Below are positions 1 through 64,000 of a DNA stretch of 64,000 bases, one piece after another. Below the pieces are notes generated by a model. The model had not been told where the DNA came from and searched no databases. It saw nothing but the letters and a program-made list of their open reading frames with translations. The stretch comes from Crambe crambe (lineage: Eukaryota > Porifera > Demospongiae > Poecilosclerida > Crambeidae): assembly GCA_963924555.1 (NCBI GenBank), contig OZ004587.1:2666001-2730000 (forward strand), written 5' to 3'. The stretch's first letter is position 1. Each line of letters starts with the position of its first letter. A program made the translations under genes and the position numbers.

Positions 1-565
1 GTGTTCTGTCTTCAAGTTAGGAGTAGGAGGAAAGTATTCTGGAGTTATGAAGGAAAATACTAAGTATTAGTCCAATGGGGTGATCCGTGCCATCCCTACT
101 TAGGCAAAACCAAATAAATTTATTGCTTCACGGATCCGGCAGGTGTATTTTTTCTGAAATGCAATTAAAATTTTAATATGGGTGTGGTTTAGTAAGATCA
201 CGAGATGTAGTTGGTGCACATGCGCATATGCACAATAATTGTGATGTCATAAATCTGGCGGGCTGCAGAGAGATCGAGATGGCAGAAACTACTTTTGCTT
301 GGTTGTCAGTTACGGTGAAAAGTGGTGTAAAGACTTTAGTGCCCAGAAAAATAGTGAAAATTGGTGCATTTGGGCAGTTTTTAGAAAGTTTAGGGTTTGT
401 GAATCAATCCGTTAAAAAAAAATCAGTATCAAAGAATGAAAGCTTCATCGATCCTGTCCATGAAGTAGAGATCTCCGCTCCTCTAACAGTTTGTGATCTC
501 TGCTTATTATTCTCAGCTAACATGATAAAAATTCAATAGAATTAGTTCTCATAAAATTAGCTTAT
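1..565. other. left edge, no recognised gene
   Basis: No gene is recognised here. A 103-codon plus-strand open frame (228-539) has no family resemblance that I can see and no splice or paralogue support. The first ~110 bases carry a sequence found again at 8326-8393 (shared words include TATTCTGGAGTTATGAA and CCATCCCTACT), so this is dispersed repeat material. Confidence 0.5.
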
Positions 566-579
566 GAAACAAACCACCA

Positions 580-613
580 ACGTTTCGACCAGAATACTCT
601 AGCCTTCATCAGG
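580..613 (-). ncRNA. hammerhead-ribozyme-like motif, probably retroelement-derived
   Basis: Read on the minus strand, this segment has CTGATGA, one A, a 7-bp helix (GGCTAGA paired with TCTGGTC, two G-U pairs, loop GTAT) and then GAAAC. This is the order of the hammerhead core: CUGANGA, stem II, GAAA. Hammerhead motifs are known from Penelope-like retroelements, and similar CTGATGA...CGAAACGT words are common in invertebrate repeats. Against it, the extra A before stem II is not canonical and I cannot draw convincing stems I and III with a cleavage site. It may be a decayed ribozyme or only a sequence relic. Confidence 0.3.
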
Positions 614-717
614 GTGATACAAAAAATGCACACAGAAACGTCCTTATATAGCTACGCTCGTTATCTAGACAACGCACATGCAAACGCCTATGGATATTAT
701 ATTATACGTAGAATGCC

Positions 718-885
718 AATACCTGAAGTCATAAACACTATTTCCCTAAGGCTTTAAGCGTAGAACGCTTAAAACGCTGCTCTTCTGAAGTTCAGAAGAG
801 CAGCGTTTTAATAGGGATGTAGGTCTAGAACTTCAAGGTTGACGCTTAAAGCCTTAGGGAAATAGTGTTTATGACTTCAGGTATT
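718..885. repeat. long hairpin (foldback element)
   Basis: Two 44-base arms (718-761 and 842-885) are nearly perfect reverse complements, starting AATACCTGAAGTCATAAACA. Inside them lies a second palindrome with 19-bp arms and a one-base loop (771-809, around GCTGCTCTTCTGAA). The double hairpin structure is typical of a foldback MITE. No coding sequence is present. Confidence 0.8.
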
Positions 886-889
886 GTAA

Positions 890-1136
890 TAATAATAGAG
901 AAGAAGAAGAATCCAGCGATTTACCTGCTTGCCGTATTTCTGAAACGGTAAGCTCTCTGGTCCTGAAACTTTGTCTGCACATTGTAGTAGGCTCTAGTAG
1001 GCTGGATAATCATTCACAGTAGCTTTTGTTAGGTCTAAGTGGGGGAACTAGAATTTCACTTTTGTATTAGTCTATAGGCGGCGCGCGCGGCCGTCCGAGT
1101 CATCCCTACATAGAGAGGGTAGCACTCTCTGATAAT
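890..1136. repeat. dispersed repeat, inverted copy at 34788-35020
   Basis: About 240 bp recur in opposite orientation at 34788-35020. Shared words include CCAGCGATTTACCTGCTTGC, GGCTGGATAATCATTCACAG and CACTTTTGTATTAGTCTATA. Both copies finish in the short stem AGAGAG..GCACTCTCTGAT next to CCCTACAT. The constant end suggests a transposed unit. Confidence 0.75.
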
Positions 1137-1381
1137 GGCAAACACAAATTCAAACACTAAATACAACCTGTGACTTTATTAATGCTGATTTTTACAGCCT
1201 GTTGTTTGTCAAACCATCCCTGTGTGATGGGCATAGCTAAATCCTCACTGGTTTGGTGTTGAAGTTTATATCCAGAAATTGATATGCAAACATTAAATTT
1301 GGAAATGAATAATTTAAAAAATGTCCCCTTTTGGCCACTCTATGGTTGACTCTGGGCCCCACCTGCTGGTACTTTACTTAC

Positions 1382-3221
1382 AATTATCAATAGCATTTGC
1401 AAGATCACTTCTTCCACAACTTCTGTATGCTTGCACAACATCGCATACGCAGGGCTTATTGATTGAATCTGCAGAATCAAGTGAAGAAGTAGCTACGTAT
1501 TTTGATGATAATTATAACATAAACTAGTAGGATATAGGCAATATAGACATGCATTCAAGCACCAGGAAACAAGTTAGTATCAACTGTTGCATCATAGCTA
1601 TTCTTAAACCAATCTATTTGTAGATACAGTCAATACTGATTGCATGGTATCAAAGGTAGCTAATAGCTAATTCATTAGCTAACTGTCAGTGTGTCTCCAA
1701 CTTTTTGAAAACTACTTCAAGGATGTAAGCTCCAGAGGTGTTGGAAGCAAGATTCGATTGGTCAGGCCCGAATTTGAAATGTAATCCCACAGACCACTGA
1801 ATCTCTATAACCGGCTCTGGGAAAACCCTCCGTCGGGTGAAAATTAAAAAAATTTTGTTATGGTAAAATTTATTATCTATGGCCCTTTGGCTCTTTATTG
1901 CGCAAATTTCAAAGCTATACCTTTTATGACGCCTGAGGAACAGCTCTTAGAAAGATCGAGGTAGCGTCCATTAGCGTTATTGTTTTTTCGAGAAAAGCTG
2001 ACTAAGCAACGTGAACATTATTTCCGGACATGCCCGTGGACTAGTAAATTGACGGTGGGTGGGGTTTCGAACTGTAGTTAGTAAGAAGCTAGTTTCTTGC
2101 CTTTTGGCTCGAGAAAGGTCCAACCGAAGCTCCGAGAAGAGAAGCAAGGTACCGAAGGTAGTGCAGATAGCTTAGTAAGTTCATATTTCCCAGCGCATAA
2201 GCTGGAAAGCCTGCCTAAAGTTCAATGAATTTCAGCCTGACTAGAATCTCCGTGCACGAAGCTTCAATGGCTGACTAGCTAACTTTAGCGCTTCATTTGA
2301 AGCCTTTGTACTTGTAGTCTGAGCTCCAAACTTCATCTGTGCTTTGTTCAAGGATCATATTTGTCATTTATGCTTAAAAAAAATTTTTGCCAAATTTTGG
2401 CACTGCCAACTAAACGTGCTCATATCTGATAATTGATTTTTGCGCCGGACGGAGGGTTTTCCCAGAGCCGGTCACATTGAGCATCTTTCTTTTATTTTTG
2501 ATTGCTATAGCTACTTAATAACCTTGTTTTCCCAAAAATATTGATCAGGCCTAGGCCTGACTGGCCTGGCCTGTTCCACTGCCTATGAGCTCTATCCACC
2601 CAGCTAAATTACATCCAAACCACACCCATCAAGACAATGATTTTCAGTTTATAAACATCGATTCTTGAGTTTGGTTCAGTAATGATAAAGTGGTTTTCTT
2701 GCACTTCTTGAGAACTCTGTTGAAAAAAGAATCATAGCAACACTCCACACCACTTCTAAGTTTGAGTGGACTGTTTGCTTACTGCATGCAGTTCATGCTC
2801 AAAATCAAAGCATGATATAGCTGTCTGGCCAAATCCAGGACAAACACCAGGACACAGGACAAAATCAACAAATCCAGGACTCTCCTGGACATTCCAGGAC
2901 AGTTGGAGCCTATTGTGTGTACTGTAGCTTTGTGTTGGACTAGCCTCTGTCTTATCAATATGTGCATGTGTTGCTGATCGGCCAGAGACTAGCTATATAG
3001 CTTTCATTGAACTCTAAAATTAAGGTTTAGAGTTTAAAGTTCTAACCATAATTATAATTATTCTCAAGCACTTACATCTGTCTATTGCAACCAGTGAGGC
3101 CGTCCCACACAATAACTAATTGAGCACATCGAATGTCGCTTGGACTTGCCGGTGGAATGTTTTGGGAGACGGTCACTGCAAGAGCACATGATAAAATCAA
3201 TCCTGCCAGAAAGATCTTCAT
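1382..3221 (-). pseudogene. decayed C6-TM-PY gene, exons 1 and 2
   Basis: Exon 1 (3076-3221) starts with the family signal peptide MKIFLAGLILSCALAVTVSQ and ends at a GTAAG donor. Exon 2 (1382-1468) lies between a CTGCAG acceptor and a GTAAGT donor. Both match the family, but each is 10 bases shorter than in its paralogues (146 instead of 156; 87 instead of 97). The exon 2 loss removes the first exon 2 cysteine and breaks the frame; the exon 1 loss lies just before the donor. Joined as in the paralogues, the frame meets a stop about four codons into exon 2. Exon 3 would lie left of the window. It is probably not a functional gene, unless other splice sites are used. Confidence 0.7.
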
Positions 3222-3548
3222 TTTTTTCTCGACGGCTAGAGTGAAGTGCTTGGATGATCAGTTAGAATCTCACCACAACTAGTTGCAACTAACTCATGTG
3301 AATACGCATGCGCAACCAACCGGGCAGTGCGCGCGGTATAGGGCGGAGCGATCATAATAACTTAAATGCATTCTATGTAGCTATTAGCTAGCTACATATA
3401 TTAGCTACAAATATTAGCGCAATGGAGCATCAGATTGACCATAGGTAGAAGTTAGAAAACTCAGCATTAAGCAGACACAAATTTGCGTCAGTATTATCAG
3501 TATTATACTGACAGTGTCTGCTTGTAATGCTGAGTTTATGCTAATTGG

Positions 3549-3630
3549 TTATGGATCATAGGTACCCATTGGAGTGGAGGAATATGTAGAATTGGAAGCA
3601 GTAGTAGATATTGCTGGTGATTCTGACTGG
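3549..3630 (-). pseudogene. fragment of a type III tail exon
   Basis: On the minus strand this reads a Ser/Ala/Thr-rich tail, QSESPAIS...STPMGTYDP, then a stop. It matches the tail at 51812-51905 (QSESPAIS...STPMGAYDP) with a six-base in-frame difference. The transmembrane part is absent here. It sits upstream of the decayed exon 1 at 3.2 kb, as the larger type III copy sits upstream of gene 5 exon 1, so both came along with a duplicated block. The plus strand is also open (ending ...GDSDW), but the family orientation favours the minus strand. Confidence 0.55.
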
Positions 3631-3866
3631 TAAGTGGTACACTGTAAAAATGAAAGTGTACATGTACTGCACACTATTACAATCAGTTTATAAAACCTCC
3701 AAGATAAGGACAACCTCCGAGATAAGGATAAAGGTCTTTTCCCCCGAGTGTCCTCTATTTGGAGGGACGTCCTATACTGTAAACTAATATAATGCTACTA
3801 AAGAATTACTGTATTTAACAAAGTGCAGTCAATCTGCGTGATACTTTCTTTCTCTTTAAAATACAG

Positions 3867-5660
3867 TTGGGATCCTTGCCAGCTTTGACAGCATTAGCCA
3901 TGGGCAGTGCAAACTATTTCATAACCAGCAGTTCACCATCGGCATCACCTCCTCCATCGTTTTTGGACTTCTCCCTAGGCTCTCCGGGGTTCGTCGGTGT
4001 CCTCTCAGCCCTCGCCCTCATTCTGGAAGTGTCTTTTATCATTATCCGGGTCCTTAACTTTGGATTTGTCAACTCCAACATGATGCCCTTCAGTATTATT
4101 GTGAGTTTCACAGATTAAATTTTCAGTTAGCCCATTTCATAAGCCACTCATCACTTGCATGAATAGTAAAATATTAGCTACTGTAGATGAATACAACAGA
4201 ATTGATGAACGCTTATGAATCATGTAAAATTGTTATGGCTTGTTTTCCATTTTATTGAAACATATGTAGCTAGCTAGTACTAGATGAATGCAACAGAAAA
4301 ATGAAAGCACCATAAAGTGCTAACCCTCTGTGCACACTATAATTGTGTGTGTTTGCAGATATTGTGATAAGGAAGAGTATTAAGTATTTTATTTTGAATC
4401 AATCATCTATAAAGCATTCCATACTGTTGAGCTAGCTAGCAGTATCTGTAGCTACTACAGATTCCACATTCTCATTATCAGTGCCTGCATGTAATAATAT
4501 ACTCTGAAGCTGTCGTAGACTTGTAATTAAAGATACTCCAGCTATATATCTATGAGATTTATGCTGTTGCTCTAATCAACTCACCCTGTAGTATAGCCTA
4601 GATGGAGTAGATAATGGTCAGCAGTACAGAGTGTGCATTATATGGATATAGGCTATAGTATACTACGGAGCTGGAATCGTGCCCTTCTTTTTAGAATAAA
4701 GCCAAAAATCCACTCAATTTAAACACTCAAGAGTATTTATTGTCTAGACATCGTTAAGACTGAAGTTGAAGCGTGATATAAAAGTGCTGCTGGCTCTGGA
4801 ACAGACAGACAGAGACAGACAGACAAACCGAGTACTATAACCCTTGCGCATGTGCAGAGGGTTAATAATCACTGTATGTAGTCTACACTTATTGCATGAC
4901 TGTAAAGTAAGGCTTAAAATGGATTTATTTGTTGTAGGCTACTAGCTAAATGGTCTGTTATTATTAACGTTCACTCCCTCCATAATTATACATGTAGATG
5001 ATTTTCTTTGAGCTCAACCTCGTTCTTGCCTACATTGCCGGGTCCATAGTTAATGGTATAACTGGCGGCCTCATCTGGTATCCATATTTCAATCTTCTCA
5101 CAGTTGCTGTCAACGTTGCTGGAGGAGCATTCTTTGCTACTTGTGTGAGTTATCTGAAATACAGCAGGACCTCACTAGTAAGACCACCCAGTATGGGACT
5201 GCCCAAATAACAAAGGTGGTGTCAGTTCTGCTAGTGTTATCATTGGGGGACAGAATATCAGTGGTCTTAGTATTGTGGTCATCATGAGGTGAGATTACAC
5301 TGGCTACTGTATTACAGAAACTAGGGTAATCAGCGAGTGAAGCAGTGAAAATGTACGAACTCATATGTCCCTAAGTGGCAGGCATGTAATTGCAGGAGTA
5401 CATGGAAAAGCACGTCTATAATGACTACATTTGTGTCAACATTTCCCCCCGCATAATATATTTCACATTGTTGATTCTTCATGATAAAATTGTAGCTATA
5501 CCCCTATTTTGCTTATGTAAGTAAGTAACCACATTATGATATTCATGCTTCCTGATTAGTTATTGACTAGTTAGTTGTGGTTGCTGTTAGTATTATTTTT
5601 GTAAAGAGACAGGTTAGACGAAGTGTGATGGCACTGAATAGATCAGGGGTGGAGGTTTAG
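3867..5660 (+). CDS. MARVEL-like four-helix membrane protein (5' end missing)
   Basis: Two internal exons with good splice sites are visible. The first (3867-4100, 78 codons) follows TTTAAAATACAG and ends at GTGAGT; the second (4998-5144, 49 codons) follows ACATGTAG and ends at GTGAGT. Both are phase 0. Joined, they give the end of a helix (PALTALAMGSANYFIT), a Ser/Pro loop, helix 2 (GFVGVLSALALILEVSFIII), a short loop, helix 3 (MIFFELNLVLAYIAGSIV) and helix 4 (NLLTVAVNVAGGAFFATC). This four-helix layout is that of the MARVEL family (MAL, plasmolipin, CMTM, synaptogyrin type), which works in vesicle and apical membranes. The last exon is uncertain: a start at 5613 gives VRRSVMALNRSGVEV and a stop at 5660, and a start at 5591 gives YYFCKETG and a stop at 5617. 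I could not place the first exon. The intron 4101-4997 holds nothing recognisable. Confidence 0.5.
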
Positions 5661-6290
5661 TTTAGTTTAGGTTGGGTTGGGGGTAGGGGGTACGTATCTA
5701 AATTGGAACATAGCAGTAACATTGGCCTTTCAACTGCTCGATTTATTCTGGTGTAGTGAACGAAACATCTAGCTAAATACAATGATATAATGTATGTCCC
5801 TGCAAAGAACATAATGATAATTATGCTCATCCTAATTTGCTGTAGGAAGCACAGTGGCCACAGATGCCACTTTTTTTTGGGCCAGGACTGGAAAAAGTTC
5901 ATGCACGATAGTGCTCAAAGGTCTTAACCATACCCCTAATCACACCCAAGGCCTCTCCATAGTATAGTATCTATGATTCAATGCAGGAGTGTGCAATAAG
6001 TATTAATTATTAAGACATCACTACCAGGGATATACCCATACTAATAAGCAGCCACCCACCCACCCTTGGGAGACTCATTGTTGAACATACCCCTCCTAAT
6101 CCCACTTTCATTTGGGAGGAGTGGGCCTCTATGAACGAGACAGTATACAACTACCTTTAAACTTGTGTTTCATCTTTCATTTATCCATCGTTCTTGTCTG
6201 GCATGATGGAGAACTAGTTGTTGAGCCACTCAAATTTAACTTGTTCTCTGTGTCTAGACTAGGAGGTTCAGTGCTTCGGTGTTCAGATCA

Positions 6291-6328
<38 letters not shown>

Positions 6329-6847
6329 GGGTCTTCAGTGCTTGGGAATGGAAGATGGGAAGAAATGAAGATCACTCCCTGAGAGACCTGCATCTGGCTT
6401 GGGCTCTTCAATTGTCCATATGCGTATCTTCTCCATTCTTACTCAGTGCCAAACCCACACAAATAATAGATCTGTACTCATGTGCAGTGGTGGTCATACA
6501 GGGAAGGGTGTGGGAGCCCTCCTGTGCGAAGCGCAAAGCCAAAGATGCTTATTACTCTGAAGTATCCCAAATTGGTCCTTAATTACTCCCTTTGGTGACT
6601 ACATGTAACAACCTGCGGTCACTAAAGGGAGTAGCCTTGGGGGGAGGGCCTGCACCCCCCCCCCCCCCCCCCCCCCCAGTAGATGAGATCCTGCTGGGAA
6701 CTATATTAGATGTCACCAGACCTTTATTGCATATGTATATTATTGTAATATTCTTATTGTAAGTTAAACACAGGGAAAGTAATAACTACATGTAGCTACA
6801 ATAAATCAAGTCAAATCATTCTAATTCAGTGTCCCAAGCAATATATG
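5661..6847. other. gene-free spacer 3' of gene 1
   Basis: No gene is seen. The segment around 6090-6480 is a paralogue of 24720-24830 and 38230-38470, which are the 3' flanks of the neighbouring family members. In this copy a short G-rich word has expanded into a 35-base G run (6293-6327), and a 23-base C run lies at 6655-6677. The block before 6693 ends CAGTAGATGAGATCCTG, resembling the end of the element at 35502-35796. TTTATT at 6723-6728 is AATAAA on the minus strand and could be the polyadenylation signal of gene 1. Confidence 0.5.
6293..6327. repeat. 35-base poly-G run
   Basis: This is an uninterrupted G tract. The paralogous position near 38296 has only a five-G run followed by a three-G run, so this is a local expansion. 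It could form a G-quadruplex on the plus strand, and its length may be unreliable in assembly. Confidence 0.9.
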
Positions 6848-8236
6848 TTACTGCTGGGGAGGGTATTTCTGTGGATTAGCATAAGGTGGAGGGGCCATCT
6901 TTTGTAAGGTGTTAGGGCAGGCCTGCTGTGATGATGAAGTCACAGCATAGGGAGCTGCTGACATGGTGGCAGTAGTGGTGGTGCTGCGAGTCCTGCGGCG
7001 ATAACATACCACAATGCTGATGATAGTGATGGGAACGACAATTAGGAGAAGGAAACCAGTAACACTCAAACCCACTATAAGTCCAATAGGGGCTACTTGA
7101 TCACATACTGCAGAGAGATGACAATTATGATTCATTATAATAATCATTAATTCCTACAGAACTGCATAGATTAACTAACTTATTTCTGTACAACATAAAT
7201 GAATGCTACCATGTACTAATAGTGTTCTTTGAGGCATCTAAGATAATTTTGCAGCTACAAAGAAAATTTTCCAATTGATACTTGGCCCATGCCTTCACCA
7301 TTCAAGGTAGCTATTGCAATCAGGTCAGTTCGAAGTTTGAACTAGTTAAAACAGTACCGATTAATACGTAGTAAGGACAGTGGATCGGACTTAACTGACC
7401 ACTGACCTAATGAGATTCTTTCTAGAATAGCTATGTAACTATCTCAGTTACTTAAATCACGATATCAATTCAACATGGAATTATTTAAAAGAAAAGTAGG
7501 GATGGCTGTGTGCAGTTCAAAAAAGTTCAGCAACAAGTGAACTTTAGTCAAGTAACCCCTTACCCATCACCTACTATGAGCCAACTATTCCTACTTCACT
7601 CCCTTTATATCTATGTCATGGGAGTGAAGTAGGAGTAATTGGGGGTGACTTGATTGAAGTTCACTCACTTGTTACTGAACTTTTTTGAACCGCACACAGC
7701 CATCCCTACTTATCTTTCCTTTACTTATATATCTGATGTAATGCTCTATTTATAGGCAACTAGATGCTGTGATCCTGCTATCAAAAGTTATAAAGTCATA
7801 AAATAGTGTAGCTATGTAGTTCATTGGAGGTTTCATCATAATAATTATTGTATGAGGCGAAACGAATCTGATCTGGAAGGACTAATGCTTTCTATACAGA
7901 TTACCATTAACCTAAATTTTTATAATTTTTAAGGCCTTTACTGATATGTACCTGATATACTGTTGCACCAAGGCTTGATTCATAACCAGACTAGTGCCTA
8001 GGGTTTATGCTCTGAGCATCGAGAGACCAAGAGAGAAAGGTAATGATAGATTTGCTAGTCAGTTGTGAGGTCAAGGTCAAAGAATCATGTGTACAAGGTG
8101 GGGCATAAAAATGTCTGCCACGTTGTAAGTTGAAAAGTAGCAAGTTAGAAAAATGACATGCTATTTTGAACATGTCGAGTTAAAGGTAAAAAATTATAGC
8201 ACAGTCAACTTTGAGTAGTGAATCATTTCTGAAATA

Positions 8237-8269
<33 letters not shown>

Positions 8270-11200
8270 GGCCAGATGAAAATGAAGTCGCTGTAAAATT
8301 ATTCTGCTCTTCATAGTTGCTGTCTGTAGGAGGGATGTATTCTGGAGTTATGAAAGTATTAGTCCAATGGGGAGATCCATGCCATCCCTACTCAGAGAGT
8401 ACTATCGTACTCTCTGATTTAGCTATAACAATAGAAAAAATGTAGAATGTAATACTTGGTCCATATTTTGCATGCAACTAAACTGTTAAGAAACAAAGTT
8501 ACATTTAGCTTTTGCCTAGAGCTAAACCAGAATTTGTATAACTGGCAGCCTCATAATGGATAAATAGAAAAGTAAATATAAATCAATAAAATTTATAATG
8601 GGTTCAACATCACACCCACACACTTCAGAGATAAGTTACTCAGACCACAGTGGAGGACTTATCTACAATCAATAATCTCCTAAAAACTAGGGAAAATGGG
8701 GCAGTTACTGAGAGGCTATTACTGCTTGAAGCTAAAAAGACAAAAATTATTTACAACATTGAAAATTGTTTCACACCCTTCCTTTGCATACTTATAAGAC
8801 TATTATGGATCAATCTTCTATATATGACCTAGCTTCCTAGATACACAGCCTTAAAATGAACTGCTGAAAGTGCTGATCACTTCAGTTATTGAAAATTCCC
8901 TTCTGCATTTATGGCTGTGTACAGTTCAAAAAAGTTCAGCAACAAGAGAGTGAACTTCAGTCAAGTAACCCCTTACCCATCACCAACTACAAGCCAACTA
9001 TTCCTATAGCTACTTCACTCCCAAGTTGTTACTTGACTAAAGTTCACTCTCTTTTTGCTATACTTTTTTGAACTGCACACAGACATCCCTTTTTTTATTT
9101 AGAATATTATATTTTTTCCTTTACTTGTTCATATCTTTTTTGAGGTAGCTATAGGTAACTGGATGCTATGATCCTGCTATCAAAAGTTAAAGTTCACATA
9201 CTGTAGCTATGTAGTTCATTGGAGGTTTCATCATAATATTGTATGAGCCAAAATGAATCTCATCTGGAAGGACTAATGCTATCTATACAGTTTATAGCTA
9301 ACAAGGTTACCATTGACCTAATTTTGTATATAATTTTCAAGGCCTTTACTGATATGTACCTGATAGCTATACTGTTGCATCAAGGGTTGATTCATAACCA
9401 GACTAGTGCCTAGGGTTTACGCTCCGAGCATCAAGAGAGAAAGCTACAAGGTCAAGATCCAAGAATCACTTGTACGGGGTGGGGCATAAAAATGTCTGCC
9501 ACGAAACTAGCAAGTTGGAAAATGATGTGCTATTGTCAAGTTGAAGGTAAGGATTATAGCACAGTCAATTTTGAGTAGTGTGGTATAAAAAGCATTTGAA
9601 TGAACCATTTATGAAATAAGGGTCATTCCATTTAATTTCAACCACACTTTACAAGTGACCCCTTCAGAATTCTACCAAACTCAGTACATATGTAGCGTAC
9701 AGTAAGACATTAGCCCACATAAAAATTTAGGACTTCCTCGTGTGGCTTCTGAGTTACGGCCTTTCATTCTTAACTGGAATTCCAGCTATGTAAACTGTAT
9801 GGTATTGCTCATCCCTTATTTGGCAGGAGACTCAAAAACTGTTTCAAGATCTGGAAGTTTCTTTCTACATGAGTCACACAAATCTTATATATATGAAAGG
9901 AAAAAAAAATTATGCAGGCCATGTAGGGTTAGCCTGTACTTTAACAGTTTCTGTCAACAAAAATCAAAATAATGCTGCCTTCAATAATCCCTACATCACT
10001 GCCTCCCACCAAGCTGCTTTAATTGTTCATGTCAGTATAAAAGTGTTCTGCTTGGGGTTTAGGCAGTGATGTAGGGATTATTATTGAAGGCAGCATTATT
10101 TTGATTTTTGTTGACAGAAACTGTTAAAGTACAGGCTAACCCTACATGGCCTTTTTATTTAGCATAAATTTTTTTCCTTTCACTTATTTGCTTACTTTTT
10201 GTATGACCTTATTTTCAAGTAAAAATCAATTAATAGCTAGTTGGCACGCGCGTACGTGCACGTGATAATGACAGACGCGCGCACATGATTTTAAAATGGC
10301 TGACTTAGTTATAATGAAAAGTCGTTCGATATGAGTGTAGTGGCGGATTTAGGGTGGTTCCTAGGGTTCCATGGAACCCCCCTTTCATACAATAAGGCTG
10401 GCAGAGTCTTGGCAGAGACCCTAAGCAACTTATAAGAGTCTCCTAACCTACGTACTACTAATTCGATCTTCTTATTCTACGATCGATCGCGGGCTCCGCC
10501 TTTTCCGGAACTGTTTAGCTAGAAAGGGAATTTCCCACTGCTGTTTAGCTAGAAAGGGAATTTCCCACTGCTACACATGTTGTTTATAAGCGCCAACAGC
10601 ACAACAGCACTGCCAACAGCTAGCTAGCGGGCTATACAGCCTATAATTTATAATTATTATAGTGGGTAAAGTTTAACCAAAAGGGTGTGGTTAGGTAAAG
10701 TGGGCGTGGCTATGCTAAAAATTTTTCCGCGCTTACAATTGGAACCTTCCTTTCCATTTTTCTAGATCCGCCGCTGGAGTGATCATTTTGAAGGGAAACT
10801 ATGGATATAACGATGGTAAAAGCACACTGTGTGGTTATAACTGCACAAGTTGATATGAATTTCATTGTCGTATGTGAAAGGATCATGGAGTTACAGCCAT
10901 CAAAGAAGATGAATCTGAATCATAAAAATTTTAGATTTAGGCGGCGGCTGGTGCCGATCGTTGACGCTGTTCTGGAGGAGTTTGAGCAGTCATATCATCA
11001 TCTTCTGCATTGTTTTCCAGATGTAAGAAGTTTAGTTGAGCCTGTACCAAGAATAGAAGAGATGCCAGAGAGTCTAGTTTGTATTATTCTAATGAGAGAA
11101 GCCACACCCATTCCGTGCTAACCCTACATGTACATAGAGAGTGCTACTGCACTCTCTGATATATTTGTGTCATACCCAGCCCTAAGATCAAGGAATGTGC

Positions 11201-14200
11201 TACAACCACCCACGCACTGTGCTTTAACCCGCCCACACAGGGCAGAGACACAACTAGTTGGGCGGTGACCTAGCAGGGCAGCTAGGAGCAAACTGGCATG
11301 CAAAATGCCAGCCCACACTGTGAAACAGCTTGGAAGTTCTGCCTTTTATGCTGGCTACAATCTGAAAAGCTTGTTGGGTTTGAACGTGGAATGTGGTCAA
11401 TGAATATCATTATAAACGTGCACTGTGGTGAATGAATAACATTAAAATTCAACCAAACAAGCTTTTCTGAGAGTGGCTAGTATAAAAGATAGAACATTCT
11501 AGCTGGTCAACAGCGAGCTGGTGTTTTGTGCGCCGCCTTCTTTGATCTTCAGACTGGGCACACTTATATCCCTCGCACTCGGGATATAACTATATATATT
11601 ATATATCTACTTTTTCACACATCCATTGTTTGACTGTTCCATATTCCTAAAATCATTGATGTAATGAAGGGATTATTTATGGATAGCACAACTGCAAGGC
11701 AGCACAATCCTCATGATGTATTGCTCCCCTCACTCGGTGCCTGGACTTCACAAATTTGTCTGTGAAACTCCTGGATAGTTGCTTCTTTATCTTGAGACAC
11801 CTTCTGAGCAGTGATAGTAGCTCTCCTAAGACATATTTTGTAGCGAATTTTAAAACAGGTAAACCATCCTAGCAAACACTTGATGATATTATCAGGATGC
11901 GTAGAATCTAAAATTTGCCTGGCAAGCAGGTAGTGGAGCAAAACTCTTTATTCAGTCATGTGTAGATACAGAAATGACAAATGATACAGCTGCTTTTGAT
12001 TACCATGTAGCTATCTAGGGTCAAAGGTCAAGTTGCACTTATAGAACTGTTAAATAAATATGCCTAACAAAAAAACATGCACTACTAGTAGGGTATTAGG
12101 TGTTGTTGGGTCAGAGGTCAAGCATTCTTCTGTAGCTACATGGGAATCCCCCAGCCACAAATTGTGCCTCCCACTGGGGAGAGGAGATCACATACACTTA
12201 CGATTGATCATGATTCGTGAATTCTTAGTCACAACAGCCACTAGCTAGCTATATATAATAGACTTATAGTGTTCTCCCCAGCATACCTTAAGCATGGGAT
12301 CTTCAAGCACATCTTCCCTTTGATGTGTTCAATAGAATGCCGATCAACCACAAATATCCTTTGATGTGTGAAACCTTCATGGAGAACACTGTAGAATCCT
12401 GCTAGACAAAATTATGTCTGGACTCGCATAATTACAAGCCAATTTTATCACCAAAATAGGAATTATAACCTGTGAATTTTTTGATGCCTTTTACAACCCG
12501 TTGTTTATCAAACCATCCCTGTGTGATGGGCATTAATCACCAACAGTTGCCTTGTTGGTGTTGATAAACTGCAGATTTGTAGACTAATATCAAGTTTGGA
12601 AATGTAAAAAAAAAAAAAAAAAAGAGGTCATGCTTGAATATATGACAGAATGTCCCCTTTTGGCCACTCTATGGTTGACTCTGAGCCCCACCTGCTGGAA
12701 TTTCACTTACAATTATCAAAAGCATATGCAAGATCACTTCTTCCACAAATTTTGTATGCTCTCACAAGATCAGCAACACAGGGCTTATTGCTGCAAATGG
12801 ATTGAATCTGCAGAATCAAGTGGAGAAGTAGATGATAATTATAACTATAGTAGGATATAGACACTAGCTATAGACATGCATTCAAGCACCAGGAAACATG
12901 TCTATCCACTGGTGTTTGAAATTTGAAAATTGAGAAAGTTGATTCAAGGTGCCAGGTGAAGCACATACTCTGGTTTTTGTGGTGTATCAGCTAATAATAA
13001 TTAATTTTGGGTCACAAAATCATCAGTTTAATCTACATACCTGAAAAAATGCTAAGCCAAAGGAACAACATGGCTAGCTAGCTAATTAGAATCAGCTAAT
13101 TAGTATCAACTGTTGCAATCCTATTAAACCCTTAAACCGATCGATTTATGTTAACAAGATACAGTCAGTACTGATGGTATCAAAGCTGGCAGGTAGCTAG
13201 CTAATTTAATAAAAGTGCATAAGACAACATGAATAGCTAGCTGTGTACTGTAGCATTGCTGATCGGGGAGACTAGTATAGCCATTTTGATTAGTTTTGCA
13301 TGCCCCACCCTCCAGAAAAATCGGAAGGGTCTGGTGTATTATGTATTTAATCTAAATTAATATCATTATAACTCATAAGTGCTTGCACATCAAAAGTAAT
13401 CTGCAGCTGCTTGTACGGTAGGCCGCAAAAAAAAGTTCCCGTTCCGTCCACGTAGAACTGGCGTTGAACGCCTTGACCGTTGCCGTTTTCACACAGTCCC
13501 CCATGCGTTTAATTTTCTACACCGTTTAACATCAAGCGTTGCACGCCTGTTCAACGTTCACGAAGAAACGGTAAGAAGCATAGCCATGTACGTACGTAGG
13601 TGAAAAAACGTTATTACAAAACGTAACCCTAAGCCTAAAAGCTTATAGAACTATGCGTAGCTATCTCTCTAGGCTGACTAGCTATCTCTCTAAGCTGACT
13701 AGCTTATGTTGGCACTAGAGCTAGCTCTGCACTTACAGCTAGCTATAGTATAACACCACCCATGTTTATGACGATGTTCTACGTATTGTCAGATTTGTCA
13801 GTGTGATGAAACTTTATAGATACAATGAAGGCAGAAGAAATTGTACCACCACTAGCATGCACGAGTCGATATCTGTGCATTATTAGCTACGCAGAGCTTA
13901 AGGCCTGCCTCGGAGACTGCCTCAAGTCATCTCACTGTCGATCTGCTGTTGAGCTGCATGCTTTCATACCGTAAAAACGAGTAGTTTCGAACTCAACTAC
14001 GTTTAATTGGGCCGTTCAATGCAAAGCGCTATAATGCCTGCTTTGTGTTTATACAGCGTTCGCATATGGTTTTTTAACAACGCTTGAGCGTTCTACCGAT
14101 GTTGTACGGCAATTTTTTATGATGAAGACCGTAAATAAGGTCAAGAAAGTAATTCCTTCAATTTTTGAAAGCCCAGAGTACCTTCTGGATACACCAAGGA

Positions 14201-17200
14201 ACACCATCACAAGGAGAGCAGCAACAGAGCTTCTTGATGCAGCTACAGAAAATGAAGAAATATTCTACAGGTTTGCTTCTGCACTCATTAGCTAACAGAA
14301 TTGAGGAGATATTTCCTATAAAAAATATAAAAGAAGATCCAAGGAAAAAGTTTTGTCAAGCTTCCATTCTACGTATAGTATTTAGTGATTTGGAAAAGCT
14401 GTGGGACAATCTTTTTATCAAAGGCAGCTCACAGTAAATAGAATGCTGAAACAGTTCACTAACCAAAAGTTGTTTGATGATATCTATATATCATATTTCA
14501 CAAGCAATGATGAATCCGCATCTCCTGCCTTGAGCTTGAGTACAGATGAGGATAATAATTGGCTGGTGCCCTTTGGGCCTGATGATATATTCTGCTTTCT
14601 CTTGAGGCGCAATTTTCGTTTCCCCATTACTTGCTTCTGTTTATACCAAACAAATATTTATGGCATGTAGTAACCACTACAATGTATAATGATAAGAAAT
14701 GGAAATTGATCCTACAAACTCTACCTAGAATGTCACTAAGTAAAAACACTAAAACCAGGCTGCTCTATCAGGTAGCAAAAGAATAGAGCTGGGAAAGTGA
14801 AGTAGACCCTGGTAAAAAACATGACAGGAAATGCTGTGTAGAAACTCCAAAAGTAAGGACCCAAATATATCTTTGCATCGATTTCCAGCAGGAAAGACCA
14901 TGAGGAGGTGGATGGAGATCATGGGGTTGGCTGAATCTGTAGCAGGCACTTTTAGAATGGTGGACCCATCTAGTGGGCCAGTCAGTGGCGGATCCAGGAA
15001 ATTTAAAAGGAGGGTTCAGTTATTCTTCTAATCTGCGCGCATGTTAGCGCGTGAGAAAATTTTCGTGACCACGCCCACTTTTCATGGGCACGCCCATTAA
15101 ATAATAACCGTAGGTATTAAAAAGAAATAATATCTAGTCCACTAGTCTCTCGCTAGTCCATGAGGAAGGCTCATCCTTCGAGGGAGATTAGCAAGTGTTC
15201 TAAGATCTGGAAAAAAGGGGGGTTCGTCCGAACCCAACGAACCTACTCTATATCTGCCAGTGGGCCTGAAGGGACACTGGTGAAATTTGCCTCTCCTAAG
15301 AAGCTATGGAGTAAAAGAGCCTCATAGAGATGTGGGGGGGGGGGGGGGGGGGGGGGGGACTCGTCTCTGCTGACATCCACACCAAATGAAGACAAATGTC
15401 ATTTTGATAATCACAACATTGATACACTGAAGCTCTGCCGCCTTTTGCTTTGCATAGTCTCCTACCACACACCAGACAATGTTTACCCAGCTGTTCCTGA
15501 ATTCTACTATTTGTGTGGGTTTGTTTTACCATTAAATCTATTGTTTATTGATACTGTTCAAAAGCACTTCCAGGAAATCTCAGGATGCCTCAAACAAGAT
15601 TAACAGCTGGGATTTGTTTTGAAAGTCTGTTACTATGACCACTGCGCATTGGGTGGGACATTATATAACCACAGGCACTACATAAGAAGTACAAGCAAAG
15701 TACATTCCTCCAAATTCTGGAGGAAGATACATACGCAATATATACCAGACCCTTCCTTTTCTTCTGGAGGGGTGGGTGCATGAGACTAAAAATTAATGAC
15801 GATAGGTTTAGAGTTTGAGGTCCTAACCATCATTATTATTAATCATAATTATGGTTAACATTTTCCCTCATTATTTGGTGCAATTAATCCCTGATTTTAT
15901 ACTCGTAGTTTATAATTGCACTCCTACATCTGCCATATGCAGACTGTTTCTGAAAATTGTACAGCTTTTTGCAATGTTGACTTATTAACGTACTTTCTGA
16001 GCATGCGCAGTTCTGAGGTTTCTGCAGTCAGGGATGGGTCATGGAGTGATGATTCTATGGCCTAAGTAGCATAGCAACTGATTAAATACATTGCAGCCTT
16101 CAATGCGCATGCGCCATAAGTTAAATGGATGTTGCAAATAGCTCGCAAAATCCAGTAAGCTAGCTTGATTTATATCTAGCTACAATGTTTTTTCAAAGCA
16201 TACCCATGTTGACTTTATCGCGCATTTGCACGCTAAATCGCGACAATGAATGGCGCATGTAGACGTTATTTTACGCGAGATTATTGCCGTTTCTGCGAAA
16301 TTATACAATAAAGCGCTCTTAGCGCATATCTACGGCGTATTATTGCGTACTTACGCGCTTTAGCAGATCGTACGAGTATGGGGGCAATACTGACAAGGTT
16401 ATCCTTAACGCACGGCCAGAGGCCACTGCAAGGGGGAGAGTGCAGGAGGGGGATGTGCCCCCTCCCACGCAAAGCGCGAAGCTTTGGATACAGGATGCCC
16501 ATTTCAGACTACAAGAAGCCAAACAACAATTTTAATATCGATAAAGGAAAAAACATTTCCATGAAATGAAAAAAAAATGTAGGGATGACTATTGCTCAAA
16601 AAAGTAAGGAAACAAGGGTAGGGAGTGGAAATGGGATCAATCTTTGTTCTGTATATCCAGCCAACAATCCCTACATAGGTTAAACTGTATGAATTTTGTG
16701 CTACCTTTTAGAGTCTCATGCCTAAGAATTCTTAGAGGAGCATTGCCATCATCATAGTCATCGTCGTCATACGCCGGGTAGCTTCAGATTATAGTGTACG
16801 TATATGTAGGGATTGTTGGCTAGATAATTATACAGAACAAAGATTGATCCCATTTCCATTCCCTACCCTTATTTCCTTATAATGGTCATCCCTCATTTCA
16901 CAGAAATGTTTTTTCCCTTACTTGTTCCTGGTTATTTTTGTTGTTGTTTTTTATTTTTGTTTTTTCTCTCTCTCTTTCTCTCTCTCTTTAATAAATGAAT
17001 TAATATGTCACACTATGGGGGCAATGCCCCCGTTCCACTGCCCCCATGGTTCCTCCGCCTATGCAAAGTGAATTGTAAGTGCTAGGTGGATTATTGTTGG
17101 CCAAGTAAGCCACCCACTAAGCAGGTTCAGCTTCCTACATGCAGCTGCCTGGCTGATACAAGTAATCTACCACATGTAGGCAATCACATGTTTTTTGGTG

Positions 17201-17494
17201 CAATTTGGGTATAATTGCATTCGAAACTAACTGTCTAAAATTGCACTCCATTTCGCCTCGTGCAATTTACCTAGCCAGTTTCTCATGCAATTAGCTATAC
17301 CCAAATTGCACTCAAATTAATTATTCTCAAGCACTTACATCTGTGTAAAATTGTCCATGACAACCACTGAGGTCATCTCGCACAATAACCAATCGAGCAC
17401 ATCGAAGCTCGCTTGGACTTGCCGGTGGAATATTTTGGGAGACGGTCACTGCAAGAGCACATGATAAAATTAAAGATGCCAGAAAGATTTTCAT
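6848..17494 (-). CDS. gene 1: secreted-type six-Cys single-pass membrane protein, type I PPPY tail
   Basis: Predicted exons are 17339-17494, 12711-12807 and 6848-7107, giving 170 residues. Residues 1-20 (MKIFLASLILSCALAVTVSQ) form a signal peptide. The ectodomain holds six cysteines spaced C-x12-C-x11-C-x4-C-x10-C-x12-C. One transmembrane helix (about 92-119) is followed by a YRRR stop-transfer, a Thr-rich stretch, AAPY, and PPPY at 157-160. PPxY is the known ligand of WW domains, as in NEDD4-type ubiquitin ligases. Donors are GTAAGT, acceptors end TGCAG, and phases (0, then 1) match all paralogues. The two large introns (4.5 and 5.6 kb) are filled with MITEs and transposase relics. The architecture recalls Shisa and WBP1/VOPP1 adaptors, but the cysteine pattern is not one I recognise; function is unknown. 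Confidence 0.78.
7497..7708. mobile_element. TAGGGATGGC foldback MITE, copy 1
   Basis: The ends are inverted: TAGGGATGGCTGTGTGCAG at the left, and its near reverse complement at 7675-7708, where CCGCACACAGCCATCCCTA is readable. Both ends carry the dinucleotide TA, as expected for a Tc1/mariner-type non-autonomous element. The arms contain the inverted words AACAAGTGAACTT and AAGTTCACTCACTTGTT. There is no open frame. It lies in intron 2 of gene 1. Confidence 0.75.
8236..8268. repeat. (ATG)n microsatellite
   Basis: About ten ATG/TGA-phase triplets run in tandem inside intron 2 of gene 1. There is no sign of coding use. Confidence 0.9.
8393..8417. repeat. AGAGAGT hairpin motif
   Basis: CAGAGAGTACTATCGTACTCTCTGAT is a perfect stem with a short loop, next to CCATCCCTACT. 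Variants of the same stem end repeats at 1115-1136, 11136-11160, 18963-18985 and 34788-34810. See the matching finding. Confidence 0.7.
8910..9090. mobile_element. TAGGGATGGC-family foldback MITE, copy 2
   Basis: This is a second copy of the element at 7497-7708, sharing ATGGCTGTGTACAGTTCAAA at the left and GAACTGCACACAGACATCCC at the right. It is slightly degraded at both termini. The regions 7720-7990 and 9100-9420 around the two copies are also duplicates of each other, so the element was copied as part of a tandem duplication inside intron 2 of gene 1. Confidence 0.7.
9916..11165. mobile_element. composite repeat with 72-bp terminal hairpin, copy 1
   Basis: It begins with a foldback unit whose arms (9916-9987 and 10080-10152) are near-perfect reverse complements containing CATGTAGGGTTAGCCTGTAC. 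After it follows ~560 bp of sequence (excluding a nested insertion) that is also found after the related unit at 18227-18490, ending in the AGAGAGTGC hairpin at 11136-11160. An open frame at 10801-11121 (106 codons) lies in this repeat; the second copy (18620-18930) is not open, so I do not call it a gene. Confidence 0.7.
10338..10776. mobile_element. TAGTGGCGG/CCGCCGCTG element with GAGTG target duplication
   Basis: The ends TAGTGGCGGATTTAG and CTAGATCCGCCGCTG are inverted repeats. GAGTG stands directly on both sides (10333-10337 and 10777-10781), and the paralogous repeat at 18608-18612 has a single GAGTG without the element. This is a clear insertion with a 5-bp target duplication, consistent with a short-TSD hAT family. 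A 30-bp direct duplication lies inside (10507-10570). It has no coding capacity. Confidence 0.8.
13400..14121. other. gene-free intron sequence of gene 1
   Basis: No gene or recognisable element is seen. The base composition is less AT-rich than the neighbourhood, and words such as GGCGTTGAACGCC recur in altered form, suggesting old repeat material. Confidence 0.4.
14122..14670 (+). pseudogene. unrecognised coding-like remnant
   Basis: A 57-codon frame from ATG 14122 to TAA 14293 reads MKTVNKVKKVIPSIFESPEY and onward with balanced codon use. Two overlapping frames (14165-14437 and 14401-14670) continue in other phases, one with an acidic segment STDEDNNW. This looks like the body of one broken reading frame, but I recognise no domain. 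It lies just upstream of the THAP-like fragment on the same strand and may belong to the same transposon. Confidence 0.25.
14831..15292 (+). pseudogene. THAP-like zinc-finger fragment (P-element-type transposon relic)
   Basis: The frame reads CRNSKSKDPNISLHRFPAGK followed by TMRRWMEIMGL. Cys, then HRFP, then a tryptophan about a dozen residues on, is the order of the THAP domain (C2CH zinc finger of P-element-like transposases). The first Cys of the pair and the final C-x2-H are not found, so the domain is truncated. The frame is broken by an inserted element (about 14983-15262); after it, GGGCCTGAAGGGACACTGG resumes the frame (PEGTLVKFAS). AGTGGGCC occurs on both sides of the insertion. Confidence 0.45.
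14980..15262. mobile_element. CAGTGGCGGATCCAG element inside the THAP relic
   Basis: The left end CAGTGGCGGATCCAG faces an imperfect inverted right end CTATATCTGCCAGTG. AGTGGGCC lies at 14972-14979 and again at 15259-15266, which may be an 8-bp hAT target duplication if the true ends lie slightly inside. It is non-coding and belongs to the same broad group as the elements at 10338, 30866 and 33736. Confidence 0.5.
15334..15358. repeat. 25-base poly-G run
   Basis: An uninterrupted G tract lies immediately next to a coding-like Cys-rich relic (15360-15495) and cuts it off on one side. Confidence 0.9.
15360..15495 (-). pseudogene. Cys-rich zinc-finger-like fragment
   Basis: The minus strand reads HCLVCGRRLCKAKGGRASVY, then QCCDYQNDICLHLVWMSAET. 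A CxxCgxxL-KAK start followed by a spaced Cys/His pattern resembles the N-terminal zinc-binding segment seen in some RAG1-like and transposon-derived metazoan proteins; I cannot assign it further. The frame ends in the poly-G tract. It lies in an intron of gene 1 near other transposon relics. Confidence 0.3.
16578..16894. mobile_element. TGTAGGGATGAC foldback MITE, copy 1
   Basis: Arms of about 100 bp are inverted: TGTAGGGATGACTATTGCTC at the left, and the complement of the GGAAACAAGGGTAGGGA stretch near 16850-16894 at the right. The inner ends also carry CCCTACAT/ATGTAGGG. A/T-rich flanks (GGAAAAAACATTTCC and GAAATGTTTTTTCC) extend the symmetry to roughly 16547-16927. A second copy is at 36181-36496. 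Confidence 0.75.
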
Positions 17495-18045
17495 TTTTTT
17501 CTCTCCTTCTCGACGGCTAGAGTGATACTTGGATGATCAGGGCGTTAGAACGTAACCTAGTCTCGCGCGCCTGCCTTTCTGGACCGCGAGAATGCACCGC
17601 ACGCGCACATGGCCGTCATCTCTGATCGCCATGGCAACCTGCTTGCACGTGCACGCACGTGCACAGAGCTAGCAGCAGTCAGATCAGCGGCCATTAATAA
17701 TTAATGGCATTCGGCTGCTGAGATTTATTATTATACATTCTGATCAGATTTATGAAGTTATATTGCACTGCAGATACTTATCTTTCAAGGTAGTCATACT
17801 CTCCTCCCTCAAGACAACAAAACATTCTACATTCTTAGGCTACAAAGAAAATGAAGACATATTCATTGCAAGATACCCTGAAATTTGGTTCAATTATCTG
17901 AATTGTCATAGTTAGCCACAAGGAATAAGTGAGTGCAAACTAAATAAAAATGTTGACTGCAGCATCAAGCTGTGTGGCCCCAAAATCTAGCTACGTAGAT
18001 AAATGTGAAACGTTCTTCTAAATAAGAATGTAGGGATGGCCCCAA

Positions 18046-18170
18046 AATTTAGCTGGACTATGACTGCAGCATCATATCAAACCAACTAGATAGATTATGT
18101 ACCGCTTAATTTGACTGCATGCATCATATCAAACCAGGCTTGGATTGATATGATGCTGCAGTCAAAGTAG
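18046..18170. repeat. ATGACTGCAGCATCATATCA inverted-repeat module
   Basis: The word ACTGCAGCATCATATCAAAC and its reverse complement TTGATATGATGCTGCAGTCA flank this short module. A longer version lies in opposite orientation at 34450-34710. Both sit next to a duplicated block (17700-17960 and 34213-34440). Confidence 0.6.
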
Positions 18171-18226
18171 CTAGCTAGCTACATGTATACACTCAAGTAT
18201 ATGTTTAATGAAAGGGAAAAAAATAA

Positions 18227-18990
18227 TGCTAAATAAAAAGGCCATGTAGGGTTTGTTTGTACTTTACCGGTTTCTGTCAACAAAAATCAAAATTATGCTG
18301 CCTTCAATAATAATCCCTACATCACTGCCTCCCACCAAGCTGCTTTAATTGTTCATGTCAGTATAAAAGTGTTCTGCTTGGTTTAGGCAGTGATGTAGGA
18401 ATTATTATTGAAGGCAGGATAATTTTGATTTTTGTTGACAGAAACTGTTAAAGTACAGACTAACCCTACATGGCCTTTTTATTTAGCATAATTTTTTTTC
18501 TTTCACTTGTTCGTTTACTTTTTGTATGACCTAAAGGTTTTCAAGTAAAAATAGCTGGTTGGCACTCGCATACGTGCACGTGATTTTAAATGGCTAACGT
18601 AAAAATTGAGTGATTATTTTGAAGGGAAACTGTGGATATAACGATGGTAAAAGCACATTGTGTGGTTATAACTGATGTGAATTTCATTGTCGTATGTGAA
18701 AGGATCATGGAGTTACAGCCTGGCAAGAAGATGAATCTGGTGATGATGATAATGATGAACAAATCAGATTTAGGCAGCGGCTGGTGCCAATCGTTGATGC
18801 TGTTCTAGAGGAGTTTGAGTGGTCATAGCTATCATCATTCTGCATTATTTTTCAGATGTAAGAAATTTAGTTGAGCCTGTAGCAAGAATAGAAGAGATAC
18901 AGAGAGTCTAGTTTGTATTGTTCTAATGAGATAAGCCATGCCCATTCCGTACTAACCCTAAATAGAGAGTGCCGCACTCTCTGATAGGAT
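18227..18990. mobile_element. composite repeat with terminal hairpin, copy 2
   Basis: This is the empty-site counterpart of 9916-11165. It has the same foldback arms (ATGCTAAATAAAAAGGCCAT at the left and the complement near 18470-18490), then the same non-coding body, and ends in the AGAGAGTGCCGCACTCTCTG hairpin at 18963-18985. It lacks the 10338-10776 insertion and keeps a single GAGTG at 18608. It lies 5' of gene 1. Confidence 0.7.
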
Positions 18991-19017
18991 CATTTATCAT
19001 GAAAGTTATTAGCTAGC

Positions 19018-19437
19018 CTCGTCCCCAGGCTCTAAAATTTTGCGGAGATGGACAAAAGTACCCACTGTTTGTGCATGCGTCAAGAATATTCCCCGAATGA
19101 CACAATACTGCTGAATCGGCACAGCAGCAGACAGCTATCTAGCCTCGGCCCCAGGCACTTTTTGGTGACCTATCTAAAAGAGAGCCTGGTATCAGTTGTT
19201 TGCATTAACCTCAGAATTCCGAGGCTTCTGTATATTCCTCGTAGCTACACTCTCCGTAAATGGATGTTTATTCGTAAGTACTGCAGTAGAAAAAATAGAC
19301 GAAAACAATAAAGAAAAGGAGAAAGAAATCTCACTCAGTAAACTTTCAGGTTATTGCCCATTATTATTGGCCGTATACTACATGCAGGCACAAACAATTA
19401 ATACCAGGCTCTATTTTCAATAGGGCCTGGGGACGAG
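19018..19437. mobile_element. CTCGTCCCCAGGC inverted-repeat element
   Basis: The ends CCTCGTCCCCAGGCTCT and GGGCCTGGGGACGAG are inverted repeats about 420 bp apart. Diverged relatives of the same end occur internally at 19141 and elsewhere at 20386-20432, 26150, 37546 and 59634-59693; the last is a 60-bp palindrome made almost only of the two ends. It has no coding capacity. Confidence 0.55.
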
Positions 19438-19439
19438 TT

Positions 19440-20640
19440 CATTTAATATATCAGTTCATTTCAGTTCTAGTTCATCAGTTCTTCTTCGCGGACTGTGTGT
19501 CTATTTTACAACTGGGACAACCCCACCTAGTACTGAACAAAGAGCACCACCAATTCATTTATTCGTTGGAAATAGTGTAGAGCTGAGGCTAGTCTCATGT
19601 AGCCAGACCCAATTCTTTCTTTTTATACGTATCAGGTGCCAGGGAGAAAGAAAGGCTGCCATAGAGCATTTTGTTCCGATGCACCCAAATGCTAATGGTA
19701 AGGCGATATAACCACCGTGGTTACTATGAATCTCATTAAAGTCTGAGCCCAGTTTCAGTTCAGCTTAGGCCTAGGTAGATTGTGCCAGCATAATTTTGGG
19801 AATAATCGGGACTTCCTGGAATCAAGCATAATGCCAGAATAATAGGGCATATTTTGAGCATAATGAGAATAATTGGAGCTGCTGCAAGCCTGAAAACAAA
19901 GAATTCACTATCTACTTATGTTCATTGCCTGAGGTGGTTTCTTGTTACGCTCTGACAGTGCCTAGGTACCTACCTAGGACCTGAATCCATATTGTGTGAA
20001 TTTCTCACATTATTTTATTACAGGATATTGGCAACTACATGCAGCTGTTAGTTTATGGCAATGGCTACTAGTGACTGGGCAAGCATTATGAGAATAATAT
20101 AGTGGGGAATAATTGGTGCTTTCAAGGGAATAATTGGTGCATTTGAGGGAATAATAGGTAGCATTTTGGAGCATTGTGGAATAGAATAACTGGAGGAATC
20201 TTGAGCATAATCTACCTAAGCCTAGTTCAGCTTAATAAAGCTTCATTTCCTCTGGATATGGATGTGGATAAGGAAATTCTTGCCAAGTGCCAGTCATGTC
20301 TTCTCTTCTCCAGAGAATTTCATTGCGTAGCTTTCTTGGTATCTTATAGCGCATGCTCATACATGGCACATGTGCAAACAGTGGATACCAGCCTATTACC
20401 AGGCTCTATTTCCCTCCTCTGCATCCTGGGTATGAGGCTAGAAAGTTATAGCTATAACAAGATTACATATTATGTTGATTATGGTGGTGATCAGAAACAG
20501 TTAACATAGTGGATTCCTAGACGTACAATGTAATCAAACTGGGTCAGCCCTTTTAATTAAGCACGTACTGTTCACACCTACCCTGCAGCAAGCCAGTGAG
20601 CATCAGTGAACTTGACCAGACTACATGCAACCCTTATATC
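19440..20640. repeat. segmental duplicate of 36560-37820
   Basis: About 1.2 kb here recur in the same orientation at 36560-37820, 5' of gene 2. Shared words include CCACCTAGTACTGAACAA, CACCCAAATGCTAATGGTAA and ACTTGACCAGACTACATGCA. This is spacer sequence and shows that the duplicated block includes the 5' flank of the family. No gene is seen. Confidence 0.7.
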
Positions 20641-20859
20641 ATCTATTGCACCACTACTACCACCAGAAGACATAGCTAACTTTCCTACCACTCTTATACT
20701 TTAACAGAAGGCAAACCTAAAATCCAACAACTTAGCTACATGCTTTACACTCTATAATACTAATACATGCTTTCACTTCTATAATACTTACAATTATGCT
20801 TGTGCAAAACATCTATCAATTATAAGCTCAATTTGAGTACAAATAGTAATTATGCACAC

Positions 20860-20866
<7 letters not shown>

Positions 20867-20921
<55 letters not shown>
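20867..20921. repeat. (GA)n microsatellite
   Basis: About 27 GA units. The paralogous place near 38010 carries a (CA)n run instead, so the repeat type changed after duplication. Confidence 0.95.
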
Positions 20922-20922
<1 letters not shown>

Positions 20923-21003
20923 ATCAAACTACACTCTATAATACTAGACGAATGCAATGCATTGTGGGGCGAGCCTGAGCTGAATGTGATGTATGTTCCT
21001 TAA

Positions 21004-21669
21004 TTAATTGGGAGAGGCTAATAAGTTGCTCATTCTCTGCAGCCTAGCCTGTCTCTCCTCGGCTGTCTCTAGCTCTGAAGATGACCTCTCACTTCTATTC
21101 TGTCTCAACCTATCAAGCCTGGCTTGTCTCTCCTCAGATGTCTCTAAGGATAAACTCTGACTTGTACTGTCTCTCATATGCTCAAGTCTAGTCTGTCTTT
21201 CCTCAGTTGTGTCTGAAGATAATCTCTGGTTTGTATTCTCTCTTAGGATTTGGAGCCTGGCATCTCTTTCCTCACTTGTTTCTGAAGATAATCTCTGGTT
21301 TGCATTCTCTCTCAGGATTTGGAGTCTGGCCTCTCTTTCCTCAGCTGTCCTGAAGATAATGTCTGGTTTGCATTCTCTCTCAGGATTTGGAGCCTGGCCT
21401 CTCTTTCCTCAGTTGTCTCTGAAGACAATCTCCCGTCTGCATTCTCTCTCAGGATTTGCTTCTCTTTCCTCAGCTGTCTCTGACATCAACCTCTGACTTG
21501 CACTCTCCCTCAAGCGTAGCCTGTCTTTCCTCTGTACTGTGCTTTGAGCTGCCTTATCTCGTGCTCTTCGCTTTCTGAGTCTTTCTTCTTTCTGTTCAGC
21601 GGTCTCGGAAGCACGCTGAGCCCTCTCCCTTCTACGTCTGAGTTTGTCGGCTTTAACTTGATTCGTTCT
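21004..21669 (-). pseudogene. STPR-like 23-residue repeat protein relic
   Basis: The minus strand encodes successive repeats of about 23 residues built on SETAEEREARLQ, LRENANQRLS (for example SDTTEERQTRLEHMRDSTSQ and ETSEERQARLDRLRQNRSE), about seven in all. They are preceded by a basic segment, KLRRRRERAQRASETAEQ. This is the pattern of the STPR (23-peptide repeat) DNA-binding domain known from silkworm FMBP-1 and common in transposon-borne proteins. Two small deletions (about 8 bases, then 1 base) shift the frame inside the array; apart from these the repeats run to a TAA at 21004. No ATG is seen before the in-frame stop at 21670, so the 5' end is missing. It may be the N-terminal part of a Helitron-like or other transposon, or a lost host gene. 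Confidence 0.6.
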
Positions 21670-22295
21670 TTAGTAGCTAGCTAGCAAACAATAATTTCTA
21701 GTGAACAAACAACATTGAACCGGTCATTGAGCGCGCATGTGCAAGGACATACTAGAACAGTCACTAGCTAGCTCTTCAAAGCTTACTTTTAGTATAGTTC
21801 TAACCTACTAGCATGCCACTCACCTTCTCCGGGAAGATTTTCGAGGCTCAAAGTCGAGCATGCGCGAGAATGCACACTCAGCATTTTGCAAGATTGAGTA
21901 CTCCTTTGCGGGAATCTTGCAAACGCCAGTCGTCAGGCGTCAACCGTAAACCGACTACTACGCATGCATACTGTTTGAACTTTTGAAATTGCCCTCGAAT
22001 TTGGAGAGAAGTAACTTCAAATAAGCCTTGAAGAGCTGGCTGGTGACTGTTTTAGTATACTTCTAAACTTTGGTGTACAATTAACCTTCTCCAGTGAGAT
22101 TTTTCGAGGCTCAACAACGAGCTTGCGCGAGAATGCATACTCAGCATTTTGCAAGATTCCCGAAAACCGGTGTAGTTGTGAAATGGGGCCCCCCTGGATT
22201 TGGGGCCCCCCATCCCCAAATCACTAGAGATTTAGGGCTGGGGGGGCCCCATACAACTAGGGTTATGGGGACCCCATAGTCCCCATATTCCTAGG

Positions 22296-22796
22296 GCTAT
22301 AGGGACCAGTCAGTGATATGGGGCCCCCTCAATTTTCCAAACTTCCTAGCAAAATAAAAGCTTTTGCTATAGGGACCAGTCAGTGATATGGGGCCCCCTC
22401 AATTTTCCAAGCTTCCTAGCAAAATAAAAGCTTTTGCTATAGGGACCAGTCAGTGATATGGGGCTCCCTCAATTTTCCAAGCTTCCTGGGCTCCCTCAAT
22501 TTTCCGAGCTTCCTAGCAAAATAAAACCATCTGCTATAGGGACCAGTCAGTGATATGGGGCCCCCTCAATTTTCCATGCTTCCTAGCAAAATAAAAGCTT
22601 TTGCTATAGGGACCAGTCAGTGATATGGGGCCCCCTCAATTTTCCAAGCTTCCTAGCAAAATAAAAGCTTTTGCTATAGGGACCAGTCAGTGATATGGGG
22701 CTCCCTCAATTTTCCAAGCTTCCTAGCAAAATAAAAGCTGTCAGTGATATGGGGCTCCCTCAGTTTTCCAAGCTTCCTAACAAAATAAAAGCTTAT
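22296..22796. repeat. 70-bp minisatellite, about eight units
   Basis: Units begin GCTATAGGGACCAGTCAGTG and contain TCAATTTTCCAAGCTTCC and AAAATAAAAGC. Starts at 22296, 22366, 22436, 22533, 22603 and 22673 give a period of 70. One unit carries a 27-base internal duplication, and the last two are shortened. There are no unique spacers, so this is not a CRISPR array. Confidence 0.9.
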
Positions 22797-22965
22797 GGTG
22801 TCTGAATATTGTCCTCCCAAAATTTGTCCCAGTGGACAATTTTCACCAGTGAATAATGTCCATAATTCACTGTCCCCCTCAGTGAATAATGAAATCCTCA
22901 AGGCCGAAGAATTGTCACTGCATGGATGCGAGAGAGAGATTGGTAGTTTTCTCCAGTCTAGCTAG

Positions 22966-23172
22966 ACATCTCAGACTACATCTGCTTCTCTACAAATGCA
23001 ACTAGGGCAGCATCGAACAACCAACTGGAGTAGCTACAAGTTTAATCGCACCATCGTGGGCCGCCACTTCTATTTCAGCAGAATATCATGGCTGTGGAAC
23101 TCAATGCCTCAAGTGAATCTTGAAAAGTCATTCAAAGCTCAACTTTTACAGTTTTTATGGCACATTTCATGA
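22966..23172 (+). pseudogene. C-terminal end of a non-LTR retrotransposon
   Basis: The frame reads RTIVGRHFYFSRISWLWNSM, then PQVNLEKSFKAQLLQFLWHI and a stop. The pattern of Tyr/Phe-Phe-x-R-I, LWN-S-M/L-P and an SFK..L..FL finish is the typical C-terminus of CR1/jockey-like LINE polyproteins, downstream of the reverse transcriptase. An in-frame stop stands just before it (22963), so only the extreme 3' end remains. The following 200 bases may be its 3' untranslated region. Confidence 0.65.
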
Positions 23173-24845
23173 ACAACTTTAATCAAGCCAGGCTATGTAC
23201 ATATCATATATGCTGTCCATGCTCAACATGCCATTTGACTAATCCTTAACCTACTAATAGTCACTACAAATTTTTATTTTTATACTATAGTTCTCTAAGT
23301 CACTTTATTTTATTTCACTTTATTTTATTTCCAGCTTCACCAGCACGTGGTGTTAGTCTGGCAACATGTTTCACTATGCTTTAGTTCTGTAGCACCAAAT
23401 TCTTTATCAATAACATGTTGAGAAGTCAAAAAAAATCACCTTGGAAGAAGCATGGAAGAAGCGTGGTAAAACTCTAGCTATATGTCACATGCTAGATGAG
23501 AAAATGTCATCTTGGTCCACAACTGGATAGTTCTACCACAAAATAGCTATCTAGCTAGGTGAGGTTCCCTATTTTCTACTCAGTAAGCTGTGTCACATAA
23601 CACTAGAAAAGTATCTCAGTCTGTATGGTCGACATCACAGAATCTATGAAGCAAGCCAGAAAATTCACACTCGATCGTGGTTATAATAGCTACTCCAACT
23701 GACTCTAACACACCATTAGAATGCTGTATAATCTATATAGAAACTATGTATCTTTGCCTCTTGTATGCAATGCATACCATGCAGCTAGCCCAAGTCAATG
23801 GCGCCTACCTCACACGGTTAGCCCCCTGAAACTCATGGCAGCTAGCTATGCATGCCTAGATGAACAGGGCAGGCACGCATGAACCTAGTGTCTCTAGGGG
23901 CTAACTCCAAGAAGCTCTGCCCACCAAATTAACACATCAGCCTAGCGCCTATAGCAATTTTTATATGCTGCAGTTTTGTGGATCTTCCTCCTCCTCATTC
24001 TTAGACTGCTTGTCATAGCCATCAGGATACACTCCACCTGTCAAGTACTCTTTTGATGGCTGTGTTGGAATACTGACATAGCTAGCTGCTATTCCCAGCT
24101 GATTGCCAGCACGCGTGCATGGGCCCCATTTCACTGGGGGAGCCCCAAAATACTAGCGCTTTGAGGCCCCCCTGGGGGCCCCATTTCACTAGTGATATAC
24201 GGCCGGGGGGCCCCATATCACGGGGGGCCCCATATCGCTCCTACACCGGAGTAAAACCACTGTAATAGAACGTACTGCGGTTTTATGGAATCTTGCAAAA
24301 TGCTGAGTGCGCATGCTCAACTTTGAGCCTCGAAAATCTCACCGGAGAAGGTGAATGGCATGCTAATAGGTTAGAACTACATACTAGAACAGTAGCTCTT
24401 TAAAGCATACTTCTCTAAAGTTCTTTCCAAATCTGAGTGCAATTTCAAATTTTTAAGTTATGCGCATGCATAGTAGTCGGTTTACGGACGACACCTGACA
24501 ATTAATTTTTGCAAGATTCCATAAAACCGCAGTACGATATATTATATAGATCTCAATATAATTTTTCTACACCAACCCGCTAGTGTGGGGCTCGCCCAAT
24601 TAATACATGCTTTCACTTCTGTAATACTATGCTTGTGCAAACTCTAAACCTATCATCTGTTTAAGATACTACAAAGGACTGTGTGTGTCTCTGACAACTA
24701 TGTAATCATTATTATTATGACATCATTAGAGGTGAACATGCCCCTCCCAACCCCACTTTCATTTGGGGGAGGGGCAGCTTCGGTGTTCAGAGTGGGAGGG
24801 AGAGTCTCCTTCAGTGCTCCTGCAAACACTCTGATAGACACTCTT

Positions 24846-25221
24846 AGCTAAAGTTTAAAATGTGGAATTTACAATTTCCTAGAGGTATAATCACCCGTGA
24901 TAAGAGTGACCATCTTTGAACTTGAACTGCATATTATAGCTAAAATTAATGTTGAATTGATATTGTGATATATAAAATATAAGTAGCTAACTGAGATCAT
25001 AGCTATACTAGAAAGAATCTCATTAGGTCAGAGGTCAGTCAAATCCAATCCACTGTTTAGTGACTCCCCTATGGACAGTACCTTATTATTAACGGGTATA
25101 CTGTTTTAGCTTGTTCAAACTTCAAATTGACCTGCTTGAAATACCTTGAATGGTGAAAGGCACTGGCCAAGTATATCAATAGTAAGTGTAGTTATTGGAA
25201 AAGAATTCTTTGTGGCTGAAG
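24846..25221. repeat. inverted copy of intron 2 of gene 2
   Basis: This segment is the reverse complement of 26774-27117 (shared words GGTATAATCACCCGTGATAA, AGAATCTCATTAGGTCAGAG and TTCTTTGTGGCTGAAGT). The equivalents at 39040-39400 and 62700-62850 have the orientation of the right arm, so this left copy is the inverted one. Together the arms bracket exon 3 of gene 2. Confidence 0.75.
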
Positions 25222-26045
25222 TGCACCATCCCTCGGGCCTGCGGCCCTCGGGCTACGGTGCACTAAATCAACCAGAAACCTCGCGCACATGCTTTATCTA
25301 TTACTTAGATCCCTCAGTCTCGCTGTCTAACTATTATGTAAACAATTCTAATTTTTTATACCTCCAAGATAGCTTAAAGAAGGAACATTCTAGCTGGTCT
25401 ACAGCAAGCTGGTGTTTCACACGCCACCTTCTTTGATCTTCGGACTGGGCAGGCACAAAATACTTGTATCCTTCGTGCTCGGGGAGTATCCCCGATTTAT
25501 AGATAGCTATAACAGGAGCATCAGCAGGTACGTGGACTATTCTTGCCGCCATTTCACAACTCAAGAAAGAAGTGCTAGCTATAGCAAACCAAACAGTACT
25601 GATGTTTGTAACTATGGACTACAGTAGCTACACGCATGCGCAATGGGATCTAAAATAGATAAAGCATGCGCACTCGGTTTCTGGTTGATTACTGCTCAGG
25701 TTACAGGAATTTATGGGGGAGAGCCTGACTAGTGAGACTATTTGCCTGACCAATGCACAAAACATTGCTACACCTCTGTGTACAGCCTCATGTGTAGCAG
25801 GTGCCACAACCACTGCAATATCTTAGCCCAATAAGTCAAAGTACAAATGACTTTCACCAGCTGCTTCGCTCGCTCGCCGATTCAATATGTTACACGAATA
25901 TACCCTAGTACTAGTAAAGGTCTGGTGACATTTGATAGAGTGACCTTCAATCCAGTGTGTGTCCATTACTGCACGAGAGCAGATCTATTTGTTGTGTGGA
26001 GTGAGAATGGAGAATATGGACAATTAAACAAGTATGAAGAATCTG
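25222..26045. repeat. inverted 3'-flank segment
   Basis: Sequence at 25700-26045 is the reverse complement of 60160-60500 (GAATCGGCGAGCGAGCGAAG, GCAATGTTTTGTGCATT). Within 25222-25700 lies a smaller inverted-repeat unit whose arms share ATCAACCAGAAACC and ATGCTTTATCTAT, and a segment at 25390-25500 that resembles 11500-11590. No gene is supported. Confidence 0.6.
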
Positions 26046-26351
26046 GGAGATTTCGGAAGCCAAGCGCCTACAATCCACTTAGCGCCTCTATGATAAAATG
26101 CTGTAGAAAGCAATAAGCTCTAGCTATTTGTTCTGAGTGCTATGGGCATAGCCTCGTCCCCAGGCCCTCCTTTTTAAATTATGATGCGCGATTTTTAACG
26201 TATGTACCATAGTCCATATATCAATTGACATGACAAGTGTGTGCTCGCTCGCCAATTACATATGTATTATTATTGAAAGTTAAACACATAGCTACACGTA
26301 CAATGAACAAGCTAAAATCTCAAGTCAATTCATTGTTCCACAACTGTAATG

Positions 26352-29300
26352 TTACTGCTGGGGAGGATATGGTGCGTATCTCTGTGGATCAGCATAAGGC
26401 GGAGGAGCCTTTTCTTGTAAAGTATTTGGGTAGGCCTGCTGTGATGATAAAGAGTTGTAGGTCACAGCATAGGGAGCTGCTGACATGGTGGCAGTAGCGG
26501 TGGTGGTGTGAGTCCTACGGCGACTGGTAATACAGCATGCCAAGATGCAAAAGATAGTGATGGGGACAATAATTAGGAGAATGAAACCAGCAATACTCAA
26601 ACCCACTATAAGTCCAATAGGGGCTACTTGTTCACATACTGCAGAGAGAGGACAATTATGATTCATTATAGCTAATAGCTAATCGGTTTGCATGGATTAA
26701 TTTATTTCTGTACAACATGAATGAATGCTACCATGCATTAATAACAATTCTATATTTACAATTTTTTATACCTACTTCAGCCACAAAGAATTTTTTTCCA
26801 ATAACTACACTTAGCTACTATTGATACTTGGCCAATGCCTTTTACCATTCAAGATATTTCAAGCAGGTCAGTTTGAAGTTTGAACAAGCTAAAACAGTAT
26901 ACCCATTAAATATAAGATACTGTCCATAGGGGGAGTCACTAAACAGTGGATTGGATTTGACTGACCTCTGACCTAATGAGATTCTTTCTAATATAGCTAT
27001 GATCTCAGTTAGCTACTTGTATTATATAATCACAATATCAATTCAACATCAAGTCACTCTTATCACGGGTGATTATACCTCTAGGAGATTGTAAATTCCA
27101 CATTTTAAACTTTAGCTATTAGATAAGCAAGTGGCATGCACAACTACAAAGTGGTATGCATAACTACAAAGTCACTTTTACCCCAACACAAAGCACAGGT
27201 ATAGCTAGTGGTCACAAATGAGTAGTGTTACTAGCTACACCATAAATTTCCAGTGACTACATTCAATGGGATTATAGGGAAAGGGCCCAGGGAATAGCTA
27301 CTTGGCCCATATTATGCATGCAACTAGCTAGCTATGAGGTTAGTGAATAAAGTTATAAATAGCCTTTAATTTATATAACTGGTAGTCTCATGGTAGTTAC
27401 ATGCAAAAAAAAAAAAAAAAAAAAAAGCAGTAGAGTATTCCATAGCTACTTCATTACCATTTCCTATTGAATATAATATGCTGGAAATTTATGGTGCAGT
27501 AACACCATTCATCTGTGACCACTATTTTCAGTGTTACAAGTCATTGACTGAAAGCCTAGGTGTTGTTGGGTCAAAGATCAACTATTCCGTAGCTATAGCA
27601 ATCACAAACTGTGCCTCCCATTGAGGAAGGGAGATCGCATACACTTGAACAATTGGGTGAACTTGCTATGTCTAGACTAATTAAGTACATAGTTACAAGC
27701 ACCCAGCTAGTGGTGAGTAGGAAGGAACACATGTTTCTTCCTTGAAAGTGAGCATGCATGTGGTTAATTAATGGCAGAAGCCAAAGTGGGTAGAAGGTTT
27801 ATTTAGCTACTTCACAAACCATGAAATTTTTTCATTTCTTTTGTCCTACACACTATTATGTTTACTCTATGAATCACTCACATTCCACCTGTGGTAGTGC
27901 AATGGCCAAGAGGGGACATTCAAACATTAATTCCTAAACACCATACTTTGCAGTAGTCTCGCTAGCCAGACTCCTTTTCCCCTCACTATCACATACACTT
28001 ACTTGCACACGCGCGCAGAAGGAAGGGAGGAAGAAAGAAAGAAGAGGGGAAAAGGAATCTGATGTAAATGGACAGGTTTTCTGGATCCCTGCAGGAATGT
28101 AGGCAGACCCAATCAGATCCCTTGCTATAAATAACTGTTGATGTCATTACAAATTGTCACATGAAATTCTTCTCCGCAAATTTGGCGCGGTATTTCAATG
28201 TCAAGACCATAGTAAGTGCTAGCTAGCTAGTTTATCATCAGCTACCCTCTGCTTGACTTCATCTTATAAGCATCATTTGTTATGTCATCCAATCCTTTGA
28301 TTGTCGAAAAACAACCGCCTAGCGAAATAAGCTGATCTAGCTACAGCCAGACCCTCACTACACCAAAGAGATCTGCCTCGAATTGTTCTTAGCATTGCGC
28401 GCGCTACACAAATTACCACGCGGAAGAGACACGCCCCATCCTCATGATTGTCAGCTCTTTTATCACATGCATCTCTGACCACTAACATTCCAGAGGGTCC
28501 AGAAAACCTGTCCATTTACACCAGACTCCTTTTCCCCTCTTCTTTCTTTCTTCCTCCCTTCCTTCTGCATGCGCGTGCAAGTAAGTATATGTGATAGTGA
28601 GGGGAAAAGGAGTCTGGCTAGCGAGACTAACTTTGCAGTTTAATTGTCAAACACCAAACCAGTTGACTTGTGTATACTCGTCACAATGCACATGCGCACA
28701 TACACAGCTGACAGTAGCTCGGTACAGGAGCACGGCTTGAGTAAGAAGGTAGTGTATTTCCAAATTCAAAATCTAAATACAACCTGTGACTATTTTAATG
28801 CTGCTTTTACAACCCGTTGTTTGTCAAATCATCCCTGTGTGATCCTCACCGTGGTTTGGTGTTGACAAACTGCAAGTTTGTATCCAGAAATTGACAAACC
28901 TCAAGTTTGGAAATGAAAAAAAATTTTTTTAAAGTTGTGTTTGAATATGTGACAGAATGTCCCCTTTGGCCACTCTATGGTAGACTCTGGGCCCCACCAG
29001 CTGGAACTTTACTTACAATTATCAATAGCAGCTGCAAGATCACTTCTTCCACAACTTCTGTACGCTTGCACAATGTCGCTTACACAGGGCTTATTGCTGC
29101 AAATGGATTGAATCTGCAGAGAAGTGGCTATATTAACTAGTATAGGATATAGGCACTATATAGACATGTATTCAACCAACAGGAAATAATTTAGTATCAA
29201 CTGTTGCATCATATTATCCATGGAGGGATTAATACAGAGATCGTGAAAACCTGGGATTAATCAGGGGCAGAGTGACAAAAATGAAGTGGTCAGGTATTTT

Positions 29301-30395
29301 GACTACATAGTGCGCCAGGTGGGTCTCAGACTCTGGGGCATGCCACCCAGAAAAGTTTTGGCTTTAGAGCTTTTTAGTAGATTGAAGCTGATGCATTCTA
29401 GGGGTAGTACACCTTACATTAGCAAAATCAATTTCAAGAGGGCATTCAGAGTGAAAAAAGTGGTCAGGTTGAAACCTGACTAACCTGACCAGTCGCTCCG
29501 CTGCACTGATTATTAATTCAGTGACGATAAAGTAGCTTTCTTGCACTTCTTGAGAACTCTTTATTGAAAAAAGAATCGTAGCAACACTCACACCACTTTC
29601 AAGTTTGAGTGGACTGTTTGCTTACTGTATGCAGTTCATGCTCAAAATCAACCTTAGCTAGCATGACATAGCTGTCTTGCCAAATCCAGGTGCATCCAGG
29701 ACACAAGACAAAATCAACAAATCATTCCAGGACAGTTGGAGCCTATCCATGGTGTGTACTGTAGCTATAGCTTTATGTTGGCTAGCCTCTATCATAGGTG
29801 GAGAAACCCATAGAGCAGTAGGGCTGTGTGCTGAAGAAGTAGGCTATAAGCCCTACCATTAGATACTCTATTAGCTATAGCTAAGTGAGTGACCCCAAAA
29901 TCTAGTTGGATCATGTACTATGATTGCAGTATCATATCAAACCTGCTGTAACTTCTCAATTCTTAACCAAATTTGTAACACCAGCAGAGGGAGTGAAGAA
30001 TTGAGCTATATACGTAGCAATTATAGAGAATGATCAACAAGGTGCCAGATAGACTGCATTTTTGACTGCAGCATCCAAGCCCCACCAATCAAAAACATCT
30101 TTCTCCACCTAGCTATGTCTATCTTATCAATAATATGTGCATGTGCATGTTGCTGATCGGCTGGAGACTATAGCTTTCATTGAACTCTAAAATTAAGGTT
30201 TAGAATTTGAGGTCCTAACCATTATTCTCAAGCACTTACATCTGTGGAAATTAGTCCAATGCAACCAGTGAGGCCGTCCCGCACGGCAACCCGTCGAACA
30301 CATAGAAGGTCGTTTGAACTTGGCGGTGGAATGTTTTGGGAGACGGTCACTGCAAGAGCACATGATAAAATCAATCCTGCCAGAAAGATCTTCAT
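26352..30395 (-). CDS. gene 2: six-Cys single-pass membrane protein, type I PPPY tail
   Basis: Predicted exons are 30240-30395, 29017-29113 and 26352-26638, giving 179 residues with introns of 1126 and 2378 bp. The signal peptide is MKIFLAGLILSCALAVTVSQ. The ectodomain starts NIPPPSSNDLLC and keeps the six-cysteine spacing; exon 2 reads IQSICSNKPCVSDIVQAYRS and onward. The helix (GLIVGLSIAGFILLIIVPIT) is followed by CCITSRRR, a Thr-rich stretch, AAPYAVTYNS and the tail APPPYADPQRYAPYPPQQ. All splice sites and phases match its paralogues, and there is no frame break. A Mutator-like element sits in the larger intron. Confidence 0.8.
27954..28629. mobile_element. Mutator-like MITE with 9-bp target duplication
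   Basis: Inverted arms of about 140 bp begin TAGTCTCGCTAGCCAGACTC and end with the exact complement. ACTTTGCAG stands at 27945-27953 and at 28630-28638, a perfect 9-bp target duplication, the size expected for Mutator-like elements. The paralogous intron of gene 3 (about 41888) has ACTTTGTAG once and no element. The 390-bp centre shows no gene. Confidence 0.8.
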
Positions 30396-30535
30396 TTTTT
30401 CTCTCTTTCTCGACGGCTAGAGTGTTAAAGTGGAAGTGCTTGGATGATCAGTTAGAATCTCGCAAGTTGCTCATGCAAATACGCATGTGCAAAGTTGGAG
30501 GGTAGATCATAAATTGTATAGACTACGTACCGGGA

Positions 30536-30844
30536 TTGGAGACGCAATATATAAACTGCCCGGCCACTCCTCAAAGCGCTTGCTCGCCCACGCATAATAG
30601 TCAGCTGCTGGAGCCGGAGATGGCAAACAACTCTATAGGCCCTTCTGCTGTAATTGTGCAGACTACAGGTCGCCATTCCACCGTTTTGTGCTCTGTACTC
30701 TCTAGTTCCACCCCTTCTGTGAGTGCTGCAAACCTTCCAACGGCAGCAGCTTGTTCAGCTGTTACCACAACTCAGTCACAAAGTTCCACGTCTACTTGGA
30801 CTAAGTCTCAGCTAGCAGACAGACTTAAGAGGCTACTAGCTTGA
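30536..30844 (+). other. Ser/Thr/Ala-rich open frame, unrecognised
   Basis: A 102-codon frame (inner ATG reads MANNSIGPSAVIVQTTGRHS) is rich in Ser, Thr and Ala and ends KSQLADRLKRLLA. It lies just 5' of gene 2 on the other strand and 5' of transposase relics on the same strand. It may be the N-terminal part of the same transposon protein: a further Ser/Ala-rich open stretch follows the inserted element near 31190-31310. No domain is recognised. Confidence 0.25.
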
Positions 30845-30865
30845 TAGAAGAGCTGGTTATAACAG

Positions 30866-31121
30866 CAGTGGCGGCTGAGGGTGGGGCGAGAGGGGCTAGA
30901 GCCCCCCCCCCCCCCCCCCCCCCCACTTTTTTGACCCATTATATAATTGACTAACTGCAGCAGTATAAAGTCTACTGTCTAGTCACTAATGATTGTTTCA
31001 AGTCACAAAATTAATGATGTTCCACATTAGTGACTGCATTGTTTCAAGTCACTAATGTGGGAGTAGTCATCGATGCGCAATTTTGAGTCCCCCCACTTTT
31101 TGGGGTCCTCAGCCACCCCTG
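30866..31121. mobile_element. CAGTGGCGGCTGAGG element with TAACAG target duplication
   Basis: The ends CAGTGGCGGCTGAGGGTGGG and CCTCAGCCACCCCTG are inverted. TAACAG lies directly on both sides (30860-30865 and 31122-31127). A 23-base C run (30902-30924) is inside. A second, inverted and interrupted copy is at 35375-35982. Confidence 0.8.
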
Positions 31122-32078
31122 TAACAGTAGCAGCTTCCAGTGAAGTGACAACTGTATTATGCCATTATAGGTAGTTTTCGGGAAGTGGTTAGTGAGGTTG
31201 TGGTGTCTGTGACAACAGATGAAGCATTCCAAATTCCATCACCATCTGCAGCTGCCGCAGTTAGCACAGCTAGTGCAATGTCCAAGTTCATGAGTGAGGA
31301 AGTAAGTAGAGATGTAGTTAACAAGTACTGTGACAATCTATACGATATACTAAATTAGCATATCGTATATTAGGCCTCGATAAATTATGCTAGCTTTTCT
31401 CCCTATTATGCTATTCTCAAATTCCCATGCACAGTGCCTATTATGCTTTGAAATCTACCTATTATGCTAAAAAATTGAACCCATTATGCTCATTATTCCC
31501 ATTCACATTGTGACAAAATGAGACCCATTATACTCATTATTCCCATTCACTGCTACAAAACTGTTAGTCTAATTTTCTGTAGTTGTACTGTAGCATGCTA
31601 GATGTTTCAATATAGTCTCTCCAAAGAAGAAGTTTGCTGAGATTTGATAACAGTGAAAAAACGCGCTCCGCTGCTGCTGATGAAGGTTGCACGAGTAAAG
31701 CAATTTGCAGGCTTTAGTTGCATGCCAATTAATCATTTCCCTTTTCACTGAGTTAGCCATAGGCTCCAATCTCTTATTAGCTTCTATGCGCGACTACTTT
31801 CACTTGATAAACACGAGCTGCATCTGAAAGGCCCTCTCCTATAGGATGCTTTTTTGAGCTTGTCTAGAAGACTAACTATACTGGTACTTGAATGCTAGGT
31901 CTAGTGGCTTCAGCCTCACTGATATCATATCTGTTTCTGATTCTGAGCTCAGTGAGCTGTCTGTACTAGATAGAATAACAAGGTCACTTGCTTCAGCCAT
32001 TCCAGCTGTATACCATGTGCTCAGAAAGCCTAACACTGCACTATAGTGCTGAGAGACTCAACCTTGCATGATAATTAA

Positions 32079-32669
32079 GCAGTTAGCACTATAAACATAC
32101 AATGTGTACAGGATGACATACAAATCCAGCCACTAACATATCAAGAGTCTAATGTAGTAAGATACATCGCTTGTAATGTTACTTATAAAATTCGTACTAA
32201 AATTATTAAAGACGAGCATCCTTTGAAGGACAAGTTACTTGTAGCCATAGACGACCTCAAAAAAGAGGAGAACACACCATCCAGCTCAAGCTCTACTGAG
32301 TAGATACAACTGGTTGATAGAGGTGGGCTGTTTCATATTAGCAATGATGCATATGACTTCTTTAAATGCATGGAAATATTAGTACGTAAAATATTTCATA
32401 AGGATAATATACAAAACATCACCCCCGAAACTAAGAATAAGCTGCTTAATTCAATATTACATGATGAAGATGTTACTTTTACATGGTACAACTTAATGGA
32501 AGAGGTTGAAGTACATGAAGCAGACACATTACTGAATATGGTAGTGGACCTATACATCACAATTAAGGGGCACTGGTTTGCTAAGACATGTGTTGAGAAG
32601 TACAAGCAAGATAATAAGGAATCTATACAGAAATCTAAATCATTACGCAAAACTGTTGAAAGCTCATGA
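32079..32669 (+). pseudogene. DNA-transposase-like relic (C-terminal half)
   Basis: One reading frame runs from 32079 to the TGA at 32667 with a single internal stop (TAG 32301). It contains LTYQESNVVRYIACNVTYKI, then IQLVDRGGLFHISNDAYDFF and a Lys-rich end. The combination of an E-x-VxRYIA segment, a Lys/Asp-rich linker and an LVDRGGL motif followed by helices recurs in C-terminal halves of P-element-like and related metazoan DNA transposases. The catalytic core is not visible upstream. It is probably a dead autonomous element. Confidence 0.45.
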
Positions 32670-32891
32670 AGTCTAAATCTAAAACAGACTAGTTTCATCA
32701 TCATAAACATTCTATATCACTTATCAGTCTCATCATCATATGCATTCTATTTCTATATACCTTATCACATGACTTTATTGTTACTGTTATAATGTTGGGA
32801 TGTGCATGCGTTTGCTATAATTATAGCTATATAGTAAAAGTGAAAGTGTGGTGATAGTGACACTGGATGTTCACCAGAGGGATCCATAAAA

Positions 32892-33613
32892 CTAAGTTTC
32901 CTTCTGCTTTCTAGGCCTCTTGGCCAGTGGCTCATCACTGATAACTACATCACTGTCACTATTATTTCCTCGGGTATTCCCCTTTGTCACATGGAGACAA
33001 ACAGAGTTGATGACCCTAAGTGTCTGGGTATTCTGATAGAATTCATACATAGCTACTGGATTTTTCATTTACCCTCCCTTTCTGTCTCTGCACACCAAAG
33101 AACTTCTCCAGAGGGTCTTGACTGATTCTTTCACTCAAGAAGCACTTCACGGTGGGTTCACCAAAGAGATAATTCAGCATGTCAATGAAAGATCGCACTT
33201 AAAAAAGGTAATTTGATAATAATAGTCTGCTAGAAACTAGCAAGAATGACCTACCTGTGAAGCGAATGTCTGTCCGGGTTTCCACACTAAGCAGCATTCT
33301 GTTCCTCTGAGCTTGACTAAACTTGCCTTCACGTTTCAACACACTGGTCTCCCATTTGTCCAGGTACCCCAGGAATTTGTCTTCAAGCCACTATAATAGA
33401 CACATCACCAGCATAGCTATATTCCAGTTGTTTTAAGTACCTTTAGCCGGGTCGAAAGGGGTCCTTGAATGTATTTCTTGAGTGTTTTCCTGCTTCAATG
33501 TTGGTGACATTCAGGCAGTCGAAAAACTTATCAACCATGCCAATGAATTCAGCTATTTTTTGTGCATATGGACCCCCAGTCATTTTGAGAGCAATTTGCA
33601 GTTCCGTGTAATA
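32892..33613 (-). pseudogene. P-element/THAP9-like transposase C-terminus, frameshifted
   Basis: Coding blocks on the minus strand, in order, are: ELQIALKMTGGPYAQKIAEF (33613-33440), WLEDKFLGYLDKWETSV to ETRTDIRFT (33392-33257), VRSFIDMLNYLFGEPTVKCF with ISQDPLEKFFGVQRQKG (about 33210-33075), and EFYQNTQTLRVINSVC to a stop at 32892. DPLEKFFG-x-QR-x-KG and EFYQNTQ-LRVIN are hallmarks of the P-element/THAP9 C-terminal region. Two introns with GT-AG borders are visible. One extra A in the run after GTAAATG and a loss before the first donor break the frame, so it is dead. It converges with the plus-strand relic at 32.1-32.7 kb. Confidence 0.65.
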
Positions 33614-33735
33614 TATCTATGGCCGGCCATACATATTATTTGAAGCCTATTGCACGTGCGCGCACGTGCACAGAGCTAGCGTGCGATCGAGACAATCAAG
33701 CAGCCGAATCTCAGCGCAGCAGCCATTATTCAGAT

Positions 33736-34212
33736 CAGGGGTGTATCCACCACTCCGGTTGGTCCGGTTTTCACCGGACCACCCCTATGTGTAGCTATAT
33801 GAAGCACCATGACCTTCAAGAATCAGGGGCTGATCCAGGTAGGGGCCTAAGGGACCCGGGGGGCCCCCCTTTTTCTATTATAATGATTAATTGACATAAA
33901 TGAAATCATATATATATATATATATTTGCTGACAAACACCCCAGATGTATGATCCTTATAAATTAATCACCAGATATTTTATTAAAATGGGTGTGTTTTG
34001 GTCAGTGGCCAGCCAAAAAATTTTCCACATGCAAGCACGCGGTTCTCTGGCCCCCTCTTTCATAAAACTCTACATCAGCCCCTGAGAATCATGATCACAT
34101 TAGCATAGCTTTATCGAAACTCCTTCTGATAAGTGGGTGAATGATAAAGTGGGCATAGTGATCCCACGCACAAGCACACCGGGCCACTCAAAATTCTGTG
34201 GATACACCCCTG
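33736..34212. mobile_element. CAGGGGTGTATCCAC element, copy 1 (interrupted)
   Basis: The two ends carry CAGGGGTGTATCCAC and GTGGATACACCCCTG. An inner hairpin is made of GGTCCGGTTTTCACCGGACC. The intact relative at 46190-46433 is in the opposite orientation. This copy is split by another element (33834-34084). Flanking words match 17590-17760, so it landed in a duplicated spacer. Confidence 0.8.
33834..34084. mobile_element. CAGGGGCTGATCCAG element nested in the previous one
   Basis: The ends CAGGGGCTGATCCAG and CTACATCAGCCCCTG are inverted. AGAAT stands on both sides (33829-33833 and 34085-34089) and occurs once at the matching place in the intact host copy (46330s region, complement). It is a clean nested insertion with a 5-bp target duplication. 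Confidence 0.85.
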
Positions 34213-34449
34213 TTATTATATACATTCTGATCAGATCTATGAAGTTATTGCACTGCAGATACTTATCCTTCAAGGTAGTCATACTCTCCTCCCTCAAGAC
34301 AACAAACATTCTACATTCTTGGGCTACAAAGAAAATGAAGACATATTCATTGTAAAATACCCTGAAATTTGGTTCAATTATCTGAATTGTCGTAATTAGC
34401 CACAAGGAATAAGTGAATGCAAACTAAATAAAAATGTTAAGTAGGGATG

Positions 34450-34710
34450 ACTATGACTGCAGCATCAAGCTGTGTGGCCCCAAAATCTGGATTGGTCTAT
34501 ACTCGAATCATGACTGGAGTATCATATCAAACTAAGCCGTATGACCACAAAATCTAACTAGATAATGTGCATGTATAGCTAGCTACTTTGACTGCAGCAT
34601 CATATCAATCCAAGCCTGGTTTGATATGATGCATGCAGTCAAATTAAGCGGTACATAATCTAACTAGTTGGTTTGATATGATGCTGCAGTCATAGTCCAG
34701 CTGGTATCAG
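34450..34710. repeat. inverted-repeat module, long version
   Basis: Copies of TGACTGCAGCATCATATCA and its complement are arranged as nested inverted repeats. It is the opposite-strand relative of 18046-18170 and lies beside the same duplicated spacer block. Confidence 0.6.
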
Positions 34711-34787
34711 TTGTTCACGGTCTGAATTCCGAGGCTTCCATATAGCTAGCTGGCTTCCATGTAGTAAACTTTCAGGTTATTACCCAT

Positions 34788-35020
34788 ATCAGAGAGTGCG
34801 GTAGCACTCTCTATGTAGGGCGCGCCGCCTATAGACTAATACAAAAGTGAAATTCTAGTTCCCCCACTTAGACTTAACAAAAGCTACTGTGAATGGTTAT
34901 CCAGCCTACTAGAGCCTACTACAATATGTAGACCAAGTTTCAGGACTAGGGAGCTTACCGTTTCAGAAATACGGCAAGCAGGTAAATCGCTGGATTCTTC
35001 TTCTCTATTGTTATCGTTAT
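34788..35020. repeat. dispersed repeat, inverted copy of 890-1136
   Basis: It begins with the stem ATCAGAGAGTGCGGTAGCAC then TCTCTATGTAGGG, and continues as the reverse complement of 890-1136. It ends near TTCTTCTTCTCTATTG. Confidence 0.75.
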
Positions 35021-35374
35021 TCTTCTTAGACAATCATATCTCTTGAACCACTCAAGCTACAGCTATGATTTCTGGATAAATCCGCTCTGAATTACCAGCT
35101 ACGATCTTTTGCACTCGTCAATCCTCGAAAGAATCGGTGTAAAAGGAGACACTACGGAGCACAATACTCGACTAACTTATTGGAAGCCATTTTTTAAAAC
35201 TATATATATATATATATATTTTAAGTACATCTTTTTTTTATAATGGAATTCGAGGATTCCATTATACTGTACGCATGCGCATGTATTTGATATCCAATTA
35301 TGCGAAATTATAATATTACTCAGCTACTATTATCGGAGATTTTAGATTCACCATTCCATCTACCGGTACACTCT

Positions 35375-35982
35375 CGGGGGTGGCTGAGGACCCCAAAAAG
35401 TGGGGGGGGGGGGGGCTCAAAATTGCGCATCAATGACTACTCCCGATGAGCTGTAATGATATTCATGAAGGTTTTGATTCTCTACAAATGCAGTCACTAA
35501 TCAGGGTTTCATCTAGGAATTTCACTTTGGGGGGGAAGCTCACTGATCACGTGGCCGTAGGCCACGGTGTAGTGAGGGGGAGGGTGCGGGAGAGGGATTG
35601 TGAAAGAAAATTTTACTTTTTTTTTTGGAGGACTCTACTTTTTTTTGGAAGACTCATTGTTGGCTAATACTCTATTAGGGAAGGGATTACATTTCTTTCA
35701 ATCAATGAATATAGCTATATAAACCTTATGAACATTTAAAAAATTGGGGGGGGGAAGCTTCCCCCCACCCCCCAGCCCCCAGTAGATGAAACCCTGCTAA
35801 TGTGCAACATCGTTTGTGACTTGAAACAATGCAGCCACTAATATGCAACATCATTAGTGACTAGACAGTAGACTTTACTGCTGCAGTTAGACAATTATAT
35901 AATGGGTCAAAAAAGTGGGGGGCCACCTGCTAAAAAGTGGGGGGGCTCTAGCCCCTCTCGCCCCCACCCTCAGCCGCCACTG
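35375..35982. mobile_element. CAGTGGCGGCTGAGG element, inverted copy, interrupted
   Basis: This is the reverse-orientation relative of 30866-31121: it starts GGGGGTGGCTGAGGACCCC and ends CCCACCCTCAGCCGCCACTG. ACTCT lies on both sides (35370-35374 and 35983-35987), a 5-bp target duplication. A second element (35502-35796) is nested inside. Confidence 0.8.
35502..35796. mobile_element. CAGGGTTTCATCTAG element, nested
   Basis: The ends CAGGGTTTCATCTAG and TAGATGAAACCCTG are inverted. CTAAT stands on both sides (35497-35501 and 35797-35801). A related right end occurs at 6678-6693. It contains G- and C-rich runs that form an internal GGGGGAAGCTTCCCCC palindrome near 35747-35767. Confidence 0.85.
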
Positions 35983-36180
35983 ACTCTCATCTGCATTCTC
36001 GACCTCCAAGTAAGTAGCTCAAGCCTTGACTCGCTGATAAATAATCATTGGGCTGCTATTTGAGAACATCTTAAGAAACTTCTGTCCCTGCATAGCTACG
36101 AACTCTTGCATTTATGCGTAGCTAGCCTACATAGCTACATAAAGTCATAAAGAGAGAGAGGGAGGACCAGGAACAAGTAA

Positions 36181-36496
36181 GGGAAAAAACATTGCCGAAA
36201 AAGATGTAGGGATGACCATTGCTCAAAAAAGTAAGGAAACAAGGGTAGGTATGAAGAATGGAAGGATGGAAATGGGATCAATCTTCATTCTGTATATCCA
36301 GCCAACAATCCCTACATACGTATACACACTATATCTGAAGCTACCTAACGTATATGTAGGGATTGTTGGCTGTGGATATACAGAACAAACCCATTTCCAT
36401 CCTTCCATTCTTCATACCTACCCTTGTTTCCTTACTTTTTTGAGCAATGATCATCCCTACATCTTTTTTCATTTCACGGAAATTTTTTTTTCCTTA
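36181..36496. mobile_element. TGTAGGGATGAC foldback MITE, copy 2
   Basis: The arms are long and nearly perfect: GATGTAGGGATGACCATTGC at the left and GAGCAATGATCATCCCTACA at the right, with GGAAACAAGGGTAGGTATGA mirrored inside. It matches 16578-16894 and lies in the spacer 5' of gene 2, as copy 1 lies near the 5' end of gene 1. Confidence 0.8.
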
Positions 36497-38007
36497 TTAT
36501 ATATTGGCCGTATACTACATGCATGCGCAAGCAATTAATACTAGGCTCTATTTTCAATATGGCCTGGGTACCAGTTCTTCTTTGCGGACGGTGTGTTTGT
36601 TTTATAGCCAGGACAATCCCACCTAGTACTGAACAAGGAGCAGCAGCAAGCAATTTTCTTTGTTCGTTTATTTGTTGGAAATAGTGCAGAGCTGAGGCTA
36701 GTCTCATGTAGCCAGACCCATTTCTTTCTTTTTATATCAAACACCAGGGAGAAAGAAGGGTCTGGTCAACTGCCATAGAGCATTTTATTCCAGTGCACCC
36801 AAATGCTAATGGTAAGGAAATAACCTCATTAAAGTCTGAGCCCAGTTCTAGTTCAGCTTAATAAAGCTGCAATCACTGTACAGCTGCATAGCTCACTGTG
36901 ACAATTAATTTTCTTACCTGTCTCCTGTCATTCCATGCAGTTTTTTCAACTTAGGCTTAGACTTTAATGAGATTCATAGTAACCATAGCCTTACTGCTGT
37001 GGTCAATTAGCACACACTGTACACCAGAGCAAAATTCTCTATGGCAGTTGACAAGACCCTTTCTTTCTCCCACCCAATATAATTGGGTCTGGCTATGCAA
37101 AACTAAGCTGAGGCTGTGATCATTTCCTATAGATATGGATATGAATAAGGAAATTCTTGCCGCTATGAATAGTTTTAGAAGTGCCAATCATGTCTTCTCT
37201 TCTCCAGAGAATTTCATTGTAATTGGTATCTTATGGCGCATACTCATAGCTACATGTAGTTACATGCTGTGACATCATACACCATCATAGGCGGTGGAAC
37301 AGGTCAAGCCAGTCAGGCCCAGGCCTGACCAATATGTTTGGGGGAAAAAAGTTAATTATATAAGGTTAACATATCATGTTGAAATCAATCAATAACAAAA
37401 GAAAGTATCCTATGATGCCCAAATAATAGCAAATTATTGAACTGGCCTGACCAATCAAATTTTGCTTCCAACACCTCTGAGTCCATCATAAAGTATAATA
37501 GGCAGGTATTTCACGTGAAATTTTTGGCATATGCACAAACAGTGGATACCAGCCTATTACCAGGCCTCCGCATCCTGGGTATGAGGCTAGAAAGTTATAT
37601 AATGATGATGATAAAAACTGTGATTACATGTAGCTATGTTGATTATGGTGGTGATCAGAAACAATTCTGCAAAGTGGGGATTTTGCACAGTCGATTCCTA
37701 GGCATACGATGTAAATCGAATTGTGTCAGCCCTTTTAATTAAGCACTGTTCACACCTACCCTGCAGCAAGCCAGCAAGCGTCAGTGGACTTGACCAGACT
37801 ACATGCAACCCTTACATCATCCATTGCACCACTACTACCACCAGAAGACGTACCTTTCCCTACCACTCTTATACTTTAACAGAAGGCGAACCTAAAATCC
37901 AACAACTTACTCTATAATACTTACAATTATGCTTGTACAAACTCTAAACCTATCATCTATCAAATAACAAATAATTATATAAGATGAAGTTGAGTACAAA
38001 TAATTAT

Positions 38008-38011
<4 letters not shown>

Positions 38012-38060
<49 letters not shown>
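38012..38060. repeat. (CA)n microsatellite
   Basis: About 24 CA units in the spacer between genes 2 and 3. Confidence 0.95.
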
Positions 38061-38062
<2 letters not shown>

Positions 38063-38594
38063 TAAGACACCACCACCACAAAAGACTGTGACAACTATGT
38101 AGCTAATTAGCTAAGACATCACCATCAGAGATATGCCCATACTAATAAGCACCCACCCTGACCCACCCACCCACCCTTGGGAGATTGTTACTACATGCAT
38201 GTAGCTACATCCTCATTGTTATTATATATGACATCATTAGAGGTGAACATGCCCCTCCCAACCCTGGGGGAGGGGCCAGCTTCGGTGTTCAGAGGGGGAG
38301 GGAGAGTCTCCTTCAGTGCTTCCTGCAGACACTGACAGACCTGGATCTGGCTTGGGCTCTTGTTTAATTGTCCATAATAATGTGTATATTCTCCATTCTC
38401 ACTCCACACAACAAATAGATCTGCTCATGTGCAGTGGTGGACACACACTTGATTGAAGGTCACTTTGTTCCCAGCTAGGAACTAGATGTCACCAGACCTC
38501 TATATTATAACATTATTGTAAGTTAAACACATAGCTACAGTACAATGAACAAGCTAAAATCTCAAGTCAAACCAGTGTTCCAATAACTGTAATG

Positions 38595-41500
38595 TTACTG
38601 CTGGGGAGGGTATAGTGTGTATTTCTGTTGATCAGCATAAGGCGGAGGAGCCTTCTCTTGTAAAGTGTTAGGGTAGGCCTGCTGTGATGATGAAGAGTTG
38701 TAGGTCACAGCATAGGGAGCTGCTGACATGGTGGCAGTAGTGGTGGTGGTGTAAGTCCTGCGGCAACTGGAAATACAGCATACCACGATGCAAATGATAA
38801 TGATGGGAAGGACAAATAGGAGAATGAAACCAGCAACACTCAAACCCACTATAAGTCCAATAGGGGCTACTCGTTCGCATACTGCAGAGAGAGGACAATT
38901 ATGATTCGTTATAGCTAATAATCGTTGATTTTGCATGGATTAATTTATTTCTGTACAATATTATAATGAATGCTACCATGTATTAATAATAAGTAACAAT
39001 TTTATATTTACAATTTTTGAGACCTCCAAGATAGCTTATTAATTTAGCAGCCACGAAGAATTTTTTTCCAATAACTACACTATCGTTACTTGGCCAATGC
39101 CTTTCACCATTCAAGGTATTTCAAGCAGGCCAAGTCAGTTTGAAATTTGAACCAGCTAAAACAGTATACCTGTTAGTAATAAGGTACTGTCCATAGGGGG
39201 AGTCGGATCGGATTTGACTGACTTGAGATTCTTTCTAGTATTGCTATGATCTCAGTTACTTAAATTATAATTATGTATCACAATATCAATTCAACATTAA
39301 TTTTAGCTATAGCTAATAGTAGTATGTAATAAACAGTTCAAGTTCAAAGTCACTCTTATCACAGGTGATTATACCTCTAAACTTTACCTATTAGACAAGC
39401 AAATGCATTTACAACTACAAAATCACTTTTATCCCAACACAAAGCACAGGTGTAGTGGTCACAAAATTTAATGAGTAGACCATAAATTTCCAGCAGCTAT
39501 TTTCGATGGGATTATAGGGAAAAGTAGCTACCTGGCCCATATTTTGCATGCAACTAGCTATGAGATTAGTGCAGGGGCTTAGACATGACCAAAAATTTGG
39601 GGGGAGGGCTGAACTTCGAACTTCCTGGAATCATGCAAAATACTCATCATGGTGAATACTGAAGACTGTAGCTATTACAAAAATTTACCAAAATACTTTA
39701 TCCTATCATAATAAGCTATTGTTTAGTTTACACTGTGTCATTGATGACTGCAAGTACGCGTACAATTGCTTCAGTGCTGAAAACGATCTCTCTGAGGTAG
39801 CTGAAGTAATTGGTATAGTTAAGTATAAACAAATTAACTGGAAACACTTCCTCACTCATCATGGCTTCACAAATTGTATAAACAGAAGTAACTTTCTTTA
39901 CAGATGGTGTACCCTTCTTAATAACATCACAGAGAAGAGGCAGTTGTCGGGTTAAATCTGACACACTTATATCTCATCCAAAGCAGGATTGTTCAAACTC
40001 TTTTAAATTGTTCTGAAAATCTTCATTATTGGCTGCTTTCACCAAGGTATGCTCTATACATCTTGAATGTGCTGTTTTTCAAATCGTCTGACCAACTCAC
40101 ACATGCCTCATAATAAAGACTGCGATACTATTCTCTTGCTGTGGTGTGAACATGTACTGTCGTACCTTGGAGGTCGTCATCTTTGTCTTAGTAACTCTGG
40201 CTCACCAATGTTCTCAGCTCTGTAGCAAGGCTGACAGTTTTGTCATAGAAGCAGTTGAATTCTTCTTCTGATCTTACTCGTTTGAAGTACTGCTTTGCTA
40301 ATAACAGTAGCTAAACAAAGTTTCTGACATTGTGTCAGGAACATGGAAGAATGCAATAGAATCTTCACATACTTCGTAGTCATCACTGACCCAGCGAATC
40401 GATAAGTTAAGCTGTTCAGTACTACAGACATCTGTGGCCTCATCTGCTATGATGGAAAACTATGCAGGTCCGGTCACTTTATGCATAGTAGCCAAGAGAG
40501 TGCGCAAATGACTTTGACCCATAATTGTCAACTGTTCATTGATTGATTCAGGGCAAGTATATTTATTTTCCTTTAAGGACATCATTACTATGGCTCCAGG
40601 CTAGAAGTAGTTGATACAGATTTCCCTGCTTACTTGAATGGCCTAAAACAGCTATTCCTTGATGACTAAGATAACGTAAACCCTCAAGCTGATACAAGAG
40701 CCCGAGTCTACGTTTCTCCTGAAGTTTTTGAAGCTGGGAGCTTAATTGGCTAGCAACAGTAGGCTTTCCCTGAGCTGGGGGCAATCCTCAACTTGAGCAT
40801 CTACACATGATTCAATCACCTTATGATCTTCTAATAACTTTTCTTTCTTGCTCTGCCAAATGCTGAGCAAAGATGCCTGCCTTTCAGACATGACTGCATG
40901 CATACACTGACTAAAAGCAGCTGCTCTACACTCTACATACAGCTAGTTGTAGAGGTCTTAAAGAAACCACATAACATGCAGGCAACCCTAATTGCCTGGA
41001 CACATTTGTAATAGCTACATTTCTACACCCTTAGGTGATTTATAGAGCTCTATCCAATGAGAATTGACACCACTAGTATCATACAGCATAGTAGAGCATT
41101 TGCTACTTCAGAACTAAATTAGGGGGGCTGAGCCCCCCCACTTCAAAATTAGGGGGCTCCATCCCCCTGCCCCCCTATTTCTAAGCCACTGTAAGTGAAC
41201 AAAGTTATAAATAGCCTTTAATTTTTATAACTGGCAGTCTCATAAGAAAAGTAAAATATGAATCAAAGTTACTTTATTCCACCTCATAGTAGACTAGTAG
41301 TTACGTGCAAAAAATGAGCCCATGCAGTAGAATATTCCATATCTACTTCATTACCATTTCCTATTGAATATAATATGCTGGAAATTTATGGTGTAGTAAC
41401 ACCATTCATCTGTGACCACTATTTTGAGTGTTACAAGTCATTGACTGAAAGCCTAATATTAGGTGTTGTTGGGTCAAAGGTCAAGTATTCTGTAGCTATG

Positions 41501-43367
41501 GGAACCCCCAGCAATCACAAACTGTGCCTCCCACTGAGGAGGGGAGATCACATACACTTGAACGATTGGGTGAACCCCTAGCTATATAGCTATATATCAA
41601 TGTCTAGACTAATTAAGTACATAGTAGTGAGTAGGAACTTCCTTGAAAGTGAGTCATGTGGTTAATTAATGGCAGAAGCCAAAGTGTGATTTGGCTGGGT
41701 AGAAGGTTTATTTGTACATACTTCACAAACCATGAAAGTTAGCTATTTTTCATTTCTTTTGTGTCTCCTATACACACTATAACCATCCATGGACTCTATT
41801 TACCACTAGCTATTTAGCTCTATGAATCACCCGTGGTAGTGCGGTGGCCAAGAGAGGACATTCAAACATAACTTATATATAAACACTATACTTTGTAGTT
41901 TGTCAATTACCAAACCAGTCGACTTGTGCGTGCCCATCACATCCACATACACACATACACAGCTGAGCTGCATAACTTCAGAACGTATTCAGGAGTTCAG
42001 TACAGTTTATATAGTGGCAAACACAAGCTAGTGTATTTCCAAATTCAAACACTATTATTACTAAATACAACCTGTGACTTTATTAATGCTGATTTTTATA
42101 ACCCGTTGTTTATCAAACCATCCCTGTGTGATGGGCATAAATCCTCACAGGTTTGGTGTTGATAAACTGCAAGTTTGTATCCAGAAATTGTTAAATTTGG
42201 AAATGAAAAGTCATGTTTGAAATGTTCCCTCTTGGCCACTCTATGGTTGACTCTGGGCCCCACCTGCTGGGACTTTACTTACAATTATCAATAGCAGCTG
42301 CAAGATCACTTCTTCCACAACTTCTGTACGCTTGCACAACATCACGTACACAGGGCTTATTGCTGCAAATGGATTGAATCTGCAGAACCAAGTGAAGAAG
42401 TAGCTATTTTGATGATAATAATTATTATAACATAAGCTAGTAGGATATAAGCAGCATTCAAGCACCAGGAAACAAGTTAGTATCAACTGTTGCATCATAT
42501 AGCTATCCTATTAAACTCTTAAACCAATCTATTAACAAGATATCAAAAGGTAGTTAATAGCAACATTGATTTAGCTAGCTGTCAGTGTGTCTCCAACTTT
42601 TTGAAAACTACTTCAAGGACGTAAGCTCTACCCACCCACCTACCACACAGCTAAATCACATCCAAACCACACCCATTAAGTTTGTTATTAGCTATAGAGA
42701 ATGATTTTTTAAACATCAATTCTTGAGTTTGAGATTGGTTTGAGATTGGTTCAATTCAGTGACGAATCGATAAAGTAGCTTTTGTGCACTTCTTGAGAAC
42801 TCTTTGTTGAAAAAAGAATCATGCATGTAGCAACACTGTAAAAATGAAAGTGTGCATGTATTGCACACTAAATTGTCCCAATAAACACACTCAGAACTGT
42901 GTATTGATTGGGACAAAATTGTGTGCAATAAAAACTACAGTGAACACTCCACACCACTTCTAAGTTTGAGTGGACTGTTTGCTTACTGCATGCAGTTCAT
43001 GCTCAAAAATCAAAGCTTGACATAGCTGTCGGGCCAAATCCAGGACAAACAGCAGGTGCATCCAGGACACTGGACTAGCCTCTGTCTTGTATCAATTATG
43101 TGCATGTGTTACTGATCTGCCGGGGACTAGCTATAGCTTTCATTGAACTCTAAAATTAAGGTTTAGAGTTTGAGGTCCTAACCATAATTATAATTATTCT
43201 CAAGCACTTACATCTGTGGAAATTTGTCCACTGCAACCACTGAGGCCGTCCCGCACGGCAATCCGTTGAACACATCGAATGTCGTTTGAACTTGGTGGTG
43301 GAATGTTTTGGGAGACGGTCACTGCAAGAGCACATGATAAAATCAATCCTGCCAGAAAGATCTTCAT
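38595..43367 (-). CDS. gene 3: six-Cys single-pass membrane protein, type I PPPY tail
   Basis: Predicted exons are 43212-43367, 42283-42379 and 38595-38881 (179 residues; introns 832 and 3401 bp). The signal peptide equals that of gene 2; the mature end starts NIPPPSSNDIRCVQRIAVRD. Exon 2 reads IQSICSNKPCVRDVVQAYRS and onward. Exon 3 gives LCERVAPIG, the helix GLIVGLSVAGFILLFVLPII, CCISSCRR, AAPYAVTYNS and APPPYADQQKYTLYPPQQ. The frame is intact and all six ectodomain cysteines are kept. A 1.62 kb hAT element is inserted in intron 2 (39572-41191) without touching splice sites. Confidence 0.8.
39572..41191 (-). mobile_element. 1.62 kb hAT transposon in intron 2 of gene 3
   Basis: The ends CAGGGGCTTAGACATG and TATTTCTAAGCCACTG are inverted. 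TTAGTG precedes the element and TAAGTG follows it (one mismatch). The empty paralogous sites read GGTTAGTGAATAAAG (about 27343) and GGTTAGTGAACAAAG (about 63899), so the insertion happened after the block was duplicated. Minus-strand transposase remnants fill its centre. G- and C-rich runs lie just inside the right end. Confidence 0.85.
39716..40891 (-). pseudogene. hAT transposase relic (DUF4371/ZMYM-like type)
   Basis: The start is MSERQASLLSIWQSKKEKLL (ATG at 40889-40891). Later blocks read LEGLRYLSHQGIAVLGHSSK, FSIIADEATDVCSTEQLNLS with IRWVSDDYEVCEDSIAFF, and near the end TIPITSATSERSFSALKQLY with AYLQSSMTQ. The D-E-T-D segment and the final SATSERSFSALK block are the catalytic-region and C-terminal dimerisation motifs of hAT transposases of the DUF4371 group. 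Several frame breaks and stops separate the blocks and the middle is short, so it is inactive. Confidence 0.8.
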
Positions 43368-43954
43368 TTTTTCTCTCCTTCTCGACGGTTAGAGTGTTAA
43401 AGTGGAAGTGCTTGAATGATCAGTTAGAATCTCGCAAGTTGCAACTAACTCATACGAATACGCATGCGCAAAGTTGGAGGGTACGGGTAGAGAGCATGCA
43501 TCGCATGCAGTGGTATGGTACGCGGTATAGGGCGGAGCGATCATAAATTCCTTATTATTCTATGTAGCTATTAGCTAGCTACATATATTAGCTACAAACA
43601 TTAGCGCAATGGAGCATCAGATTGACCGTGTGTGTTTGTGTGTGCTAGTCTGGAACCTGATGTCAGATGACAAGAGTGAACACTTAAAATTGCATGCTTG
43701 CATGGTCTAATTGTTTGGGAATAGTCTTTGAATTATCAATGAGGCCATACATGAATGATAGACATAGGCAGAGGAAAAGGGTGGGCCATGCCTCCCTCCC
43801 TCCTACTTTTTTGCTGGCCTTGTGAGGTAAACCAGCTAGTCAGCATTACATATATATACATTACATATATAAACTCTTAAAGAATTTATGATGAGGAAGA
43901 ATTTTTTTGGTTGTAATAGCTGTAGCTATATGCACTTTGTTTTTTCCATAAACT

Positions 43955-43983
<29 letters not shown>
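43955..43983. repeat. 29-base poly-C run
   Basis: An uninterrupted C tract in spacer DNA. Confidence 0.9.
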
Positions 43984-43985
<2 letters not shown>

Positions 43986-44644
43986 TTCTATATGATAGAC
44001 CTCTAACAGCTTGCTAACAGCTTGTGGCTTCACTCTTCACCTCCATTAGAATAAGCTATGAGTCTCTTTTTTATAATACAGAGGTTATCAACATCCTGTC
44101 AATATCTTCTCTTAATAATAACTAGCCAGCTAATCACTGTGGATTTTTTTTTTCAGAGTTTGTTCTCATTCAGCTATCTGAGGGTGCATGTTTAATCTTC
44201 TGGGTCAAACTGCTGAGGTTTCATTGATTTTTTGTGTATTTCAGAAATTTAAATAGGGTGTTTCACTCTGGCTTTGCTATGTAGCTATAGAATTGGCTGA
44301 TGTGGCTTAGTGAAGCTTCCAATAGAGGACACTCTGAAAGAGGACAAACCCCTCAATAAAAGACAATCTCATTTGTATAGTATACCCAATACAAAAATTA
44401 ATAACCTCCAAAAGAGGACAACCTCTCTAAAAAGCTGGGCTTAATGTGTGTTTATTATTTGGAGGTTCCATTGTTGTTATTAAGGTTTAGAGGAGTCTCC
44501 AGATTTTGTGTTATTAGCAAACTATAGGCTGCTCCAAAAATATAAACAGGGTGATACACATAGTCTGTTCCTACAGATTGCTTCAATTGCAATAATAATA
44601 ATGGAAGCTAATAATGATAAAATTTCACATGAAGAGGTAGCTGC

Positions 44645-44646
<2 letters not shown>

Positions 44647-44681
<35 letters not shown>
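44647..44681. repeat. 35-base poly-G run
   Basis: An uninterrupted G tract. The overlapping open frames of poly-Gly or poly-Pro are by-products. Confidence 0.9.
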
Positions 44682-44682
<1 letters not shown>

Positions 44683-46189
44683 GTAATTTTATAGGGAATG
44701 GGTTAATGGGGAACATAAAACCACCCCATTTGGAGTTGAAATGTTATGAGTAAAGGAGTCTTTTTAAAAAAACAACTATGTAGCTCAGAGTCAAGGAGTA
44801 GTTACACTGCACCAACACAACCAGCTTAATCTGATGGTCCCATTTAATTAAACCGCGATGACATGCCCCCCCCCCCCCCCTCCTTTTTTTCTTCCTGTAT
44901 CTTTGATTCTAAGTTGTGAGTATACAACTCATGAACAAAAAAAAATCTTTAGGTAATTTGTTGATAATATAGTTTCTCATCAGATGGTTTTGCTCAGACT
45001 GATGTGGGCAGGGCCATTGTGCCATTATCTTGTTCAGTGGGACAACCACAGCAGTTGATAGTCAGAAGTGATGTGGCCAAACTGAGTCCTGTAGGTAAAC
45101 TGATGGTAGTATTGGCCATTGTGCCATTATTTTGATATTCCTATTCAGTCATTTTCTTAGAAAACCACAGGACTCGTGATATAGTCAGAAGTGATGCAGT
45201 ACAGAAATTCGATTAAATGGCCAAATTCTGTAGGTATAGATACGTACAAGTGCACAACTACAAAGTCACTCTTACGTAGGCCAGTGTTAATGATATTCAT
45301 AATTATTTCGGGTCAACCACCCACATTGGAAAATTACCACAGCCATTAGCTATAACCTGGGCAGCTGCAGGATGATTTTATGGCTGGAAAATGGGATATT
45401 TTAGGCATATGAATAATAATGGTATAATGTAGCTACTGCCTGCCCCATGGTGAGGCAAAATCCTGACCAATGTCATTAGCTAACACTGGCCTTATTTTTT
45501 TTATTTATTTATATATTTTTTTGTAGAAATAATAGCTACTTGTGATAAAAGTCATGTGGTAAAAGTCATATTCAACATGAGGCTAATTGATTTCGACGAT
45601 GTGTTGTGTTGTAACACATCTTGTGGAATTTATACCTTACTGGGTTATGTTGGGTCAAATGTTAGTCCAGTCAAGCAATTCCAGCCAGTCCACTATTACA
45701 CAAGATGGCTATAGGGAACCCTTGCATGGCTGGATTTGCACATTCATACATAGATATAAAACCCAGGTTTTTATCCTTGGTTTGCACCTACATGTATGTT
45801 GAGATAATCCTGCTAGATAGCAACTCACTGAATGCATTGGAGATCAGTTGCAGATGGTGGTGGTACTTGGAAATAGCTAGCTAGCTACTGCTGCCATGTA
45901 GCTGTAGTACAGAGCTGCTCCCACCAGAAGGTCTTCATCTCTTTACTACGTATTATACCTGTCACTATTTTGGAGTGTGACAGTCACTCTTTTTGGAATA
46001 TTGTCACTATAGCTATATCACTCTCTTTGTTGCATGTATCACTCAGTCTCTTTATCTTGAGTAAAGGTCATTTTTTAGCATAAACTCAAGTGATGAGAAA
46101 TCTATATTATTGCTATCTATAGCCATGATGTGGTTAATGTTTATTGTTGCTCGTTTGGTTCTTTGAAGTCATTGTATAACAAACTTATG

Positions 46190-46433
46190 CAGGGGTGTAT
46201 CCACAGAATTTTGAGTGGCCCGGTGTGCTTGTGCGTGGGATCACCATGCCCACTTTATATTATTCACCTTATATTATTCACCCACTTATCAGAAGGAGTT
46301 TTCGATATGCTAATGTGATCATGATTCTTGAAGGTCATGGTGCTTCATATAATCACTTGGCTAACTCTGCAGGCATGGGATAAAAAGTGGTCCGGTGAAA
46401 ACCGGACCAACCGGAGTGGTGGATACACCCCTG
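46190..46433. mobile_element. CAGGGGTGTATCCAC element, copy 2 (intact)
   Basis: Full-length relative of 33736-34212, in opposite orientation, with both ends reading CAGGGGTGTATCCAC inward. TTATG stands on both sides (46185-46189 and 46434-46438). It shows what the other copy looked like before the nested insertion. Confidence 0.85.
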
Positions 46434-46565
46434 TTATGTGCTATAGCGAGGGTCTCTTGAATCTTTAGCTTCTCGACTATTTAGCTATTAGAGTAATTAT
46501 TATCAATTCAAGCGCATGAGTTAGCTAGTGTTTTTAGCTTCAGGTTGGGCCCATTGCTAATTTAG

Positions 46566-48830
<2,265 letters not shown>

Positions 48831-49503
48831 TTCTTTACTAGCAAGCATGAAGAGTATCTCAAAGTTCCAGCAGTTTTATTACAACAAGAAGGATTTTCCA
48901 TCTCAGAATTGTTCAGTTTTATGGCAACTGGTAGTGAAATTGTAGCTAATGTGCATGCAAACCTCTTTATTCCAAGATATATTTGCATAGCAACCCTGAC
49001 AGGATTCCTTGTACTAGCATAACACCGGAAGCAGATATTGAAAGTGTATTTGTATAACAGGTATCCAGGGGCTGCCCAATAGTGATATTAAGAAAACATT
49101 ATTTTGGCTTGAACATTATTTTGGAAGCATTTTAGTGAATTGCCCACGATGATAATTTCATTTCCACGACACATGCATCATGAATTAGTGCAGAATGTAC
49201 CCTGAGAGGCATGTCCATATCAGGTGCTATATTGGCTGATGTGCTCCATTATATATTATAGAGGAGAGAGATTACAGCTATAGCTTATATATTATAGATG
49301 TGCTCCATTATTATATATAATTATGTGTAGTGTGTTATAATATTGCGCTATAGCGAGGGACTCTTGAATCTTTAGCTTCTCGACTATTAAATTTATATCA
49401 TTATATTAGGATAGCTAATGGAGTAATTATCAATTCAAGCGCATGAGTTAGCTAGTGTTAGGCAAGGTTCTTTAGCTACAGGTTGGGCCCATTGCTAATG
49501 TAG

Positions 49504-50429
49504 CTAAGCTTCAAGTTGCTGTGCTTGTGCAGGACATGGTGCAGAATATGGTGCAGGATAAGCTGCGTAATTGTTATAGGAAGGAGGTGGTGCCTGCTGT
49601 AGGACACTTTGTGTTGGATCTGGTGCTGGATTTTTTGATGCAGTCATGGAAGTGGTTGACATAACAGTGGGAGGTGCTGTGTGATGAATATTACTGGCAA
49701 CACTAGATGTAGTGCGTCGGTGACTGGAAGAACCAGCAGCTCCAGCAGCACAGAATGCCACAATGCAAATAATGATGATGGGAAGACCAATTAGAAGGAA
49801 AGCACCTGTTATACTCAATCCGATGATCAAACCAATCGTGTTTCTAGCAGAGTTAGAAGTTCTTGAATTGAAGTCCGTAACTGGATTGAAATTTCTGCTG
49901 CAGACTGAAAAAAATCATGGCATTACAAATGCACCTCTGATAAAGGACGTCATCAACAAAATTAATGAGGACGAACAAAATTATTTTTGGGAATAGTCCT
50001 CCATTTCTACTCAATATTTGGGAATAGTTGATTAATCTATACATGTACTGGGAATATAGTCGTCCATTTATTGATGAGACCAAACATGTACATGTATGGC
50101 CTCTACTACATGTACATGTATGGCATCAATAATTAGAGGATTAGTCCCAAAAATAGCATGTGGCTTCACCAGATAGCTACCATTATAGAACAATTAAGCC
50201 TTTTTATTGCAATGCAGAGGTTATCAACATCCTGTCACTCTTAAGGATGACTAGCTAAGATTTAGATTTTTCTCCTTCAGAGTAGCTATCTGAGGATTTG
50301 GATGTATATAAATTAGCTCACCTTTATCCCAACACAAAGCACAGGTGTAGCTAGTGGTTACAAATGAGTAGTGTTACTAGCTACACCATAAATTTCCAGC
50401 GACTTTCAATGCATACCCTCCAAGTACCC

Positions 50430-50460
<31 letters not shown>

Positions 50461-51619
50461 CCTCTGGGACTGTCCCTGATTTGCACTTACCAGAATCTAT
50501 CCCTCACAGATTTGTATAAGGCTGGTGTTTGTCCTGGAAGAGTCTTAATGTTTCATTGTATACATAAGCACTGCCCATCACCATGCACACATGCAGGCTG
50601 ATACATAACTCCTAAACACAGTAGTTCAGTATACATGCAGTGTACATAGTGGGAGCATGGCTTGAGTAGGTTTCTTGAAAAATGCCAGTGCATGTACATT
50701 TCCAAATTCAAACATACTAAACACAACCTGCGACCTTTTTAATGCTACTTTTTACTACTTGTTTGTCAAACCATCCCTGTATGATAGACATGAATTCTCA
50801 CTGGATTGGTATTGATAAACTGCATTTGTATCCAGAAATTGACAAACATCAAGTTTGCATGGAAATGAAAAAAAAAAAAGAAGTAGCTAATTAAAAAAGT
50901 TGTGTTTGAATATAGCTACGTAAATTAATATTATGTGACAGAATGTCCCCTTTCGGCCACTCTATGGTAGAGTCTGGGCCCCATGCACCTGCTGGAACTT
51001 TACTTACGATTATTAATAGAAGTTGCAAGATCACTTCTTCCACAACTTCTGTACGCTTGCACAACGTCACGTACACAGGGCTTATTGCTGCAAATGGATT
51101 GAATCTACAGAATTAAGTGGAGAAGTAGCTACTATTTTGATGATAATTATAATTATAGTAGGATATAGGCACTATAGACATGCATTCAAGCACCAGGAAA
51201 CAAGTTAGTATCAAGTTGCATCATACCTACATCCTCAAACCGATCAATTTGTATTTACAAGATACAGTCAATACTAATTGCATGGTATCAAAGGTAGCTA
51301 ATAATTCTTAGCATTGATTTAGCTAGCTGTGTACTGTGGCTAGTTGGACTAGCCTCTGTCTTATCAATATGTGCACGTGTTGTTGATAGGGGACACCTTC
51401 ATTGAACTCTAAAATTAAGGTTTAGAGTCCTAACCATAATTATAATTATTCTCAAGCACTTACATCTGTGGAAATTAGTCCACTGCAACCACTGAGGCCG
51501 TCCCGCACGGCAATCCGTTGAACACATCGAATGACGTTTGAACTTGGTGGTGGAATGTTTTGGGAGACGGTCACTGCAAGAGCACATGATAAAATCAATC
51601 CTGCCAGAAAGATCTTCAT
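49504..51619 (-). CDS. gene 5: chimeric six-Cys membrane protein (type I ectodomain, type II tail)
   Basis: Predicted exons are 51464-51619, 51008-51104 and 49504-49904 (217 residues; introns 359 and 1103 bp). Exons 1-2 are type I: MKIFLAGLILSCALAVTVSQ, NIPPPSSNVIRCVQ, then IQSICSNKPCVRDVVQAYRS. Exon 3 is type II: LCSRNFNPVTDFNSRTSNSA, helix GLIIGLSITGAFLLIGLPII, SSSHRRT, then QQAPPPSYNNYAAYPAPYSA and the C-terminus QAQQLEA. PPSY keeps a PPxY motif near residues 190-194. The acceptor of exon 2 ends CTGTAG instead of CTGCAG but remains valid. The frame is intact across all joins, so the mixture is compatible with a working gene. Confidence 0.75.
50433..50457. repeat. 25-base poly-C run
   Basis: A C tract in intron 2 of gene 5. 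The homologous place near 47990 reads CCTCCAAGTGTCCCGGAACC without the expansion. Confidence 0.85.
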
Positions 51620-51811
51620 TTTTTCCTCTCCTTCTCGACGGCTAGTGTTAAAGTGGAAGTGGTTGGATGATCAGGGCGTTAGAATCTCGCTTGTTGCAAC
51701 TACCTGCGAGAATGCTGCGAGGCCAGATAAAATACTCATGCGATCGCGAATACACATGCGCAGAGTAGCTAGTCTGGCGTAGCGGCGACCCTTTAATATG
51801 CGGAGGGTGGT

Positions 51812-52102
51812 TTAATGGATCATAGGCACCCATTGGAGTGGAGGAATATGCAGAATTGGAAGCAGCACTTGAAGCAGATATTGCTGGTGATTCAGACTGG
51901 TAGTTGGTAGAAATTACATTATTGCATGTATACTGTGTGATTGTTCCCATGCACGATGACGTCTCTTGGAGAGTGACAACACAATACAAATCATTATGAG
52001 GATGATGCCAATGGGCACCACAATGAAGAAAATAAAAAACAGCAGTATTAACACCAACCATGTTAGTACTGCTGTGCATGGCATCCCATTAATTCTAGCT
52101 GC
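51812..52102 (-). pseudogene. orphan type III transmembrane/tail exon
   Basis: After a possible acceptor (CATGCAG at 52103) the minus strand reads AARINGMPCTAVLTWLVLIL, then LFFIFFIVVPIGIILIMICI and SLSKRRHR. IVVPI-G-II followed by basic residues resembles the type I helix IVVPITIISIVVCYRRR. In this frame a stop comes soon after (AWEQSHSIHAIM). In a different frame the Ser-rich tail YQSESPAISASSAA ending STPMGAYDP follows, so one frameshift, or an unseen short intron, separates helix and tail. No matching exons 1-2 lie upstream before gene 6, so it looks like a stranded exon. Confidence 0.5.
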
Positions 52103-52439
52103 CTGCATGCAGTGTAGCTAGTCTGGAACTTGTACAGATGTCGGATGTCAATAAAGAGTTGAAATTGCATGCTTGGTCATATTTTTAGGAATAGTCTTTG
52201 AATTTCGATGAGGCCATATACGTAGTGTATTTCAAAAATGTAATCAGGATGTTTCACTCTAGCTTTGTAGCTATACAGAACCATTGGCTGATATGGACAC
52301 TCTGAAAGAGGACAAACCCCTCAACGAAAGACAAAAGTACATTTGTTTGCAGCAAGCGAGCTGACTCTCAGGTCATGACTTATTGAAATCGTATGTCTAT
52401 ACACTCCAAAATGCCCCAGGCGTACGTACTTTGGTACAT

Positions 52440-52690
52440 GTCCCAAATTAGTAGCGCTGTGCGTGCATAATGCGCATGCTCCTGTCATGCCATATTTGGT
52501 CCTACCATATTTGGTCCATGAGGACAAGTCAGACATCATGGCAGCCATATTTTGTCCAGACAAAATATGGCTGCCATATTTTGTCCTCATGGACCAAATT
52601 TGGCTATTGTCATATTTTATCTCCCAATATTATCCCCTTATTTTTTGTCCAGACCTAGCTAATTATGTTTGGTCTGCAATTTTCATCCAG
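52440..52690. repeat. cluster of CATATTTTGTCC palindromes
   Basis: The word CATATTTTGTCC, its variants (CATATTTGGTCC) and complements recur about seven times. At the centre, GGCAGCCATATTTTGTCC and its complement GGACAAAATATGGCTGCC are separated by a single A, forming a near-perfect palindrome (about 52543-52579). It is non-coding repeat material. Confidence 0.6.
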
Positions 52691-52699
52691 ACAATTATA

Positions 52700-54266
52700 A
52701 GCAGTCTGGTTATCTGCTTGAATAAAATATGACAGCTGCATTCTGTCCAGGCAACTCAGTCTCAGTCAGTCTCTAGCTATATTAGCTATAATGGCACAAT
52801 TACAAATTTATAGCAGCTATAATAGCTGGACAAAAAAGCTACTAATTTTCGTCCACTTATCATCATCTGGACAAAAATATATGTAGCAGGGTAATATCTT
52901 TATGTACGTATACGTATTATAACTAGCTAGCTATAAACTTTACACCTCACACAAAATTCATCCCATCAACAATAAAAGATCATGCATAGCTATATAGATA
53001 TAGTTAGCTACTCCACTGAATTCTTGGAACTGAGACAGAGGAACCGTTCAAGTTGAATTTTGATCAGTAGGAATTAAGAAAATTTGTTGACATAGCTAGC
53101 TAGATATACATATGCTTTTGGTTGTTGTTGCATGTTGTTGTTTTTTGTATGACCCTGCCAACTTATATGATATAGCTATAGCGAAGCTATTTTATACAAA
53201 CAAAATGTGGCTGCCGTATTTTGTCCCACTGGATAATAATAATGCTATAATTATTTTGGTCCCCTCCATACATATAGTTAGTGAGCTAGCACAGAAGAGA
53301 ACAGGTGATAAAAGCCAGAGTTCGTATGGAGGGTTTTGACTTGTCAGGTTGAACAAACTGTTGTGATAGCTAACTGCATGGCTAGCTATGGTGCAACAAT
53401 TATGTAGCTACAAAGCACATAGCTACAAGTGTCCAATCTTTTTTGTAAAAATATTACTTGACAATTTGTGATAAAAGTCATGTTCGATACAAGGCTTAAT
53501 CATGATTTTGAAAACGTGTTGTGTTGTAATACAACTTGTGGAATTTATACGTAGCTATGTTTAGATCATTGGCTGAAAGCTTAATATTGGGTCATGTCGG
53601 GTCAAAGGTCAGTCCAGGGCCAATCAACTATTACAAGATATATACCTATGGGAACTTTTGCATGGCTGGTTTGCACATAGATATAAAACCCAGGCTTTCT
53701 ATCCATGGTTAGCACTTACATGTATAGTTGCTAGCTGGTACAGATGTTCAGGTAAAATAAATCATGCATGCAGGATAGCAAGTTGCTGATGCATTGGTTT
53801 GTTGCATGTAGCTATCACTCAGTCTCTTTATCTTGGACTAGCTATAGCGGATATCATTAGCATAAACTCAATAGCTAATGACTAGCTACCTGTCAACCCA
53901 CCCAATGGAATGGAATAAGTATAGAGCAATCATTTTGTGAGTTATAAGAAATCTATTTTATTAACTATATAGCTATAGCCATGGATGATGTGGTTAGCTA
54001 TATTGTTGCATGTTTGATTCTTTGAAGTTCATTGCATAACAAACGCTATAATGAGGGACTCTTAAGTCTTTAGCTTCTTGACTACAAATTCAATAGCTGT
54101 AGCTAGCTACTATAGGATGCGCAAGTTTCACATCTGGTGAGTAACTTATAGCTACAGTCTATTATGTAAAATTAATGAACAGAGTAATTATCAATTCAAG
54201 CACATGAGTTAGTGTTAGGCAAGGTTCTTTAGCTACAGGTTGGGCCCATTGCCGCTGGGAATGTAG
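52700..54266. other. gene-free spacer 5' of gene 5 / 3' of gene 6
   Basis: No gene is recognised. The segment 53460-53720 is a duplicate of 45520-45790, and 54040-54260 is the conserved 3' flank of the type II genes (compare 46440-46565 and 49350-49503, all with CTCTTGAATCTTTAGCTTCT or a variant). Confidence 0.5.
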
Positions 54267-54903
54267 CTAAGCTTCAAGTTGCTGTGCTTGTGCAGGACAT
54301 GGTGCAGAATAATATGGTGCAGGATAAGCTGCATAATCGTTATAGGAAGGAGGTGGTGCCTGTTGTAGGACACTTTGTGTTGGATCTGGTGCTGGATTTT
54401 GTGATGTGGTCATGGAAGTGGTTGACATAACAGTGGGAGGTGCTGTGTGATGAATATTACTGGTAACGCTAGATGCAGTGCGTCGGTGACTAGAAGAACC
54501 AGCAGCTCTAGCAGCACAGAATGCCACAATGCAAATAATGATGATGGGAAGACCAATTAGAAGAACAGCACCTGTTACACTCAATCCGACGATCAAACCA
54601 ATCGTGTTCCTAGCAGAGTTGGAAGTTCTTGAATTGAAGTCCATAACTCGATTGAGATTGAATGTTGGTGGATTGAAAGTTGCTGGATTGAAATTGAAAG
54701 TTGTTGGATTGAAATTGAAGGTCGTTGGATTGAAATTCCTTGTTGTTGCGGAGGACTGACTGCTACAGACTGAAAAAAATCATGGCATTTAATACAAATG
54801 ACTACAGTCTCTGATAAAGGACATTCAGTACAAATGAGGACAAACATGTCAACATACGTACAAAACAACCTCCAAAGAGGACAACTTCTCTACAAAGGGA
54901 TCC

Positions 54904-54999
<96 letters not shown>

Positions 55000-55966
55000 C
55001 GCTAGACTGCATCCTGTACGGATATCAACAAAGCCAAGTGAATACATAAGAATATTATCGGGAATAGTCCTCCATATTTTAGGGAATAGCTAGTACATGT
55101 ACTTTATATTTTTGGGAATAGCTATTATTATTATGTGTACACATGTAGTCCTCCATGTATAGATGAGGCCATACATGTACATATATGGCCTCTACTACAA
55201 GTATGGCCTCATCAATAATAATATTATTATACCAAAAATAGCATGTGGCTTCACCAGATAGCTACCATTAGAATAAACCATAAGTATTTTTATTGAGGTA
55301 ATTATCAACATCTTGTCTCTCTTAATAAGGATGACTATAATAATAATTGAATTTTTTTCTCCTTCAGAGTAGCTATGTTCAGCTATCTGAGGGTGCATTG
55401 GATGCATAGCTATTAGGTCAAACTGCTGAAGTTTGAGTGCATTTCAAAAATGTAAGCTCACCACTAGCACAAAGTTACATATGTAATGTAGCTAGCTACA
55501 GAAGCTATTAATTTTGTACAGGAGGAGTCAATTCATGATTGATTTCATGTTATTAGCTTATAGCTATCTAAGTAGCTATCTATAACTGTACAGCTTACAA
55601 TTGGAAATTGCAATTGAAAGATCACTTCTCCTACAAGTTCTATAAGCTTGTATGATGTCATTCAAACATGGTCTGTTCCTACAAACCATTTCAACCTGCA
55701 TAAGGAAACAATGGCAAAAAAAATTAGCACCAAATTGCAACCAACTGTTCAGACAAACATCAAAGGGTCCCAGAGCTGCAAGGTTGATATTAGATCATTT
55801 TCCAGGGACTTACAGGTGTAGAAGATACACCAGTACACCCATTGAGGCCACCCCGGAGAGCAACTCGCTGAATGCATTGGATATCAGCTGAAGATGGTGG
55901 TGGAATTTGAGAAGTAGCCACTGCTAGCAAAAAAAATAGAACTGGTCCTGCCTGTAGGATCTTCAT
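54267..55966 (-). CDS. gene 6: type II six-Cys membrane protein with repeat-expanded stalk
   Basis: Predicted exons are 55814-55966, 55599-55695 and 54267-54769 (250 residues; introns 118 and 829 bp). Exon 1 reads MKILQAGPVLFFLLAVATSQ, then IPPPSSADIQC. Exon 2 reads VEMVCRNRPCLNDIIQAYRT. The six-cysteine spacing is exact. Exon 3 starts FCSSQSSATTRNFNPTTFNF and repeats FNP-T/A-TF-N several times before MDFNSRTSNSARN, so the stalk between the last cysteine and the helix is about 30 residues longer than in gene 5. The helix is GLIVGLSVTGAVLLIGLPII; the tail has SSSHRRT, APPPSYNDYAAYPAPY and QAQQLEA. The repeat is in frame and the gene looks intact. Confidence 0.75.
54908..55002. repeat. (TG)n plus (CG)n microsatellite
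   Basis: About 42 TG units run into six CG units. It lies in intron 2 of gene 6, at the same relative position and with the same right border (GCTAGACTG) as the longer run in gene 4, so it is an inherited, length-changed repeat. Confidence 0.95.
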
Positions 55967-56970
55967 TTCTTTACTAAAAGACTATCTCAAATTATTTCCA
56001 GCAGTTTTAGCTATGGCAACAAGAAGGATTTTCAATCTCAGAATTATTCAGCAGTTTAGTGAAGTTGTAGCTAGTTAATGAACATGCAAACCGGCTGTTG
56101 ATATAAATTATTTGCATAGCAACCCTGACAGGATTCCTTGTACTTGCATAACACAGGAAGCAGAGACTCTTTGATATAGAAAATATGCATGTTGGTATAA
56201 CAGGTAGCTAGCTATGCCAATAGTGATATTAGGAAAACATTATTTGGCTTGAACATTCTTTTGGGAGCATTTTAGTGAATTTATAAGTAATCTAGCTTAC
56301 GTAGTTCTAATGTGTTTGATCTTCATTGATCTTTATTGTCCCATGTCTGTGTTTGTATGTATGAGATGTTGAATAATACCACTAATAGGCTTTCATGGCA
56401 CAAAGTAGCGCCTCCACTCAACAAGTTCTTCCTTGACCAAACAGTTGCCCATGATGATCGTTTTATTTCCATGACACATACATCATGAATTAGTGCAGAA
56501 TGTACCCTGGGATAGTTAGGCAGATTTGTGCAGATTTTTATGTGAATTGTGGGTTTTTACGTACAAGCATGAAAGTTGGCATACTTATAAAACATGATCC
56601 TAAGAGTAACTTCAGAAGTGTAGCCACCTTGGATTTGACCTTTGGTGACCTCTAGGTAAAAAATGCATTCTCTACCCATTATAGCTATCACTTAATTTGG
56701 TCAAGGGTGCTTAATATGGATATCAAATTAAAGGTCTCATTTTAGGGAGTATGATAAAAATTGAATCAAGTCCATATCTTCTTCTGATCTGAAGTTATGG
56801 TCATTTTAACAATGTAGTATGCATATAATTTACATACAGGTGTAGTATTATAGCTAACCACAGGCTGGTGTCTGTAAATCTTTACAGCACTGCACTGTGC
56901 ATGATGAAGAATGATGTTTCCTTATTCTCCAGACTCTACATAGCTTGTCAATCATGAGATGGTGATAAGC

Positions 56971-57625
56971 CAGGGCTGGATCCAGGGGTGGGATTGAGGG
57001 CCCCCCCCCCCCCCCCCCTTTTTGTTCCCAAGCTATTGCAATTAGACCATGCCTAGCTACTTGCTTAGCCATGTCTATTTTTCTTTGACAACTTGTGTTT
57101 CTCCTCTAAAGTAGTGTAATTAGAAGAGAGAACATGTTAGCTACATGTGTGGGTTAACTAAACTAGGAACTAATGCAGTTACTGTATCATCTAAGGCTAC
57201 GGTCAAAGAAAGAAACAATCTATGTACACATGACACATCCATTTTGGCTTTCACTTTCAAGGTCACACATTGGATAACTTGGTGCATACTTACTGTGATT
57301 TCCTTTTACGATCACACCTATGACCATGCACGTGTCACTTCAAAGATGTACATTGGATTGTATTTATACATTGGATAATTCAACTGTGATTTCCTGAACA
57401 ATCACACCTGTGACCTTGCATGTGTCACTTTGAAGATATCTTTGGCTTACATTTTCAAGGTCACACATTAGATAACTCAGTGCTGTGATTTGAGGTGTGA
57501 CCTTACATGTGTCACTTTGAGTTTGAGTACGGCCCACATGGGTCCTCCAAATAACTATGCTAGTCCAGTGTTTGAGCTCTTAGTCCTGCAACCCCACCTA
57601 TCTAAAAATCCTGGATCCAGCCCTG
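56971..57625. mobile_element. CAGGGCTGGATCCAGG element nested in the 2.43 kb transposon
   Basis: The ends CAGGGCTGGATCCAGG and CCTGGATCCAGCCCTG are perfect inverted repeats. TAAGC and AAAGC flank it, a 5-bp duplication with one mismatch. An 18-base C run is inside, together with direct repeats around AAGGTCACACATTGGATAAC. It has no gene. Confidence 0.8.
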
Positions 57626-57629
57626 AAAG

Positions 57630-58560
57630 CTGATCTCCTAAACTGTCTGGAGAATTGCAACCAGACACTGAAGTAACCATTCTAGATGGGTTAACTTCCT
57701 CAAAACTCTTGCCACCAAGACTTTTGATGACTATGCAGTCAAGTCTTCTTGCCATACATTAAACCCAAGCTGCAGCTGCATGTCCGAGTTGATATTGTCT
57801 GGGATCAATACCATGAGAATACGTAGCTTGAAATCTCAAGCAAGAAACAAGTGTGGCAAGGGCATTAAGAGGAGAGTTGATGGATCCACCTAGAAAAAAA
57901 TGGCAACAATTTTTGCAGGATTATTATAGTGCTAACAAGACCAAGTTGTTTACTTCTCTGGTGAAGCACATTAAACTCCTGGTAACCAGCTTAGCACAAA
58001 TGGTTTAGCATCCCTCCAAGGGACACCAGTCATCTGGCATCCCTTGGGCCCAGGCTCTGCCTAACACTGTTCCATGCCTATACTGGGTGTGATACAGCAT
58101 AAGATACTTGGAAGGCATATGAGGAAGCAACACCAAATTTCCTTTCTCTTTCCACTGGACCAGCTCTTGTGTCTGATGCAGATAGAGCTGTGCTAAAACG
58201 GTTTACAATCCTGCTTTATGACCGCACCAGTATACTCTGGTGAGCATAGATGAGTGTCGAAAGCACCTGTTCACACACCATTCCTCCTACCAGAGCAGCG
58301 CATATTAAAAGGGCTGTGTACCAAGGTGGATATTGCTGGGGCAAGATGCTTCAAGTAACTCTTAACCTGCCATCTCCTGGGGACTGGGGATGGGTTGATC
58401 CCAACAGCATTGTAGACAACACTGCCTGAGACTAAGAGAAATAATGTGCTGTGGCTGCAAGAAAAGATGCAGAAACCTGTGGAAATGGAAGAAAGCGGCC
58501 CTGAAATGTATTGCTTTGTGACAATGACATGTGGTGGTGAACATTCAACTGAAAAATGCC
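57630..58560 (+). pseudogene. transposon-encoded protein relic (LLYDRTS/IPPT family)
   Basis: Pieces in three frames read, in order: LFHAYTGCDTA, FLSLSTGPALVSDADRAVLK with RFTILLYDRTS, IPPTRAAHIKRAVYQGGYCW, LNLPSPGDWGWVDPNSIVD, and a Cys-rich end. I recognise this succession (FTGCDT, RF-LLYDRTS, IPPT-AAL-H-KRA-YQ, LPSP-WGW, then a Cys cluster) from many unnamed transposon-derived proteins in cnidarian and sponge genomes. Many stops and frame breaks show it is dead. Its place inside a bordered inverted-repeat element ties that protein family to a DNA transposon. Confidence 0.6.
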
Positions 58561-58944
58561 ATGTACACATCTAAAATTTCAATCTATTATCTTTGTCAAC
58601 ATTTTAGAAATGCCAAACAGACTTGGATGGCAAATTTACTTGGTGTTAATTTTAAAATGACCATAACTTTGGACCCGAAAAAGATATGGACTTGATTCAA
58701 CTTTTATCGTACTCCCTAAATGAGACCTTTAATTTGATATCCATAATTATTAAGCATCCTTGACCAAAATTAAGTGGGGTAGAGAATGCATTTTTTACCA
58801 ATAATGAGCACCTAGAGGTCACCAAAGGTCAAATCCAAGGTGGCTCCACTTCTGAAATTACTCTTAGGTTCATGTTATATAAGTATGCCAACTTTCACGC
58901 TTGTACGTAAAAACCCACAATTGTTTCACATATCTACCTAACTA

Positions 58945-60670
58945 GGAGGCATGTCCATGTCAGGTGCTATATTGACTGATATAATTATTATAGAGGAGAG
59001 AGATTATAGCTATAGCTAGCTGTAATAACATGTACAATGAAAAATAAAAGTTTATAGCTACTTATGATACCTATTACATTTCTATTAATGCAGGGCCAGC
59101 TGTCAAGACTATAAAATTATACAGAACTTTATTTAATCTAGCTCCAGCATGGTAAGATTTGATCAAAATTGTGTTCCTGCAAGTTAAAGGAAGAAATAAT
59201 TATACAGGTACTTTGAAAATGGTAGTATAGTATCATCCTGGGAGGCCATGTTGAGCTTGCATATTTAGTTTTCTCATGTTGTACATAATTAACAAGGAGA
59301 GAGGGTGCATGTCACCTTAAAGTATAAATACAGCCATTGAAGGGCATGAGGCCAAGTGGTGCTTCAATCTCTTGCAAATATGGCATCCATGTTATGAAGT
59401 GTAGCTATATACTTTTGCCAGACATAAAGGCTACAACCCCAGAACTCAGCAAACTAGCTAGTTCAATGATAATTATGACCATAGATAGTATAATATACTA
59501 TTGATATAGATACTGATTGTCCTGCACTTACTCTCTTAGTTGGGTCCAAATTGTAGCATGAGTAGAAGATTTGCTCACTTTTCTTCACTTATTTATTATG
59601 GCACACAAAATAAGAAAGCCAATCAGGATTAGCCTTGGCCCCAGGCACTCTTTTGCGACCTGTCTAATTTTTCAATAGAGCCTGGGAACGAGGCTACAAT
59701 CAAGATATGAAAATTAGCTATGTGCAACTATATTATGATGTCTGGTAGCTCAGATTTGAAAAGCTATAATTCCAGATTAGTGTACCTCAACAAAATAATT
59801 GAGGTGAGATCAGTTCTTATAACTATGATTTTGGATTTTATAAAATCCTTGCATACACTGTAGCTAATAGTGTAAGGTTTAATTGAAAATAGAGTTAGCA
59901 TTAATCCTCTCATAGAATATAACTCATTTTATTCCATAGTGGTTTATAAATTTCACTTTATGTAACTACATCGATCATGACTGTAATAACATGCTACAAC
60001 AACTTTTGATCCTTTGCGCATTTTCCTAGATGATCTGGTCACATATTTATTGCCAAAACATTACAAATCCTGTAATGTAGCTCTATGGTTTCCCTATCTA
60101 GGTCAAATGCTATAGGTCTGAGAGTCTGGCCCACATGTGGAAATAGATGATTATTAGTAAAGAGTTCTTGTCCTGCAATAAGGGATATGGCGATTTCCAA
60201 GAAGAATGGACACACACTGGATTGAAGGTCACTTTGTTCCCAGCTAGGAACTATATATCTATCAAATGTCACCAGACCTTTACTAGGGTATGTTCATGTA
60301 ACATATTGAATCGGCGAGCGAGCGAAGCAGTTGGTGAAAGTCATTTGTACTTTGACTTATTGGGCTAAGATATTGCAGTGGTTGTGGCAGCTGCTACACA
60401 GGAGGCTGTATACAGCGGTGTAGCAATGTTTTGTGCATTAGTCAGGCAAATAGTCTCAAATAGTCTCACTAGTCAGGCTCTCCCTGTAACCGGAGCAGTT
60501 GGGAGATTTCGGAAGCCAAGCGCCTACAATCCACTTAGCGCCTCTATGACAAAATGCTGTAGAAAGCAATAAGCTCTAGCTGTTTGTTCTAAGCGCTTTT
60601 CATTTGTGGGGTCAAAGGTCAAACGAACGTATGCGCATGCGTATTAAACCGAGCTGCTACTGGGTTGGTT
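58945..60670. other. gene-free spacer
   Basis: No gene is recognised. It includes a 60-bp palindrome of CTCGTCCCCAGGC-type ends (59634-59693) and, at 60160-60580, the 3'-flank block of the type I genes, which is partly inverted at 25700-26045. Confidence 0.5.
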
Positions 60671-61769
60671 CATAGATATACGGGATTGGAAACGCCCAAT
60701 GAACTGCACAACCGTGGCGCGTTGACAGATGCGCACGCGCATGCAGCATTAATTATATTAATCGTTGTGAAAAGAGATCAATATTCACTCCTTTCAAGGC
60801 AGTTAAAGTGATATTCTGTCCCTACAGCTCACAGAATAGTACAAGTAAGCTAAGGGGAAGGTATTGAAGAAGTGAAGAGTCAGAGAGTTGAAGTTGGAGA
60901 GTCAGAGGAAGGAAGTTATTAATTATTCATAACTTTTTTCCTTGTAATTATAACTATGAGTACCTATCATTGCTCATTATACATTAATTTTATGTGATTG
61001 ATTTGAAAGAAAGGCCAGAATGACTTTTGGTATTAAAATTAGACATAAATTCATCATTATTATAGCTAGATAATTTTGCCCCAAAGTTATCTGCCAGTTT
61101 CTGCTCAGTTTTCCCTCATCAACATTATTGCAATACTTCCAGCTTTTGGCTGTTGGGTTTTGACACCATCCACCTCAAGAATTCGGCTCAGTCAGCTGTC
61201 CTGTGGACCCTATGGATATTAGGGGGGAAATATAGTAAGCTTGCCATCTCCATAGGATGACTATTGTATAGAAAACGAATGCACCAATTCCATTTACTGT
61301 TCTATCCTTTCCCTGAAATAACTAATACAGTTGCAATATTGTTAATCTATTTCTTGGGAGAGGGATTACAGTTTTAACACCACTTGCAAATGCTAGAGAC
61401 AATATATGTCAGCTAATACAAAAACCAACATTACTATTCCATGTAGCTAAAGTTTACATGCCTTTTGATCAGAAAATGGGCAACAGCAATTGATTCCATC
61501 AAGCGTGAGAGGGATTACAGTCCCATTAACCACTACAGTAGTATTTGTAGGAATAAACTTGAAAATCTGAGCTGAAATTTATTTCATACAGTAAATCTAT
61601 GCCCTAGTGTATTATAGTATCATTGGCATAAGTCTTACCTCACGGATCTTGTCAGAACAGCAACTTTGACAAAAGTGCTATGTCATTCAGCTGTCAACGC
61701 GCCTCGGTTGTTAGTTGCTAACGAGAGCACGTGATCCGTTTCCAATCCCGTAAACATCTTATATCTATG
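60671..61769. mobile_element. 1.1 kb element with GTTGGTT target duplication
   Basis: The ends CATAGATATACGGGATTGGA and the complement of CCGTTTCCAATCCCGTAAAC...ATATCTATG are inverted. GTTGGTT stands on both sides (60664-60670 and 61770-61776). I see no open frame that resembles a transposase, so this is a non-autonomous element. The 7-bp duplication size is tentative. Confidence 0.65.
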
Positions 61770-61856
61770 GTTGGTTGACATTTAAGAGCATTGGCTCGCT
61801 TGAATTTATCTTGCACATGCGCAAATTCTACTGGTCAACCAACCTGAAAACTTCAG

Positions 61857-62004
61857 TACACCGATTTGCAGGTCGGTTGTCACAAAAAAGGGTCGTCAAA
61901 TTTCACGCATGCATGTTCATCTCAATTCAAAACCAATAGAATTCAACACGCATGCGTGTAAATTGACGACCTTTTTTGTGACAACCGACCTGCAAATCGG
62001 TGTA
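61857..62004. mobile_element. TACACCGATTTGCAGG foldback MITE
   Basis: Arms of about 50 bp (TACACCGATTTGCAGGTCGG at the left, its complement at the right) enclose a ~45-bp centre. Both termini carry TA, suggesting a mariner-type non-autonomous element. Confidence 0.8.
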
Positions 62005-62202
62005 GCTATTTTGACATTAAACATTGGGCATGCGCAATTTTTAACGTACGTACCATAGTCCATATTGACATGACAAGTGTGTGCGCGCGCGCTCGCTCGC
62101 CAATTACATATGTATTATTATTATTGTAAGTTAAACACATAGCTACACGTACAATGAACAAGCTAAAATCTCAAGTCAATTCATTGTTCCATAACTGTAA
62201 TG

Positions 62203-62489
62203 TTACTGCTGGGGAGGATATGGTGCGTATCTCTGTGGATCAGCATAAGGCGGGGGAGCCTTCTCTTGTAAGGTGTTTGGGTAGGCCTGCTGTGATGATG
62301 AAGAGTTGTAGGTCACAGCATAGGGAGCTGCTGACATAGTGGCAGTAGTGGTGGTGGTGTGAGTCCTACGGCGACTGGTAATACAGCATGCCACGATGCA
62401 AAAGATAGTGATGGGAACGACAATTAGGAGAATGAAACCAGCAATACTCAAACCCACTATAAGTCCAATAGGGGCTACTTGTTCACATA
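62203..62489 (-). CDS. gene 7: six-Cys membrane protein, exon 3 only (partial at window edge)
   Basis: Exon 3 of a type I member. After a CTCTGCAG acceptor it reads (L)CEQVAPIG, the helix GLIVGLSIAGFILLIVVPIT, CCITSRRR, a Thr-rich stretch, AAPYAVTYNS and APPPYADPQRYAPYPPQQ, then TAA. It is nearly identical to gene 2 exon 3 and has no frame break. Exons 1 and 2 are not found between here and 64000; since introns in the family reach 5.6 kb they should lie beyond the right edge. Confidence 0.75.
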
Positions 62490-62847
62490 CTGCAGAGAGA
62501 TGACAATTATGATTCATTATAATAATCATTGTTGATTTGCATTGATTAATTTATTTCTGTACAACATGAATGAATGCTACCATGCATTAATAATAAGTAA
62601 ACAATTCTATATTTACAATTTTTTATACCTCCAAGATAGCTTGTTAATTTAGCAGCCACAACGAGTTTTTTTCCAATGCCTTTCACCATTCAAGGTATTT
62701 CAAGCAGGTCAGTTTGAAATTTGAATAAGCTAAAACAGTATACCCGTTAACCATAGGGGGAGTCACTAAACAGTGGATTGGATTTGACTGACCTCTGACC
62801 TAATGAGATTCTTTCTAGTATAGCTATGATCTCAGTTAGCTACTTAT

Positions 62848-63592
62848 ATTTTTTACAGCCTATTTGAGTGCTACATCAAAGGGAAGCCACCAGTTGTAAT
62901 TCTAGTACATTGTGGCTACTTCAAAGGCCAGACAGTTGATATGAAGTGGCTACTATTATAACATGTCCAATTGAATTTTATGGTTTGTGATAGTACATCT
63001 CTATACAACAACAGTTTCCTGGAATGTATTAGGCCTGCCTGTCTAGACACTTCTATATCAGCCCTGGAAATTTATTGATGGTGCCTAAGTGTTGAGAAAT
63101 ATTGAAAAAAAAAATTTTTTTAACAAGAGAAACATTAAAATTGAAGCTATAGGCCTATCAAAAAACGCAATTTACACAGAAATCTTTCAGTCCAATGCAG
63201 AACAGTCTCAGCTACTACTATATTTAATAAAGAAGGTGATATCACCGGCAGCTTCTCAACATCGATGATACTGTCCATTTAGCCAGCTAGCTAGTAGTCT
63301 GGCAGCGCAGCCCCGAGCATGAATTACTAGCTAGCTAGTAACCAAAATCTTTACAGAGGTCATTGAGTTGCCTAGATACAGCTAGTCACATAGCTACCTA
63401 GTACTTTCTAGACATGCAGCTGTAGACACGTAGCTGTAGCTATGTAAACATTTACCAGACGGCTGTAAAATAGTTATAGCAAGCCTTTACCTAGTACCGC
63501 TGGCAGTATGTGCACGTGATTTATCACCTTTGCCCTCGGGCTCATGTGATAAACCACATACAGCCCTCGAAGGCATGCTATAACTATTACAT
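62848..63592. mobile_element. insertion in intron 2 of gene 7, borders approximate
   Basis: The paralogous intron of gene 2 (27010-27045) runs without a break from CTCAGTTAGCTACTT to ATCACAATATCAATTC. Here about 740 bp intervene. The right part (63469-63588) is itself palindromic (ATAGTTATAGC and GCTATAACTAT, GTGATTTATCAC and GTGATAAACCAC). No coding sequence is recognised. Confidence 0.5.
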
Positions 63593-64000
63593 ATATCACA
63601 ATATCAATTCAACATTAATTTTAGCTATAATATGCAGTTCAAGTTCAAAGATGGTCACTCTTATCACGGGTGATTATACCTCTAGGAAATTGTAAATTCC
63701 ACATTTTAAACTTTAGCTATTAGATAAGCAAGTGGCATGCACAACTACAATATCACTTTTAACCCCAACACAAAGCACAGGTATAGCTAGTGGTCACAAA
63801 TGAGTAGTGTCACTACACCATAAATTTCCAGTGACTACATTCAATGGGATTATAGGGAAAAGGGGGAAATAGCTACTTGGCCCATATCTTAGCTATGAGG
63901 TTAGTGAACAAAGTTACAAATAGCCTTTAATTTATATAACTGGCAGTCTCATGGTAGTTACATGCAAAAAAAGCATTAGAGACTGGCAGTCTCATGGTAG
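63593..64000. repeat. duplicated intron 2 sequence of gene 7
   Basis: This is the same orientation and order as 27035-27420 and 39290-39560 (shared words CCCAACACAAAGCACAGGTA, TAAATTTCCAGTGACTACAT). It shows that the array continues past the right edge. No gene. Confidence 0.7.

Follow-up and report, generated by a model that had tools for sequence, protein, structure and literature searches.

Shisa, WBP1/VOPP1, CYYR1 and TMEM92 are reported to have been grouped as STMC6 proteins by Pei and Grishin in 2012. The cysteines of the Shisa/STMC6 ectodomain follow the arrangement C*C*CC*CC (PMC5578492, in the part available), and STMC6 proteins bind and regulate NEDD4-like ligases (PMC11399591, in the part available). 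Commissureless (Comm) and PRRG are short single-pass proteins with PY motifs that bind Nedd4, and the available part of PMC5578492 describes the Comm ectodomain as having no cysteines. Among sponges, the SRCR superfamily receptors of Amphimedon are tandemly expanded and encoded by multiple exons (PMC10855680, in the part available, where PPxY does not come up).

The window analyzed here, a stretch of 64,000 nucleotides from the sponge Crambe crambe, holds a gene family that resembles STMC6 proteins in its signal peptide, small cysteine-rich ectodomain, single helix and PPxY tail, and by this analogy its helix-type members may work as NEDD4 adaptors of the Shisa/STMC6 type. In contrast to STMC6 proteins, genes A–G have no CC pairs and no match to Shisa_N or, over cut-off, to WBP-1, and the family is built from three exons with an exchangeable exon 3 and includes GPI-like sisters. 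A six-cysteine ectodomain also distinguishes it from Comm. Tandem expansion and a multi-exon structure are shared with the sponge SRCR receptors, and SRCR genes of this genome end in a similar helix exon, although Pfam shows no relation between the six-cysteine ectodomain and SRCR. We assign a probability of about 0.5 to the reading that this is a multigene family of small cell-surface proteins made from exchangeable exons, in which exon 3 sets the anchor and the PPxY motif provides coupling to a ligase. If so, an early-branching animal would build receptor diversity by placing one conserved ligase-coupling exon behind different outer domains, one outer domain would be served by two anchors, and a testable account would be available of how unrelated receptors share one down-regulation route.

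A tandem array of six-cysteine genes

The array lies on the minus strand and is composed of six complete genes (B, C, D, E, F and G), in each of which the three-exon plan recurs, and two copies that cross the window edges (Table 1). Copy A has exon 3 inside the window and exons 1 and 2 to its right, and copy H has exons 1 and 2 inside and exon 3 to its left. Exon 1 encodes a signal peptide and two cysteines, exon 2 encodes three cysteines, and exon 3, which is entered in phase 1, starts with the sixth. All seven copies A–G showed GTAAG donors, acceptors ending in AG, an exon 2 of 97 nt, agreeing splice phases and a cysteine spacing of exactly C-x12-C-x11-C-x4-C-x10-C-x12-C (gaps 12-11-4-10-12). 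The tandem three-exon plan and the invariant spacing put forward in the sequence-only reading are confirmed by these features, and its predicted junctions for gene F hold as well, because the sequence joined at 30240/29113 and 29017/26638 stays open and encodes a protein of 179 residues. The last three gaps, 4-10-12, did not vary among the 16 gene models checked (A–K and P–S). As drawn, the exon 1 donor of gene model I2 is not GT, which leaves its 4-10-12 gaps unaffected.

Eight members had been counted previously; seven of these (A–G) are intact, but copy H, at the window edge, has disrupted exons 1 and 2. The expectation that gene finding based on open reading frames would miss such six-cysteine genes was borne out, as the list of frames of 110 amino acids or more holds only exon 3 of several copies and no exon 1 or 2. 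The gene plan and its copies are real in the DNA, and the genes are presumably transcribed.

Table 1. Exons and related features of the six-cysteine array (window numbering except for copy H exon 3).
Feature	Position	Strand
Gene A exon 3 (last Cys, helix, PPPY tail)	62203..62489	-
Gene A exons 1-2 (past right edge)	70632-70477, 69651-69555	-
Gene B (type II) exon 1 (signal peptide, two Cys)	55814..55966	-
Gene B exon 2 (97 nt, three Cys)	55599..55695	-
Gene B exon 3 (last Cys, long stalk, helix, PPSY tail)	54267..54769	-
Gene C (hybrid) exon 1, type I	51464..51619	-
Gene C exon 2, type I	51008..51104	-
Gene C exon 3, type II (helix, PPSY)	49504..49904	-
Gene C intron 2 switch zone, from type I to type II match	50289..50542	-
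Gene D (type II) exon 1	48678..48830	-
Gene D exon 2	48456..48552	-
Gene D exon 3; tail frame-shifted relative to B, no PPxY	46636..46958	-
Decayed type II exon 1 with stops	45786..45869	-
Gene E exon 1	43212..43367	-
Gene E exon 2	42283..42379	-
Gene E exon 3 (PPPY)	38595..38881	-
Gene F exon 1	30240..30395	-
Gene F exon 2	29017..29113	-
Gene F exon 3 (PPPY)	26352..26638	-
Gene G exon 1	17339..17494	-
Gene G exon 2	12711..12807	-
Gene G exon 3 (PPPY)	6848..7107	-
Copy H exon 1, 10-nt deletion (broken)	3076..3221	-
Copy H exon 2, 10-nt deletion (broken)	1382..1468	-
Copy H exon 3, open (outside window)	near C10:2664840-2664580	-

Divergence, exon exchange and decay

Types I and II had been described as strongly divergent. 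They do differ, with an ectodomain identity of 49–56% (compared with F), but less strongly than the GPI-like class, for which the same comparison against F gave 30–41%. The exons of A, E and F (all three) and of C (exons 1 and 2 only) differ from one another at 0–9% of sites and show no indel, whereas introns and flanks of these copies differ at 1–33% of sites with gaps in every comparison, and the tandem plan is therefore more than chance. The single low value in the intron and flank comparison belongs to the A–F 3' flank. Judged from its exons, gene C is a natural exon exchange, in which type I exons 1 and 2 are joined to a type II exon 3 with the junction within intron 2. This intron is a mosaic that is type II-like at 50542-50454, type I-like at 50411-50318 and again type II-like from 50289 onward.

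The deletions in both exons of copy H run its frame into stops, gene D has lost its PPxY with the frame shift of its tail, and exon 1 of the copy at 6675922 on contig C11 is decayed; some members of the cluster may therefore have no function. Introns are filled with near-identical repeats, and ectodomain dN/dS is about 0.4–2 between copies, lying near or above 1 in several of the closest type I pairs, which is compatible with relaxed constraint as well as with diversification. Broken relics, the lost motif, the repeats and the dN/dS values would all fit an array that is mainly the product of recent duplication, has little function and is in decay, some copies being open through youth. We regard this explanation as unlikely, however, because exon length and frame are kept while introns gain and lose sequence, splice signals are intact throughout A–G, and the exon 2 motif is kept at 41–84% identity over four contigs, where 26 open copies of this exon were found in the approximately 252 kb of genome scanned.

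Positive selection on the ectodomain was considered and rejected. The pair A–F has seven non-synonymous and no synonymous differences in the ectodomain against four and seven in exon 3, a contrast not repeated in other pairs such as A–E (six and three in the ectodomain, 14 and seven in exon 3).

Comparison with known families and folds

A search of about 5.8 billion proteins with a single family sequence gave no match at E<=1, and family alignments identified five proteins in all in the same collection (P0001–P0005). P0002 is the open frame of C11 near 6669112, P0003 the open frame of C10 near 2875343 and P0005 the exon 1 frame of window gene D; P0004 matches the copy at C10:2739591 except for one residue in exon 2, and P0001 is similar to C11 exon 1. 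As these are the family's own or near-identical frames, no independent homologue was found in this collection. None of the 15 members scanned gave a Pfam match over cut-off for the ectodomain, which is not represented in the profile libraries searched. Sequence searches of solved structures gave nothing convincing (best E 0.091, to a photosystem subunit, with the full profile; best E 1 with the ectodomain profile).

The ectodomain is probably helical, a fold model of the unspliced read-through consisting of helices only, with low confidence (mean pLDDT 59.6, pTM 0.51). Foldseek with that model returned 50 matches at E<=10, none of which reached 0.001; CARD domains came first, at E 2.1. A Death profile matched 1 of 15 ectodomains at E 0.0032 and was not seen in 10 of them that were re-scanned, and the likeness to death folds was taken as chance.

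Homology to Shisa had been left unclaimed at the outset, and rightly so. Pfam Shisa_N (PF13908) matched nothing at E<=1 when the whole genome was searched in six frames exon by exon, where a domain split over exons could escape, and gave no match in protein scans of family members; nor was C*C*CC*CC found in genes A–G, in which no cysteines are adjacent. On these grounds membership in Shisa/STMC6 is not supported. An adjacent CC is present in a divergent exon 2 copy at C5:3254205 and in one C11 exon 3 (6690984). The WBP-1 profile matched 3 of 11 member proteins at E<=1, over the helix and tail only (best E 0.015, 16.3 bits vs a cut-off of 28.1), and in the genome it gave two sub-cut-off matches, on C8 and C12, and none at six-cysteine loci. 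A Comm profile likewise reached gene F below cut-off (E 0.016), covering only the helix and adjoining tail. No report of Shisa-type cysteine proteins in Porifera was found in the open-licence literature, where absence proves little.

Divergent members of the Shisa/STMC6 superfamily, with six cysteines outside and PPxY inside, could steer NEDD4-type ligases to other receptors, and the similar layout, the WBP-1 contact with helix and tail and the regulation of NEDD4-like ligases by STMC6 proteins (PMC11399591, in the part available) would agree with such an origin. The absence of Shisa_N, of WBP-1 at these loci and of C*C*CC*CC, together with an ectodomain outside Pfam and tail-less sister copies on C11, makes it very improbable.

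Anchor exons and candidate ligase coupling

A PPxY motif is present in the tail of 11 of 12 helix-type gene models assembled. The initial description of a single-pass, PPxY-tailed family therefore applies to the helix-type genes, but the tail is not family-defining, because the same ectodomain exons occur on C11 with a GPI-signal-like exon 3; moreover, SRCR genes share the helix and PPxY exon.

A usual GPI signal has small residues followed by a terminal hydrophobic stretch without further residues. The C11 exon 3 encodes 27–28 residues with a hydrophobic end and no cytoplasmic residues in all eight copies read. Small residues (N, G, S) lie ahead of the hydrophobic stretch in each of them, and nothing follows it in seven (...FIL), the other ending in FIH. 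By eye, 8/8 copies have the arrangement of a GPI signal, in which a small residue and a short spacer precede a hydrophobic end without a tail, and this exon apparently replaces the helix and PPxY tail with such a signal. The GPI-like ectodomains fall on one side of one branch of the tree (support 100/99, 5 of 17 rows). The exon might instead encode a tail-less transmembrane end or the remnant of a secreted form, as the GPI call was made from sequence features read by eye and the hydrophobic end is short, starting seven residues after Asn-Gly-Ser; the lack of residues beyond it in seven copies and the preceding N, G and S in all eight render this doubtful. Ephrins A and B have homologous ectodomains in GPI-anchored and transmembrane versions. 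They resemble the present family by layout, with one kind of ectodomain on two anchors, whereas the cytoplasmic motif differs and no sequence relation is expected.

The phase-1 helix and PPxY exon was compared with last exons of SRCR genes in six pairs, and for every pair 0 of 1000 shuffles scored as high as the real sequences. A similar helix exon is the last one at four SRCR-gene loci, such helix exons lying at C10:8.26 Mb, C3:8.875 Mb and C21:3.706 Mb, and PPxY is present in three of the four (the exon at C10:8263555 has none in its open frame); SRCR exons were found upstream, and the phase-1 acceptors were read by eye. Gene F exon 3 (type I) did not reach E 1e-3 in direct comparison with the SRCR exons at C10:8.26 Mb, and the link thus runs via type II-like copies. 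Pfam protein scans gave no SRCR domain match in the six-cysteine proteins, only the last exon being alike in kind. Taken with the GPI-like exon 3 of C11, the SRCR-like helix exon indicates that ectodomain and anchor exon are separate modules. No report of SRCR with PPxY was found in the open-licence literature, where absence proves little. A broader modular system is conceivable, though we hold it only tentatively: a plug-in phase-1 helix and PPxY exon would couple unrelated ectodomains (six-cysteine, SRCR) to a shared ubiquitin-ligase route, GPI-anchored six-cysteine counterparts would be uncoupled or decoys, and new combinations would still be arising via intron recombination, as in gene C.

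In the reading given a probability of about one-half, exon 1, exon 2 and the first codons of exon 3 would form one small, probably helical, disulfide-bonded ectodomain that binds a ligand or partner. The choice of exon 3 would set the anchor, either a transmembrane helix with a Pro/Tyr-rich PPxY tail (most genes) or a GPI-like end (C11), the former being a cassette used by SRCR receptors too. In helix forms, PPxY would recruit a NEDD4-type WW-HECT ligase, so that the receptor or its cargo would be ubiquitinated and sorted by endocytosis, and GPI-like forms would display the same kind of ectodomain without ligase coupling.

Receptors or adaptors coupled to WW-domain ligases had been suggested from the outset. 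The frequency of PPxY agrees with this proposal, as do at least four WW-HECT loci in the genome (C21:4.70, C19:1.08, C19:2.13 and C17:2.89 Mb), at which WW and HECT matches lie on the same strand within a few kb, while binding itself is predicted from the motif. The 34 WW-domain matches genome-wide, most without an adjoining HECT match, and the further Pro/Tyr repeats in which the tails are rich would also suit a PPxY that serves another WW protein (YAP-like, WWOX-like or MAGI-like) or structural clustering, the tail acting as a scaffold with no ubiquitin ligase. The sequence data fit both readings, and the scaffold appears improbable since single-pass PPxY proteins with known partners mostly bind NEDD4-type ligases (PMC11399591, PMC5578492, in the parts available).

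Gene plan and extent of the family

The genome of Crambe crambe comprises 143 Mb in 119 contigs, and the window corresponds to positions 2666001-2730000 of contig C10. When gene F was spliced at the junctions offered as examples in the sequence-only reading, an open protein of 179 residues was obtained, with signal peptide, six cysteines, helix and PPPY tail. Similarity searches of the window and genome showed that genes B, C, D, E and G have the same exons in the same order, and the parts within the window are exon 3 only for gene A and exons 1-2 only for the edge copy H. When all models were checked, each of the seven copies A-G had donors reading GTAAG, acceptors ending in AG, an exon 2 of 97 nt, phases 0 and 1, and a cysteine spacing of exactly 12-11-4-10-12. 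Read-through at the exon 2 donor gives Asn-Cys-Lys in most family copies, placing a cysteine one residue ahead of the spliced sixth cysteine, because T followed by the donor GT makes TGT.

The original observation is real, and was understated. It did not include the GPI-like class, the tail exon of a kind that SRCR genes also use, the hybrid nature of gene C, the damage to copy H and the loss of PPxY from gene D. Its eight members on a three-exon plan are intact in A-G but not in H, and 11 of 12 helix-type genes have its PPxY tail, which D lacks, while copies on contig C11 carry another exon 3.

With the F protein as query, 77 exon-level matches at E ≤ 0.1 were obtained on contigs C5, C9, C10, C11, C17 and C21; the weakest of these are not trustworthy. 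About 252 kb of the genome was scanned uniformly for the exon-2 motif within an AG-exon-GT pattern, which gave 26 open exon-2 copies (14 on C10, 8 on C11, 3 on C9 and 1 on C5). Five more helix-type genes, each with all three exons, lie on C10 at 8.18-8.21 Mb; the exon-1 boundary of one, I2, is provisional because its drawn donor is not GT. Two of these five genes, J and K, showed a spacing of 12-13-4-10-12, and the last three gaps, 4-10-12, are kept in all 16 models (A-K and the C11 copies P-S). The exon 2 consensus is about xxxIC-x4-C-x6-AYR-x-CGR-x-D. In a copy outside the window (L037, C10:2875343 down), intron 1 is 63 nt, stop-free and in frame, and therefore a single open frame runs through exons 1 and 2; this frame corresponds to entry P0003 of the protein collection searched.

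Constraint, exceptions and repeats

Genes A, C, E and F are identical over the signal-peptide part of exon 1; the rest of exon 1 (2-8%), exon 2 (2-7%) and, among A, E and F, exon 3 (4-9%) differ without indel. The adjoining introns and flanks differ by 6-33%, with gaps in all, the exception in divergence being the A-F 3' flank (1%). Gene G is more distant, with an exon 3 shorter by 27 nt, a multiple of three. The dN/dS values were mixed. Comparisons with G and with copy I of the second cluster gave 0.4-0.8, and pairs of the closest copies gave 0.6-2 or an undefined ratio.

Copy H has lost 10 nt in exon 1 and 10 nt in exon 2 and its frame runs into stops; beyond the window edge, its exon 3 keeps an open frame and PPPY. 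Gene D keeps six cysteines, with a tail out of frame relative to B. Gene C is a hybrid in which the tail exon has been exchanged naturally, because exons 1-2 match the type I genes E, A, F and G, exon 3 matches the type II genes B and D, and the change falls inside intron 2 (type I-like to about 50318, type II-like from 50289). This intron also holds one stray 89-nt gene D-like piece (50542-50454). Decayed helix exons and several repeats were also noted (see table), including an inverted repeat that looks like a mobile-element end pair.

Two kinds of third exon

Type II-like exon 3 also matches exons at C10:8.26, C21:3.70-3.72 and C3:8.88 Mb and on C5. SRCR exons lie upstream, on the same strand, of four such exons (C10:8259.8, C10:8263.6, C3:8875.6 and C21:3705.9 kb), with Pfam SRCR E-values of 2e-8 to 1e-16 for the seven upstream exons scanned. 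PPxY is present in three of these four helix exons and absent from the open frame of that at C10:8263.6 kb; for those inspected, the nearest fitting acceptors give phase 1. With helix and tail compositions kept apart, none of 1000 shuffles scored as high as the real sequences in any of six pairs of exon 3 and SRCR-gene exon. In direct, composition-adjusted comparisons, J matched the C10:8259.8 kb exon (45% over 127 residues, E 5e-12) and B also matched SRCR-gene exons, and gene F gave no match as good as 1e-3 to the two SRCR-gene exons at C10:8.26 Mb. SRCR genes share a tail exon of this kind, the helix part carrying most weight because Pro-rich tails can converge. Helix exons at C5:7930.5 and C10:8175.2 kb have a cysteine near the start, as in six-cysteine genes, and no upstream exons were found for them. 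Another helix and PPxY exon (L051, C5:5341501-5344101) follows a long Ser-Leu simple repeat, with no ectodomain assigned.

The C11 exon 3 reads [F/V/A]-C-N-G-S-IMFHAVPMILALMAATAISFIL-stop, or a close variant, in all eight copies read; the variant at 6690984 has VCCNSS. The sixth cysteine is at the usual position, the acceptor phase is that of helix-type genes, and no residues follow the hydrophobic stretch apart from one FIH ending. Small residues followed by a terminal hydrophobic stretch with nothing after it constitute the layout of a GPI signal, and this exon encodes a putative one. Copies P, Q, R and S have three open exons, as does a copy on another C11 stretch (L049; donor GTAAGT by eye). 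The exon-1 frame at 6675922 ends in a stop; a search for exon 1 over 320 nt at copy 6690984, and over the stretch covered around copy 6605101, found none. In a 17-row ectodomain tree, the five GPI-like rows fell on one side of one branch (support 100/99).

Known families and candidate ligase partners

The Shisa-like cysteine arrangement is C*C*CC*CC, and CYYR1 and Shisa are described as STMC6 (PMC5578492); these have adjacent cysteines, whereas genes A-G have none. A profile search of the genome gave no Shisa_N match, and WBP-1 did not exceed the cut-off in family proteins or genome. For these reasons Shisa/STMC6 membership appears unsupported, in keeping with the earlier restraint on Shisa/WBP1 homology, and the two groups may work alike. 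STMC6 proteins are described as regulators of NEDD4-like ligases (PMC11399591). Large tandem SRCR expansions are described in a sponge, with no mention of PPxY in the text covered (PMC10855680), and no paper combining SRCR and PPxY was found in the open-licence literature searched.

HECT and WW profiles, searched across the whole genome, matched close together at four places, in each case on the same strand and no more than a few kilobases apart. The supposed ligase partner of the PPxY tails is thus present, with putative binding; from PPxY we infer a step to ubiquitin-driven sorting.

Positions of WW-HECT loci, repeats and decayed exons
Feature	Position	Detail
WW-HECT locus	C21:4.6996-4.7033 Mb	four WW
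WW-HECT locus	C19:1.075-1.079 Mb	
WW-HECT locus	C19:2.130-2.135 Mb	
WW-HECT locus	C17:2.885-2.893 Mb	
Tandem repeat	window 21004-21458	about 69 nt; open minus-strand frame is a 23-residue Arg/Glu-rich repeat
Tandem repeat	window 22226-22794	period 70 nt
Inverted repeat	window 27954-28629	inside intron 2 of gene F; 135-nt arms, 95% complementary, 406 nt apart
Long (CA)n-like microsatellite	window 47342-47639	adjoins type II gene
Long (CA)n-like microsatellite	window 54897-55106	adjoins type II gene
Decayed exon 3-like helix exon	window 51648-52088	with stops; directly upstream of gene C
Decayed exon 3-like helix exon	C10 near 2738.6 kb (window numbering about 72667)	with stops; between copy C10:2739591 and gene A
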